DNA of 64,000 bases, from the NCBI RefSeq assembly GCF_009905375.1, contig NC_133655.1:170561141-170625140 (forward strand), written 5' to 3'. The position numbers and the translations under genes are program-made. The notes under the pieces are model-generated. The model was not told where the DNA came from. It saw only the letters and a list, made by a program, of their open reading frames with translations, and did no database searches. Below are positions 1-64,000 of the stretch, piece by piece. Every line of letters begins with the position of its first letter. Within the stretch, counting starts at the first letter, position 1. This stretch comes from Apium graveolens. Taxonomy: Eukaryota; Streptophyta; Magnoliopsida; Apiales; Apiaceae.

Positions 1-179
1 TAATATACAAGTTCAACAAATATTTGATGATGTAAAAAACATTAAGTACAAATGCATGAAAATTTGACTAGATCACTACAACTTACAGTCCTTACAGCTT
101 TACCATCCTTAAAGTCTGATATCAACTTCAGTTTGTATATCATTCAGAATTTAAGCAGTTGTAGATCTTTGACTTGGCT
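1..179 (-). other. SireA sequence after the third ORF, noncoding
   Basis: On the minus strand this follows the TAA that ends the third ORF. No ORF of note and no LTR terminus or polypurine tract is seen, so the 3' LTR of SireA must lie beyond base 1. One copy of the SireA motif TCAGAATTT lies at 144-152. Confidence 0.5.
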
Positions 180-1609
180 TCAGTATGTGATCTCTTTAAT
201 ATCAGGAGTTGTTCTGAGATAGTTCTTCAACAGACTTCTCTCAGCATATTCAAGTTCATTCTGCATCCTCTTTTTTGCATCTTTAAGTTTAACTGTATCT
301 TCACCTGTTTGGAAGATAGCAGCCCTGAGATCATTTATTTTTGCTTTCCGTATATCCTGATCTAGTCTGATGATATAGGCTTTATCAGACTCTAGATTGA
401 ATTCAAGTCCCTTAATACCAGAAAATGTAGTGATGATTTTTGCAGCATTAGGATTCATTTCAACAATATCACCATTGTGATATCTGTATTTAGGAAAGTA
501 TGGCATGTCAGACTTTACAGAGTAAAGTTTCTTCTGCCTTTGAATATCAAATTTTAAATAACTGGCAGCACCATTTGTTGATATATTTTTCACTTGAAGT
601 TGAAATAGAACATGTTGCAATTCTTCAAAATACTTCATTTGAATAGCATTCTTCCTAATCTGGAACACCTTCCCATTTGTCATAAAGTATAACATGATAT
701 CTTCTTTCAAAACAGAGTGGTAAACCATTTGTACAGACTCCAATTGATTCAATCTTTCAGGAGTTGCACCTACTCCTTGTTCACTTAAGGAAGTTGGATC
801 ATTGGTAGTGTTGTGTATTCTTCTTTCATCAGAACTACCCAATCCTGATTTGTCTCTTGCTTCCTTTCCTTGAACAACTCTTGCTTCAAAACCACTTGAT
901 GTAGTCTTCAAAGGTTGAGTCTGTTGATCTTTGGTGAATCCTGGTAGTAGACTTGTAGTAGGTTTAACATGAGCGCTGTCAGAGGTTAATGTACCCTTCT
1001 TCTTATCTTCTGATATCAAGCCAACTTGAGCTATGTCAGAGGTTGCTCGCTTCACTGTAATATCAGATTTTACTAAGTCCTGATTTTGAACAACATGAGC
1101 TATGTTAGAGGTTGTTTGAATATTTTTTTTCTTCAAAATCAGACTAGTATCTTCATCAGATTTTGCTTCTAGATCCATGATTGGCATATATACCTTTACA
1201 GGTTCATCAATTTTTGCTTTGCCCTTGGATCTAGGATCAACTTCCACTTGTGATTTGGCTTTGGTTGCCTCAGAATTTGTCTTCTCCTTAATCACAATTC
1301 CCTTAGGCTTTGGAAGTTTCTTTTCAATAATAAAAGCTTTAGACTTGGATTTGACATTTTCTGCTTTAAGTTTGGCTTCTTATTCCTTTAGACTTTCAAA
1401 GTCCATTCCTCGATTTTCTTTGAGAAATAGTCTTTTTGAAATTTCTTCATCCAGCTTCTGTAATTCTTGACTTTCACCCTGTATAGGAACATCAGGCTTT
1501 GTCAGAACTTGTTTACCAGAACTTATTCTTTTATCAGCATCAGAGCTTGATCTCTGTGTAGAAGTTTCAACTTTCCTAGATGAAGAACCTTGACCTTGAC
1601 CATGACCTC
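180..1609 (-). pseudogene. SireA third ORF, C-terminal part (broken)
   Basis: Distal part of the long ORF that lies downstream of pol in SireA. It is read from the CopB insertion point at 1609 down to a TAA at 180, with one in-frame stop at 1380-1382. The first part is low-complexity and rich in Ser, Thr, Lys and Gln with repeated acidic and basic stretches. The last ~190 residues (about 180-760) look globular and end in a charged, probably helical stretch. I recognise no enzymatic motif. Its upstream half is at 14673-17093; with CopB removed the frame is continuous. The corresponding C-terminal region of SireD is 30914-31480. Function unknown; by position it is the 'env-like' ORF of Sireviruses, but I see no convincing signal peptide or transmembrane segment here. 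Confidence 0.7.
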
Positions 1610-3325
1610 TGAAAGAGATATGTCCTAAGTCCAATCATTTATGAGGATTTAGGAATAACTTTTATGTAATCTATTTTGATTTTATTGATATTAATAAAAG
1701 ACTTGTTTTGTTTTTATTGAGGGCTCTATCTATTTAAATATTTAAATAAGATATACCACAGTTTAGAGTAAAGCTTTTTATGGATTGTGATGAGATCATA
1801 ATAATGAGACCTAAAAGATGATAACTCTAAACTTAAATAGTTCCTGGTCGTAGGATTACTAACTGGTAATTAATAATCCGCAAAGATCGGTACATACTAT
1901 GCTTGCTTCATTATGAAGGATGTCTGTTCTCATAGACATTTGTGTGGTGACACTATAGCTAGTATGTAGGTGCTTATTATAGAATAAGTTCACTGAACAT
2001 GACTCACACAGCTGAACAACTGATGGAGTTCACTCACGTGTCAGCAGTTGTTCATATAATGATAGTTGTACAAGTATCCTTAGACTTGAGGTCATCATGG
2101 TCATCTTGTGTACACTGAACTATGCTTTGGTTTAGTTCTTAGTCTCAAGGGACAATTATAAGGGCTCTATTGGGTATATGAATTTGTACACGAAGATAGT
2201 GTATGAGCAATAAAGGATCAACCCCTTCCAGTGAAGGAAGAGAATGTTCAATGCTGATCCACTTATGCTAGTTCAGGAATCTCTGGTCAGAGTGAATGAA
2301 ATTAGAAAGGAGTTTCTAATTTACATTAAATAGAACTAAGCATAGTGAATGGGAAAGCAAGTGATTAAACAAGATAGGCTTGACACAAGTTCCATGCCTT
2401 GTATTTAATCGTGACATTGCAGGGTAGAAGGAATTGATTGTACGGTAACTACTCACTGAATAGGTTCTTGGTATTCTAAGCAGTGAATTCGTATTATCCG
2501 GATAGTCGCGATATGCTGAGAAGTATCCCTCACGATGTAGAATAAATTTGATTAATTAATTTAATTAATCATATTTAATGAATTAGAGAATTTATATAAA
2601 TAATGATAAAATAGTTTTATTATTATTTATTTCTACTACCGGCTTAATATGGAACCTACAGGGTCACACCATAAAAGAGAATGATTTAATGGTGGAGGAA
2701 TTAATTAATAATGGCTGATAATTATTTATTTATGAAATAAATAATTAATTGGCAAATTTAATAATTTATTAAATGAGATTTAATTGATTATAAATTAATT
2801 AAGAAAAAGTTCTTAATATTATTAATTAAGAATTTAATTTTTGAAAATTAAATCAAGTGAGAGAATTATTTCTAAAGAGTTTAGAAAAAGGATTAATAAT
2901 TAAAAGGTGTTTGAATTATTAGTGAGAATAATAAAGGGTTAATAATAATAATAATATTTTACGGGAAAATTTTCAGCTGAAAAATTTTCCCTATAAATAT
3001 ACTATTATAGACCCTATTTTTGCCTCAACCAAAAAGATTTACAAAACCCTAATTCTCTCCATATCCTCCTCCTTCATTACATCGTTTTCTTCGTGGATAC
3101 CGGTGGAGTGCTTCACACTTGAGGATCAGCTGCTAAGGATCTCCGTTCATCATTTTTGGATCGCCATTAAAGACCTCCATCTTTTCATTAACGTAAAGCT
3201 TCTTAAGGTAAACATACTGAACTACGAATTAAATATTATTTTTCGCATGGATCCTGCGGAGGGTTTCGGGTTTTTTAAGATTTAAATTTACGTTTTCGCT
3301 GCGTTTATGTGCTAAAAACCCTTCA
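1610..3325 (+). repeat. CopB 5' LTR (complete, 1716 bp)
   Basis: Starts TG right after TSD ACCTC and ends CA two bases before the primer site. Its last ~660 bp (2664-3325) align with the 3' LTR remnant 14010-14667 with roughly twenty differences by eye, about 3 percent. Contains an AT-rich stretch around 2540-2960 and a short ORF (3103-3285) duplicated in the other LTR; neither looks coding. Confidence 0.92.
2992..3000 (+). promoter_or_regulatory. Probable TATA box of CopB LTR
   Basis: TATAAATAT in the 3' third of the LTR, the usual place for the U3/R boundary, conserved as TATAAATA at 14334 in the other LTR. A start site about 30 bases downstream is inferred only. Confidence 0.5.
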
Positions 3326-3326
3326 A

Positions 3327-3338
3327 TGGCATCAGAGC
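3327..3338 (+). other. CopB primer binding site
   Basis: TGGCATCAGAGC one base after the LTR end. This is the initiator Met-tRNA complement typical of plant copia elements (TGGTATCAGAGC) with one difference (T to C). Confidence 0.8.
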
Positions 3339-5242
3339 TACTTGCGAAAAGTTTTTAATTCGTTTATGTGTTTAACTGTTTTCGATATATGAGCATGTAC
3401 GTGATTCGCCATGATTTGATGTTGATATAATATGCTTATATATGTATGGTTTTGAATATATGATATTCATGTGAGTTGTATAATCATAAGATGATTATGT
3501 AATCCGTATATATACTGATATATACATGATTTATGTTTGTTCTAATTATGAGAATCATATTAGATACAGATTCGGAATTGGCTGCTACAGATTTGCTGAA
3601 ATCTGGGTCTGGTGTCCGATTTACGCAAACGAATACCCTATTCCATAGGTAAACGAGCGTCTGAACAAAACTAATAGCTCAAGCTATCAACAACTCGTCT
3701 GTAAGGCGTTTGACGTCGTTTACTGCCCGTAAACAGTGATTCTTGTTTTTCTGATTTGATTCTGATTTTTCTAATTTTTGTCATATTTTCTTTGTATGAT
3801 TAGATCATGGATAATATGATATGTTAAGATCAGATTATATGTTTTAACATGCTTTTATGTGTTGTATGAGCATGGTGGATGGTTATGGCCTTTCGACCTT
3901 AGTGTAATGGTTTTGGTTTTGGTTTTAAATACGACTTGCATGTCGTCAATCTTTGTAATCATAAATCTCGAATGTAACTCGAGTTATTCTTGTATTAGAT
4001 TAGTTTTACTTTCAATCATGTAATGTAATTGAAGACTCAAGAAGGCTATCCAATGGAGGTGATATAAAGAAGAAGACGAGGCATACAAGAAGTCTAAACA
4101 AAGAAGAAGACTTATGTAATAAGTAGTTGTATTTATTTCCATCACCATATTAGATTGACCTTGATCTTTATCATGAGCTTGATAAAGATCACATAGGATA
4201 GGGCCATAACCAAACACAATTACTTTATTTCACTTTACATTTACTTGTTTATTTAATTTTATATATGAGATATATGCCTATGTTTACCATGCGATGATAG
4301 ATTTAGGTGAACTAAAATCAATATAAGGCGTGCTCTAGAAAATCTAGAATATGAATCTTTTCTTGCCTTAACAATAAATATTATGAATACGATCATGAGA
4401 TTCTTGTGTTTATGAAATACGTAATTGAATATGAATTTTTAATATTGAGAGAAAGGATGATTCTGTCAACAACAGATTTCTATCTGTAAGAAAGAGTTAT
4501 TAAGTGACGCCTCTTGACAATGCTTCACCCGATCTGGGAATCATCTGATTATCGATTATTGATTTGAAATATTTAATTTAAAAGGAAGAATCTCTTTATA
4601 ATATGATTATGATTGTAACGTAATATAATCCCTCTAAAATTAAATAATATCAAGTAGTAATTGGCCAATGACACAACGGGCTTGTGTCGGTCATAGCCTT
4701 CCAACATGGTAGAAAGTGGTTCTTATTTTTAAATCATTGTCGTTTCGTGCTACAGCCGAGGGCTTTGATTTCAAAATAAGAAATACTTGTCTATTACATA
4801 GAGATGTGTACATTGAATTAGAATCTAAAGGTCGGTACGTGCTACAGCCGTGGGCCGTTGGAGACTGATTCAATTGTACGAAATGTTGGGTTAGACTTGA
4901 CTTAGAATATTGAGTTTGTCGTGCCACAACCGTGACTCAATTATTCAAGAGGCTAAACTTATATTAGGGAATAACATAAGATGTAATTGACAAGAGTTGT
5001 CTGCCTATTGAACATCACATGATGTTTCGTGCCATAGCCGAGGTTGTGTGATGGAATGTAGGATCCATATTCCCACTAGCATTATGAATGCTTAATTTTC
5101 ACTTAGGGGGTTGAAAAAATTAGATAAACTAGTGGGAGACACTTATGAATAAAGACCCGATTCATATAGTATTTTGAAATGAAATTGAATATTTGCTAAG
5201 TGTTGTTATGTGTTTATCATTTACAGATTTACTATATTCATC
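3339..5242 (+). other. CopB untranslated leader with degenerate repeats
   Basis: Nearly 1.9 kb between primer site and gag start with no credible ORF. Four diverged copies of a CGTGCTACAGCCGWG-like box lie at 4746-4760, 4838-4850, 4920-4934 and 5028-5042, spaced 82-108 bp apart. Confidence 0.6.
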
Positions 5243-6036
5243 ATGTCTTCTGCACTATCACTCCAGAGCATACTAGATGCTCACAAGTTGACTGGTCCTA
5301 ATTTAGTTGTTTGTTTTCACTGTAACAAGTTGGGGCACTGGAAGAGGAACTACAAGGTTTACCTTGCAGAATTGAAGAAGAAGAAGAGTAGTGAGACTAC
5401 CGCTTCTGATTCAGGCATGTTCATGATCGAAGTTAATATGTCACTAGGTCAAATTTCTACTTGGGTCTTAGATACCGCATGTGGTTCTCATATTTGCAAT
5501 TCGTTGCAAGGACTAAAGGGAAGTAGGACTCTTGAAAAAGATGAGGTGATTCTACGTATGGGCAATGGAGCAAGGGTTGGAGCCATATCTGTAGGATCAT
5601 TTAGTTTACATATGCCTATGGGCAATACTATTATTTTGAATGATTGTTATTACGTTCCCTCTATTGTGAGGAATATTGTTTTTATTCCTATGTTGGATGT
5701 GGATGGTTTTTTATTTATTATTAAGAATAATGAATGTTCTATCCTTAGAGATAATGTTCTTTTTGGTGGCATTTTAAATAATGGTCTGTATGTATGTGAC
5801 GTAGAGCATGATTTACTTCAGATTTAACAAACTAATAAAAGAAAATGAGATGATGAAAATCTGACCTATTTATGGCACTGTAGGCTAGGTCATATTAGTG
5901 AAAATAGACTGCGGACATTGCATAAGGAAGGGTTACTTGACCCCTTTGATTTTGAATCATATCCTACATGCGAGTCTTGTCTATTGGGTAAAATGACCAA
6001 ATCTCCATTTAGTGGACATGGAGAGAGGGCTGCAGC
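5243..6036 (+). pseudogene. CopB gag remnant, protease and GAG-pre-integrase region
   Basis: The chosen start is the ATG at 5243, which begins a typical copia Gag N-terminus (about 20 residues). This runs straight into a zinc knuckle, so nearly all of Gag is deleted. The knuckle reads C-F-H-C...H but has Tyr where the last Cys belongs. The protease motif is LDTACGSH, with Ala where Gly is usual. The ORF stops at 5827. The following bases to 6036 still encode a recognisable pre-integrase region (WHCRLGH, then CESCLLGK), after stops. hAT-1 interrupts the frame at 6037-6044; the integrase core resumes at 11750. Confidence 0.85.
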
Positions 6037-6052
6037 TTTGCTAGTAGGGCTG

Positions 6053-6245
6053 TAATTCGAGCCGAGCTTTTTTGAGCTCGACTCGAACTCGACTCGATTA
6101 ACTCGGCTCGACTCGACTTGAACTCGTTATCGAGTTCGAGCTCGAACAAGATTTTAGGCTCGATTAAAAACTCGAGCCGAGCCGAGTTTTTTTGAACTCG
6201 ACTCGATAAACTCGAACTCGACTCGACTCGAACTCGAACTCGGTT
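6053..6245. repeat. hAT-1 left subterminal CTCGA array
   Basis: Dense tandem-like clusters of CTCGA and its complement TCGAG, with palindromic blocks such as GAGCTC. Subterminal repeats of this kind are transposase binding sites in hAT elements such as Ac; that role is inferred here. The matching array is at 11373-11736. Confidence 0.8.
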
Positions 6246-7169
6246 AATTTTTTTATAATTTATTAATATTTTTATTTTTTATATATGTTATTACTTATGT
6301 TATTAAATTACTAATGTTTTTCTATATTTTTATTTTTTTTCATTAATATAACTTGATGCTATCTTATTTGTTATTTACATGATTAATGATATTTTATTTT
6401 ACTTATATTATTGTCCCTTTTTCTACTCAAGGGTGTTTTTTTGGTCAACCTTAATATACTAATCATGTCTTCCATAGCCTCATTACGATTCTACCATATT
6501 TGATTAACAAACTTAACACTTAACATTGTAATAGTGATATATAAATCCTGAAATTTAGTGTAGTATTGTACTATGATTGTAAGAAAGTAACAATATCACT
6601 AAGTAAATTAGAATATTATATCATCCACCACATAATTAAATTCCACAAAACCAGTAGAGATAAAAACATAAACTCATAAAATAATAAGTCAGCATGTTCC
6701 CCATACTTCATAACCTGATTTACCAGTCTACCATTTTCTACTTTTATATAATACATCCATTCCAAAATTACCAAAGTCTAGTTAAAAAAAGACAGCAAAC
6801 TACACTTGAGAATTGAGATATGTCTCATAAGCAAAAGTTCAATAATCAAAATTAAGCTTCTTCTTTATGGTGGATTGTAGTCAACGATCTTGCTCATGTT
6901 TGAGTGAAATCTACGACCTCTGCAAAACGTGAACAAGAAATAAAAATAGAAAAAAGATGACATGTAATGGCAGAAAAATCTATGGAATATTAACACTTGT
7001 CTGGGAGTTATCACCTGAACATATACCAGCTTTCACATCTAACTCAAATTAATTTCTTTAACTTTAACTTTTTCCTTCTGCAAAAAAGGTAAAGAAAATT
7101 ATTTACAACTAAAAGATGATTAAAAATAAGGATATAAAAAGAGGGTTTAACAATAGTACCTGACTCGAC
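6246..7169. other. hAT-1 left noncoding stretch
   Basis: AT-rich sequence between the left subterminal array and the 3' end of the transposase on the minus strand. Probably 3' UTR and spacer; no ORF or repeat of note. Confidence 0.5.
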
Positions 7170-9311
7170 CTATTTAAACCATACAATGCTCGTACAATCA
7201 GCACCACACAATAACATTTGGACAGTTTCTGGTTCCAAGCATGAGCGGTGCGGCTCAATCACCCTACTTCATGCACTAAAAGATGACTCGGAGGCTGCTG
7301 TACTAACTGGTATAGCCAACACATCATGTTCCATCTGGGATAAAATTGGGTATTTAGGACTATTTGCTTTCCACCATGATATGATATCAAAACTTTTATG
7401 TGAATCACCGAGCATCAAAACTTTCTCAGACAGATAATCATCTAACTCTGATTTAACAGGCTCCATATTTGTACCACTGGACATCAAAAAACTTTCAAAT
7501 TCAGAAACACCCGCTAAATTTCCAATTTCGCTTGATCCTATCTTTTCTGACAAAATCTGATTAGACTCTTGTGAATTCATTCCCTTAAGCATTGAGTCTT
7601 CTGCCACATAATATTGATAGATTTCGCTTAGAACATCTCGCAAGTATTTAAGTTTTTTGGCAGATTCACCTTCTTTTGTATAGAGAGTGGCAAAACTGAA
7701 TTTCGGCAGGGCCATTTTAAATCTAGGATCCATAACTGCACCAATAGACATCACCAGATTACTCTCTCCCCAATATTTTTCAAATTTTTCTTTCATTGCT
7801 TCAGCCATCTCACTAATATAGTCATTTCTGTCACACACCTTTTCATCTATGACTTGTTTAACTCTTCTAATCTCTGAGAGGAATAAATTAGATGTTGGAT
7901 ACTCACACCCTGAAACAACTTTGGTAGCTTCATTGAAATAAACTAATACCTTGCACATATTTTCCACTCTTTCCCAATCTTCTATCTCTGGTACGTAATC
8001 TTGAAATCTTGCATCCCAATTTGCAAACCTAGGGAAAACTTATCTAACACCAAGAGCAGAATCTAACATACTATATGTTAAATTCCAACGAGTTGGGACA
8101 TCCAAAATTAATTTTCTATGTGTCAACTTCAATTGCTTAGTAATTTCTGCAAATTTCAGTACACGTGCCTCAGATGCAGCTACATATTTAATGCCATCTC
8201 GGATACTATCAACTATTGGCTGTATTGTTTCAAGTCCACGTTGAACACATAAATTTAATATATGCGCACAAAAACACACATGAAAAAGATTTCCACCGAG
8301 GCGCAACGGCTTCCTAATGCTAAAAGACTCCTTTAAATTTTTTATTGCCACATCATTAGCCTTTGCATTGTCTACAGTGATTGTTCCGATTTTATCTTTT
8401 ATTCCCCACTGACCAAAACATGAAAATAGCGCCTCAGCAAGAACATGACCGCTATGTGGAGGTGGCACATTAACAAAATTAATAATTCTTGAATTTAACT
8501 TCCACTCCTTATCTATCCAATGTCCAGTAACAACCATATAACCGATTTTCTGATTTGAAGTCCAACAATCTGTTGTAATGTTAACTCTATTGGCAAGACT
8601 GAATTTTTCCTTCAATTTTTGTTTCTCAATCTCATAAGTGGTTTTACAATCAGTTTTTAGTGTCCCTCTACTTATATTTTTCCAAAATGGGGTAGCTATT
8701 TTCATTACTTCATTAAACATAAAGTGTTCAACATGCATAAAGGGAAGTTCACATACCATAATATAGTGCGAAATTTTCTCCCTCATCAATGCATGATCAT
8801 ACTTAAATGTCGAAATATTTGCTTCTTGATTGTTTCCCCTTGCAAATTGAAGTAATGTCTGGCGATCTTGTCCTTATTTTGCCAAGCACTTTTCAACATA
8901 TCTCTTAAAAGATGACGTAGATTTGCTCTCACTCATCTTAAGTTTCTTTGCACAAAATTTACACCTTACGTACTCTTTCCCATCAACTGTAATACTATCA
9001 AGATACTTCCAAACTTCTGATGTTGGTTCCCTTCGCTTCCGTTGATAAGGTTTATCTTCAGCTTGATTATTTTGTGTAGCGGCTTCTGAGGCAGATGCCA
9101 TTGTCTCAATTCTGCTAGAATCCGTTAATTTCTTTCCAGGAGATTGGGACAAATTGATCTCGTCAATATTTTCATCTTCATCTTCAAGAGATTCGTCACC
9201 CAAATTTGGAAACAAGGTTTCATTTTCAGCAGTCACATGTGCTGGAGTAACATCAATTTGAGGCCTACGTTTTCTTTTACTTGCTGTATTTGCTGTCTTT
9301 GGAGTTGACAT
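7170..9311 (-). pseudogene. hAT-1 transposase pseudogene
   Basis: One reading frame on the minus strand from an ATG at 9311 to a TAG at 7170, interrupted by stops at 8874-8876, 8040-8042 and 7269-7271 and otherwise without frameshift. Domains in order: basic, nuclear-signal-like N-terminus (KRKRR); a BED-type zinc finger near 8880-8980 with the CxxC pair present but a Tyr where the first His is expected; RNase H-like core with TTDCWTS and VDNAKAND carrying candidate catalytic Asp residues; the CAHILNL motif; and the C-terminal hAT dimerisation domain (WWKANSPKYPILS, then IPVSTAASE). About 710 codons, normal for the family. It would cut and reinsert the element. An upstream noncoding exon is possible. 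Confidence 0.9.
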
Positions 9312-11372
9312 AATTAGAGCTGCAAAGGTACATATGACAGAGTAAGAAACACTTCCCAAATCTAATCAATATATAGGTAACAGGAAGTTACAAGACTCAA
9401 AATTATGGGTATTGCACTCGGACTAGAATTTGGCTAAAATGTGTATATATATTTGAATCATTAAATTAAATCATGCTTTAGATCTTAACTAATTTTTTAT
9501 ACAGAAAGATTTATTTTACAATATAGAGACTAGAAATCATATAATACTTGTCTTCAGATTTCAATAAAAATTGGCAGCCAAGTTCATTTTATAGCAAGTC
9601 AGCAAGTGGGAGTTAGTTTAAGTGTACACTACACCTGGGAGGCTGGGACATGGGTATAAATAATCAAACATGAATCTAGCATTTAAAAATGAGGATCCTT
9701 GTAATTAACTATATATTAATCTTTATAGCATTTACCACTTTATCACATGTATACAAAAAAGAATATAGGAGAATCTGCAAACATCAATCAGCTCAATTAG
9801 GTAATTAGGTTTAAGAATTAAGAACACTTTAACTTAAACCTATTCTAACACTAAATATCATCGGCCGAAAAATTGAAAACCGTACATACATACCTTAAAG
9901 TGTTTATAAGGTAGTAGACGCTAATATAGCCAGGCTCCTGTAATAGCTTCCGAGGAACCTCGATATCAAGACTCTGTACTCTCAAGTCTCCACTCTGTAT
10001 TTAGGGATTTGGTTTACTTTTATTACTTGGTGTTTGGGCAGGATAATAAGGTAGGTAGGTAGCTTAAAAAATTTAAAAACGATTGGTTTCCCTTTATTTT
10101 GCTAAACTAATTTCTTTTTATTTTTAATTATTATGTTTATGACCAATAGTCTCAAATATATTTAAAATATTAAATTTATTTCAAAATAATTCTATTTTAA
10201 TATACGCCACCTAAATAAAGATTATTTAATTTAAATATTTTTTTAATTTTTTTCAATATGTATGTAATTGTGTTATTCCATTATACATATAAATTATAAA
10301 ACATTTTAGCTACCGACATTATAAAGCCTTCTTTATTGCTATTGTACACAAAATAGGGCTAATATGATTATCAAAAAAATATTTTAATTTTATTCTAGCG
10401 TATCATTTATAAATACTTGTTGACTCAGATTTCTTGTCATACTAATTTTTTTAAGTAAAAATTTCTGGTCATATTTTTAGTCTATCAATTTTTCATGTAA
10501 CATTTATTGTGTTTCAAAACTAATTTTGTTTTGAACTGAATTAGATTTGTATTGCATCAATTATTAATATTTTATAGAAAAATAAGAATTTATTAATTTG
10601 AAAGAGTAAAACAAAAAAGAATCAAGTTGGAGTTGAAGCAAGTAAAATTATTATCGAGTTTCGTTTGATTTTATTTTAAAATAAAAAGGACAGTTACGAA
10701 TTTTACATCAAATAATCTATTCAATATAGGGTTTCTATTTTTTTGTTTAAATCATGAATCTATAAAATATTCTTTTATTTTAGATTCAAAAGTTATCATT
10801 TATTTCAAAATCTAACGGTCCTTTATAGTAATAATGTATTACTACTATATTGATATTTTATTATAAATTCGATTCATACTTTTGATAGTTATAATTGAGA
10901 TGTCAACTAATTACATCTAAATTTACAATTTAGTGATAAGTTAATAGGTATATTATACAACTCTGATATAAATTACACCAAAAAAAGTTTTATTATGATG
11001 TATTTCTATTAATTAAAATTATTATTTTTATAATTGTTATTTAATAATGATTTAATATCTATTGCGTACTTTTATTTTAAAAAAGATAGAAATTACTTTT
11101 CTCCCCCGAGTCCCGACAATAATAAAATTATCATATTATTTTATTTATCATATATATAAGATATACAATATACAATATAGAAAAAAAGTACATTTTTAGA
11201 GAATATGAAGATAGAGTTAAACAAAATTAATAAAATAGATGATTTGAAAAATTATACTAACAAAGGTGTTGTTATTTGTTTTCTAGTTTATACATGTATT
11301 TGAATATATTGTTAGATTTACCTCAGAACACATGTAAGTTATTTTGAACATTTATTTATTGTTATTAATAGT
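9312..11372. other. hAT-1 right noncoding stretch
   Basis: About 2 kb of AT-rich sequence upstream of the transposase start (which reads leftward), so it should hold its promoter, 5' UTR and possibly an intron. No ORF or repeat that I can support. Confidence 0.45.
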
Positions 11373-11736
11373 GAACCCGATAACTCGAAAACATGTTAAA
11401 AACTCGAATAACTCGATAAAAACCCGATAACTCGAAAACATGTTAAAAACTCGATAAACTCGTAGGCTCGATAAACTCGATAAGGACTCGATAACTCGAA
11501 AATATGTGAAAAAACTCGATAAACTCGAAAACTCGTTAAAAACTCGTTAAACTCGAAAACTCGTTAAAAAACTCGTTAAGTTCGAAAACTCGCAAACTGC
11601 TCGAACTCGGCTCGTGTATTACCCGAGCCGAGCTCGAACACACAATTCAGGCTCGATTATTTTCAGGCTCGACTCGACTCGATAAAAAAAAGCTCGAACT
11701 CGACTGTAAAAAACTCGAACTCGGCTCGAATTACAA
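11373..11736. repeat. hAT-1 right subterminal array (AACTCGATAA-like)
   Basis: Well over a dozen short units of the type AACTCGATAA, AACTCGAAAAC and AACTCGTTAA, changing into CTCGA-rich sequence next to the terminal repeat. Longer and more AT-rich than the left array, so the two ends are asymmetric. Confidence 0.8.
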
Positions 11737-11749
11737 CCCTATTTGCTCG

Positions 11750-14009
11750 GATTGGTACACACAGATGTATGTGGACCAATGTCTACGCAAGCCATGTATG
11801 GATTTTCGTACTTCATTACTTTCATAGATGATAGATCTAGATCCAGATATGTGTATTTGATGAAACACAAGTATGAAGCCTTTGAAAAGTTCAAAGAATA
11901 TAAACATGAAGTGGAGAAACAAACCAAACACAGTAATATAACTCTTCGATCAGATCGAGGTGGTGAATACTTGAATGGAGAGTTTCTAGATTATCTCAAA
12001 GAAAATGGTATAGTCTCCCAGTGGACTCCTCCATATACTCCACAGTTAAATGGGGTATCTGAAAGGAGAAATCGAACTTTGTTAGACATGGTTCGGTCCA
12101 TGATGAGCTATGCGAATCTTCCAGTATTCCTATGGGGTTATGCATTGGAAACCTCAGCATATTTACTGAATAAGGTGCCTTCCAAATCTGTTCCTCAAAC
12201 ATCATATGAGATATGGAAAGAAAGGAAACCGAGTCTTAAACACGTTAAGATTTTGGGATGTCCAACTTATGTCAAGAAAGTTGACCCAGATAAGCTGGAA
12301 TCTCGATCCGTAAAATGTAATTTTGTGGGATATCCTAAAGAGACTTTGGGGTATTACTTTTACACCGATCATCGGGTGTTTGTCTCCAGACATGCTACCT
12401 TCTTGGAAAAGGAGTTTATCCTTGAAGGAAACAGTGGGAGGAAATTGAACTTGATGAAGTTCAAGAAGCACAAACTACTACGGATCAAGTGGAAACACCT
12501 GTTCAGACTGAACAACCTTCTGTGGAACAGCCCATTCGTAAGACAGGGAGAGTGTCTCACCAACCTGAGAGGTATTATGGCCTTGTCATTGAGAATGACA
12601 ATGAGTTGTCAATCATTGATGATGACGACCCTGTGACCTATAATGAGGCTATGAGTAGTGTTGACTCGGAGAAATGGCATATTGCCATGAAATCCGAAAT
12701 GGAATCAATGTATACCAACCAAGTATGGACTCTGGTTGAGGCGCCTGAAGGTGTTAAGCCTATTGGGTGCAAGTGGGTATACAAAAGAAAGATTGGAGCA
12801 GATGGCCAGGTGGAGACCTATAAGGACATGCTCGTGGCAAAATGATTTAAACAAAGGCAAGGGATTGACTTTGATGAAACTTTTGCCTGTAGCCCTATTA
12901 AAATCAATTCGGATTTCGATTGCGATTGCTGCTTACTACGACTATGAGATCTGGAAAATGGACGTGAAAATGACCTTCCTCAATGGGGAACTTGAGGAGG
13001 AAGTGTATATGACACAGCCAGAGGGTTTTCTTTCCAAGGGAAATGAACACCTAGTGTGTAAGCTGTTATGAACCATATATTGTTTAAGGCAAGCTTCTTG
13101 TAAATGGAACATCCATTTTGATGAGACAATCAAATAGTTTGATTTTATCAAAAACATAGATGAACCATGTGTCTACAAGAAGGTTAGTGGGAGCGCGGTA
13201 ACATTTCTTGTATTGTATGTGGATGACATACTTCTTATAGGAAATGATATACCGATGCTAAAATCAGTCAAAGTATGGCTATCAAAGAACTTCACCATGA
13301 AGGACTTGGGAGAAGCATCATACATTCTCGGTATGAAGATCTATAGAGATAGATCTAGAAGAATGATAGGTTTTACCCAGGGTACATACATCCAGAAAGT
13401 GCTTAAAAGGTTTAGCATGGAAAACTCCAAAAGAGGTCTCATACTGATGAGCCATGGAGTGTCCCTTTCTGAAAAAATGTCTCCTAAGACACCTGAGGAA
13501 AGAGAGCGTATAAGTAAGATTCCTTATGCTTCAGCAATAGGATCTATCATGTACACGATGTTGTGTACAAGGCCTGATGTTGCTTATTCAATTAGTGTGA
13601 CGAGCAGATATCAGTCCAATCTAGGTGAAGACCACTGGAAAGCAGTGAAAAGCATCCTTAAGTACTTGCGAAGGACTCAGGACATTTTTCTTATTTTTGG
13701 TGGTGAATCTGAGTTGAAAATAGAGGGTTATACTGACTCTAGTTTTCAATCATAAAGTGATAGCAAATCCATGTCAGGGTACGTGTTTACTCTGAATGGT
13801 GGTGCGATTAGTTGGAAGAGTTCCAAACAGTCTACAACGGCTGACTCCACAGCGGAAGCAGAATATATAGCTGCAAGTGAGGCTGCCAAAGAAGCCATTT
13901 GGATGAGGAAATTTGTTTCTGAGTTGGGAGTTGTTCCTAGCATTGAAGAGTCTATTGTGTTGTATTGTGATAACAACGCAGCAATAGCTCAAGCCAAGGA
14001 ACCTATGTC
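11750..14009 (+). pseudogene. CopB pol remnant: integrase, RT, RNase H
   Basis: Integrase core follows the hAT-1 TSD: HTDVCGPM supplies the first Asp, LRSDRGGEY the second, NGVSERRNR the Glu. A frameshift near 12440 moves to the frame at 12489-12845, which ends in a TGA. RT continues in another frame (12855-13071), is broken again, and resumes at 13213 with the intact YVDDILLIG active site. Further stops occur near 13071 and at 13753-13755. RNase H runs from about 13720, with [10 protein letters not shown] and YCDNNAAIA. The coding sequence ends abruptly after residues QAKEP at about 14009, where it is fused to LTR sequence, so the end of RNase H and the polypurine tract are gone. Confidence 0.9.
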
Positions 14010-14667
14010 TCACACCATAAAAGAGAATGATTTAATGGTGGAGGAATTAATTAATAATGGCTGATAATTATTTATTTATGAAATAAATAATTAATTGGCA
14101 AATTTAATAATTGATTAAATGAGATTTAATTGATTATAAATTAATTAAGAAAAGGTTCTTAATATTATTAATTAAGAATTTAATTTTTGGAAATTAAATC
14201 AAGTTAGAGAATTATTTCTAAAGAGTTTAGAAAAAGGATTAATAATTAAAAGGTGTTTTAATTATTAGTGAGAATAAAAAAGGGTTAATAATAATAATAT
14301 TTTATGGGAAAATTTTCAGCTGAAAATTTTGCCTATAAATATACTATTATAGACCCTATTTTTGCTTCAACCAAAAAGATTTACAAAACCTTAATTCTCT
14401 CCATCTCCTCCTCCTTCATTACATCGTTTTCTTGGTGGATACCGGTGGAGTGCTTCACACTTGAGGAGCAGCTTCTAAGGATCTCCGTTCATCATTTTTG
14501 GATCGCCATTAAATACCTCCATCTTTCCATTAACGTAAAGCTTCTTAAGGTAAACATACTGAACTACGAATTAAATATTATTTTTCGCATGGATCCTGCG
14601 GAGGGTTTCGGGTTTTTTAAGATTTAAATTTACGTTTTTGCTGCATTTATGTGCTAAAAACCCTTCA
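14010..14667 (+). repeat. CopB 3' LTR, truncated at its 5' side
   Basis: Matches 2664-3325 of the 5' LTR and ends CCCTTCA before TSD ACCTC. The first ~1054 bp of the LTR are missing. The break lies where pol reads GGAACCTATGTCTCACACC and the full LTR reads GGAACCTACAGGGTCACACC, so a deletion between short matching sequences is likely. Confidence 0.9.
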
Positions 14668-14672
14668 ACCTC

Positions 14673-17093
14673 TACCCTTTTCAGAGTTTCCCTGGTCATC
14701 ATTTCCATCATCCTTACCCTTCAGTGGTTGAATAGATTTGCATTTGGACTTAATCACTTTCTCCCCATTTTTGGCATCAGCAGGTAGAATAAGAGAGACA
14801 AGCAATTCCACTGAGGATTGGATCTCATTGAGTTGAGTTTGCTGAGAATCTTGATTCTTTAGAATTTCAAAAATCTGATCTTGTTGCTTCTCCTGAGTCT
14901 TTTCAATATACCCAATTCGGTCAAAGGCTGGCTTAAAAAATCTGTTCTTTTCCAATTTTACATTCATATCTTGCTGGATCAGTGATTCTTGAATTTTGTT
15001 CACCTTGTCATGAGTTATTGAGTGTTGACCTTGAAGGTGCCTTGTACTCAATGCAGTAACTCTAAGTTGTGCCTTAAAATCATCATTTATCAGCATTTCA
15101 TCAGCTTTAGCCAGGTGCTCAGCAAGTATGTTCTGAGTGGGAACAAAATCAACTGTGTTCCACTCCTTAGTCCACTCCTTAGTCCACTCCTTAGTCCACT
15201 CCCTTCCTCTAGGAGTTTCACTCCAAGGTACTGGTGCATCCTCTCTAACAAACTTCTTGATTAGATCAGCTTTGGATAGAGCTTGTTGAGGTGCATGTCC
15301 AGATGGACCAGCTGCATCAACATCTACATTTGTAGCAGCTTCACCAGTAATTTCAGCATTGTCCGCATCAGAACTTACAGAGCCTGCAGTATCAGCATCC
15401 TCTAATAGAATAACAGTATGTGAGGCTATAGAGGTTTCAACATCATCCTCTAAATTCTGATCTATAACTAAGTTCTGATCAACATCCAAATTTTGATGCT
15501 TACCTAATATCTGATCTTCAGCATCTAGATTCAGAATTGGTGTTGTTGGAATATCTTCATCAAAATCAGCATCTAGAAGTGGTGTTGTTGGTGGAATAAC
15601 TTGAGTGGGTGGAGCTTCCAAGTACAGAACATCAGGTACAACCAAGTTGTGAATATCTATTTCATCACTTGTACATGGATCTTCAGCATGTACTGGATCA
15701 ATTACAGGAGACACAGGAGGTGTAGGTACTTTCTCTGGAATATCCTCTTGTTCTTGAATATGAGACTTGTGAGCTGATTCAACAGTGGGAAGTAATTCAA
15801 TTACTATAGGTTCTGTTGGGATCAGAGATTCCTGACCCCCTTCCTTAGCTGCTGCCTCCAGGATTTCTTCAGAGTGTGATGATTCACTTACAGCCCTACT
15901 GGTTCTTTGCTTTTTAAGTCTCTTTGCTGAAGTAGAAACTTTGGGAGCTTCATTATCAGAATTTAGCTTTCTAAGCCTTTTGAGGGGCCTAGAACTCCCA
16001 GTTTCAGTATCTTTATGAGAAGAGATCTTCTCAGCTTCTACAATAACAGGTTCTGATATTGGAACCTGTTCCTCAGTATCTGACTCATCTCTCAGAATAA
16101 TTCTCCTTCTCTTTTGCTGAGACTGAGGCACAGACTGTGTCCTCTTTGGTTTTGAAGATGAAGGCTTCACTGGATGTGCTGAAGGTTGTGGTTCTGTTTG
16201 AGGTTGGTGAGAGATGTTATGTTCTGATGGATGTTGTGTTGGTTGTGATGAGTTGGTGGTTGAACATCAGGATAAACAGTTGTATAAGTGTGTGGATCAG
16301 CATTTACCAAGATTTGTTTTACTGATTGAGGCATTTGTAATGGTCTCAAAACTCTCTTCTTAGTATCAGAGTTTAACAGGTCATTAAATGCCCTTTTTGC
16401 AAGCTTAAAGGGTGAAATTAAATTACTGGCTAGTTGGGGTTCATCGGCACAACAAAAAGTATATATAAGCTGACAGAATCTAGCAAAATAGACTACATTC
16501 CTATCTTCTTTCATCCTATCCCCTATGAAACCTAGCACATCACTTGCAAAATCAAAATGAGTTTGATTGATAAGGGCATACCCGATTTGCTGACTCATGA
16601 TGGGAATAGCATCAAAGCTGGAGCATTTATTAGCAAATGCCTTGGTGATACAATCAAAGAAAAAGCTCCATTCCTTTCTGATATAAGATCGTTTCAGTTG
16701 ACCTAGCTTTCCCAAGCTTTGCTCATAGCCCAAACTTGCCATAAGCTGCTGTAAAACCGGCTCCTCCACTGTAGAGAATGTACAATCTTCAGGTAAATGG
16801 AGAGCTTTGCGAACAGTCGACCTGGTAACCACATACTCAACATCTCCTGATGTAAAAATGATGCTTGGTGATCCAGCAGCACCACCATTATCAAATAGCC
16901 CAGTTCTCCAAAATGTCAGCACTTGTTCGCTTGAAAAAGTTCGAGGTTGGGTCAAAGCGTACCCAATCTCACTATTGGCTAAGAAATCTTGCACAAAGTA
17001 CAAATCTGATGGAGCTTCAGCCTTGTTTAAGATTGTAGAATAGTTATTTGGCACGAACTTGACTCCATCAACAATTAAATCCTTGGGCGCCAT
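14673..17093 (-). pseudogene. SireA third ORF, N-terminal and middle part (broken)
   Basis: Starts at the ATG at 17091-17093 (MAPKDLIV). The first ~290 residues look globular and resemble the N-terminus of the SireD third ORF: both have a [LI]RKEWSF motif, then FDAI, then Y[FY]ARF at matching spacing. A frameshift around 16240 ends the first frame at 16167; the second frame continues to the CopB junction at 14672. The middle is a long acidic, Pro/Ser/Thr-rich region with Lys/Arg clusters (PKRTQ, QQKRRR) that could be nuclear signals, a four-fold WTKE repeat near 15160-15200, and a Gln-rich probable coiled coil at about 14800-15060. It continues at 1609. About 1280 codons in all. No catalytic motif recognised. 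Function unknown. Confidence 0.75.
15160..15201 (-). repeat. 12-bp tandem repeat in SireA third ORF
   Basis: Three and a half head-to-tail copies of a 12-bp unit (plus strand CACTCCTTAGTC) keep the frame and encode repeated EWTK residues. Probably slippage expansion. Confidence 0.85.
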
Positions 17094-18532
17094 TAAAAAT
17101 AAGTGAGAAATTAGATGCCTGAAAGGTATTTGATGAAATATCTGTATAGAAAACCGTCAGAAAATGTTAGAGAATAAGAAAAGAGAGAGAGTGAATAGAA
17201 TAGTATCCCACATGACAACAGTTATTGAGAAGTGGAACAGACCTTTATACATGTCAGCCATGCAGCAGTTAAGATAAAAGTTAATGGGCACGGTAAATAA
17301 GTAATGATTACATTGCACGTTCAGTTTTTCAAAAAGAAACTGTTCCCACTAAATAAATGATTATTACTGCTTTATCTCACATAGTCCAATATTCTGAAAA
17401 ATATAACCGTTCAAGTATTGACTTAAAAGTAAACCAAGTAAATAAATACTGCCACGTCAGCATCAGAACTTGATTATTATCAGAATTTAAAAGTCATCAG
17501 AATATGGCTCTTTAACTCAAAAGGTAAATGTTTATTTCTGTAATTCTTCACACAAATACTAATATGGTTACAACAGAACTTAATCATCAGAACTTCCATC
17601 AGAACTTGTCCTCAGAATTTATGCAATTGACACTTAAACTGTTCATTTAAACAACATTGATCACCACATTAATTTTCATCATTCATATGGAGTGTAAGTG
17701 TGTGCATTAAGCTAAATATCAGACAAAGAGTAAAGTCTGATTCACTTCAGTACATCTTAGAAATAAGGCATAACTAAGAACTTTGCTCAAAATCTATCAT
17801 TAGTCTGAAGTCTACTCTAGAATGAGTTTATGCATGAATCCACCTCAACTATTTTGTGCTCATTTTATGCATCTTTTGAAATTCCTTTTTACAGTGGCTT
17901 CTCAGTGTAAGTGAGTCACGACTGCTTATCAGAATTTATGCTATTATCAGAGTATTTCTCCAGTAATCAGAGAATGTGAAAAGTCACCAAGAAAATTTAT
18001 TTTGCTTTTCTAATGCATATTACTTAATACCAGCAATGCACTTGGGTCTTCCCTTCCACATATATTTGTCTCTAGATCTCAAAGGAGTACCTTATTTTTA
18101 TTTCTTTTCTTTTTCTTTTTCCTTTTCTTTTGATAAGTGAGGTTTATCAGCACTTAGTACATCCATAAGATTTACAAACATCAGAACTTAACAGATAAGA
18201 AGCATCATTCTAGTTTTTAACTTAGTAATAAGATACACAAAGTAAACATAACTAAGCTCAATATCAGAATTTGCTTGTGTTAAGAGAGTTCCACATAAAC
18301 AATTACTTCAAACATGGGATCTTTAGTATATTAAAGACTACTAGGTCATCATATAACACAATTATCCTCATTGGATTGAATAGTCACAGAAACATTCATA
18401 TCACTATCAGAGTTTAGAAATTCACATTAGACAACAATCGGCACTTAGAAAATTTCAATTTAAGCACAGAATACACAAAGATAGTAATATCTGTAAATAC
18501 TGATCATAAAGTATGATGTATCAGAACATAAA
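17094..18532 (-). other. SireA pol-to-third-ORF gap, motif-rich and noncoding
   Basis: 1439 bp between the pol stop and the third-ORF start, without a supported ORF. Holds eight exact copies of TCAGAA[CT]TT (starts 17463, 17480, 17587, 17599, 17612, 17929, 18181, 18264) all in one orientation, plus variants such as TCAGAGTTT. A pyrimidine-rich run lies at about 18096-18130. A leader or promoter role for the third ORF is possible but not shown. Confidence 0.6.
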
Positions 18533-20385
18533 CTAAACAGATTTAGAGAAAGAACCTGAAACCATTCCAAGTTCATTTACCAATCTTGTAAAAGTAGCTT
18601 CACACAGTGGTTTTGTGAAGATATCTGCTAGTTGTTGATCTGTTGGAACAAAGTACAATTCCACTGTACCCTCCATCACATATTTCCTTATGAAGTGGTA
18701 CCTAATGCTGATGTGCTTTGTCATTGAGTGTTGAACTGGATTACCTGTCATAGCAATAGCACTTTAATTATCACAGTAAATAGGGATTTTAGAATATGTT
18801 AACCCATAATCCAGTAACTGATTCTTCATACAAAGAATCTGTGCACAACAGCTTCCTGCAGCAATATATTCTGCTTCTGCAGTTGATGTGGAAATTGACT
18901 TTTGTTTCTTGCTAAACCAAGAAACCAATCTGCCTCCAAGAAATTGGCAGCTTCCACTTGTGCTTTTCCTGTCAATTTTGCATCCTGCAAAATCTGCATC
19001 TGAGTAACCTATTAGCTTAAAGTCTGATTCTCTAGGATGCCACAATCCCAGATCAGTTGTACCCTTAAGTTACTTGAAAATTCTTTGCACAACTGTTAAG
19101 TGAGGTTCTCTTGGATCTGCTTGAAATCTTGCATAAAGACAGGTAGCATACATGAAATCAGGTCTACTTGCAGTTAGATAGAGTAGTGGGCCAATCATAC
19201 CTCTGTAATCAGTAATATCTACTGATATACTAGTATCCTTATCCAATTTTGTTGCAGTGGTCATATGAGTGGATGCACTTGAACAGTCTTGTATTCCAAA
19301 TTTCTTCAACAAATTTCTGGTATACTTAGATTGACAAATAAAAGTTCTTTCTTCATTCTGCTTGACTTGAAGGCCCAGAAAATAGCTAAATTCTCCCATC
19401 ATACTCATTTGATATCTTGACTGCATTAGCTTGGCAAACCTTTTACACAGTCTATCATTTGTAGAACCAAAAATGATATCATCAACATATATCTGCACCA
19501 AAAGTAAGTCATTTCCATGGTTGAGATAGAATAAAGTTTTGTCAATTGTCCCTCTGTTAAATTCACTTTCCAGAAGAAACTGAGTTAATGTCTCGTACCA
19601 TGCTCTTGGAGCTTGCTTAAGGCCATAAAGTGCTTTATCAAGTCTGTAGACATGATGAGGAAGTGTTGAATCTACAAAACCTGGAGGTTGTTCAACATAT
19701 ACTTCTTCTTCCAATTCTCCATTAAGAAAAGCACTTTTCACATCCATTTGAAAGACTTTAAACTTTTTGTGAGCAGCATAAGCCAAAAATATCCTTATGG
19801 CTTCAAATCTAGCAACTGGTGCAAATGTTTCATCATAATCAATTCCCTCATGTTGAGAATATCCTTTTGCAATCAGCTTTGCTTTATTCCTTATAATTAT
19901 GCCATCACTATCAGTTTTGTTTCTGAACACCCACTTTGTACCAACAACTGATCTATTCTTTGGTCTTGGCACCAGGGTCCAGACTTTAATTCTTTCAAAT
20001 TCATTTAACTCTTCCTGCATTGTTTGCACCCAATCAGCATCTTGAAGAGCTTCTTCCACTTTCTTTGGTTTAGCCTGAGAAAGAAAAGAGTGATATAGAC
20101 ATTCATTTGATGTTGTTGCCCTAGTTCTTATACCTGCTTTAGGATCTCCAATAATCAAGTCAGGTGTATGTGCTTTACTCCACTTCCTTGCAGATGGAAG
20201 ATTATCTCTAGAACTGGATGATCCCCCATGATCCATGCTGTCTCCATCAACATTCTCTGATGCTCCCCCTGAAATTATGCTCTCTGAGTTGGATCCTTCA
20301 GAATTTGAGTTTCTAGAATTATCAGAATTTGGCCCATCAGAATTTGATGAATCAGAATTTGAGTTTCAAGAATTATAAGAACTTG
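18533..20385 (-). pseudogene. SireA pol, reverse transcriptase and RNase H
   Basis: Copia RT and RNase H read in one minus-strand frame. From the GypC insertion at 20385 there is a Ser/Asn/Asp-rich linker (repeated NSD residues, with a TGA near 20367). RT follows ([30 protein letters not shown], active site YVDDIIFGS). RNase H comes next ([37 protein letters not shown]), ending in a TAG or TAA at 18533. In-frame stops at 19070-19072 and 18764-18766. RT would copy the RNA genome into DNA; RNase H removes the RNA strand. Closely similar to SireD RT, so both belong to one lineage. Upstream pol continues at 60372-60911. Confidence 0.92.
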
Positions 20386-23300
20386 TGTAATATCAGGGAT
20401 ATATCGTGTAATTATTTTGCTATTAAATAATTATTATACGTGTCCAGTATCTATTCTGTGAATTTATTGTTAAGTGTTATATATATTTGGATATTCAAAA
20501 ATAATATTAATTGAGTATTTTAATTTTTATATGTCCAAAATAAAATATAGATAATTGTCATATCTTCCTAATTATTTTTATGTTGATTTATGAATTTATA
20601 GGAATCATATGAAATTTATAAAATCTTTTTCCGGATATTTAAAATCTATTTTATAAAAACGGGATCCAACCAACGTCACCCGTTGTTACGTTTTTGGAAC
20701 CCGAAACTCTTCCGAGAACTCCTTCCTAACCTAATTGTAATATTCCGAACATTTTCCATGTTTCGACTTTTTCGATCCGGCGTACGGTTTGTCCTGCGCG
20801 GGTCCCGGCGTAAAATTTTCGATACAATATTCGTTTCGGTAAATCAATAAAACTCGTATTTTTGATAAACGGGAGCTTTTTATTAAACTGCCACAATTAT
20901 CACTTCGTAATACGTGTAACCAGGCGCTGAGACCAAGACCGCAGTACAAATTGTACTGATTTGGATAATTATCCCGAAAACCGATACCGTTTGGATCCGT
21001 TTTTATAAATAAACGTACCGTTTTATATCCGGAATGATCCAACGAGATACTAATTTTCCGTAAATATAAATAGCCTTTTACCGTATTTTATTTCGTATCA
21101 AAATCATTTGCAGACAGATAATTATATAATTTTACAGAGAAAAATCATATATTCATAAACTGTTCCAAGAATCAAACCAACTTTTGAAGGTGTTATTGAT
21201 CTTTGTTTGAAAAGCTCGAGTACCAGATTTGAAGGTCTTGAAGAGCTCTATCAGATTTTATAACCTATTTTACTGCAGAATCAAAGGTTGATTTTATATA
21301 TTTTTATTTATTTTCGAATTATTTTGATTAAAAATATAAATTTTTGTTCGGATGGTTGTTTGTATGATTTGATGATTGCATGTTGTAGAGCTTGTTTTCC
21401 TGATGATTTTGATATATTATACGTCTGATTTGGAGTTCAATAACATGTTCAAATTTGAGTTTGATTTTCGAATTTCAAAATTAGGGTTTATAACCCGTAT
21501 GAATGTTTTCAATTGAAATTTGGGGGTTTTTGATTCAGGGGTTATTAGCTGTTGATTTATAGTGGATTGTGTTCCTTATGAAATTTGCAATCGATTGGTA
21601 TATAGCTCGTTAACAGAGGATTAGTGAATTGAAGGGAGTTGTGTTTTTAAGTTTTACGATGTTCGCCGGAAACCGGCGATGTTCTTGGCCATTTTCCGGC
21701 CAGGACAGGGATGATTATTGAATTTTGATTGCATGTATAAGTTGCTGGTAACCTGTAGATTAATTCTGGATAGTTTGGTGGCCTGAGGTGGCCGGAATCG
21801 TGTTCTCCGGCCACACTCCGGCGAGTCGACGGTGGGAGTTTGCAAAATTGCAAACAGGCCCCTGTACTTTTGGAGATGATGAAGTTAGGTCCTTGAAGTT
21901 TCCAGACTTTGCAAAAATTGGATTCCTGTTTTAAAAATGTTTAAAAATCATATTTCCTATTTATTTTTATTATAAAAATTTGTTTTTAATTTCTGAAAAT
22001 TCTAAAAAATTTGTATTTTAATTCCGAAAATTATTGTTAATTCAAAAATAAATCTGAATTAATTAGTTAATTAATTTCAGTTAATTTTTAATTGATTACT
22101 TGGTCAATTAATTCGAAAATTAATTGATTAATTGATTTAATTAATTATTAATTGATTTTAACTAATTATTTAATTAGGTTTAATTATTTAAAAATGATGT
22201 AAAAATTCCGAAAAATAGTTTCGAGCTTTAAAATATTATTCTAAATTATTTTCAAGGCTCGATAAATATTATAAAATTGTTTCGAAGCCAGAATGGCTGA
22301 TCGAACCCTGTTTATTTACCCGAAATTGATCCAACGACCCGTTTTAATTCCGAAAAATGTTTTAAAAATCATTTTAAATAACCAAAAGCTTATTTATGAC
22401 CCGAGACTTCTTTATAAATGATATATCATTGATTACGTGATGTATTATATGTTATACATGACTTGCTGATTAACTATTGGTCTATATATTCGGTGTTTAC
22501 TTGATTATTGCGTAACCTTCAATCCGTTAATCGGATTTGGGTGAATCGAAGGGTAGATAGAAGTATGTGTTGAATAGAATCGTATGAGTTGATTATTGAT
22601 AGATGCTTATGATATGTGAGCAGAAGAGGCAAAACGTAGGAAAGGGAAACAGGTAGTTAAGAAGTAAGACGGTTGAGATTGGAAGCGAGTGCAGGATAGT
22701 AAGCTAATACCAGGCAAGTGTTCTGAACTTTCTCGAGATATTATAGTACTTGATAGTTTTGTTGATCTTGCAAGTGCTTTGAAGCACAGAAACCTAAACC
22801 CTGATTCCAGTTTTGATCTTGAGCCATGAACCTTATTCTTTCTAAGCCATTGATTATTGCATACCCAAATATGAACCTCAAATATACGATACTACTCTAC
22901 AAATACATACAAACTAAATACCGAACACTGAATCGAATTACCCACACACTCAAACTATTGCATCCTATGCTTTGAAAGGCAAAATCCTTGAAACCTTGAA
23001 ACACTGATTCCTTTGTTATTCAATTCTTTCATTACCCAACAACTAAGCCTTGAAGCTGCCATATTGATTCTCATGAATCCTGAAACCATTTCATTATGGA
23101 GCATCCAATGTTGTTAATGATTCTGTTTATTGCTATTATTGCTTATTCTGTTATTATGTTAGAATTGGATTATTTTTATAAAATTGTGGACCAGATTCGT
23201 GGTCAGACCATATAATGGTCAAATTAGGCCAATGTGTGCCTTGGATCCAGTAGTTAGAGCAATGCTGTGTGCATTGCTCGGGGTTAGTGCGTGACTGGTC

Positions 23301-23817
23301 AGCAGCCTAACCTTGGTTTTTAAAATAAAAGTATAATATCCAATTCTAAACCATAATCCATTGTTCACTTGATTTCATAACCATATTCACCTGATGATCA
23401 TTATTCTCAGTTTTGTCATTGTGACTTGCTGAGCTAGTTAGCTCATTTGTGCGATGTTATTTATATTCTTTCCAGTTAAAAATGAACCAGTTGGTAGCGA
23501 GGATCCCCAGTCCAGCGCGAGAGCTAGGGGTTATGGTTGATCGAGTTAAGCTAGCAGGCTTCTTTTGAATAATTTGAGTTTAAAAGTTTGTAATAATGTT
23601 TAATACTCAGTTTCGAGTTTGAATAGATGGGATTTGATCGGTATGTAATATATTAGTGTGTTTGGCTTGTGTGCATACTTTAACCTGTTGCGATCCATGG
23701 TAGTGGTAAGTAGGGTCACTGCATATTATTATTATCTTTATTATTGTTATAAGCAGGTTATAAATAAGGTGTGTGTGTGGACCCCAAACTTCTGACCCGG
23801 GTTTGGAGGGCGCCACA
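20386..23817 (+). repeat. GypC left (5') LTR
   Basis: 3432 bp, TG...CA. Differs from the right LTR by several dozen substitutions and a few indels by eye; about twenty in the first 600 bp. AT-rich in the middle (about 21950-22400). No coding ORF. Confidence 0.94.
21065..21073 (+). promoter_or_regulatory. Probable TATA box of GypC LTR
   Basis: TATAAATAG in a GC-richer context, conserved at 57594-57602 in the right LTR. About 680 bp into the LTR, which leaves a very long R/U5 region; assignment is by motif only. Confidence 0.45.
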
Positions 23818-23821
23818 GGTT

Positions 23822-23833
23822 TGGTATCAAAGC
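23822..23833 (+). other. GypC primer binding site
   Basis: TGGTATCAAAGC four bases after the LTR end: initiator Met-tRNA complement with one mismatch (A for G at position 9). Confidence 0.8.
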
Positions 23834-24015
23834 TACAGGTTATAAGTCACTGATACAAGCCTAGGTTGACAGGAATGGGTATAGGGTTAGGATTAGAAGT
23901 AAGGAATAGAATGATAGAACGTCGAGATGTTGAGTGTTACGGTATAACCGGTATTAGTATAATTCGCATCGTGGTTCGAGATTCTTATATTGCGATATGA
24001 TTTCAGATAGCAGCG

Positions 24016-24450
24016 ATGACCAACTCTTTTATTCCCATATCAGTTGATCACTTAGAGCCTTCAGTTGGAGTTCCATCATCGGATCCAGGTCCTGTTATTC
24101 CACCAGTATTGGTTATTCTACCTCCACCTGTGTTGCAGCCCGTACCACTGCAAGCTATTCCACCCCCAGGCATGAGGCCACCTATCAGAGGACCCCCACC
24201 AGCTGATTCAGATTCCACTGGGCATTCAGTTGTGAGTGCCCCATTTCAGTCCACATTGCCCCCAGTTCCTTATTACCGGTATGAGGCTCTTCTATTGGAA
24301 CGTGATTCCTTGTTGGCTCAGATCAGAGAGCTACAGCATATCATCAGGACTACAGATGTTGATCGTGGTGTGAGGGAGCTTCGAGAGGAGATTCTTGTGA
24401 CACGGAGGGTTCTTGAGGCTAGGCTACATGGAGCTACACTACCTGGCTGA
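24016..24450 (+). CDS. GypC upstream small ORF (ORF0), unknown function
   Basis: Intact 144-codon ORF between primer site and gag. Residues 1 to ~75 are strongly Pro-rich (PPP, PPPVLQPVPLQ); residues ~85-140 are charged and leucine-rich with a probable coiled coil (LLLERDSLLAQIRELQ, then REEILVTRR). No known domain recognised and no membrane segment. It is in sense orientation and has no stop or frameshift, while the adjacent gag and pol each have several. It could be a translated leader ORF, a Gag accessory protein or chance; the coding-like composition and absence of breaks favour a real product at least in the ancestor. Confidence 0.5.
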   Translation: MTNSFIPISVDHLEPSVGVPSSDPGPVIPPVLVILPPPVLQPVPLQAIPPPGMRPPIRGPPPADSDSTGHSVVSAPFQSTLPPVPYYRYEALLLERDSLLAQIRELQHIIRTTDVDRGVRELREEILVTRRVLEARLHGATLPG

Positions 24451-24991
24451 GGCCCTGATGAACTGATGGGCTGGGCTACTGAGGTGATGGAGGACTTTGA
24501 GAGGCTGGCTGGACCAGAGTTTCCTTGGAGCTGAGTCAGAGATTCTGAGATGGAGATACTGGGTAGTGTTGTATGGTTGTGTAGTATGTACAGTAGTGTG
24601 TAGTGTGTATCAGTAAGCTTTTGAGTTGTATTTATAGACTAGCTATGCTGACTAGTGAGTAGGTTGTTGTACCCTTTTTCTTTTACTTTCGAAGCATTTT
24701 TACGCTTGTACCACCCAAAACTTTTGATCTATATATATCAGTACCTTTTTCTTTCCATTACTGTCATTTCCTTTATTGTACCTGTTTTACTTTACCTTAT
24801 TTATTGCACCAGTTATACCCTGTAATACCATGTACCCTGTTTTCCATAACTGCTTATATTCTGTAAAGAAGCATGCAATTTACTTAGTTACAATTGTTTT
24901 CAAAAGGAGATATTTCTATTTTACAAAACTTTTCTTTTATGCAAAAGATTTGATTCAAAAGCTAAATAAGTTGTTTGATTCTTTACAGAAA
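24451..24991 (+). other. GypC leader between ORF0 and gag
   Basis: T-rich transcribed leader without a credible ORF; short GTAGTGTGTAGTGTGTA-like repeats near 24570-24610. Confidence 0.5.
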
Positions 24992-26146
24992 ATGCCTCCT
25001 AGAAGAAATACCCGCACTAACACCCAGAATGAGGAAACCAAAAACAATAACAACCAAGATGATACAAATCGAAATGTGAACCTAGGACCCATGGACCCAA
25101 CAATAGCCCAGATTCTTCAAATCTTGGCCCAACAAACAGTTCACCTGGCACAATAGCAACAAAGACAGACTAGTCCCCAAGTAACTTTCAAAACTTTTCA
25201 GGCAGTAAACCCACCAGAATTCAAGGGTTCCCTAGAGCCGATTGAAGCAAATGTTTGGTTAAAGGAAATAGAGAAGGCATTTGCCTTAGTAAAAGTAAAG
25301 GAAGAACAGAAGGTTGAGTTTGCAAGTTACTATTTGAAGAATGAGGCCACCTATTGGTGGGAGATGGTGAAGACATTGGAAGGTACAAATGTTATTACTT
25401 GGGAGAGGTTTAAGGAATTGTTTTTAGAAAAGTATTTTCCTCAGTTTTTCCAAGATCAAATGGAGCTGATGTTTTTAGAATTAAAGCAAGGGAACATGTC
25501 GGTAATAGATTATGAGAGTAAGTTTGAAGAATTGTCAAGGTATGTGCCGTCGTATGTGGATACTGACAGGAAGAAGGCTAAAAGATTCCAGCAAGGTTTG
25601 AAACCATGGATCAGAGGGAATGTAGCCATTTTTGAATTGGATACCTATGCAGGAGTGGTATAGAAGGCTATGATTGCAGAGACAGAGAGTGAGATGTTCC
25701 AGAAGGAAAAGGAAAGCAAGAAGAGGAAATTTGAAGGGAATGAGGGCCAGTCACAACCAGGGAAGTTTCCAAATTTTAAGAAGGGCAAGTTTCAGCCAGG
25801 GAGGAATTTTAATTTCAGGAGACAAAATGCAAGCGACGGAGGCCAGGGCAACCGCCCAGTTAATGCGAATCAGCCGAATCAATTGAGATTAACTTTTCCA
25901 GATTGTCAAGTATGTGGAAAGAAGCATGGGGGAGTTTGTAATAAGTTGAATGTAATTTGTTTTAAATGCAACCAGAAAGGGCACTATTCGAGGGAGTGCC
26001 GAAATCAGCCAGCAAGAGAACCAGCAAATAAGGATCAGCCTACCTGGAATCCAGCAGTGAAGGTTCCAGCCATTGGATTTACGTGCTTCAAATGTGGAAA
26101 GCCAGGACATATGGCCAGGGATTGCAAGACACCAGCTCCAGCATAA
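24992..26146 (+). pseudogene. GypC gag (two in-frame stops)
   Basis: Starts at the ATG of MPPRRNTRT and runs in one frame to a TAA at 26144-26146, with in-frame TAG codons at 25154-25156 and 25661-25663. The capsid-like retrotransposon Gag domain includes the hallmarks ATYWWE, W.RFKELFLEKYFP and the Y.S.FEELSRY region. A basic linker is followed by two Cys/His motifs: CFKCNQKGHYSREC and [14 protein letters not shown], both complete CCHC zinc knuckles for RNA binding, preceded by a CQVC-like partial one. About 385 codons, normal for chromovirus Gag. Packages the RNA genome in virus-like particles. Confidence 0.92.
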
Positions 26147-29100
26147 TGCATTAAGGATTATGGGATCTACCCCAACTGTGAATGAGACTCCAAGGGCTAG
26201 AGTTTTTGATATGTCTGTAAAGGATGCTATCCAGGATACGGATGTCGTGGCGGGTACGCTTAATGTGAATTCTTTATGTGCCAAAGTGTTAATAGAATCG
26301 GGAGCTACCCGATCGTTTGTTTCACAAGATTTTGTTAGCAAGTTAAATTGTCCAGTTGAGTGTTTAAATGAAATAATGACTGTGGAATTAGCAAATCAAG
26401 AACATGTATTTGTTAATCAAGTTTGTGGGAATTGTGAGATTGAGATTTCTGGTAGTAAGTTTTGCGTAGATTTGATACCATTTAAGTTAGGGGAGTTTGA
26501 TGTTATATTAGGAATGGATTGGTTATCTAAGCACGATGCCCAGATAGATTGTCGAGATAAGAAGGTAATGGTGAAGACACCAGACGAAAGAATAGTAACG
26601 TTCAAGGGCCAGAAGCAAGTAAAGAAGTTCTTAACAATGATTCAAGCCAAGAAGTTATTACGGCAAGGATGCGAGCATTTCGTATCATATGTGATCGACA
26701 GAAATCAGGAGCCAGCAAAACTTGAAGATATTCCAGTAGTGAATGAATTTCCAGATGTGTTTCCCGATGAGTTACCAGGACTTCCTCCAGATAGAGAAAT
26801 TGAATTTGTGATCGACTTAGCACCTGGAACAGAACCAGTATCCAAGGCCCCGTACAGAATGGCGCCTGTTGAGATGAAAGAGCTAGCGAAGCAATTGCAG
26901 GAGTTGTTAGAGAAAGTAGTAATCAGACCCAGTGTATCCCCATGGGGAGCACCGGTATTATTTGTCAAGAAGAAAGATGGAAGCATGAGACTGTGCATTG
27001 ACTATAGGGAGCTCAATAAGCTTACAATCAAGAACAAGTATCCGTTACCTAGAATCGACGATTTGTTTGACCAATTGAAGGGAGCCAAGTATTTCTCCAA
27101 AATTGATTTAAGATCGGGATATCATCAACTGAAGATCAAGCCAGAAGATATACCAAAGACAGCTTTTCGAACAAGGTACGGACATTATGAATTTTTAGTA
27201 ATGTCTTTTGGATTGACCAATGCCCCGGCAGCATTTATGGACCTGATGAACAGAATTTTCAAGGAATATTTGGAGAAGTTCGTTATTGTATTTATAGACG
27301 ATATTTTGATCTATTCAAAGACGGAAGAGGATCATGCAGAACATTTAAGGACAGCTTTGGAGATTTTAAGGAAAAAGAAATTATATGCTAAATTCTCGAA
27401 GTGTGAGTTTTGGCTACAGGAAGTTCAGTTCTTAGGACACATAGTTAGTAATGAAGGGATCAAGGTGGATCTAGCAAAGATCGATGCAATTACGAATTGG
27501 GAGAGACCGAGAACACCCACCGAGGTAAGAAGTTTCTTGGGATTGGCAGGATATTATCGACAATTCATCCAGAATTTCTCAAGAATTGCAACACCATTGA
27601 CAAAGCGTACACGGAAGAATGAAAAGTTTATATGGAACGACAAGTGCGAAGAAAGTTTTCAGGAGTTGAAGCGACGATTAATCACGGCACCTGTTTTGTC
27701 ACTTCCAGATGATCAAAGGAATTTCGTAATTTATAGCGATGGTTCTCACAAAGGATTAGGATGTATTTTAATGCAGCACGACAAGGTGATTGTGTATGCG
27801 TCAAGGTAATTGAAACCACACAAGCAGAAGTATCCTATTCATGATTTGGAGCTAGCAGCCATATTGTTTACTTTAAAGATCTGGAGACATTACCTTTATG
27901 AAGAGAAGTGTGAGATTTATACGGATCACAAAAGTTTGAAGTATATATTCACCCAGAAGGAACTTAATATGAGGCAAAGGAGATGGTTAGAATTGATAAA
28001 GATTATGATTGCTCGATTAATTATCATCCCAATAAAGCGAACGTTGTAGCGGACGCGTTAAGTTGGAAGGAAAGGTTAAATGAGTTATCAGTACCTGAAG
28101 AGATATATAAGGAATTTCAGAGATTGGAATTGGAGATTAGAGTTTGCAAGCCTGAAGAAGTGAAAGTGTACAGTATGACTTTCCAGCCGGAGTTGCTGGA
28201 GAACATAAAGAAATGTCAGGAAGATGTAATGGACCAAGATATAAATCGTTTGGTAGGTGAAGAATTATGCACACAAAAGGATGATCAAGGTATTTTGAGG
28301 TTTTCTTCTAGAATTTGGATTCCACCAGTAACGGAGATGAAGAATGAAATTTTGTAAGAAGCGCATAGTTCAAGATATTCCATCCATCCGGGAAGTACCA
28401 AGATGTATAGAGATTTAAAGGAAAATTATTGGTGGCCAGACATGAAGAGGGAAATTGCGGAATGGGTTAGCAAATGTTATACCTGTCAGAGAGTTAAAAC
28501 AGAGCATCAGAGACCAAGTGGATTGCTACAGCCATTGGAGATTCCAGAGTGGAAGTGGGAACATATTGCCATGGATTTTATAGTTGGATTACCAAGGACA
28601 AGGGCTAATCATGATGCCATTTGGATTATAGTGGATAGACTTACCAAGTCAGCTCATTTTCTGCCTATAAATGAAAGATTTTCGCTCGACAAGTTAGTCC
28701 ATATGTACCTGAAGGAAATCATAGTTCGTCATGGAGTTCCTGTGTCTATCGTATCTGATCGAGATCCAAGATTTAACTCGAGATTTTGGAAGAGTTTTCA
28801 AGAATGTTTGGGAATAAGACTGAATATGAGTACGGCCTATCACCCCCAGACGGACGACCAAAGTGAAAGAACGATCCAGACAATCGAGGACATGTTACGC
28901 GTTTGTGCTATTGATTTCAAAGGAAATTGGGACGAGCATTTACCCCTGGTAGAGTTTGCTTATAACAACAGTTATCACGCCAGTATTGGTATGCCACCCT
29001 ATGAAGCCCTTTATGGACGCAAATACAGATCTCCAGTATATTGGGATGAAGTAGGAGAATGCAAGATACTTGGAACTGAACTGGTACAACAGACAAAGGA

Positions 29101-29611
29101 AGTTGTTGAAATTATCCAGAAGATATTGATAGCCGCACAAGATCGTCAAAGGAAATACGCAGACCAGTCAAGGAAAGACATGGAATTTGAAGAAGGAAGC
29201 TTCGTATTACTGAAAGTATCACCGTGGAAAGGACTAACAAGATTTGGGAAGAAAGGGAAGTTAAGTCCAAGATATGTTGGACCTTTTGAGATCCTAAAGC
29301 GCGTTGGCAAAGTAGCTTACGAGTTGGCGTTACCACCGCACATGGAGCACATTCACAATGTTTTTCACGTATCAATGCTTAAGAAGTACAATCCAGACTC
29401 CAGGCATGTAATAGAATATGAACTAATAGAGCTTCAGGCGGATTTATCATATGTAGAAAGTCCGATAGAGATTCTAGAGGAGAGAGAGAAAGTATTGAGA
29501 AATAAAATGGTAAAGTTAGTAACAGTATTATGGAGAAACCCAAAGGTTGAAGAGTCAACCTGGGAGTTAGAAAGTGATATGAGAGAAAAGTACCCTCATT
29601 TATTTTCTTAA
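26147..29611 (+). pseudogene. GypC pol: protease, RT, RNase H, integrase, chromodomain-like tail
   Basis: Follows gag in a different frame. Protease at about 26280: the motif reads [10 protein letters not shown], with Glu where the catalytic Asp of DSG is expected. [23 protein letters not shown], active site [10 protein letters not shown]. RNase [14 protein letters not shown] to [10 protein letters not shown]. Stop at 27807-27809, frameshift near 28000, stop at 28355-28357. Integrase: HPG..KMYRDLK with C-Y-T-C zinc site, core Asp in MDFIVGLP, Asp in VSDRDPRF, Glu in QSERTIQT. GPY/F region (KLSPRYVGPFEIL), then a chromodomain-like tail (SPIEILEERE, VLWRN, ESTWELE) to TAA at 29611. Chromodomains of this group may direct insertion to heterochromatin. 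Confidence 0.94.
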
Positions 29612-29636
29612 GAGATTCTGAGGACAGAATCCTTTT

Positions 29637-29648
29637 AAGGGGGAAGGA
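29637..29648 (+). other. GypC polypurine tract
   Basis: AAGGGGGAAGGA directly before the right LTR start at 29649; primes plus-strand DNA synthesis. Confidence 0.85.
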
Positions 29649-29714
29649 TGTAATATCCGAGATATATCGTGTAATTATTTTGCTATTAATTAATTATTAT
29701 ACGTGTCAAGTATC
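29649..29714 (+). repeat. GypC right LTR, first 66 bp (before SireD)
   Basis: Matches 20386-20452 of the left LTR and breaks at TSD GTATC (29710-29714), where SireD begins. Continues at 56984. Confidence 0.93.
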
Positions 29715-30725
29715 TGTTATTCCTAATGAACTAACAATGAGATTTACAGAAGGGGTTTGAATGTAAATCTCAAAACTTTTTCAAGTTTTGAGCAGTTTCA
29801 AAGGCTATGTGTTTAAGATAAACAAGTGTATGAATTGCTTTAAGCTAATACTGACAGATATATATTCAAACACTAATGTAAAGAACACAACAGACCTTAA
29901 AAACTTTTCTGGTGGATTGTTGTTCCACCAGAGATGGTATTTCAGAAAATCTGTGATTCAAGAAGTTGATCACAGTTGCGTCCTAGTACAAACTAGATAA
30001 TTTTTCTCTCAAGATTTTTCTAAACAGCTCTGGAAAAATTCTCTTCTAATTACTAGCTGCTACTTGGTTTATATAACACCAAGTGTACAAGTGAAGACAA
30101 AGATAAAAAGTACAATAATAAAATAAGTTCTCCACTTGTTTCTTCTCCATTTTACTCCAGTGCATTGTTGACTATTGCCTCTTTATACTAGAGTAGAATG
30201 GCTGCTTTTTCTGATGTTCCTGAAATAGGCTACCACATCTCAGTTGTCTCTGTCAACCCATGTGCCTCTGTTTGTAGGTACAACTACCACTTGTCAACTG
30301 CTATTTAACAGAACATCCGTTGAAGCCTTCATCCGTTGATGGCTTTATCCGTTGAAGGATGTTATCCGTTGAAGCTTTAGAGACATCCGTTGAAGCTTTG
30401 TTTCTCATCCGTTGAAGGTCTTTAAGTTATCCGTTGACACCATTTCATTTATACAAAATTACAAGGCATGAAATATTTACAATTGGCCTTCCTATCTGCA
30501 TATCCTCTAGTAGTCAACATGACTTATAATTTCCCTCAACATTTAAGAGTTATATCTCAAATTCAGAGACTGAAATGTGCTACAACACTAGACTTATTTC
30601 TAAGTAAAGCTACACCATCAACGGATAGCCAAAATGGTCTTATCCGTTGAGGCTACAAACACTAGATTTTTACTTAAGTGTTTTGTTAAACATATCATCA
30701 AATTAATGCACATATATTCCTAACA
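29715..30725 (-). repeat. SireD 3' LTR
   Basis: Reads TGTTATTCC...CCTAACA on the plus strand. Contains nine exact ATCCGTTGA/TCAACGGAT boxes: seven between 30315 and 30437 and two at 30618-30626 and 30642-30650, the last two forming a 10-bp-stem inverted repeat. A likely TATA box on the minus strand is at 30068-30075. Confidence 0.94.
30068..30075 (-). promoter_or_regulatory. Probable TATA box of SireD LTR
   Basis: TATATAAA on the minus strand; same sequence at 56331-56338 in the 5' LTR, where it would drive the genomic RNA. The motif boxes at 30315-30437 lie upstream of it on the sense strand, as enhancer elements would. Confidence 0.5.
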
Positions 30726-30735
30726 ATCTCCCCCT
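30726..30735 (-). other. SireD polypurine tract
   Basis: Minus strand reads AGGGGGAGAT abutting the 3' LTR, the usual copia plus-strand primer. Between it and the third-ORF stop (30736-30913) is a short noncoding stretch. Confidence 0.85.
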
Positions 30736-30913
30736 ATTTATGTCTATAAGAATTGTAGACATAAATTCAAGGTTAACTTGATGATAACAAAACACTTAAC
30801 AAATATATGAACTGAAACTAAGTAGAAATTCAAAAGTGCTGCAAAAGTGTATGTACTAGAAGGTAATTGAAGATTTACAGTATTTCCAAGGATGCTCCTC
30901 TAGCCTGAGCAAA

Positions 30914-33900
30914 TCATCTTTTTCTTCTTTGATCCCTGGTTTTCTTTCCTAGCCCTTTATCATTTTCCTCAATTTGGAGTTGGAGTTGTCTGAAGAATTC
31001 AGCTTCATCTTCATCACTGATATCCAACTTAGATTGCATTTCTTTGAGAGTTTCATTGCTGGCAATCTTGAGTTGGTCTTCAAGTCTGAAAAATCTTCTG
31101 ACTCCTTTATCATCTCTGAATTCCATCAACCAATGAGGTGATTTGTGAATTGTAGTTCCCCTTTCTTGAATGAGTAAGGTTCTGGGCAAGGCATTGGGCT
31201 CCCTCCAAGTTTTCCTTATGTTGGTAATCTTGTTGAGAATTTCAGTCTTAGCAGTCCTGGTAAAGCCAGAATCCTTTTGTATGGCTGAAAAGACTCTGAT
31301 CAAGGTAGAGTAGCCTTCATTCAGAATCCTGTAGAGAGGCCATGTTCTTTCCCCAGCTCCTTTGTATCTGAACACCAATCTCTCTGGTAGCTGTCTGTAA
31401 GCAGCAATTCCCCTTACATCCTCCAGCTCATCCAGATAGAGTTCAATGTCTGAAATTTCTTTTATGTCACAGATGTGAACATAATCATCTTTAAAAATGG
31501 GTGGCTTAGGGTTAGGTTTATGTTTTTGAGTGAATTTCTTAGAGTTTAGGGGAGGTGTAGATTTGGATTTTCTTTTCTGTTTCTTTGGTAGTGGAAGAGT
31601 GGTTAAAAAGGTAGGAAAATTGATGGTGTCCCAATCAATAGGTTCCTCTTTTGGGATGATTGGTTCACCATGGATGTTTATAGTGGGATCAGCAACAAAG
31701 GGTTCAGGTATGGAAGGTAGAGATTTAGTTTCTTCAGTGTTGCCTTCACTCCTTCTATGTGCCTTGGCCTTTCTTCTGTTTCCCTTCTGCCATTCCTCTT
31801 TTTCCTCCATACTTTCACCAAATATACTCCCAAAAACCTCATCTAAGTTTGCAATCTTGTCTTCACCCCTGACTTCAATTCCTTTCTCATTTTCAACTAG
31901 ACTTGACTTTAGCTTTTGTTCAAGCTTTGCTTGTGCTCTTTTGTCAGCCTTGAGTTTTTCAGCTTCTTTCTTTAACCTTTTGGTTTCTTCCCTCTTGGCT
32001 ATTGAGAATTTGGGATGTCCTTGCATCACATATATGCTCTTTCCCTCTCTAAAGATAATAGCCATGTTTCTCCTTACTGCCTCATCCATGGTCTCCTTGT
32101 GTTTTATGATGCTAGTACCCAAAACTTTGTCTTCATCAGGCTTTGGAAGGGGAAAGTCCACTTCTTTCATCTGAGCAAAGTCTAGAGGGTTCTTTGTGGA
32201 GTCCTTGCTGGATCTAGTGTTGGGCTTGAGAACCATAGGTTTTAGATTCTTGAAAGAAGTCTCTCCAACCTTATTTCTCCTTTCTGGCTTGTGCTCCATA
32301 TTGATTGGTTCAACCTTTGTGCTATGTTTCACAGATATTGATTTATCTTGTGTTGAGCCAAACAGCTGTTGCATCCTTTCATCAATTCTCCTCCTTTGCT
32401 CTTTCACTTGAATTTCAGCTGCTGCTAGCTGGATTAAATCAATTCCATCAGGCTTTCCTTTGATTTGAATGATTGGAGAAGTAGTGATGGCAGGAACTAG
32501 CACTTTAGATATTTGGATTTTTGTAGATGGCTCTCCTTCCCCTTCCCTTTTACTCTCCCCCTTTTTGTTATCATCAAGGAGAGGGGTCAAGCCCTGTGCT
32601 TTTGCCAGCTGCATAAGTAGATTTGTTTGAGATTGTTGGTTGTGAAGAATGGTGGCCACAGAATCTTCAATAACTTGAACTCTGTCTTCCAATTTGGCCA
32701 GCCTCTTTTCAGTATGTGATTCCTTTTTCAATCTCAACAAAATGTCCTGCATTGTACCATAGGGCATGACTGAATCCAATTTTTCAGAATTGTAGGATTT
32801 CAAGTCAGCAATATCCTTTCTGAGTTCATCCACACTCAGATTCTGTCTTACTTGCTGCAACTTCATGAGATGCAGGGAGTCCAAGTGAGCTGTAAGGATA
32901 GCCTTTGTACCAGCATGTGAAGTTTTCTGAATGGCCTGTTGGATAGTACTGATTTGTTTGACTAAGGAGACATTGAATTACCCTGTTGTAGACTCCTTTG
33001 TCAAGGCCCATTCAGGTAGATTTGGAATAGAACTAGGGCCTTCATCTCCCCCTAAGTTCATGCTTCCATCAGAAGAAACAAAGTCATCATCATCAGAATT
33101 TACTCCAAATTCTTCAAATAACTCACCAGCTGTTGAAGGCATCTTGTTAATAGCAGCTTTGTCCCTTTGAAGAGATGCTGTTGTATGTACTAGATGTAGT
33201 GTCTTTTCTGCCTCCACATTGCCCTGTGCAGCCAATAATTGATAGGCTGAAACAGGATGAGTAAAAGTGTCAGCATCCAAGGAAATGTTATCAATAACAG
33301 CTTTATAATGTTGCTGAAATTGTCTTTCCTTTTCAGCATCATTCACAATCATTGACTCACTAGCAATGGCTGGATCCATCCTTATTTCTGTTGTACCTGC
33401 CTTTCTCTCATTTTCTCTATGTTCTTGCATCAGGGGCTCCCCCTGGCTCACACAACTCACTCCCTCACCTTCACCTACTAAGGTGGTACTCCTTTCACTT
33501 ACTTTTGCCATGCTGAAAAAAATAGCATGCATGTTTGAGCTCTCAATCTCTCCTTTTGCCTGGGAGCAACCCAGCCTCTCACTCAAATTGTCACTCCCTT
33601 CCCTCAGTCCTAGAAGTGATTGTACAGTAATCAAGTCTTCTACACTTGGAATTGTTTCAGTTGTGTGTGTAGAGACTATCAACGGATGAGGAATAGCCGT
33701 TGAAGGTGAAACTGATGGTATCAACGGATAACTGCTGTTAAGCTTATCCGTTGAAGAACAACCACTTGTCAACGGATGAGTGATATCCGTTGAAGAAGGA
33801 AAAGAAGTAGAAATTGAAAGTGATATAACTGTTGAATCTGTGTAGATTGATATGAGTTTTGGTGACACAGATCCTTCAATTACATCTGAAAGAATTTGCG

Positions 33901-34650
33901 GGTGATCCAACAAATCATCTAAAAGATGATGATCACCTGTATTTGAGTGGGGCTCCTCCCTGAGTTGTAAAGAGGGAGAATCAGGAATTGATGGGAATAA
34001 CATATCCACATCTAGAGATGGTGAAGAAGTGTGTGGTGATTGATGTGTGTTAATTGTGAGAGAATGGGGCTGTGACTCCACATTTGTTGGAGCCACATCA
34101 AACTGAGTTTGAGAAGGCATAGATACAGATGGATGTATCTGTGCAGTGTGTGCACCCTGTGTAGAAGATTGGGTTCTTGCTCTCGTTCTTCTAATAAAGG
34201 CTTTTGTTGGTGAGTGTTTGGCTTTAGTGTCCCTCCCTCATTTGTTCTGTGTTCCTGGTGGGGAACTATTTTCAATAGTTACATCCTTTTGGGAGGATGC
34301 AGCTAGGGATATGCTAGTAACCCTTTCAACCACCACAGCTTTTTGAGAAACTGTGGCTTGGCTAGCTTGGGAAGCACTTAACTCTCCTTCCTTATCCTGG
34401 GGGTTTCTTTGATTTTCACCCCTCCCCTCACCACTCACACCCTGTTCACTCCCCTCAGGGTTAAGGGTAGGTGTTACAACTATTGTCTTTTGAGAAACAA
34501 CAGAGGTGGTTTTCTTTGTCTTTGATTTTGAAAGTTTAGTTTTGGTGACCTTGGTAGGAATCTGTTGGGGCATTGTCACAGATTTCATGGCCACACTAGA
34601 AGATAAAGAAATAGAGGGGTTGGAAGAAGTAGGAGTTGTAGAAGCAATTA
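30914..34650 (-). pseudogene. SireD third ORF, main part downstream of GypE insertion
   Basis: Continues in the same frame as 48826-49621 once GypE is removed (the insertion plus one TSD is 14175 bp, a multiple of 3), and runs to 30914 with only two in-frame stops: TGA at 34238-34240 and TAA at 32978-32980. First come Ser/Thr/Lys-rich stretches. Then a low-complexity region follows that includes the 9-mer boxes at 33679-33793. Next is a probable coiled coil (about 32600-32880), a Lys/Glu-rich region, and a compact C-terminal region (about 30930-31480) with a basic tail. No enzyme motif or clear membrane segment. By position it is the Sirevirus 'env-like' ORF; function unknown. Whole ORF about 1510 codons. 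Confidence 0.78.
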
Positions 34651-37600
34651 TGTAACACCCCCAAATCCGGGGTCGGGGATCCGGGTTGTCACGAGTTCCA
34701 TTTCCCTTAATAACACCCAATCTTAATAATTACTCAACTACTCTGTACTGTGACCCCACAATAAACACACACACCATACGTTATAGTCTCAGAGATGAAC
34801 ATCCAAAAATAACCACAAGTCATTTTATTCCACAATTATCTGCCAATACACCTTAAAAGGTTTTCTGAATAAATTTACATTTCTTTGCCATTATTACAAT
34901 TCATAATTATACATAAATCTGGTACATTAGAAGTTGAAAGCCTAGTCTATTGGTAGTTTCTACCTCAGCTACGGCGGCATCAATGCTTCTAGAAAACTGC
35001 GGAACGTCTCCTAATCGCTTGCGAATCGGGAGCTTGGTCCTGTTCATCCTTTCTATCTGTTGTTGTGTGATGAAAGAAGAAAGCAAGGGTGAGCAGCAAG
35101 CCCACCAAAATAATATGTATAATGATTAATAGTATATGAGCCTTCTCTTAGTACTCATGAAAGTCTTGGTCAAAAGAAATGAACCAAGTTGATATCTTAA
35201 TGCGATGAAGTCGCAAAATATTCAGTATATATATATATATATATACTTTTCAAAATCTTGGAAGTCCTCTTCCATGCATAATATACACAGAGTTCCAGTT
35301 TATAACTGTATAAAAATATCGTTGCAAGGTGATCTCATATATCTAACCTTGTCTCAACGTTTTTCTGAAAATCTTTGTCATGCATAAGATAATCATATAC
35401 TAGATATAAGTTTAAAAGATGAAGTTACAAGATACCCCAATATACTTATATCTTTTCCAAATATTACTTGAACTACCACCGTTCAAGTTATAATCAGTTC
35501 AAAAGTTCATCACATAGATGAGACTACAAGACAAGATTTGAATAGATTCAATCTTTGAATATCATTATAAATAATGAAGTTACGAGATACTTCATTAAAT
35601 CCCGATATATATACACCTATATATATACATTTCGTACACTCCTTGAAAACCTCTGTTATGAAAATTATAAACAGAGTTGCAATATCCAATGAATTTGGAA
35701 AGGAGAAAACCTTGGCATAAACCTGATATCTTGCTGATCAGACAAAGATACCAATAAGTAACCTTTTCTACTAGTAGATGGACGAATTCCCCACTGGTCA
35801 TCACCCTGGTCGCATTAGGACCTTATGCTGGACTGCCACTCAGCCACTTATGCATTTGATGGACTCCCACTGAGCCACTTACACTATCATGGACGCCCAC
35901 TGAGCCCATGTTGCTTATGCCGACTCAATAGATGGACTTACTTCCCGAACGTTGGGTAAGTAATCAATTCATTTACCAAAACTGCAACCTTGTTGCGAAT
36001 ATAAAATACACCATAGAGCCGGATCCCTTAGATTTTTGAGCGAGTATTCAAGTCCCCTTAAAATGGAAGATCTTGAATTTGAAAACAAGTTTTGGGATCC
36101 GCTCTACCCTTTTTAAATTCATTTTGAAGACTCGAAAACATTTTTAAGAATGTTTGGAGTAATGCTGATTTATAAAATAAATCAGTCCCAGTATGAAAGG
36201 AATATCTGAATATTATTATTTAAATAATATTCCCATAAAGAATAATCTTTATAAAAATAATTGAAGTAGAAGTATTAAAACTTATACTTGAAACGAGTAT
36301 TAAATAACCAAAGATATACTTATATGAAAGTACTATCTTTATTTGAATAATCGAAAATAAGTTTGATTATTGACACCTTATTCTTTAATAAAATAAAGAA
36401 TATACCTCAGCAAATAATCGGAGTCATAGATCCTCAAATAAATATTCAATAATATTCATTAAATAATATAAACTGAGTCATAAGCCCTCGAATGAATATT
36501 CAAATAATATTCAATAAATAATATAAAAGAGTCATAAGCCCTCGAATGAATATTCAAATAATATTCAGATAAATAAATAAAAGGAGTCATAAGTCCTCGA
36601 ATGAATATTTAAAATAATATTCAGATAAATAAATAAAAGGAGTCATAAGTCCTCGAATGAATATTTAAAATAATATTCATTAATAAAATAAAAGGAGTCA
36701 TAAGTCCTCGAATGAATTTTCAAAATAATATTCATTTAATATAAAGGAGTCATACGCCTTCGAATAATATTCGAAATAATATTCAATAATAAAATAAAGT
36801 TAAAGTAATCGAATAAACCTTATTCGATTAATAGTTTTGAAAACTATGACCATATATATATATATATAAGTATATATATATATATCCATATATACAAAAT
36901 CTACTCGGGATCCTCGACTCCCGGTTTTAGAAAATATTTCCACCTTTGGGTCCCTATACTAAGGGTATACGCAAATACCGCTTATCTCTAGCATAGGTAT
37001 TATGCAACGAATAAGCATTTGAACCAACAGATATATAAATCAAGAATACGAAACAGGCATGCATATATATACCATATCAGCATGCTTCAATATATCGCAA
37101 CATTTGCTAATTAACCAACATGCATCTATCGCAAGATAATGCATATACATATATTCATCACAACAACAGTATAACGGGTAGAAAACTTGCCTGAGCGACT
37201 GGGGGTTACGAATGGCTCGGGACGAGTCTGGTAACCTATAAACAACAAGTAAGTTGGAATTAAACCAAAGTCACTTGTAAATCTATACTTTAACTAACTT
37301 AGACTCTAACGCTTGTTTTGCGCTTACTGATTTTCTTAAGTCACTCGAGTACCCTCGGCTCCACCATTTTTAATAAATTAACCATTACGAATTTTAAGGC
37401 GATTCCTTCGCGAGTGTCTTACCAACTGCCTAACACTCTTACCATAATTGTTTCATACATTAATTAACCCTTTTTGGTCTTTAACCTATGTTTCAAAGTA
37501 AGGCGAGGGGAAATGTTTCGTTCGCGAAACGCCGTTACTTGAAACGGTCGTTTCTCCTAAACCGTGCATCGGAATCGAACGAACTACATATCAAAACGAA

Positions 37601-38969
37601 GCTTGTAACACGAGCTATCTAGACATGGCAATGGTCATAATCTAGCAGGGGGTTCTCGGGTCCTAATGTTATGCACAAAAACAGTCTAAAGAAAATCGGA
37701 CGTTACGACGACTATGTTTACGCGATTTCCCAAATTTAAACCATTCAAACACCATCACAATTCAACCTCAAATCAATCATACAACCAACATCCATCCAAT
37801 CCACATCATAACAGCCCTAACCAATTCAAGTTTAACATTCATACTTATTCCTAAGCTTAACTTTAACCATACTTAAGTTCTTTTAATCAAAACAACAACA
37901 TTTACCAATCCAACAACATCCCAAAACTCACTAATCTCTACATACACAACCATCAAGCCTCTCATGAACTAAAATACTCATATTATGCTCTTAACATTCA
38001 ATAACAAAGCTTGGTTAAGAGATTATACCTTCCTTGAAGCTTTTTAACACAACCCAAGAGCTTTGAATGCCTAAAGAACCTTGATCCTTGCTTGTATAAC
38101 CTTAATCTTTCATAAAAATTCAAGAAAACTAAAGTTATTTCTTGAAGGTTACTATTCACCATCTTCTTCCTTGATTTATAGAAAAAGATTGGCTTGGAAT
38201 TAGAAGCTTAAACTTATAGGAAGTATGTAACTATCCATGGGGAAGCTTAGATAATTACCTTGCTAAATAGTAAGTGGTGGAGCTTGGATCTTCAAATTTT
38301 AAGAAATGGGCCGAGAGCTAGCTTGGGAAGAAAGAGATTTTTGTGTTTTGTTTGATGAAAATGAAATGATTTGCTTGGTTGGTTGATTTTTGTGTTGTTT
38401 TTGGTTAATGACTTAATTAACCTTGATTTTGTGTGGTTATAATTCAACCACACTTCCTTCCCTTCTTTGTCATGCTTGTGTCACCTTGCACATGTCATAA
38501 TGCTCCCACTTGTCCACACCTTGTGGTTTGATGATGTCACAATCCCTGGCTTCTTGTACAAACTTGTCTCTTGGTCACTTATTTGTTTTACGGTTCGCTT
38601 ATCTTTCGTTCTCGTTTATCGTTTGAGGGATCATACCCGGGATCTTATTACTTAGGTTCCCTTAACCTTTCTCAATATATTATATTCCTTTTATGATCCT
38701 CTCCTATAATCCTTTAATTTCAATCCTTTTTATCCTGTTACCTTATACTCAATTCTCTCCGTATCTTGTGGATTTCCGGGAAAAATCAAAGTGTTCGGAA
38801 TTGGATTCTGACGATCTTTACATACACTTATATACCACATAGAGTACTAATAATATCCCATAAGATCAATAACAGAACCCCTACATAGCGTGGCATGAAA
38901 AGTTTTCTCGTTCAGCAAAAACACTATTCATAAGGGTTTCAAAATTTCTCAAAAATTGGGGTTATTACA
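34651..38969 (-). repeat. GypE 3' LTR (4319 bp)
   Basis: Plus strand TGTAACACCCCC...GGTTATTACA. Internal structure: three CACT[CG]AGCC boxes at about 35828-35910, a tandem array at 36421-36798, and a TA microsatellite near 36855-36890. No coding ORF; small ORFs here recur identically in the other LTR. Confidence 0.95.
36421..36798. repeat. Tandem array in GypE LTR, about 54-bp unit
   Basis: Seven imperfect units each starting GAGTCATA and containing CCTCGAATGAATATT then AATAATATTCA; unit length about 52-56 bp. The same array is at 46274-46652 in the other LTR. Confidence 0.88.
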
Positions 38970-38982
38970 GTCTCCCCTCCTT
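38970..38982 (-). other. GypE polypurine tract
   Basis: Minus strand reads AAGGAGGGGAGAC directly before the 3' LTR, which fixes the orientation of the element as minus. Confidence 0.8.
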
Positions 38983-39239
38983 AAAAGGATTCCGTCCCGG
39001 AATCAGATAGAAAACAAATGGGGATACTTTCTTAGGATTACACTTTCTAACTCTCGAGTCAATTTTCCACATTGTGGTTCTACCACCAAACTCTGCCTAG
39101 TTTGATAATCCTTCTCCTAAGCACTTGTTCCTTTTCACTCTATAACCCTTCCTGGTTGCTCCATATAGGTTACGTCGGGTTGCATATCTATGCGCTCATA
39201 TGCCCCTATTTGACTGGCATCCGAATTACACTTCCTTAA

Positions 39240-39753
39240 CATTGATACGTGGAACACGTTATGAACTTGCTACATGTTCGGGGTTAGGGCTAGCTCATAT
39301 GCTAACTTCCCAAACGTCTTAATATATCCAAGGGTCCAACAAATTGTAGACTTAGCTTTCCTTTCTTTCCGAACCTCATCAATCCTTTCCAAGGGATACC
39401 TATAATATTACTAGGTCCCCTATTTCATACTCTTTATCCTTTCGTGTCAAATCAACATACTTATCATGTCCATCTTGGGCTACTACCAGCCGTCCTCTGA
39501 TTAGATTTATCATATCCTTGGTCCTTTGGACTACTGCGGGTCCGAGCATCTTACGCTCTACAACTTCATCCTAACGTAAGGGAGATCGACATTGTCTTCC
39601 CTCAAGGATCTCATAAGGCGACATCTCGATAGTGACATATGATCTATTGTCGTAAGATAACTCAATCCGAATTAAGTGATCATTCCAAATTCTTTCAAGT
39701 CTATTGCCCAGACTCTCATTATAGCTTTTATCATTAGAACTTTTGCTTCTCAA
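39240..39753 (-). pseudogene. GypE integrase remnant (core end and GPY/F region)
   Basis: At 39571-39753 the minus strand encodes a decayed end of a gypsy integrase core (a WNDHLIRIELSYDN-type stretch, then MSPYEILEGRQCRSPL). At about 39280-39420 a GPY/F-like region (GLMRFGKKGKLS, FVGPLDIL) is visible but crossed by stops. Chromovirus-like, similar in plan to GypC integrase. Not functional. Confidence 0.8.
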
Positions 39754-42700
39754 TACCCATTCTTTTCCAGTTCGTAATCGCTACTACCTTCCGTTCCTAA
39801 TATTATACTGGTTATACTTTTGCTCGTTAGCGTTCTATAACCTTTTAATAACCACGTCAACCTTAGTATCACGAATGTGTTCCCATTCTGCATACTACCA
39901 CCACTTTATTACTCCTTTTTCAGTTGTTTCTATTTTCCAAAATTTGATCAATCAAATAGAAGTAAAGGAATTTGTTGAGAGATCACTATGATCATGAACA
40001 CTTGTTATATCGCTTAGTTAGTACAGAAGGTGGCCAGCCTTTAGTACTTGACAAGTGATTAAACAATAGCTGGTATCCTACTAGGCTTCTATCACACAGA
40101 TAGATAGTCATTCGGCAATACCTCCCCTTTCTGGAAGGGTTGTTCTTCTCAGCTTACATGAAATGAAAAGAAGAGAAAAGAACGAATTGAAGAGAACTGT
40201 ATATGTGAAAAAAATATATATATTGCCACAAAATATCTGGCTTGGAACCTACCTCTGAACTATAGAGGTTTGTCATAGGAGAACAATTCATATACGTATA
40301 TAAATCAACATTAAGCATTGTAGCCTCGTATTTCCCATGCCTAAATATTTTCTCTATCCCGTCCATCATTCTATGGACCCACACTCTTCCTCGAGCTTAT
40401 ACACAATTACCTTTGAAACTCCCTCGATATCGAAAATCGAATCTGGGATCTCATTCTAGACATCATCGTTACTTGAATTCTATGCTTGCACCGCAACCTT
40501 CCTCGTATAATAATACGACTCTCTATTGATAAGAAAGAATAATAATTCACTAGGTAGATACTCTACTTAATTAGTCTATCAATGATAACTTATACACTAC
40601 CACGACCCGATTAGTGGTACTCAATCTCAACACCCATTCCAATACAACTCTCACGGTTGTAATCAGCTCATTACTCGCAGAATCATTGCTGCCTTACTAT
40701 GGTCCACCACTGACCTACTGTAGTCATTCATTTTCCATGAAGTCTTAATAGCTAACCATACGGAGTCCATACATGTCGTATCAAATCCTTCTAAGGAGGT
40801 AACATAATCACCATTCATGATTCATGGAGTACACTCCTGATCCTGACATACATACATGACATGAAACATATAAAATTGCAGAAGAGTTTCAATCAAAGCA
40901 ACGATAGCAGGTTAATACCATTCTAAATCATATGCCTTAAATAGAAGACCTACTCAAAGGTTCGTCTAGTCCTTTTTGAAACATGGTCCTGGCTTATCTC
41001 AAGATAGGACCTTCTAAGATAGATAGCCCGTTCATGGCGATTACACGAATTAAACCTTTACCAACTACTATTACGGTTGGGTATTGCACAGTCATCAGAA
41101 GGAATGTCAATCTTCCAAACCATAATACAACCTTTACAGCTTTAACCATCATCACTGTATTCTTTTGGCACAAGCGCCTATAATTATCCTCTTACCTTTA
41201 AAGTGTCGGCCACCTCTTTGGCCTTTCCTGATAGTACAATTTCCTTACAGTCAATGTCATTTTAACCACCTCCAAATAATTTTCTACCTCATTTCAATCA
41301 CAGCTTATGTGAAGATGTTTTCCTTAAAATCAGATGGGTAAAAAAAAATATCACCATTTTTCCATAAGTTATTGCCTCAGTCTTTAGAGGCTAATCACTG
41401 TCAAGACTGACTCTCAATCATACTTAGAACATTTTTTATCCTAGGCCCTAATTGCCCTGAACAATTTCGACCATTACTGGTTCGATCCATACTTTCTCGT
41501 GGTGTAACACGTGCCCCACTTGGCATCATAATAATTACGACACATTTCCTTTATCAACATTTCTATTCTGGAGAATTTTGAATATTACCTTTCTCCTTGT
41601 AAAACCTCTAAGGTTATCCTTGAATCGTTCCTCCTGTATTCCCTAGATACAGGGCATATCAAAATACCATTTACTAATACTAAAACCATTGTCTATATAC
41701 TTCTGAAAAATTTCTCCACTGATCCTTAAAGGTCGTTATTACCTTAATCCTTTCCAAATCATACTGTCAAAACTCATACTGTCCCTATTAAGGGTGAAAT
41801 GCCAACCTTTATGCATTCCCCTAGGATTCATTTTAAGTTACCGATGTTCTATTCTTAATTCCACCTTTAAAAGGTACCTGCATCCTTCCATGGATAAATC
41901 AAGTCATATATCCCTGATAAGGGTGTCTTATTCAATCATTCCCACCTCGATAGTATATGCCTAATTTCACAATAACATCTGTATACAAAATGAGGTTAAT
42001 CAAAATGGCCTCCAAAAGATAACAATGGTTATCCGCTTTTCTTGCCTAATCTGGTAACGATAACAAGGATGTTCTGGAAGATATTGGTCGTGTTCAACGT
42101 GAACTTCTTCTTAATAATTCCTTATTTACTTTTGTTGTTTATCTCAACAGTCACCTCAATGTTGGGATATCTTTCATATCTGGCGTCTCCCTTTCTGGGT
42201 ATCATGCCACTGGTCTTACACTTCACCTTCTTGAAGGTCACTTCCTTCATCCAATTTTCTTAATTTCTTACTTTCTTGTCTCCTCAGTCTATCCGCGTCT
42301 CATTATTTATCCTTCGAATTATCTCAAGGTTTCCTCGAATCTTCCCAACTTACAGGGGATAAAATATATGTATCTCTTATGCCCTCAACCATCAATTTTA
42401 ACTCATGGTGAATCACCCTCATCCTGACGATTACATAATCTTCTATTTCTATTTCTACGAGTCTTTAGGGTTTCCTCATACCCAACTCCCTTATCATTCC
42501 TCAAACTCTATTGCCGTTATATTCCTTTCTCTTATCATTATTTCATGAACCAACACAACATAAGCATTGATTTCAAACATCCCGTCATTCTGGATTCGTG
42601 TCTTCAGAACGAATCTTGACAACTTTTACATCTTAGATTCATAATTCATCATACTCGTCTGCCTTTGTTCTGGCTCTAAAGCTTTTACACTATCTCCTTA

Positions 42701-43190
42701 TCTTTGGGAATTACTTTCCCGAAAACAATTGACTGAACTTAAATCAGTTTATTAAAATCTCTTGCTCCGTGCCTTCCTTGGCCTTTCACCAGCGGGTGGT
42801 CTCTCTCTTAGGAGGGTAAGTGACAAAAACAGTCTTTTGTGGTTCTTCAATCATTTTGAATCTCAAATGATTCCTATATTTCCTTTAGCTAGGCTCTTGC
42901 CTCGGCTAGGTCAGCTTGTTCCTTGGAACTCTGAGAGCTTAGCGACTTAAAGGTCATGAAAGAATTTCCTACCGCATTGTTTCCTCAAGGTGGTGGTTGG
43001 GGATAATAGTCTAAGTTCTTTTTAGACAGGTCCATGAATTGCCGTATAGGAGTACCGTCTCGGGTCTCCTTTCCTTACTCGACTTTCTGTTTCCTTAGTA
43101 TGAAATGTTTCATCCTTCTCCCATACTTGGGGTTATCTTATACGTTAAAATCCTCATTTTCCACTTCATTATGTTATGGGTTCCTTCTAT
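39754..43190 (-). other. GypE internal region of unclear origin
   Basis: About 3.4 kb between the integrase core end and the RNase H/zinc-finger linker, where an intact element would have well under 1 kb. No credible ORF on either strand; strongly pyrimidine-rich on the plus strand. Around 41195-41260 the minus strand reads SGKAKEVADTLK, like the end of a gypsy RNase H, which suggests a second decayed pol copy or a rearrangement. Confidence 0.4.
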
Positions 43191-44090
43191 CTTGATGGCG
43201 TCCTCCCTGACTATCACATTCAGGGTTTGCCCTTAATCTTATTCCTTGAACTATGACTTTCATCTAAGATCTCATCTTTAAGCTCTTGAACATTTGGAAC
43301 CCAAATTCTATAGGAATACCTCATTATTCCCTTATCATCTTTCTCGGTATTAATCTCATATCTATTTGTTGGCTCTCTGCCTTCATTCATCACTTTTTCT
43401 AGCACAATATGTTCTTTTCCGATAATTCGGTCTGTATTGCAATCTCAAACAGCTTTTCGGTACCGGCTCCGGTTACCTTCACTTCTATTTCCATTTTCTC
43501 AAAATCTCTTATAACTCTCCCAAGGACATTATCATCTTGAGTCTCTCCTTTCTACTAAGGGCATCAGCCACCACATCGGCTTTCCCCGAATGATAAAGAA
43601 TCTCTCAATCATAATTCTTGATTAGCTCTAACCGCCTCCTCTGGCGTATGTTGAGCTCTCTCTACGGGAAAATATACTAGAGCACTTATGGCTTAGGTAA
43701 ATCTCGCACTTCTCTCCATACAAGTAGTGCCTCCAATATTTAGGGCAAAACTATTGCCACGAGCCCAAGCTCATGGGTGGGGATATCGAATTTCATATTA
43801 CCTTAATTGTCTTGACGTGTACGCGATTACCTTACCGTGCTGCATAAGCACGCCCTTGTGCGAAGCGTCACTACACTTCACAAAATCTCCTTTTCCATCC
43901 GGCAACGCCAGCATAGGGGCCGTCACCAACCTTTGCTTCAGTTCTTGAAAGCTGTTCTCGCATTTCTCTGTCCATTCGAACTTCTCAGTCTTACGAGTAA
44001 GCCACGTTAAAGGGGGCTACTATCTTTACAAACTTGAACAAACCTCCGGTAGTGATCGACCAATCCTACCTCTGGTAGTCGACCTAACCA
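43191..44090 (-). pseudogene. GypE RT end, RNase H and linker remnant
   Basis: Read on the minus strand: the end of RT (about 44030-44090), EWTEKCENSFQELKQRL and the RNase H start (43800-43990), HHSG-type end KADVVADALSRK (about 43550-43680), then a linker with IWVPNVQELKDEILDE at 43220-43405. Stops and small indels throughout. Upstream, gag, protease and most of RT are absent. Confidence 0.8.
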
Positions 44091-44493
44091 TGGTCATCAA
44101 TTCATCAGTGGTCCTTTATTCATTCTTATCAGGATCCTCCATGGGATCCTCCTCAACAACTATCCCTTCTAGGACAACATCCTCAACTGCTATATCCTCA
44201 ATATCAACATTATCCGGTCCTGCATTAGGACGCTCCATCGGATCCACAATCTAATCTCCAATAAGTAATAAAACATCATCGCGTTGTTGCTCCGCAACCT
44301 CAGGGTTCGGAGTCCCGCTACCATATACGATAACGAACTACGCTTCTATCACGATATTTATAAGGGTTCCCATAAGGGTTTTAACTGTCGGTGCTACGTT
44401 AGGTAGCCCGACTATGAACTTGGCAAGAGTTATTATTATCTTAACGAACTTATTATCTTAACGTCACATCATCTCTGAGGTTTATAACGCTTA
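44091..44493 (-). other. GypE leader, acidic stretch
   Basis: About 400 bp between the primer site and RT remnant. On the minus strand 44100-44230 encodes an acidic run (EDIAVEDVV, EEDPMEDPDK) that may be all that is left of a gag region; uncertain. Confidence 0.35.
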
Positions 44494-44505
44494 GCTCTGA
44501 TACCA
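44494..44505 (-). other. GypE primer binding site
   Basis: Minus strand TGGTATCAGAGC, a perfect initiator Met-tRNA complement, four bases inside the 5' LTR. Confidence 0.88.
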
Positions 44506-44509
44506 TTTC

Positions 44510-47500
44510 TGTAACACCCCCAAATCCGGGGTCGGGGATCCGGGTTGTCACGAGTTCCATTTCCCTTAATAACACCCAATCTTAATAATTACTCAACTAC
44601 TCTGTACTGTGACCCCATAATAAACACACACACCATACGTTATAGTCTCAGAGATGAACATCCAAAAATAACCACAAGTCATTTTATTCCACAATTATCT
44701 GCCAATACACCTTAAAAGGTTTTCTGAATAAATTTACATTTCTTTGCCATTATTACAATTCATAATTATACATAAATCTGGTACATTAGAAGTTGAAAGC
44801 CTAGTCTATTGATAGTTCCTACCTCAGCTACGGCGGCATCAATGCTTCTAGAAAACTGCGGAACGTCTCCTAATCGCTTGCGAATCGGGAGCTTGGTCCT
44901 GTTCATCCTTTCTATCTGTTGTTGTGTGATGAAAGAAGAAAGCAAGGGTGAGCAGCAAGCCCACCAAAATAATATGTATAATGATTAATAGTATATGAGC
45001 CTTCTCTTAGTACTCATGAAAGTCTTGGTCAAAAGAAATGAACCAAGTTGATATCTTAATGCGATGAAGTCGCAAAATATTCAGTATATATATATATACT
45101 TTTCAAAATCTTGGAAGTCCTCTTCCATGCATAATATACACAGAGTTCCAGTTTATAACTGTATAAAAATATCGTTGCAAGGTGATCTCATATATCTAAC
45201 CTTGTCTCAACGTTTTTCTGAAAATCTTTGTCATGCATAAGATAATCATATACTAGATATAAGTTTAAAAGATGAAGTTACAAGATACCCCAATATACTT
45301 ATATCTTTTCCAAATATTACTTGAACTACCACCGTTCAAGTTATAATCAGTTCAAAAGTTCATCACATAGATGAGACTACAAGACAAGATTTGAATAGAT
45401 TCAATCTTTGAATATCATTATAAATAATGAAGTTACGAGATACTTCATTAAATCCCGATATATATACACCTATATATATACATTTCATACACTCCTTGAA
45501 AACCTCTGTTATGAAAATTATAAACAGAGTTGCAATATCCAATGAATTTGGAAAGGAGAAAACCTTGGCATAAACCTGATATCTTGCTGATCAGACAAAG
45601 ATACCAATAAGTAACCTTTTCTACTAGTAGATGGACGAATTCCCCACTGGTCATCACCCTGGTCGCATTAGGACCTTATGCTGGACTGCCACTCAGCCAC
45701 TTATGCATTTGATGGACTCCCACTGAGCCACTTACACTATCATGGACGCCCACTGAGCCCATGTTGCTTATGCCGACTCAATAGATGGACTTACTTCCCG
45801 AACGTTGGGTAAGTAATCAATTCATTTACCAAAACTGCAACCTTGTTGCGAATATAAAATACACCATAGAGCCGGATCCCTTAGATTTTTGAGCGAGTAT
45901 TCAAGTCCCCTTAAAATGGAAGATCTTGAATTTGAAAACAAGTTTTGGGATCCGCTCTACCCTTTTTAAATTCATTTTGAAGACTCGAAAACATTTTTAA
46001 GAATGTTTGGAGTAATGCTGATTTATAAAATAAATCAGTCCCAATATGAAAGGAATATCTGAATATTATTATTTAAATAATATTCCCATAAAGAATAATC
46101 TTTATAAAAATAATTGAAGTAGAAGTATTAAAACTTATACTTGAAACGAGTATTAAATAACCAAATATATACTTATATGAAAGTACTATCTTTATTTGAA
46201 TAATCGAAAATAAGTTTGATTATTGACACCTTATTCTTTAATAAAATAAAGAATATACCTCAGCAAATAATCGGAGTCATAGATCCTCAAATAAATATTC
46301 AATAATATTCATTAAATAATATAAACTGAGTCATAAGCCCTCGAATGAATATTCAAATAATATTCAATAAATAATATAAAAGAGTCATAAGCCCTCGAAT
46401 GAATATTCAAATAATATTCAGATAAATAAATAAAAGGAGTCATAAGTCCTCGAATGAATATTTAAAATAATATTCAGATAAATAAATAAAAGGAGTCATA
46501 AGTCCTCGAATGAATATTTAAAATAATATTCATTAATAAAATAAAAGGAGTCATAAGTCCTCGAATGAATATTCAAAATAATATTCATTTAATATAAAGG
46601 AGTCATACGCCTTCGAATAATATTCGAAATAATATTCAATAATAAAATAAAGTTAAAGTAATCGAATAAACCTTATTCGATTAATAGTTTTGAAAACTAT
46701 GACCATATATATATATATATAAGTATATATATATATCCATATATACAAAATCTACTCGGGATCCTCGACTCCCGGTTTTAGAAAATATTTCCACCTTTGG
46801 GTCCCTATACTAAGGGTATACGCAAATACCGCTTATCTCTAGCATAGGTATTATGCAACGAATAAGCATTTGAACCAACAGATATATAAATCAAGAATAC
46901 GAAACAGGCATGCATATATATACCATATCAGCATGCTTCAATATATCGCAACATTTGCTAATTAACCAACATGCATCTATCGCAAGATAATGCATATACA
47001 TATATTCATCACAACAACAGTATAACGGGTAGAAAACTTGCCTGAGCGACTGGGGGTTACGAATGGCTCGGGACGAGTCTGGTAACCTATAAACAACAAG
47101 TAAGTTGGAATTAAACCAAAGTCACTTGTAAATCTATACTTTAACTAACTTAGACTCTAACGCTTGTTTTGCGCTTACTGATTTTCTTAAGTCACTCGAG
47201 TACCCTCGGCTCCACCATTTTTAATAAATTAACCATTACGAATTTTAAGGCGATTCCTTCACGAGTGTCTTACCAACTGCCTAACACTCTTACCATAATT
47301 GTTTCATACATTAATTAACCCTTTTTGGTCTTTAACCTATGTTTCAAAGTAAGGCGAGGGGAAATGTTTCGTTCGCGAAACGCCGTTACTTGAAACGGTC
47401 GTTTCTCCTAAACCGTGCATCGGAATCGAACGAACTACATATCAAAACGAAGCTTGTAACACGAGCTATCTAGACATGGCAATGGTCATAATCTAGCAGG

Positions 47501-48820
47501 GGGTTCTCGGGTCCTAATGTTATGCACAAAAACAGTCTAAAGAAAATCGGACGTTACGACGACTATGTTTACGCGATTTCCCAAATTTAAACCATTCAAA
47601 CACCATCACAATTCAACCTCAAATCAATCATACAACCAACATCCATCCAATCCACATCATAACAGCCCCAACCAATTCAAGTTTAACATTCATACTTATG
47701 CCTAAGCTTAACTTTAACCATACTTAAGTTCTTTTAATCAAAACAACAACATTTACCAATCCAACAACATCCCAAAACTCACTAATCTCTACATACACAA
47801 CCATCAAGCCTCTCATGAACTAAAATACTCATATTATGCTCTTAACATTCAATAACAAAGCTTGGTTAAGAGATTATACCTTCCTTGAAGCTTTTTAACA
47901 CAACCCAAGAGCTTTGAATGCCTAAAGAACCTTGATCCTTACTTGTATAACCTTAATCTTTCATAAAAATTCAAGAAAACTAAAGTTATTTCTTGAAGGT
48001 TACTATTCACCATCTTCTTCCTTGATTTATAGAAAAAGATTGGCTTGGAATTAGAAGCTTAAACTTATAGGAAGTATGTAACTATCCATGGGGAAGCTTA
48101 GATAATTACCTTGCTAAATAGTAAGTGGTGGAGCTTGGATCTTCAAATTTTAAGAAATGGGCCGAGAGCTAGCTTGGGAAGAAAGAGATTTTTGTGTTTT
48201 GTTTGATGAAAATGAAATGATTTGCTTGGTTGGTTGATTTTTGTGTTGTTTTTGGTTAATGACTTAATTAACCTTGATTTTGTGTGGTTATAATTCAACC
48301 ACACTTCCTTCCCTTCTTTGTCATGCTTGTGTCACCTTGCACATGTCATAATGCTCCCACTTGTCCACACCTTGTGGTTTGATGATGTCACAATCCCTGG
48401 CTTCTTGTACAAACTTGTCTCTTGGTCACTTATTTATTTTACGGTTCGCTTATCTTTCGTTCTCGTTTATCGTTTGAGGGATCATACCCGGGATCTTATT
48501 ACTTAGGTTCCCTTAACCTTTCTCAATATATTATATTCCTTTTATGATCCTCTCCTATAATCCTTTAATTTCAATCCTTTTTATCCTGTTACCTTATACT
48601 CAATTCTCTCCGTATCTTGTGGATTTCCGGGAAAAATCAAAGTGTTCGGAATTGGATTCTGACGATCTTTACATACACTTATATACCACATAGAGTACTA
48701 ATAATATCCCATAAGATCAATAACAGAACCCCTACATAGCGTGGCATGAAAAGTTTTCTCGTTCAGCAAAAACACTATTCATAAGGGTTTCAAAATTTCT
48801 CAAAAATTGGGGTTATTACA
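44510..48820 (-). repeat. GypE 5' LTR (4311 bp)
   Basis: Near-identical to 34651-38969. Differences seen include shorter TA runs near 45090 and 46710-46735 and scattered single bases. Same tandem array at 46274-46652. Confidence 0.95.
46274..46652. repeat. Tandem array in GypE 5' LTR, about 54-bp unit
   Basis: Second copy of the seven-unit GAGTCATA array; unit order and variants agree with 36421-36798, so the array predates this insertion. Confidence 0.88.
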
Positions 48821-48825
48821 AATTA

Positions 48826-49621
48826 CCTCACTTACCTGAGGTGCTTTCATGATTGGTAAATATACCAATGGCACACTGCTGTTGAGATCCATTCTCAATA
48901 AGTCTGCAAGAACTCTTTTCTCTTGTGCCCAGCACTTGAGTTTATTATTCTCATTGGTTATGACCAAACCTTCAGCAACATGGTTAGCCAATAACATAAA
49001 GAATCTAGCATAATAGATGTTATTAGATCTATTAGCTTTGTTACCTAATCTAGTACCCAATTCTAGCATAACATAGTTGCTAAAATTAAAATACCTATCA
49101 GAAACAAGCATATAGAGCATATTAACAAGAGATGAAGTTATGGCATCAAAATTGCTAATTTTCCCAGAGAAAACCTTGATAAAGGCATCCCCAAGAAAAC
49201 TCCATTCTTTCCTAAGGCCTTTTCTTTTAATACTCCCTAAACTAGCAGAGTTAAGAGAATAACCTATGGAATCTAACATGCTGGATACATCATTATCAGT
49301 GTGTGGTGTCATGGCATTGTTCTCAGGTAATTTAAAACATGCTAGTAAATCATAACAGTTAACACAGTGATTTTTACCTTTGAGAGTGAAGGAGACAGTC
49401 ATATCTATTGAGTTGAACTCAGCAGTTGTCCAAATCTCCTCAACTACTTCACAATAAATCGTTGGGGCTTCCAGCATTGCATAGCTAAGTTTACAGTTTT
49501 TGATGAAGTCCATCATTTTGTGATAATCGGAGTGGGCTTCATTCTTTTCTACCAAAGCTATGAAATTGTTCTTCTCATAGATGAATCCAGATTGAGACAT
49601 AATCTTTACTACTGGTGCCAT
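48826..49621 (-). pseudogene. SireD third ORF, N-terminal part upstream of GypE
   Basis: Starts at the ATG 49619-49621 (MAPVVKIMSQSG); an in-frame upstream ATG at 49696 is less likely because both Sirevirus ORFs then begin MAP at the same point. 265 residues, no stop, cut by GypE. Contains LRKEWSF, FDAI and IYYARF in the same order and spacing as the SireA third ORF, so the two are homologous though strongly diverged. Looks globular and mostly helical. It reminds me of N-terminal domains annotated only as putative plant transposon proteins; I cannot confirm this. Continues at 34650. Confidence 0.8.
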
Positions 49622-50176
49622 TGTTGTGAGTAGAATTTGCAGAGAATAACTTGAAGGTTTTGCAGAGAGAAAATGGTAAAAGCTTTGAAATTTCAAGAAA
49701 GCGTAAAGTAAAAAATGAAAAATCAGAAGGGCTTATATACTTTCTCAAATTAAAAAGCATAAATAAGAGATTAAACAATAAATATATGTAAGTGAATTTC
49801 AGCCGTTTAAGAATAAACTGTAAGTATTCTAAAAACTACCTTTAAAACAAATACATACAGCTGTATGTATGAGTATCAACGGTTAAGACAATAGAATCAA
49901 CGGCTGTGAAACACTTGAATCGACTGATGTGATATTTCAACGGATAAGGTAAACTGTCATCCGTTGAAGAGCACTTCAGTTTTATCCGTTGACGGATAAA
50001 AATTCCAGAAATGTATATGACTTTCAACGGATAATGAACATCCGTTGACAGAACAATTTTGACTTTCAACGGATAGGGAATATCCGTTGATGGAATAATC
50101 TGTGTTAAAAATCAAATTTGTTCTTGCAGCTAATACATTTCAGGCTTCAATTCAAATTGCAATAAGGACATGAATT
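49622..50176 (-). promoter_or_regulatory. SireD pol-to-third-ORF gap with hairpin cluster
   Basis: 555 bp noncoding. Seven exact 9-mer boxes: TCAACGGAT at 49937, 50024, 50066; ATCCGTTGA at 49959, 49984, 50040, 50082. They pair as inverted repeats, for example 50066-50075 with 50081-50090 (10-bp stem, 5-base loop) and 50024-50032 with 50040-50048 (7-base loop). Near-copies lie at about 49875-49900. A role in expressing the third ORF is a guess from position. Confidence 0.55.
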
Positions 50177-52200
50177 TTAAGAGTAATTAAGCATACCTAG
50201 CTCACTTACCAATCTTGTGAATGTTGATTCATCAAGTGGCTTGGTAAATATGTCTGCAATTTGTTGTTCACTTGGAACAAAATGAAGTTCCACTGTACCT
50301 TTCATCACATGTTCCCTAATGAAGTGGTACTTGATATCAATGTGCTTGGTTCTTGAGTGCTGCACTGGATTTTCAGTAATGGCAATGGCACTTGTGTTGT
50401 CACAAAATATTGGAATTTTGTCAACAGTCATACCATAGTCAAATAACTGGTTCCTCATCCATAGTATTTGTGTACAGCAACTACCAGCTACAATGTACTC
50501 AGCTTCAGCTGTTGATGTGGAAACAGAATTCTGCTTCTTGCTGAACCATGATACAAGCTTGTTCCCTAGAAATTGACAGGTGCCTGTTGTGCTTTTCCTG
50601 TCTATTTTGCAACCTGCATAATCTGCATCTGAGTAGCCAATTAGATCAAAACCAGACTCTCTAGGGTACCAAATTCCTAGATTTGGAGTCCCCTTGAGAT
50701 ATCTGAAAATTCTTTTAATGGCCACTAAGTGAGATTCTTTAGGGTCAGCTTGAAATCTAGCACAGAGACATGTAGAAAACATTATATCAGGTCTACTAGC
50801 AGTTAAATATAAAAGTGAGCCAACCATGCCTCTATAACTTGTAATATCCACAGACTTTTCAGCCTTGTTTAATTCAAGCTTAGTGGCAGTGGCCATGGGA
50901 GTTTTTGCAGGTGAACAATCCATTAAGTCAAACTTCTTTAAAAGATCATAAATATATTTAGTTTGACTAATGAAAATTCCACTACTAACTTGTTTTACTT
51001 GTAACCCAAGAAAGTAAGTTAGCTCTCCCATCATGCTCATTTCATATTTACTTTGCATTAATTTAGCAAACTTTTTACAAAGCTTATCATCTGTAGATCC
51101 AAATATAATATCATCTACATAAATTTGTACAAGTATCTTAGAGCCATTAACATTTCTAAAGAAGAGAGTTTTGTCAACAGTACCTCTTGTGAAATGATTA
51201 TCTAGAAGGAACTTTGACAAAGTCTCATACCAGGCTCTAGGTGCTTGCTTTAGTCCATAGAGTGCTTTCAACAGATAATACACATGGTCTAGAAAATTTT
51301 GATCTTCAAAACCTGGAGGTTGGCTTACATAAACTTCTTCCTCCAATTCCCCATTTAGAAATGCACTCTTGACATCCATCTGATAGACTTTGAAATTGGC
51401 ATTAGCTGCATAGGCTAGAAAGATTCTGATGGCTTCAAGTCTTGCAACTGGAGCAAATGTTTCATCAAAATCTATTCCCTCTTGTTGAGAATAGCCTTTA
51501 GCAACCAATCTGGCTTTATTCCTTATGACAATGCCATTTTCATCCATCTTGTTTCTGAATACCCATTTTGTGTCAATGGAACTCTTGTTCTTTGGCTTGG
51601 GTACCAGCTTCCAAACTTTGTTTCTCTCAAATTGGTTCAGCTCTTCCTGCATAGCTAATATCCAATCTGGATCCATTAAGGCTTCTTCCACTTTCTTAGG
51701 TTCCTCCTGAGATAGAAAACTACTATACAGACATTCATTTTGAGTAGCTTTTCTTGTTTGCACTTTAGATGATGCATCACTAATGATCAGTTCAAAGGGA
51801 TGATTCTTGGTCCATTTCCTTTGAGGTGGAAGATGTGCTCTAGATGAGGTGGCCTCAGTATTGTCGTGATGTGAGACAGAGTGTTGATCAGTTGAAACTC
51901 CCCCTGAGTTGTTGGTCCTTTGCAGGAAACTTGGAGTTCTATCAACTGATGATGTAAATCGATTATCCGTTGATGAACTATGATCAACGGATGCTTCATT
52001 ATGTACTTCAACGGATGATGCACTATGTCTTTCAACGGATACTGCATTGCCTCTTTCAACGGATGCAGAATTCTGTGCATTATCCAAGGGCATATCTTGA
52101 ATCCCTTTTGAAGTGTCATCTCCATCAATCTCCTCTTCACTATCATCACAATATATCTCAATGTTGTCAAATTTGAGTCTTTCATGGTGTCCCTCATCTG
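50177..52200 (-). pseudogene. SireD pol: linker, reverse transcriptase, RNase H
   Basis: One open frame from about 52200 to a stop at 50177, without internal stops; it is frameshifted from the integrase frame near 52200. Linker of about 110 residues rich in Ser and Val (repeated ASVE/SVD), encoded partly by the 9-mer boxes at 51965-52064. [52 protein letters not shown]. RNase [46 protein letters not shown]. All RT/RNase H motifs look intact. Marked as pseudogene only because the polyprotein frame is broken upstream. Confidence 0.94.
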
Positions 52201-53496
52201 TTAGTCCATCAATATTTTATCATCAAACACAACATGCACAGATTCCATAACAATGTTGGTTCTTAGATTGTAGACCCTATAAGATTTTCCAGCTGAGTAA
52301 CCAACAAATATCCCTTCATCAGCCTTTGCATCAAACTTCCCTTTATGGTCAGATTGATTTCTCAGTATAAAGCATTTACATCCAAAGACATGAAGAAAGT
52401 TTAGAGTTGGTTTTCTTCTCTTGAACAACTGATAAGGAGTCATGCCTTTAGCTTGATTGATCAAAGAAATATTCTGAGTGTAGCAGGCACAATTAACAGC
52501 TTCAGCCCAGAAATATGTTGGTAACTTTGATTCTTCAAGCATTGTTCTAGCAGCCTCAATTAAAGATCTGTTCTTTCTTTCAACTACCCCATTTTGCTGA
52601 GGTGTTCTTGGAGCTGAGAACTCATGCATGATTCCATTTTCTTCACAGAACAGCCTCATTGTCAAATTCTTGAACTCAGTTCCATTGTCACTCCTGATAT
52701 TTCTAACCTTCAAGTCAGGATGATTATTGACTTGCCTGATGTGATTGATAATGATTTCACTTGCTTCATCCTTTGATCCAAGAAAATAGACCCATAAAAA
52801 CTTTGAGAAATCATCTACAATCACCAAGCAATATCTTTTTCTTGCAATTGACAATACATTGACTGGTCCAAACAAATCCATATGTAGCAGCTGTAATGGT
52901 TCATCAATTGTTGTTTCAAGCTTCTTTTTGAATAATGCTTTCCTTTGTTTGCCTTTCTGACAAGCATCACACAAACCATCCCTTGAGAATTCAACAAGAG
53001 GAATTCCTCTAACTAAGTCCTTTTTGACTAGATTATTCATTGTCTTGAAATTCAAATGGGATAGCTTCTTGTGCCATAGCCAACTTTCAGCTGAACTTGC
53101 TTTGCTGAAGAGACAAGTAATAGATTCTGCATCTGTAGAGTTGAAGTCAGCTAAGTACACATTTCCTTTTCTAACTCTAGTTAGAACCACTTTGTTGTCT
53201 TTCTTACTGGTGACAACACAGGCTTCTGAATTGAAGGAAATTGTATTCCCTCTATCACATAGTTGACTGATGCTCAGTAAGTTGTGCTTGAGACCATCAA
53301 CTAATGCAACTTCATCAATTATGACATTCCTTGTTGAAATCAAGCCATATCCCATAGTAAACCCTTTGCTGTCATCTCCAAAGGTTATGCTAGGGCCAGC
53401 TCTCTCCTTAAACTCTGTGAGCAGGGAGAAATCTCCTGTCATGTGTCTTGAACAGCCACTGTCCAAGTACCATAGATTTCTTCTTTTTCCCTGCAC
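52201..53496 (-). pseudogene. SireD pol: protease and integrase
   Basis: Frame opens just after the gag stop at 53510. Protease motif YLDSGCSRHMTG with intact catalytic Asp. GAG-pre-integrase region WLWHKKLSHLN, then C-x2-C of the zinc finger (CDACQKGK). Integrase core: Asp in HMDLFGPV, Asp in IRSDNGTEF, Glu in NGVVERKNR. Ends at a stop at 52201 after FDDKILMD, where the frame shifts to the RT linker. The gag-to-pol change of frame may be natural or a mutation; I cannot tell. Confidence 0.92.
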
Positions 53497-53509
53497 ACCA
53501 TAAAATCAA

Positions 53510-55905
53510 TCAAGTTGATTTTGGTACCCAAGTTTCCTTGGTTCCATTCTTGTTAGCCTTTCTCCTAGACTTCATTCCTCCTGTATCTTTAGACTTAGGT
53601 AACTTTGAGTCAACCTTGATCTTAGATGTAGTTGGTTGAGGTGTAGGGTTAGTCACAGAATCATTTAGCATATTTGGAATTTGATAAGTCATGGATTGTG
53701 CAAGCATGTTATTCCATATTGGCATATTGTATGGCAATTGAGGCATACTAAATGCAGCAAGATAAGGATTGTTAAAATATGGCATGTTTGCAAAATGTGC
53801 ATAAGGATTCTGTTGAGACATAACAGGCATAGCATGCAGAGGTGATGCAGACATATTAGGCATGGAAGAGGGCACAGGTATGGGAGTTTTCTTAATAGAT
53901 TTGCAATTAGCAGATAGATGATTAACACTACTACAATGCACACAGCTTTTTCTAGGAGCATACTTATCAGGTGTGTAATTGTTATGTTTGTTAACCCCTA
54001 CCTTCCCATTTCTATTAGATTTCCTTTTAGTTTCCTTTTTATCCTCAACCACTTTGAGCCTATTCTTTAACTGTTCTAAGGTCATGTGTTCTATATTCAC
54101 CTTACTGAAATCTTTGGATGTGCTTGCTTCTTCTTTGACAAAGTTCTTGGAAGTTGAACCAAACTTTTTGTTGAGTTTCTTTAGATTTTTACTTTTAGAA
54201 ACATCTTCCTGTTTTAATTGAGGAACCTTCAACGGATGCTCCTTTTCTTCCTTCAACGGATAATTTTCATCATCCGTTGATTCCACATCCGTTGACAGCC
54301 CATCAATTAATTCCATTTTCTTTTTGTTTTTATCCCAGGCAGTCTCACAAAATGATTCAATTCCTTGGACCTTGACAATTTGAGCACTAACATCCCTAGA
54401 TGTCTTCCAGGCTTTAATCACCTCTTGCTCTCTCTCTAATTGATTGGAAAGTATTTCTACTTTCTTAACAGATTCAGCTAGTTCATTTTCAACAGATATA
54501 CAATGTAGCTTAGTTTTCTCTAGGTCAATCAACTTATCTTCTAACACAGCATTTCTATTACTTAAAAACAGATTGTTCTCTTTAATCCTACTATTTTCTT
54601 TAGCAAGAGATTTAAGAGACACACGCAAAAGATACAATTCAGTAGACATGTCATTAAAAGCATCATTGCACTCTTCTTTAGTAAGCTGTGTTAAATCAGT
54701 AGTGATTACCTGGTTGCTTGATGAACTAACTTCATTTTCCTCAGAATCAGCCATGAGAGCCAAGTTGACATATTTCACATCTTCATCCTCTTCTTCTCCA
54801 TCAGCTGCCCAGTCTTTTTCTTGAGTAATGAAAGCCCTCTCCTTTTGCTTGAGCAGATCAAAATATTTCTTTTTGTAATCTACTTGGTCAAATTTCTTCT
54901 TTTCAGAAGTTGGCTTTCTGCACTCACTTGCAAAGTGTCCACTTATACCACAATTGAAACACTTGAACTTGGATTTGTCCACCATGTTCTTATGAGGTTT
55001 AGTGGCTCTAGTGTTTTTCCTAAATTTCATCTTTGCAAATCTCCTGGACAGAAATGCAAGATGCTCATCAATACCATCATGTCTTCATTCTCAGCAACTT
55101 GCTCCTTACCCTTGCTTGATTCTGATTTGCTTGTGCCATCTTTGGAGTTTGATATAGATCTCACAGTTTCTTGTCTGCATTCTTTCTCATTTTCAGCTAC
55201 CAAGGCAACTGAACCTCCTTTCTTTCTTCCCTTCTCCAATACCTCATCCTGTTCCAGCTCTAGTTCATAAGTCTTCAAGATTCCATATAATCTTTCAAGA
55301 GTGAAGTCCTTATAATCTTGAGAGTTTCTCAAGGAGACAGTCATGGGTTTCCATTACTTTGGCAAGGATCTTTAAAATTTAAGATTTGAATCCTTCACCT
55401 GGTACACTCTACCATACAGCTTCAGTCCATTCAACAGCTTTTGGAATCTATTGAATGTGTCATTTAAAGATTCATTTTCTTCAAAATGAAAATACTCATA
55501 CTGTTGAATGAGAAGCTGCATTTTGTTTTCTTTTACTTGTTCTGTACCTTCACACAGTAGCTGAACTGTGTCCCAAACCTCTTTGGCAGTTGTGCAATTT
55601 ATCACATTATCAAACATATCCTTGTCAAGACCATTAAACAAAATGTTCATAGCCTTCTTATCCTTGTGGACTTCTTCTGTGTCTTCCATTGTCCATTCTG
55701 CTCTAGGTTTTGGAATGGATTGACCAACAGCAACTGTGGCCGTAGCAACTGTGGCTACTTTGTGGGGAATGTTAGGACCATTCTCAATGCAGTTTACATA
55801 ACCTTCATCTTGGGAGAGTAGATGAAGGTGCATTTTCACCTTCCAATGGTGATAACTGTCTTTGTCAAGAACTGGGATTTTTACTCCAATATCCTTCTTA
55901 CTCAT
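53510..55905 (-). pseudogene. SireD gag
   Basis: Starts at the ATG at 55903-55905 (MSKKDIGVK). N-terminal copia Gag region (YHHWKVKMHLHL, AKEVWDTV, LNDTFNRFQ). Two stops close together near 55372 and 55350 in the same frame, then a frameshift near 55085 into the frame 55030-53510. Two CCHC knuckles: CFNCGISGHFASEC (about 54935) and CVHCSSVNHLSANC (about 53920), both complete, separated by an acidic and coiled-coil region of ~330 residues. Large for copia Gag but usual for Sireviruses. Four 9-mer boxes at 54229-54295. Confidence 0.92.
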
Positions 55906-55952
55906 CTTTGTTAGTTTCCAAGATCTTTAAACTCTTTGTGTGTCAAGAGCTT

Positions 55953-55964
55953 GCTCTGATACCA
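55953..55964 (-). other. SireD primer binding site
   Basis: Minus strand TGGTATCAGAGC, perfect initiator Met-tRNA complement two bases inside the 5' LTR. Confidence 0.9.
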
Positions 55965-55966
55965 AT

Positions 55967-56978
55967 TGTTATTCCTAATGAACTAACAATGAGATTTACA
56001 GAAGGGGGGTTGAATGTAAATCTCAAAACTTTTTCAAGTTTTGAGCAGTTTCAAAGGCTATGTGTTTAAGATAAACAAGTGTATGAATTGCTTTAAGCTA
56101 ATACTGACAGATATATATTCAAACACTAATGTAAAGAACACAACAGACCTTAAAAACTTTTCTGGTGGATTGTTGTTCCACCAGAGATGGTATTTCAGAA
56201 AATCTGTGATTCAAGAAGTTGATCACAGCTGCGTCCTAGTACAAACTAGATAATTTTTCTCTCAAGATTTTTCTAAACAGCTCTGGAAAAATTCTCTTCT
56301 AATTACTAGCTGCTACTTGGTTTATATAACACCAAGTGTACAAGTGAAGACAAAGATAAAAAGTACAATAATAAAATAAGTTCTCCACTTGTTTCTTCTC
56401 CATTTTACTCCAGTGCATTGTTGACTATTGCCTCTTTATACTAGAGTAGAACGGCTGCTTTTTCTGATGATCCTGAAATAGGCTACCACATCTCAGTTGT
56501 CTCTGTCAACCCATGTGCCTCTGTTTGTAGGTACAACTACCACTTGTCAACTGCTATTTAACAGAACATCCGTTGAAGCCTCCATCCGTTGATGGCTTTA
56601 TCCGTTGAAGGATGTTATCCGTTGAAGCTTTAGAGACATCCGTTGAAGCTTTGTTTCTCATCCGTTGAAGGTCTTTAAGTTATCCGTTGACACCATTTCA
56701 TTTATACAAAATTACAAGGCATGAAATATTTACAATTGGCCTTCCTATCTGCATATCCTCTAGTAGTCAACATGACTTATAATTTCCCTCAACATTTAAG
56801 AGTTATATCTCAAATTCAGAGACTGAAATGTGCTACAACACTAGACTTATTTCTAAGTAAAGCTACACCATCAACGGATAGCCAAAATGGTCTTATCCGT
56901 TGAGGCTACAAACACTAGATTTCTACTTAAGTGTTTTGTTAAACATATCATCAAACTAATGCACATATATTCCTAACA
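55967..56978 (-). repeat. SireD 5' LTR
   Basis: 1012 bp, near-identical to 29715-30725. All nine motif boxes are conserved. Flanked by TSD GTATC at 56979-56983. Confidence 0.95.
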
Positions 56979-56983
56979 GTATC

Positions 56984-59900
56984 TATTCTATGAATTTATT
57001 GTTAAGTGTTATCTGTATTTGGATATTCAAAAATAATATTAATTGAGTATTTTATTTATATGTCCAAAATAAAATATAGATAATTGTAATATCTTCCTAA
57101 TTATTTTTATGTTGATTTATGAATTTATAAGAATCATATGAAATTTATAAAATCTTTTTCCGGATATTTAAAATCTATTTTATAAAAACGGGAACCAACC
57201 AACGTCACCCGTTGTTACGTTTTTGGAACCCGAAACTCTTCCGAGAACTCCTTCCTAACCCAATTATAATATTTCGAGCATTTTCCATGTTTTAACTTTT
57301 TCGATCCGGCGTACGGTTTGTCCTGCGCGGGTCCCGGCGCAACATTTTCGATACAATATTCGTTTCGGTAAATCAATAAAACTCGTATTTTTGATAAACG
57401 AGAGCTTTTTATTAAACTACCACAATTATCACTTCGTAGTACGTGTAACCAGGCGCTGAGACCAAGACCGCAGTACAAATTGTACTGATTTGTATAATTA
57501 TCCTGAAAACCGATACCGTTTGGATCAGTTTTTATAAATAAACGTACCGTTTTATATGCGGAATGATCCAACGGGATACTAATTTTCCGTAAATATAAAT
57601 AGCCTTTTACCGTATTTTATTTCGTATCAAAATCATTTGCAGACAGATAATTATATAATTTTACAGAGAAAAATCATATATTCATAAACTGTTCCAAGAA
57701 TCAAACCAACTTTTGAAGGTGTTATTAATCTTTGTTTGAAAAGCTCGAGTACCAGATTTGAAGGTCTTGAAGAGCTCTATCAGATTCCATAACCTATTTT
57801 ACTGCAAAATTAAAGGTTGATTTTATATATTTTTATTTATTTTCGAATTATTTTGATTAAAAATATGAATTTTTGTTCGGATGGTTGTTTGTATGATTTG
57901 ATGATTGCATGTTGTAGAGCTTGTTTTCCTGATGATTTTAATATATTATACGTCTGATTTGGAGTTCAATAACATGTTCAAATTTGAGTTTGTTTTTCGA
58001 ATTTCAAAATTAGGGTTTATAACCCGTATGAATGTTTTCAATTGAAATTCGGGGGTTTTTGATTCAGGAGTTATTAGCTGTTGATTTATAGTGGATTGTG
58101 TTCCTTATGAAATTTGCAATCGATTGCTAGATAGCTCGTTAACAGAGGATTAGTGAATTGAAGGGAGTTGTGTTTTTAAGTTTTACGATGTTCGCCGGAA
58201 ACCAGCGATGTTCTTGGCCATTTTCCGGCCAGGACAGGGATGATTATTGAATTTGATTGCATGTATAAGTTGCTGGTAACCTGTAGATTAATTCTGGACA
58301 GTTTGGTGGCCTGAGGTGGCCGGAATCGTGTTCTCCGGCCACACTCCGGCGAGTCGACGGTGGGAGTTTGCAAAATTGCAAACAGGCCCCTGTACTTTTG
58401 GAGATGATGAAGTTAGGTCCTTGAAGTTTCCAGACTTTGTAAAAATTGGATTCCTGTTTTAAAAATGTTTAAAAATCATATTTCCTATTTATTTTTATTA
58501 TAAAAATTCTTTTTTAATTTCTGAAAATTCTAAAAAATTTGTATTTTAATTCCAAAAATTATTTTTAATTCAAAAATAAATCTGAATTAATTAGTTAATT
58601 AATTTCAGTTAATTTTTAATTGATTAATTGGTCAATTAATTCAAAAATTAATTGATTAATTGATTTAATTAATTATTAATTGATTTTAACTAATTATTTA
58701 ATTAGGTTTAATTATTTAATTAGGTTTAATTATTTAAAAATGATGTAAAAATTCCAAAAAATAGTTTCGAGTTTTAAAATATTATTCTAAATTATTTTCA
58801 AGGCTCGATAATTATTATAAAATTGTTTCAAAGCCAGAATTGGCTAATCGAACCCTGTTTATTTACCCGAAATTGATCCAACGACCCGTTTTAATTCCGA
58901 AAAATGTTTTAAAAATCATTTTAAATAACCAAAAGCTTATTTATGACCCGAGACTTCTTTATAAATTATATATCATTTATTACGTGATGTATTATGTGTT
59001 GTACGTGACTTGCTGATTAACTATCGGTCTATATATTTGGTGTTTACTTGATTATTGCGTAACCTTCAATCCGTTAATCGGATTTGGGTGAAATGAAGGG
59101 TAGATAGAAGTATGTGTTCAATAGAATCGTATGAGTTGATTATTGATAGATGCTTATGATATGTGAGCAGAAGAGGCAAGATGTAGGAAAGGGAAACAGG
59201 TAGTTGAGAAGTAAGACGGTTGAGATTGGAAGTGAGTGCAGGATAGTAAGCTAATACCAAGCAAGTGTTCTGAACTTTCTCGAGATATTATAGTACTTGA
59301 TAGTTTTGTTGATCTTGCAAGTGCTTTGAAGCACCGAAACCTAAACCCTGATTCCAGTTTTGATCTTGAGCCATGAACCTTATTCTTTCTAAGCCATTGA
59401 TTATTGCATACCCAAATATGAACCTCAAATATACGATACTACTCCACAAATACATACAAACTAAATACCAAACACTGAATCGAATTACCCACACACTCAA
59501 ACTATTGCATCCTATGCTTTGAAAGGCAAAATCCTTGAAACCTTGAAACACTGATTCCTTTGTTATTCAATTCTTTCATTACCCAACAACTAAGCCTTGA
59601 AGCTGCCATATTGATTCTCAGGAATCCTGAAACCATTTCATTATGGAGCATCCAATGTTGTTAATGATTCTGTTTATTGCTATTATTGCTTATTCTGTTA
59701 TTATGTTAGAATTGGATTGTTTTTATAAAATTGTGGACCAGATTCGTGGTCAGACCATATAATGGTCAAATTAGGCCAATGTGTGCCTTGGATCCAGTAG
59801 TTAGAGCAATGCTGTGTGTATTGCTCGGGGTTAGTGCATGACTGATCAGCAGCCTAACCTTGGTTTTTAAAATAAAAGTATAATATCCAATTCTAAACCA

Positions 59901-60366
59901 TAATTCATTGTTCACTTGATTGCATAACCATATTCACCTGATGATCATTATTCTCAGTTTTGTCATTGTGACTTGCTGAGCTAGTTAGCTCATTTGTGTG
60001 ATGTTATTTATATTCTTTCCAGTTAAAAAGGAACCAGTTGGTAGCGATGATCCCCAGTCCAGCGTGAGAGCTAGGGGTTATGGTTGATCGAGTTAAGCTA
60101 GCAGGCTTCTTTTGAATAATTTGAGTTTGTAAAAGTTTGTAATAATGTTTAATACTCAGTTTCGAGTTTGAATAGATGGGATTTGATCGGTATGTAATAT
60201 ATTAGTGTGTTTGGCTTGTGTGCATACTTTAACCTGTTGCAATCCATGGTAGTGGTAAGTAGGGTCACTGCATATTATTATTATATTTATTATTGTTATA
60301 TGCAGGTTATAAATAAGGTGTGTGTGTGGACCCCAAACTTCTGACCCGGGTTTGGAGGGTGCCACA
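56984..60366 (+). repeat. GypC right LTR, remainder after SireD
   Basis: Continues the LTR begun at 29649 and matches 20453-23817. A 17-bp TTAATTAGGTTTAATTA-like duplication near 58710-58730 accounts for most of the extra length. Ends GCCACA before TSD ACTTG. Confidence 0.94.
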
Positions 60367-60371
60367 ACTTG

Positions 60372-60911
60372 CCCCATCAGAACTTCATGAATCAGAACTT
60401 GGAGAGCCTGTTATTGGTTCTGATGCTTCTTGAGATGTGGTTGTATCTTCAATATGCTCCCCCTGCACAGGTGCATTTTCCTTTGGCGTAGTTACCACAG
60501 TTTCAATAACATCAGAGTTTAACCCATCAGAGTTTGTAGTATCTGGATTTAGACTGTTAGGATTTAGACTGTCAGGATTTAGACTGTCAGGATTTAGATT
60601 GTCAGGATTTACAGAATCAGAATTTAAAACTTCATTCTCAAATCTTAGTTGATCATGATCATTGAAATCTTCAAGTCATGTAATCTTCTTATCATCAAAA
60701 GAGACATTGATAGATACCATGATAACCCTTGTTCTTAAATCGTAGACTCTGAAGGCTTTTGTGGAAAGTGAATATCCAACAAAAATTCATTCATCAGCTT
60801 TTAGATCAAATTTGGATAGCTGTTCAGGATGAGTCTTAAGAACAAAACACTTGCATCCAAATACATGAAAATACTTCAGATTTGGCTTCTTTTTCTTCAA
60901 CATCTCATATG
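60372..60911 (-). pseudogene. SireA pol: integrase end and linker
   Basis: Minus strand, upstream of 20385 before GypC inserted. From 60911: YEMLKKKKPNLKYFHVFGCKCF, FVGYSL, YDLRTRVIMVS, the end of a copia integrase region, matching the same stretch of SireD. Then an Asn/Ser/Asp/Pro linker. In-frame stops near 60795 and 60675. The 5' end is cut by hAT-2 at 60912. Confidence 0.85.
60541..60625 (-). repeat. 15-bp minisatellite in SireA pol linker
   Basis: Five to six copies of a 15-bp unit with core GTCAGGATTTAGACT; encodes repeated LNPDS on the minus strand. The unit contains a one-base variant of the SireA motif TCAGAATTT. Confidence 0.85.
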
Positions 60912-61879
60912 TAGGGCTGTCAAAAAAATTCGGAAAATCCGATATCCGTTCGAATAATTCGCATCCGTATCCGAGAAAAAGCGGATATTATCCGTATCTG
61001 AAATAAAACGGATATTATCCGTATCTGAATCCGAATATTTCGGATATAGATACGGATATAGGCACAACCGTGTCCGAAAATATCCGGATCCGGAAATAAA
61101 TAAATAAATAAATTTTAATATATATTCTTAAAATTTTAATAATATGTTATTTTTTAAAAAATATTAAAATATAATATTTTTATACACGTCTTTATACTAC
61201 CAAAAGTAAGGGTATCTCATTTATATTTTATAGTTTATACTTTATACCCTGTTAGTGTAAACTAAAGTGCAAATCCTACCTTATCTTTTCACCTCTCCCC
61301 CGCCGCCTCTCTTCCGAACCTTCAGATTTCAGAGTTCAGACCATCAAAACAAATAACTAAAATTCCTCATTCATCCCTGTAATTCAAAATCCAAATCATC
61401 CCTGTAATTCAAAATCCAAATCCCCAGTTCTGTAAAGGAGCAGGAGCACTGTCCCTTCCTCTCCCGTCTCCCCTATGGATACTACAGGTAGTCAATTTCT
61501 TTTAACAATATCAATATGTTAATTTATGTGGAAAGGTAGTTTAATATTCAAAGAACTTAAGAATACAAACTTTTTATGTACACTAAAACTAACTTTGCTC
61601 AAGTATAATTCTTTACAAGTTGATTTCGTAATGATTCAGCATGATTTAGTTTCATTTATTATAATAATTAATTTGCTTCATCATTTGGGTTATTATTCTT
61701 TCAATATAACTATATGTGATCTAACCCCAATTCCGATTCTGATTCCAATTCCTTTATTAGATAGTTAAGTAAATATTGATATGATATGTAATTATTATTA
61801 GTATATACTGAAAATATTTATTTGAAGTATGTACATTTATTTCTGGCCAGTTTATTTGAGAATCATTTGAATGTTTACA
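60912..61879 (+). mobile_element. hAT-2: left end of a second hAT-like transposon
   Basis: Begins TAGGGCTGTCAAAA, the same kind of terminus as hAT-1, exactly where SireA coding sequence breaks. Followed by a subterminal array at about 60940-61090 built on CGGATATTATCCGTATC-like units with palindromic GGATATCC-type cores. Possible exon 1 at 61475 (ATGGATACTACAG followed by GTAGTC, a donor-like site). No transposase domain is seen; the element seems cut by CopF. Right end not identified, so no TSD check. Confidence 0.6.
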
Positions 61880-62890
61880 TGTTGTCTAATATTATATATT
61901 GTGAACAATCTAGTATCAAATGGGATACAGAATATTAGATTGTTAAATACGGTTATATAATATAATAAGGTTCATAGCACAGGTGGTGTTGGACAATCCA
62001 CTGGTATGGCTGTAGTATTATTTAGATTAGTTTATATTGACTAATAAATAATACTAGTATACTTTGTGTATATTGAACAGGATCAAATTTAGAATTGTTC
62101 CCTTAATACTGATTAAGAAGGAGAACTAAGATTCTATGTTATTATTAATGCTTAGGTTCTTAATCCGGAAATAGTAATTGACACGTGTATATTATTTACA
62201 TGCTTTGATTTATATATGAAATAATTCTTTTGAATTATATCATTATATTTTGGGTGATGGAATTATATACATGGTGGATATTATTTATTGAAGGAATCCA
62301 TGTCCTGATAATATTCGGGTTAATGATGTCCCCTTGAAAGCTCAAAAAGATTTAATTATGTGAAACCCTGCAGGTGGAATTTATTCTGGCATAATTAAAT
62401 AAAGGTTGAGTGGATGATCAAGGATAAAAGATATTAATTAAATAAATTATCAGTAATTTATTTAATTAATGGACATATGATATTTTAAATATGGGGAATT
62501 TAATAAGCAAATAATATTGGAACCGAATTAATTAAATTACGGTATTAGGAAAGGTAGTGCAAATATTAATTCTTTAGTGGATTGAATTAATATTTAATTA
62601 CATTGGGCTAGGCTCAAGATGTAATTAGAAGGCCCAACCTAATTATCCATGGTCCCTATTGTAGCCTATATATATTCTTATTCTCTTCTTTCTTGGAATT
62701 GTGTGAAAACATATTGTAGCCACCAAGGAGTAAGAAGAGAGGATAACTTGAGAAGACGGAGGCCACACTTCGCTCAAGGGAATTTGGGAATACAATAGAA
62801 GAGCGTGGAATCAACCATTAACAGAGTAATCCTCTTTTCGTAATCTTTATCGTAAAACGTAGTAACACCCTAAGTCCGTGGTTCCCAACA
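61880..62890 (+). repeat. CopF: LTR of another copia element (left boundary uncertain)
   Basis: The right boundary is firm: TTCCCAACA followed by the primer site. The left boundary is chosen at TGTTGTC (61880), giving 1011 bp; TGTTGG at 61987 is an alternative with better inverted ends. A TATATATA box is at 62668-62675, about 220 bp before the LTR end. The second LTR is outside the window. Confidence 0.6.
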
Positions 62891-62892
62891 AT

Positions 62893-62904
62893 TGGTATCA
62901 GAAC
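62893..62904 (+). other. CopF primer binding site
   Basis: TGGTATCAGAAC, initiator Met-tRNA type (TGGTATCAGAGC) with one difference, two bases after the LTR. Confidence 0.7.
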
Positions 62905-64000
62905 CTGGTAATGGGTTCTACGTTTTATGATATAATGTCCATGTCGTAATTATATATGCGTGTATATAGTGGTTTGCTTGTATTGATTTTGATGCAGGTT
63001 GTTAATCCACTATTATGGCCATGTATATTTTAATTATGTGTTTGGATCCCACGTGGTTTAATCGTGGTTAATTTTTGTTTTGGTTTGCACGTGGTTTAAT
63101 CGTGGTTGTAATTTACACGAGGGTTGATCGTGTTAGAATAGATTTTACAAAATTAGTTTTGTATTAGATCTAATTTTTTTGTAATTGTTCCGGAAATTTT
63201 GTAATAGTTATGTGCGATCGAAAATCAATTCCGGTAGTTTTTTGTTCCGCTGTGCGATTACAAGGGGCTGCTGGAGTTGTTGCGGTAGCTGGGACTGCTG
63301 GGGCTGCTGGAGTTGTTGCGGTAGCTGGGACTGCTGGGGCTGCTGGGGCTGCAGGGGCTGATGGGGCTGCGGTGGCAGCTGACTCTGCTGGGGCTGCTTG
63401 GGCTGCTGGAGGCGTCGGGGCGCGCTTGGGGCAGATTTTTTTTTGAGAGCTGGATTTTTTTTTCAAGGGTCATAATAGTGGAAAATTTATTTTAATTTTT
63501 TCCATTAAATTTTAATTATTGCTTTAATTTATTGATTATGTATGTCGTTAATTATGTGTGTAATTCTTTTAAAATTGCATGTTTAACTTAATTAGGACGA
63601 CATGGACATAAATTTTATTTATTGCTTTAATTAAATGTTATATGTTGCTAAAATTATGTGTGTATTTTGAATGCATGTTTAGACATAATTATAACAACAT
63701 AGGACCCCATTTAATTTTAAAATTCCTCAATTTTAATAAAAAAATTCTAAGTGGGAGAGGGAATTAATATAAAATTAAATCCCATGGTCTCCATTATTGG
63801 TTGTAGGTAATTTAACATAAAGATGAATATAAATTATATATACGTCACCCATCGTGGCATGTAATTTATGGTGTCTAGAATGTTATAGAAATTACTAGAA
63901 CAAACTTCTTAAATTAATAAATTTTAAAAGGAATAAATACTTATTTTCTTTATTTCTGGTTTGGGGCGATTTTGTCAAAAACAGGGTCATCGAACTTGTA
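62905..64000 (+). other. CopF untranslated leader
   Basis: About 1.1 kb after the primer site with no copia gag start recognised before the window ends. Contains the GC-rich repeat block at 63264-63420; the rest is AT-rich. Confidence 0.5.
63264..63420 (+). repeat. GC-rich GGGGCTGCT repeat block
   Basis: Two exact 36-bp tandem units (63264-63299 and 63300-63335) built from GGGGCTGCTGG, GTTGTTGCGG and TAGCTGGGACTGCT, followed by seven or so diverged GGGGCTGC units. Stands out sharply from its AT-rich surroundings. Open in sense (Ala/Gly/Val-rich) and antisense (Pro/Ala-rich) frames because of the repeat itself. Confidence 0.85.

Follow-up and report, generated by a model that had tools for sequence, protein, structure and literature searches.

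An asymmetric MYB-type word arrayed in the LTR, upstream of ORF3, and within the coding linkers of an Apium graveolens Sirevirus

The window analyzed here, a stretch of 64,000 nucleotides from Apium graveolens (contig NC_133655.1, positions 170,561,141 to 170,625,140), contains one young Sirevirus on the minus strand, whose two LTRs (29715-30725 and 55967-56978) share 99.2% identity. The element codes for the copia gag and pol domains Retrotran_gag_2, zf-CCHC, gag_pre-integrs, rve, and RVT_2. The complement of TGGTATCAGAGC, which we take to be the letters of the Sirevirus PBS, is found at 55953, adjoining the 5' LTR, with a second site at 44494 in a nested element. A PPT, AGGGGGAGAT, lies at 30728 before the 3' LTR, and further CTCCCCC copies occur at 32555, 33046, and 33437, plus one at 51898. 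A conserved PBS by the 5' LTR, a PPT at the 3' LTR, and several PPT copies are among the features described for Sireviruses (PMC2829016). Long ORF3 pieces, which have relatives, lie between pol and the 3' LTR; they show no envelope or other domain above the cut-off, and their assignment as ENV rests on position. The relatives P0225, P0228, P0229, P0230, and P0240 align from their own residue 1 with the ORF3 start at 49621. The parts of the element, with the exact copies of a repeated 9-mer (here the box) that the LTRs carry, are as follows:

29715..30725, minus strand, 3' LTR, with 9 exact boxes at 30315-30650
34645..48820, unstranded, LTR element (14.2 kb) nested within ORF3, without boxes and outside the array
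48821..49621, minus strand, ORF3 N-terminal piece, with its ATG at 49621, truncated by the nested insertion
50177..52216, minus strand, pol ORF with reverse transcriptase (RVT_2 domain match)
52201..53505, minus strand, pol ORF with GAG-pre-integrase, integrase core, and SH3-like domains
53510..55084, minus strand, gag C-terminal ORF with a CCHC zinc knuckle
55967..56978, minus strand, 5' LTR, with 9 exact boxes at 56568-56903

An exact search of the plus strand recovered 25 copies of ATCCGTTGA and 14 of TCAACGGAT, all within this Sirevirus, and these 39 boxes agree to the base with the positions given in the original prediction: 9 in each LTR, 5 in ORF3, 7 in the gap between pol and ORF3, 5 in the pol linker, and 4 in gag. 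The prediction had also reported none in other elements, the GypE insertion included, and we likewise found no exact box in the nested insertion (14.2 kb), the left flank (29.7 kb), or the right flank (7.0 kb). The boxes fall into five clusters, namely, the LTR U3, the gap 5' of ORF3, and the linkers of gag, pol, and ORF3, which are listed here with two TATA-like sites:

30069..30075, minus strand, LTR TATA-like site TTATATAAAC
30315..30437, minus strand, U3 direct array of 7 same-orientation boxes with start-to-start distances of 16, 16, 17, 21, 22, and 22 bp
33679..33793, unstranded, ORF3 cluster of 5 exact boxes and a near-box at 33695, in the STD and H/YPL phases
49733..49739, minus strand, TATA-like site GTATATAAGC, a candidate internal ORF3 promoter
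49937..50090, unstranded, gap cluster of 7 exact boxes
51965..52064, unstranded, pol linker cluster of 5 exact boxes, four of them spaced in 24-bp steps, in the SVE/SVD and STD phases
54229..54295, unstranded, gag cluster of 4 exact boxes, in the STD and H/YPLK phases

The LTR boxes sit 240-575 bp upstream of the TATA-like site, the placement known for the repeated-motif (RM) boxes of Sireviruses, and include, farther upstream than the U3 array, two boxes in opposite orientations 24 bp apart (30618 and 30642). The seven-box gap cluster, with near-boxes beside it at 49876 and 49897, lies upstream of the ORF3 ATG, as does the extra RM cluster of ENV-bearing elements, and its distance from the ORF3 TATA-like site and start is similar to that in the LTR. 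Apart from the site at 49733, the internal parts have no TATAWAW on their sense strand; when the 315-nt stretch was shuffled, TATAWAW recurred in 406 of 2000 trials and TATATAAG in 14 of 2000, so by this measure a TATA-like site ahead of ORF3 is nothing unusual, which counts against a promoter reading. The pol linker further holds two variants of the form ATCAGTTGA (51887 and 51942). Three exact inverted pairs at 16 bp are present in the element, two of them in the noncoding gap (50024/50040 and 50066/50082). A search of viral contigs with pol and gag retrieved no relative; the exact 16-bp inverted pair does occur in three viral contigs, two of them alike nearby, as a single pair each, and we take this as chance.

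With one LTR counted, the element has 30 boxes per 12.08 kb. Three hundred dinucleotide shuffles of this sequence gave a mean of 0.01 boxes and a maximum of 1, making the originally predicted random expectation of about 0.1 a conservative one, and 9-mers of more than two different letters reached at most 6 copies in them. Chance and base composition are thereby ruled out as the source of the boxes. One-mismatch forms number 9 further copies in the element (one LTR) versus 6 in the remaining 50.9 kb, and two-mismatch forms 32 versus 126; the latter are without enrichment, and the word is therefore sharp. The base preceding the box is a pyrimidine in all 30 cases, the base following it is not G in 29, and the next one is a purine in 28, so that the conserved unit is slightly longer than the 9-mer, at about 11 bases. 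A plant miRNA or siRNA site would need to be longer, which leaves the small-RNA target among the roles first proposed for the boxes a weak candidate. Further, the LTR and coding parts retain 33 CpGs where base composition predicts 417, and 23 of the 33 sit inside boxes. CpG-decayed box forms are few (ATCTGTTGA twice and ATCCATTGA not at all, versus 30 intact boxes). Since the other CpGs of these parts have nearly all been shed, the boxes make up most of their sites open to CG methylation.

Fourteen of the 30 boxes are coding and 16 are noncoding. The coding copies are read in three codon phases (five as STD, five as H/YPL, and four as SVD/E), and protein coding therefore does not explain them, as had been surmised. 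Codon usage in the ORF pieces joins the three phases in ruling out the box as a coding by-product. Across the seven ORF pieces, the exact word encodes 5 of 8 STD, 5 of 6 [HYDN]PL, and 4 of 9 SV[DE] peptides; other box-like peptides are encoded twice via ATCAGTTGA and once via ATCTGTTGA, with CNGTTG retained, and 10 of the 15 ACG and CCG codons lie inside exact boxes. The peptides STD, H/YPL, and SVD/E are thus linked by the box word alone.

A survey of peptide clusters in all 92 gag, 37 ORF3, and 120 listed pol matches indicated that these peptides are kept in the matching linkers of some gag and ORF3 relatives and of a few close pol ones, with their number and order altered. The corresponding zones could be excised from 70 of the 92 gag matches, 33 of the 120 listed pol matches (7,992 scored), and 23 of the 37 ORF3 matches, the others being dropped because their alignments covered the zone incompletely or because the excised length was too small or too large. 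STD and a sense-phase peptide are both present in 25 of the 70 gag zones, and STDxx[HY]PL, which a 16-bp inverted pair encodes, is seen in 15 of them and nowhere outside the gag zone; the density of box peptides per 100 aa is 3.79 for the zone, as against 0.34 for its reversed sequence and 0.05 for the remaining protein. The ORF3 relatives show the combination in 8 of 23 zones and STDxx[HY]PL in 5, with corresponding densities of 2.91, 0.07, and 0.02. The combination is absent from the zones of 45 of the 70 gag and 15 of the 23 ORF3 relatives, and many have PS or QL forms. At least three box peptides were found in the pol linkers of 4 of the 33 aligned relatives (from 120 listed) and in 0 of 28 below 70% identity. 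We also back-translated 62 gag, 31 pol, and 22 ORF3 zones, close relatives excluded: by combined score, ATCCGTTGA ranked 10th of 124,401 words, the top word, ATCCATTGA, being its CpG-decayed form. It ranked third for gag plus ORF3 and 612th if words were ordered by their weakest zone, its signal in the pol zone being weak (ratio, 1.3; rank, 16,315). Thus, the box itself is apparently conserved in some relatives, as read from peptides for which other codons would serve as well.

MYB proteins bind sites with the cores CNGTTR/YAACKG. Every exact box contains CCGTTG, and CAGTTG and CTGTTG occur in the variants. On the basis of the sequence, a transcription-factor array appears to be the best of the roles suggested in the original prediction, and we hold with moderate confidence that the boxes serve as recognition sites in double-stranded DNA, with the core CCGTTG (CAACGG), likeliest for a host MYB-domain factor. 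Both the assignment to the MYB class and any choice among MYBs are inferred from the core alone. The WRKY W-box, TTGAC, is ruled out as a reading, with TTGA followed by C in just 5 of the 30 boxes. A host factor on the U3 array would drive the genomic RNA, and the same factor on the gap array would drive a separate ORF3 (envelope-like) mRNA, so that the two might be switched on together. The gag, pol, and ORF3 linker arrays would be extra sites that raise the local density of the factor or hold the element's body in an open state, and the linkers could host them because their amino acid sequence is free to vary. A MYB-type word in the LTR and before ORF3 thus offers a concrete candidate factor and a testable internal-promoter hypothesis.

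We consider it unlikely, though worth weighing, that the boxes form an anti-silencing array spanning the whole TE, like that of Arabidopsis VANDAL elements, in which the boxes are occupied by the ORF3 product or a recruited host factor that takes away or blocks CG methylation and so keeps the element open along its full length. The concentration of CpG in the boxes is compatible with this, as is the growth of the pol array in 24-bp units: in P0093 from Apium, the SV[DE] unit recurs six times at 8-aa intervals, versus four here. Moreover, sites of a single type (PL, QL, or PS) occur in 33 of the 48 gag relatives with at least two sites, versus 15.1 expected by shuffling, relatedness included and with the QL scored as a further site in P0001-P0009 possibly an unrelated HQL. 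The same test is weak in the ORF3 relatives (6 of 11 versus 3.6, a value reached by 975 of 10,000 shuffles). VANC motifs, however, are chiefly noncoding, as against 14 of 30 coding boxes here, and the ORF3 product lacks a recognized DNA-binding domain: Pfam searches with the ORF3 pieces and 5 of the 37 listed relatives gave just weak sub-cut-off matches to unrelated families, ORF3 had no match in PADLOC and none among PDB sequences, and the AlphaFold model of its N-terminal piece is poor (mean pLDDT, 45.5). Were this doubtful alternative correct, the boxes would be an anti-silencing or activation address for the entire TE, including sites in its own protein genes in any codon phase that a linker permits. 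They would act as a methylation switch, and word and factor would coevolve between subfamilies, giving the PL, QL, and PS forms. We know of no LTR retrotransposon with a VANC-like address system; this would be one, with regulatory DNA laid over coding linkers.

A signal in RNA, with complementary boxes pairing as hairpins or between genomic RNAs in dimerization, packaging, or translation control, seems to us quite improbable. This suggested role held up to the extent that none of 200 shuffles folds as well as the gap, ORF3, or gag cluster (z = -5.7, -6.5, and -6.3, respectively) and the pol cluster folds moderately (z = -2.5; 3 of 200 as good), but it failed for the densest cluster, the direct array of the LTR, which does not fold (z = 0.25; 111 of 200 as good). 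The fold energies follow from orientation, because a stem would form from any 9-mer present in inverted copies, and the pyrimidine before the box persists in the direct array, where no hairpin requires it.

More improbable still is the functionless local expansion of a minisatellite-like seed. The 24-bp steps in pol and the 16-17-bp steps in the LTR do resemble tandem duplication, but 30 boxes are exact despite diverged flanks, they form five separate clusters in both orientations, their peptides are retained in some relatives, and their CpG survives amid near-total loss elsewhere in the LTR and coding parts. Selection on the peptides themselves, for instance, as motifs for docking, which would make the DNA word a by-product, could account for the recurrence of STD, HPL, and SVE in some relatives' linkers but is highly implausible, given three unrelated peptides with only the DNA word in common, 16 noncoding boxes, and the confinement of most ACG and CCG codons to the exact word.

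The closest known counterparts of these arrays are the RM boxes of Sireviruses, which number 8-32 copies per element, placed 5' of the TATA box in the LTR and, where an element bears ENV, 5' of that gene as well (Bousios et al. 2010, PMC2829016). The point made in the original prediction that maize Sireviruses have short motifs in their LTRs is borne out by Table 3 of that work. The present boxes share with RMs an element-specific word, a CGG/CCG core, CpG-rich clusters, and placement in the LTR and before ENV, the latter two arrays being an already known Sirevirus feature; they differ in that the 13 published RMs are palindromes with a CGG-CCG core (PMC2829016), whereas ATCCGTTGA is not: its direct and inverted arrays put CGG in one box and CCG in another, and a dyad forms only from two boxes together, 16 bp apart in the three exact cases. 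They differ also in having nearly half of the boxes within gag, pol, and ORF3 coding linkers; the published RM copies are placed in the LTR and linker domain, except for one in Osr10 and four in HOPIE at the ENV start (PMC2829016). The spread of the motif, first thought unusual, is therefore so in part: gag and pol linker arrays do not appear in the table of PMC2829016, whereas pre-ENV arrays were already published there. Among the matches listed in a literature search for Sirevirus motifs with coding-region or gag arrays, only PMC2829016 fits every term, and those listed for the exact box word are apparently primers and unrelated work.

VANC21 binds a 9-base word, YAGTATTAY, enriched in its own TE, and VANC targets occur in tandem repeats, which grow, shrink, and evolve in concert (PMC5735166, PMC10398659). 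The likeness to VANDAL/VANC extends to a 9-base word throughout one TE family, tandem growth, and variants in related families; unlike the present LTR retrotransposon, the VANDAL elements are DNA transposons with mainly noncoding targets and demonstrated binding by the TE-encoded VANC protein (PMC5735166, PMC10398659). Precedents for MYB-driven retrotransposons are the MYB core in the LTR of tomato Rider and Tto1 with NtMYB2, as cited there (PMC6762207). Both have MYB core sites in the LTR promoter, as does the present element, but theirs are described in LTRs, the Rider core being CTGTTA (PMC6762207), and here coding arrays are present too. The MSA motif of G2/M genes, bound by MYB3R proteins, has the core AACGG, and SlMYB3R3 bound the bait TCCAACGGT, in which, as in the box, C precedes the core; the bases around the core differ, and the match does not extend past it (PMC9730800). 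Among papers mostly outside subscription journals, we found none joining MYB3R and MSA with LTR retrotransposons. The RMs of 2010 were reported without a known binding factor (PMC2829016). New here are the asymmetric MYB-type word and the three arrays within coding linkers, which, apparently kept in some relatives amid change in peptide and order, would show regulatory DNA inside retrotransposon protein genes.

The exact 9-mer ATCCGTTGA/TCAACGGAT (referred to here as the box) occurs 39 times in the window (25 and 14 times, respectively, on the + strand), with every copy confined to a single LTR element, as the original prediction held. It also correctly described the insertion nested in that element (34645-48820) as box free; neither there nor in either flank did an exact search retrieve a copy. 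With the boxes of the two LTRs taken once, the element contains 30, vs 0.01 in shuffled controls.

Box-bearing element and its five box clusters
29715-56978, - strand: LTR element
LTR cluster: 9 boxes, with a TATA-like site (30069-30075) 240-575 bp downstream of them
Gap cluster: 7 boxes, with a TATA-like site (49733-49739) 198-351 bp downstream of them
ORF3 linker cluster: 5 boxes, coding
pol linker cluster: 5 boxes, coding, between integrase and reverse transcriptase
gag linker cluster: 4 boxes, coding, downstream of the zinc knuckle

The element has a Sirevirus-type PBS and PPT and Pfam matches to copia gag, CCHC, integrase, and reverse transcriptase domains; additional polypurine-tract-like copies lie at 32555, 33046, 33437, and 51898, within ORF3 and pol. 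Its LTRs are 99.2% identical and it is flanked on both sides by the 5-bp direct repeat GTATC, suggesting that this copy is probably young. It is broken, because the long third ORF (ORF3) between pol and the 3' LTR is interrupted by the nested insertion and further divided in its 3' part by in-frame stops, and gag is spread over ORF pieces in differing frames. For gag, pol, and ORF3 alike, the top-scoring protein matches come from Apium graveolens, followed by those from Heracleum and Daucus for gag and from Heracleum for ORF3, so that the host probably belongs to the Apiaceae. The nested insertion, an LTR element within ORF3, has two 4.3-kb arms (99.4% identical), both containing internal repeats (36412-36798 and 46265-46651; 83-86% identical) at offsets of about 108, 163, 219, and 274 bp. 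A 3.4-kb repeat pair (20445-23817 and 56977-60366; 96.9% identical) flanks the Sirevirus, perhaps as the LTRs of an element into which the Sirevirus inserted; the left neighbor, 28901-29658, shows 65% similarity, in inverted orientation, to 38960-39713 of the nested element.

On the basis of sequence, we moderately favor the interpretation that the boxes are sites for a MYB-type factor, which, acting on the arrays, would drive the LTR and ORF3 promoters and use the coding-linker arrays as accessory sites. The one-LTR boxes conform to an extended word, Y-ATCCGTTGA-H-R (Y in 30/30, H in 29/30, and R in 28/30). One-mismatch forms number 9 in the element vs 6 in other sequence four times as long, and two-mismatch forms 32 vs 126 in the rest, such that enrichment ends at one mismatch. 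Seven of the nine one-mismatch forms retain CNGTTGA, with changes at base 2 (AGCCGTTGA twice, AACCGTTGA once) or base 4 (ATCAGTTGA and ATCTGTTGA, twice each), which is what a site of the type CNGTTR, the MYB core, would permit; base 5 is altered in the other two. The MSA core is described as AACGG (PMC9730800). The TATA-like site at 49733-49739 is the sole TATAWAW on the sense strand within the internal parts of the element and precedes by 112 bp the ORF3 ATG (49621), to which several ORF3 relatives align from their first residue. In shuffles of this stretch, TATATAAG arises in 14/2000 and TATAWAW in 406/2000, so an internal ORF3 promoter at this site is a proposal.

The original claim that the motif is not explained by protein coding is upheld by the reading of the 14 coding boxes, which encode STD (5), H/YPL (5), or SVD/E (4), i.e., one DNA word in three codon phases, with the other 16 of the 30 being noncoding. 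The LTR and coding parts retain 33 CpGs, 23 of them in boxes, vs 417 predicted from base composition; the gap adds 13, with 7 in boxes and several of the others in near-boxes. Deaminated boxes are few (ATCTGTTGA, 2; ATCCATTGA, 0) vs 30 intact ones. Such CpG loss is not peculiar to the Sirevirus element, because a related copia piece (18560-20108; 73% identity to the pol region 50189-51740), which has no exact box, is equally poor in CpG (observed/expected, 0.02); the nested element stands at 0.79 of expectation. Thus, the telling feature is the retention of CpG in the boxes rather than the depletion around them, from which we infer that the boxes are kept by selection or escape methylation.

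The DNA of relatives was probed via peptides, with linker zones cut out of 70 gag, 23 ORF3, and 33 pol relatives (the last from the best 120 of 7,992 matches). STD together with a sense-phase peptide was found in 25/70 gag, 8/23 ORF3, and, among the matches listed, 4/33 pol zones, and at least three box peptides in 23/70, 6/23, and 4/33, respectively. Their density is 11-fold over the reversed zone and 74-fold over the rest of the proteins for gag and about 42-fold and 140-fold for ORF3. The pol signal is restricted to close relatives: among the matches listed, 0/28 with <70% identity have at least three box peptides. Order and number vary across relatives; the gag order is STD-STD-YPL-HPL in the window vs STD-HPL-STD-YPL in three relatives of about 50% identity (P0010, P0012, and P0013). 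The peptide STDxx[HY]PL corresponds to a 16-bp inverted pair, TCAACGGAT-N7-ATCCGTTGA, of which the window has three exact DNA copies, one in ORF3 (33769/33785) and two in the noncoding gap. When the zones were back-translated with equal codon use and every 9-mer was ranked, ATCCGTTGA came 10th among 124,401 words when the scores were combined and 3rd when gag and ORF3 were taken together, but 16,315th in pol and 612th by weakest zone; the first-ranked word was its CpG-decayed neighbor ATCCATTGA, from which peptides separate it poorly. Among gag relatives with at least two sites, 33/48 have a single site type (PL, QL, or PS) vs 15.1 expected on shuffling, a count reached in 0/10,000 shuffles, although relatedness inflates this figure; for ORF3, the values are 6/11 vs 3.6. 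In four Apium ORF3 relatives (P0224, P0230, P0231, and P0235), all sites are HPS/YPS, and PTD, PMD, or SMD replaces STD, which would fit a different DNA word; a second type of box is possible. The gag zone of P0019, named as a Rhizophagus irregularis protein, resembles those of the Daucus proteins P0059 and P0040; this fungus is grown on carrot roots, and P0019 is possibly carrot DNA within a fungal assembly.

That the boxes instead serve as an anti-silencing address appears unlikely. The described targets of VANC, the anti-silencing protein of VANDAL transposons, recall the present arrays in the length of the word, its tandem growth, and variants specific to families, but they lie mostly in noncoding DNA, and the TE protein that binds them is known (PMC5735166, PMC10398659). 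A role as an RNA signal is more doubtful still: as single strands, the gap, ORF3, and gag clusters show strong folding (z, -5.7 to -6.5) and the pol cluster moderate folding (z, -2.5), but the LTR cluster shows none (z, 0.25), and inverted copies of any word would fold likewise, so that the folding is compatible with such a role without favoring it.

The arrays in the LTR and before ORF3 are of the same kind as the repeated motifs described in Sireviruses, which lie in the LTR and before ENV (PMC2829016). All 13 motifs in that account are palindromic, with CGG-CCG as the core of 12 and a different core in Tnd-1; coding copies are reported for just two elements, which carry one and four, respectively, where ENV begins (PMC2829016). 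The present box is nonpalindromic and in this differs from the Sirevirus motifs, yet it occupies the same places.
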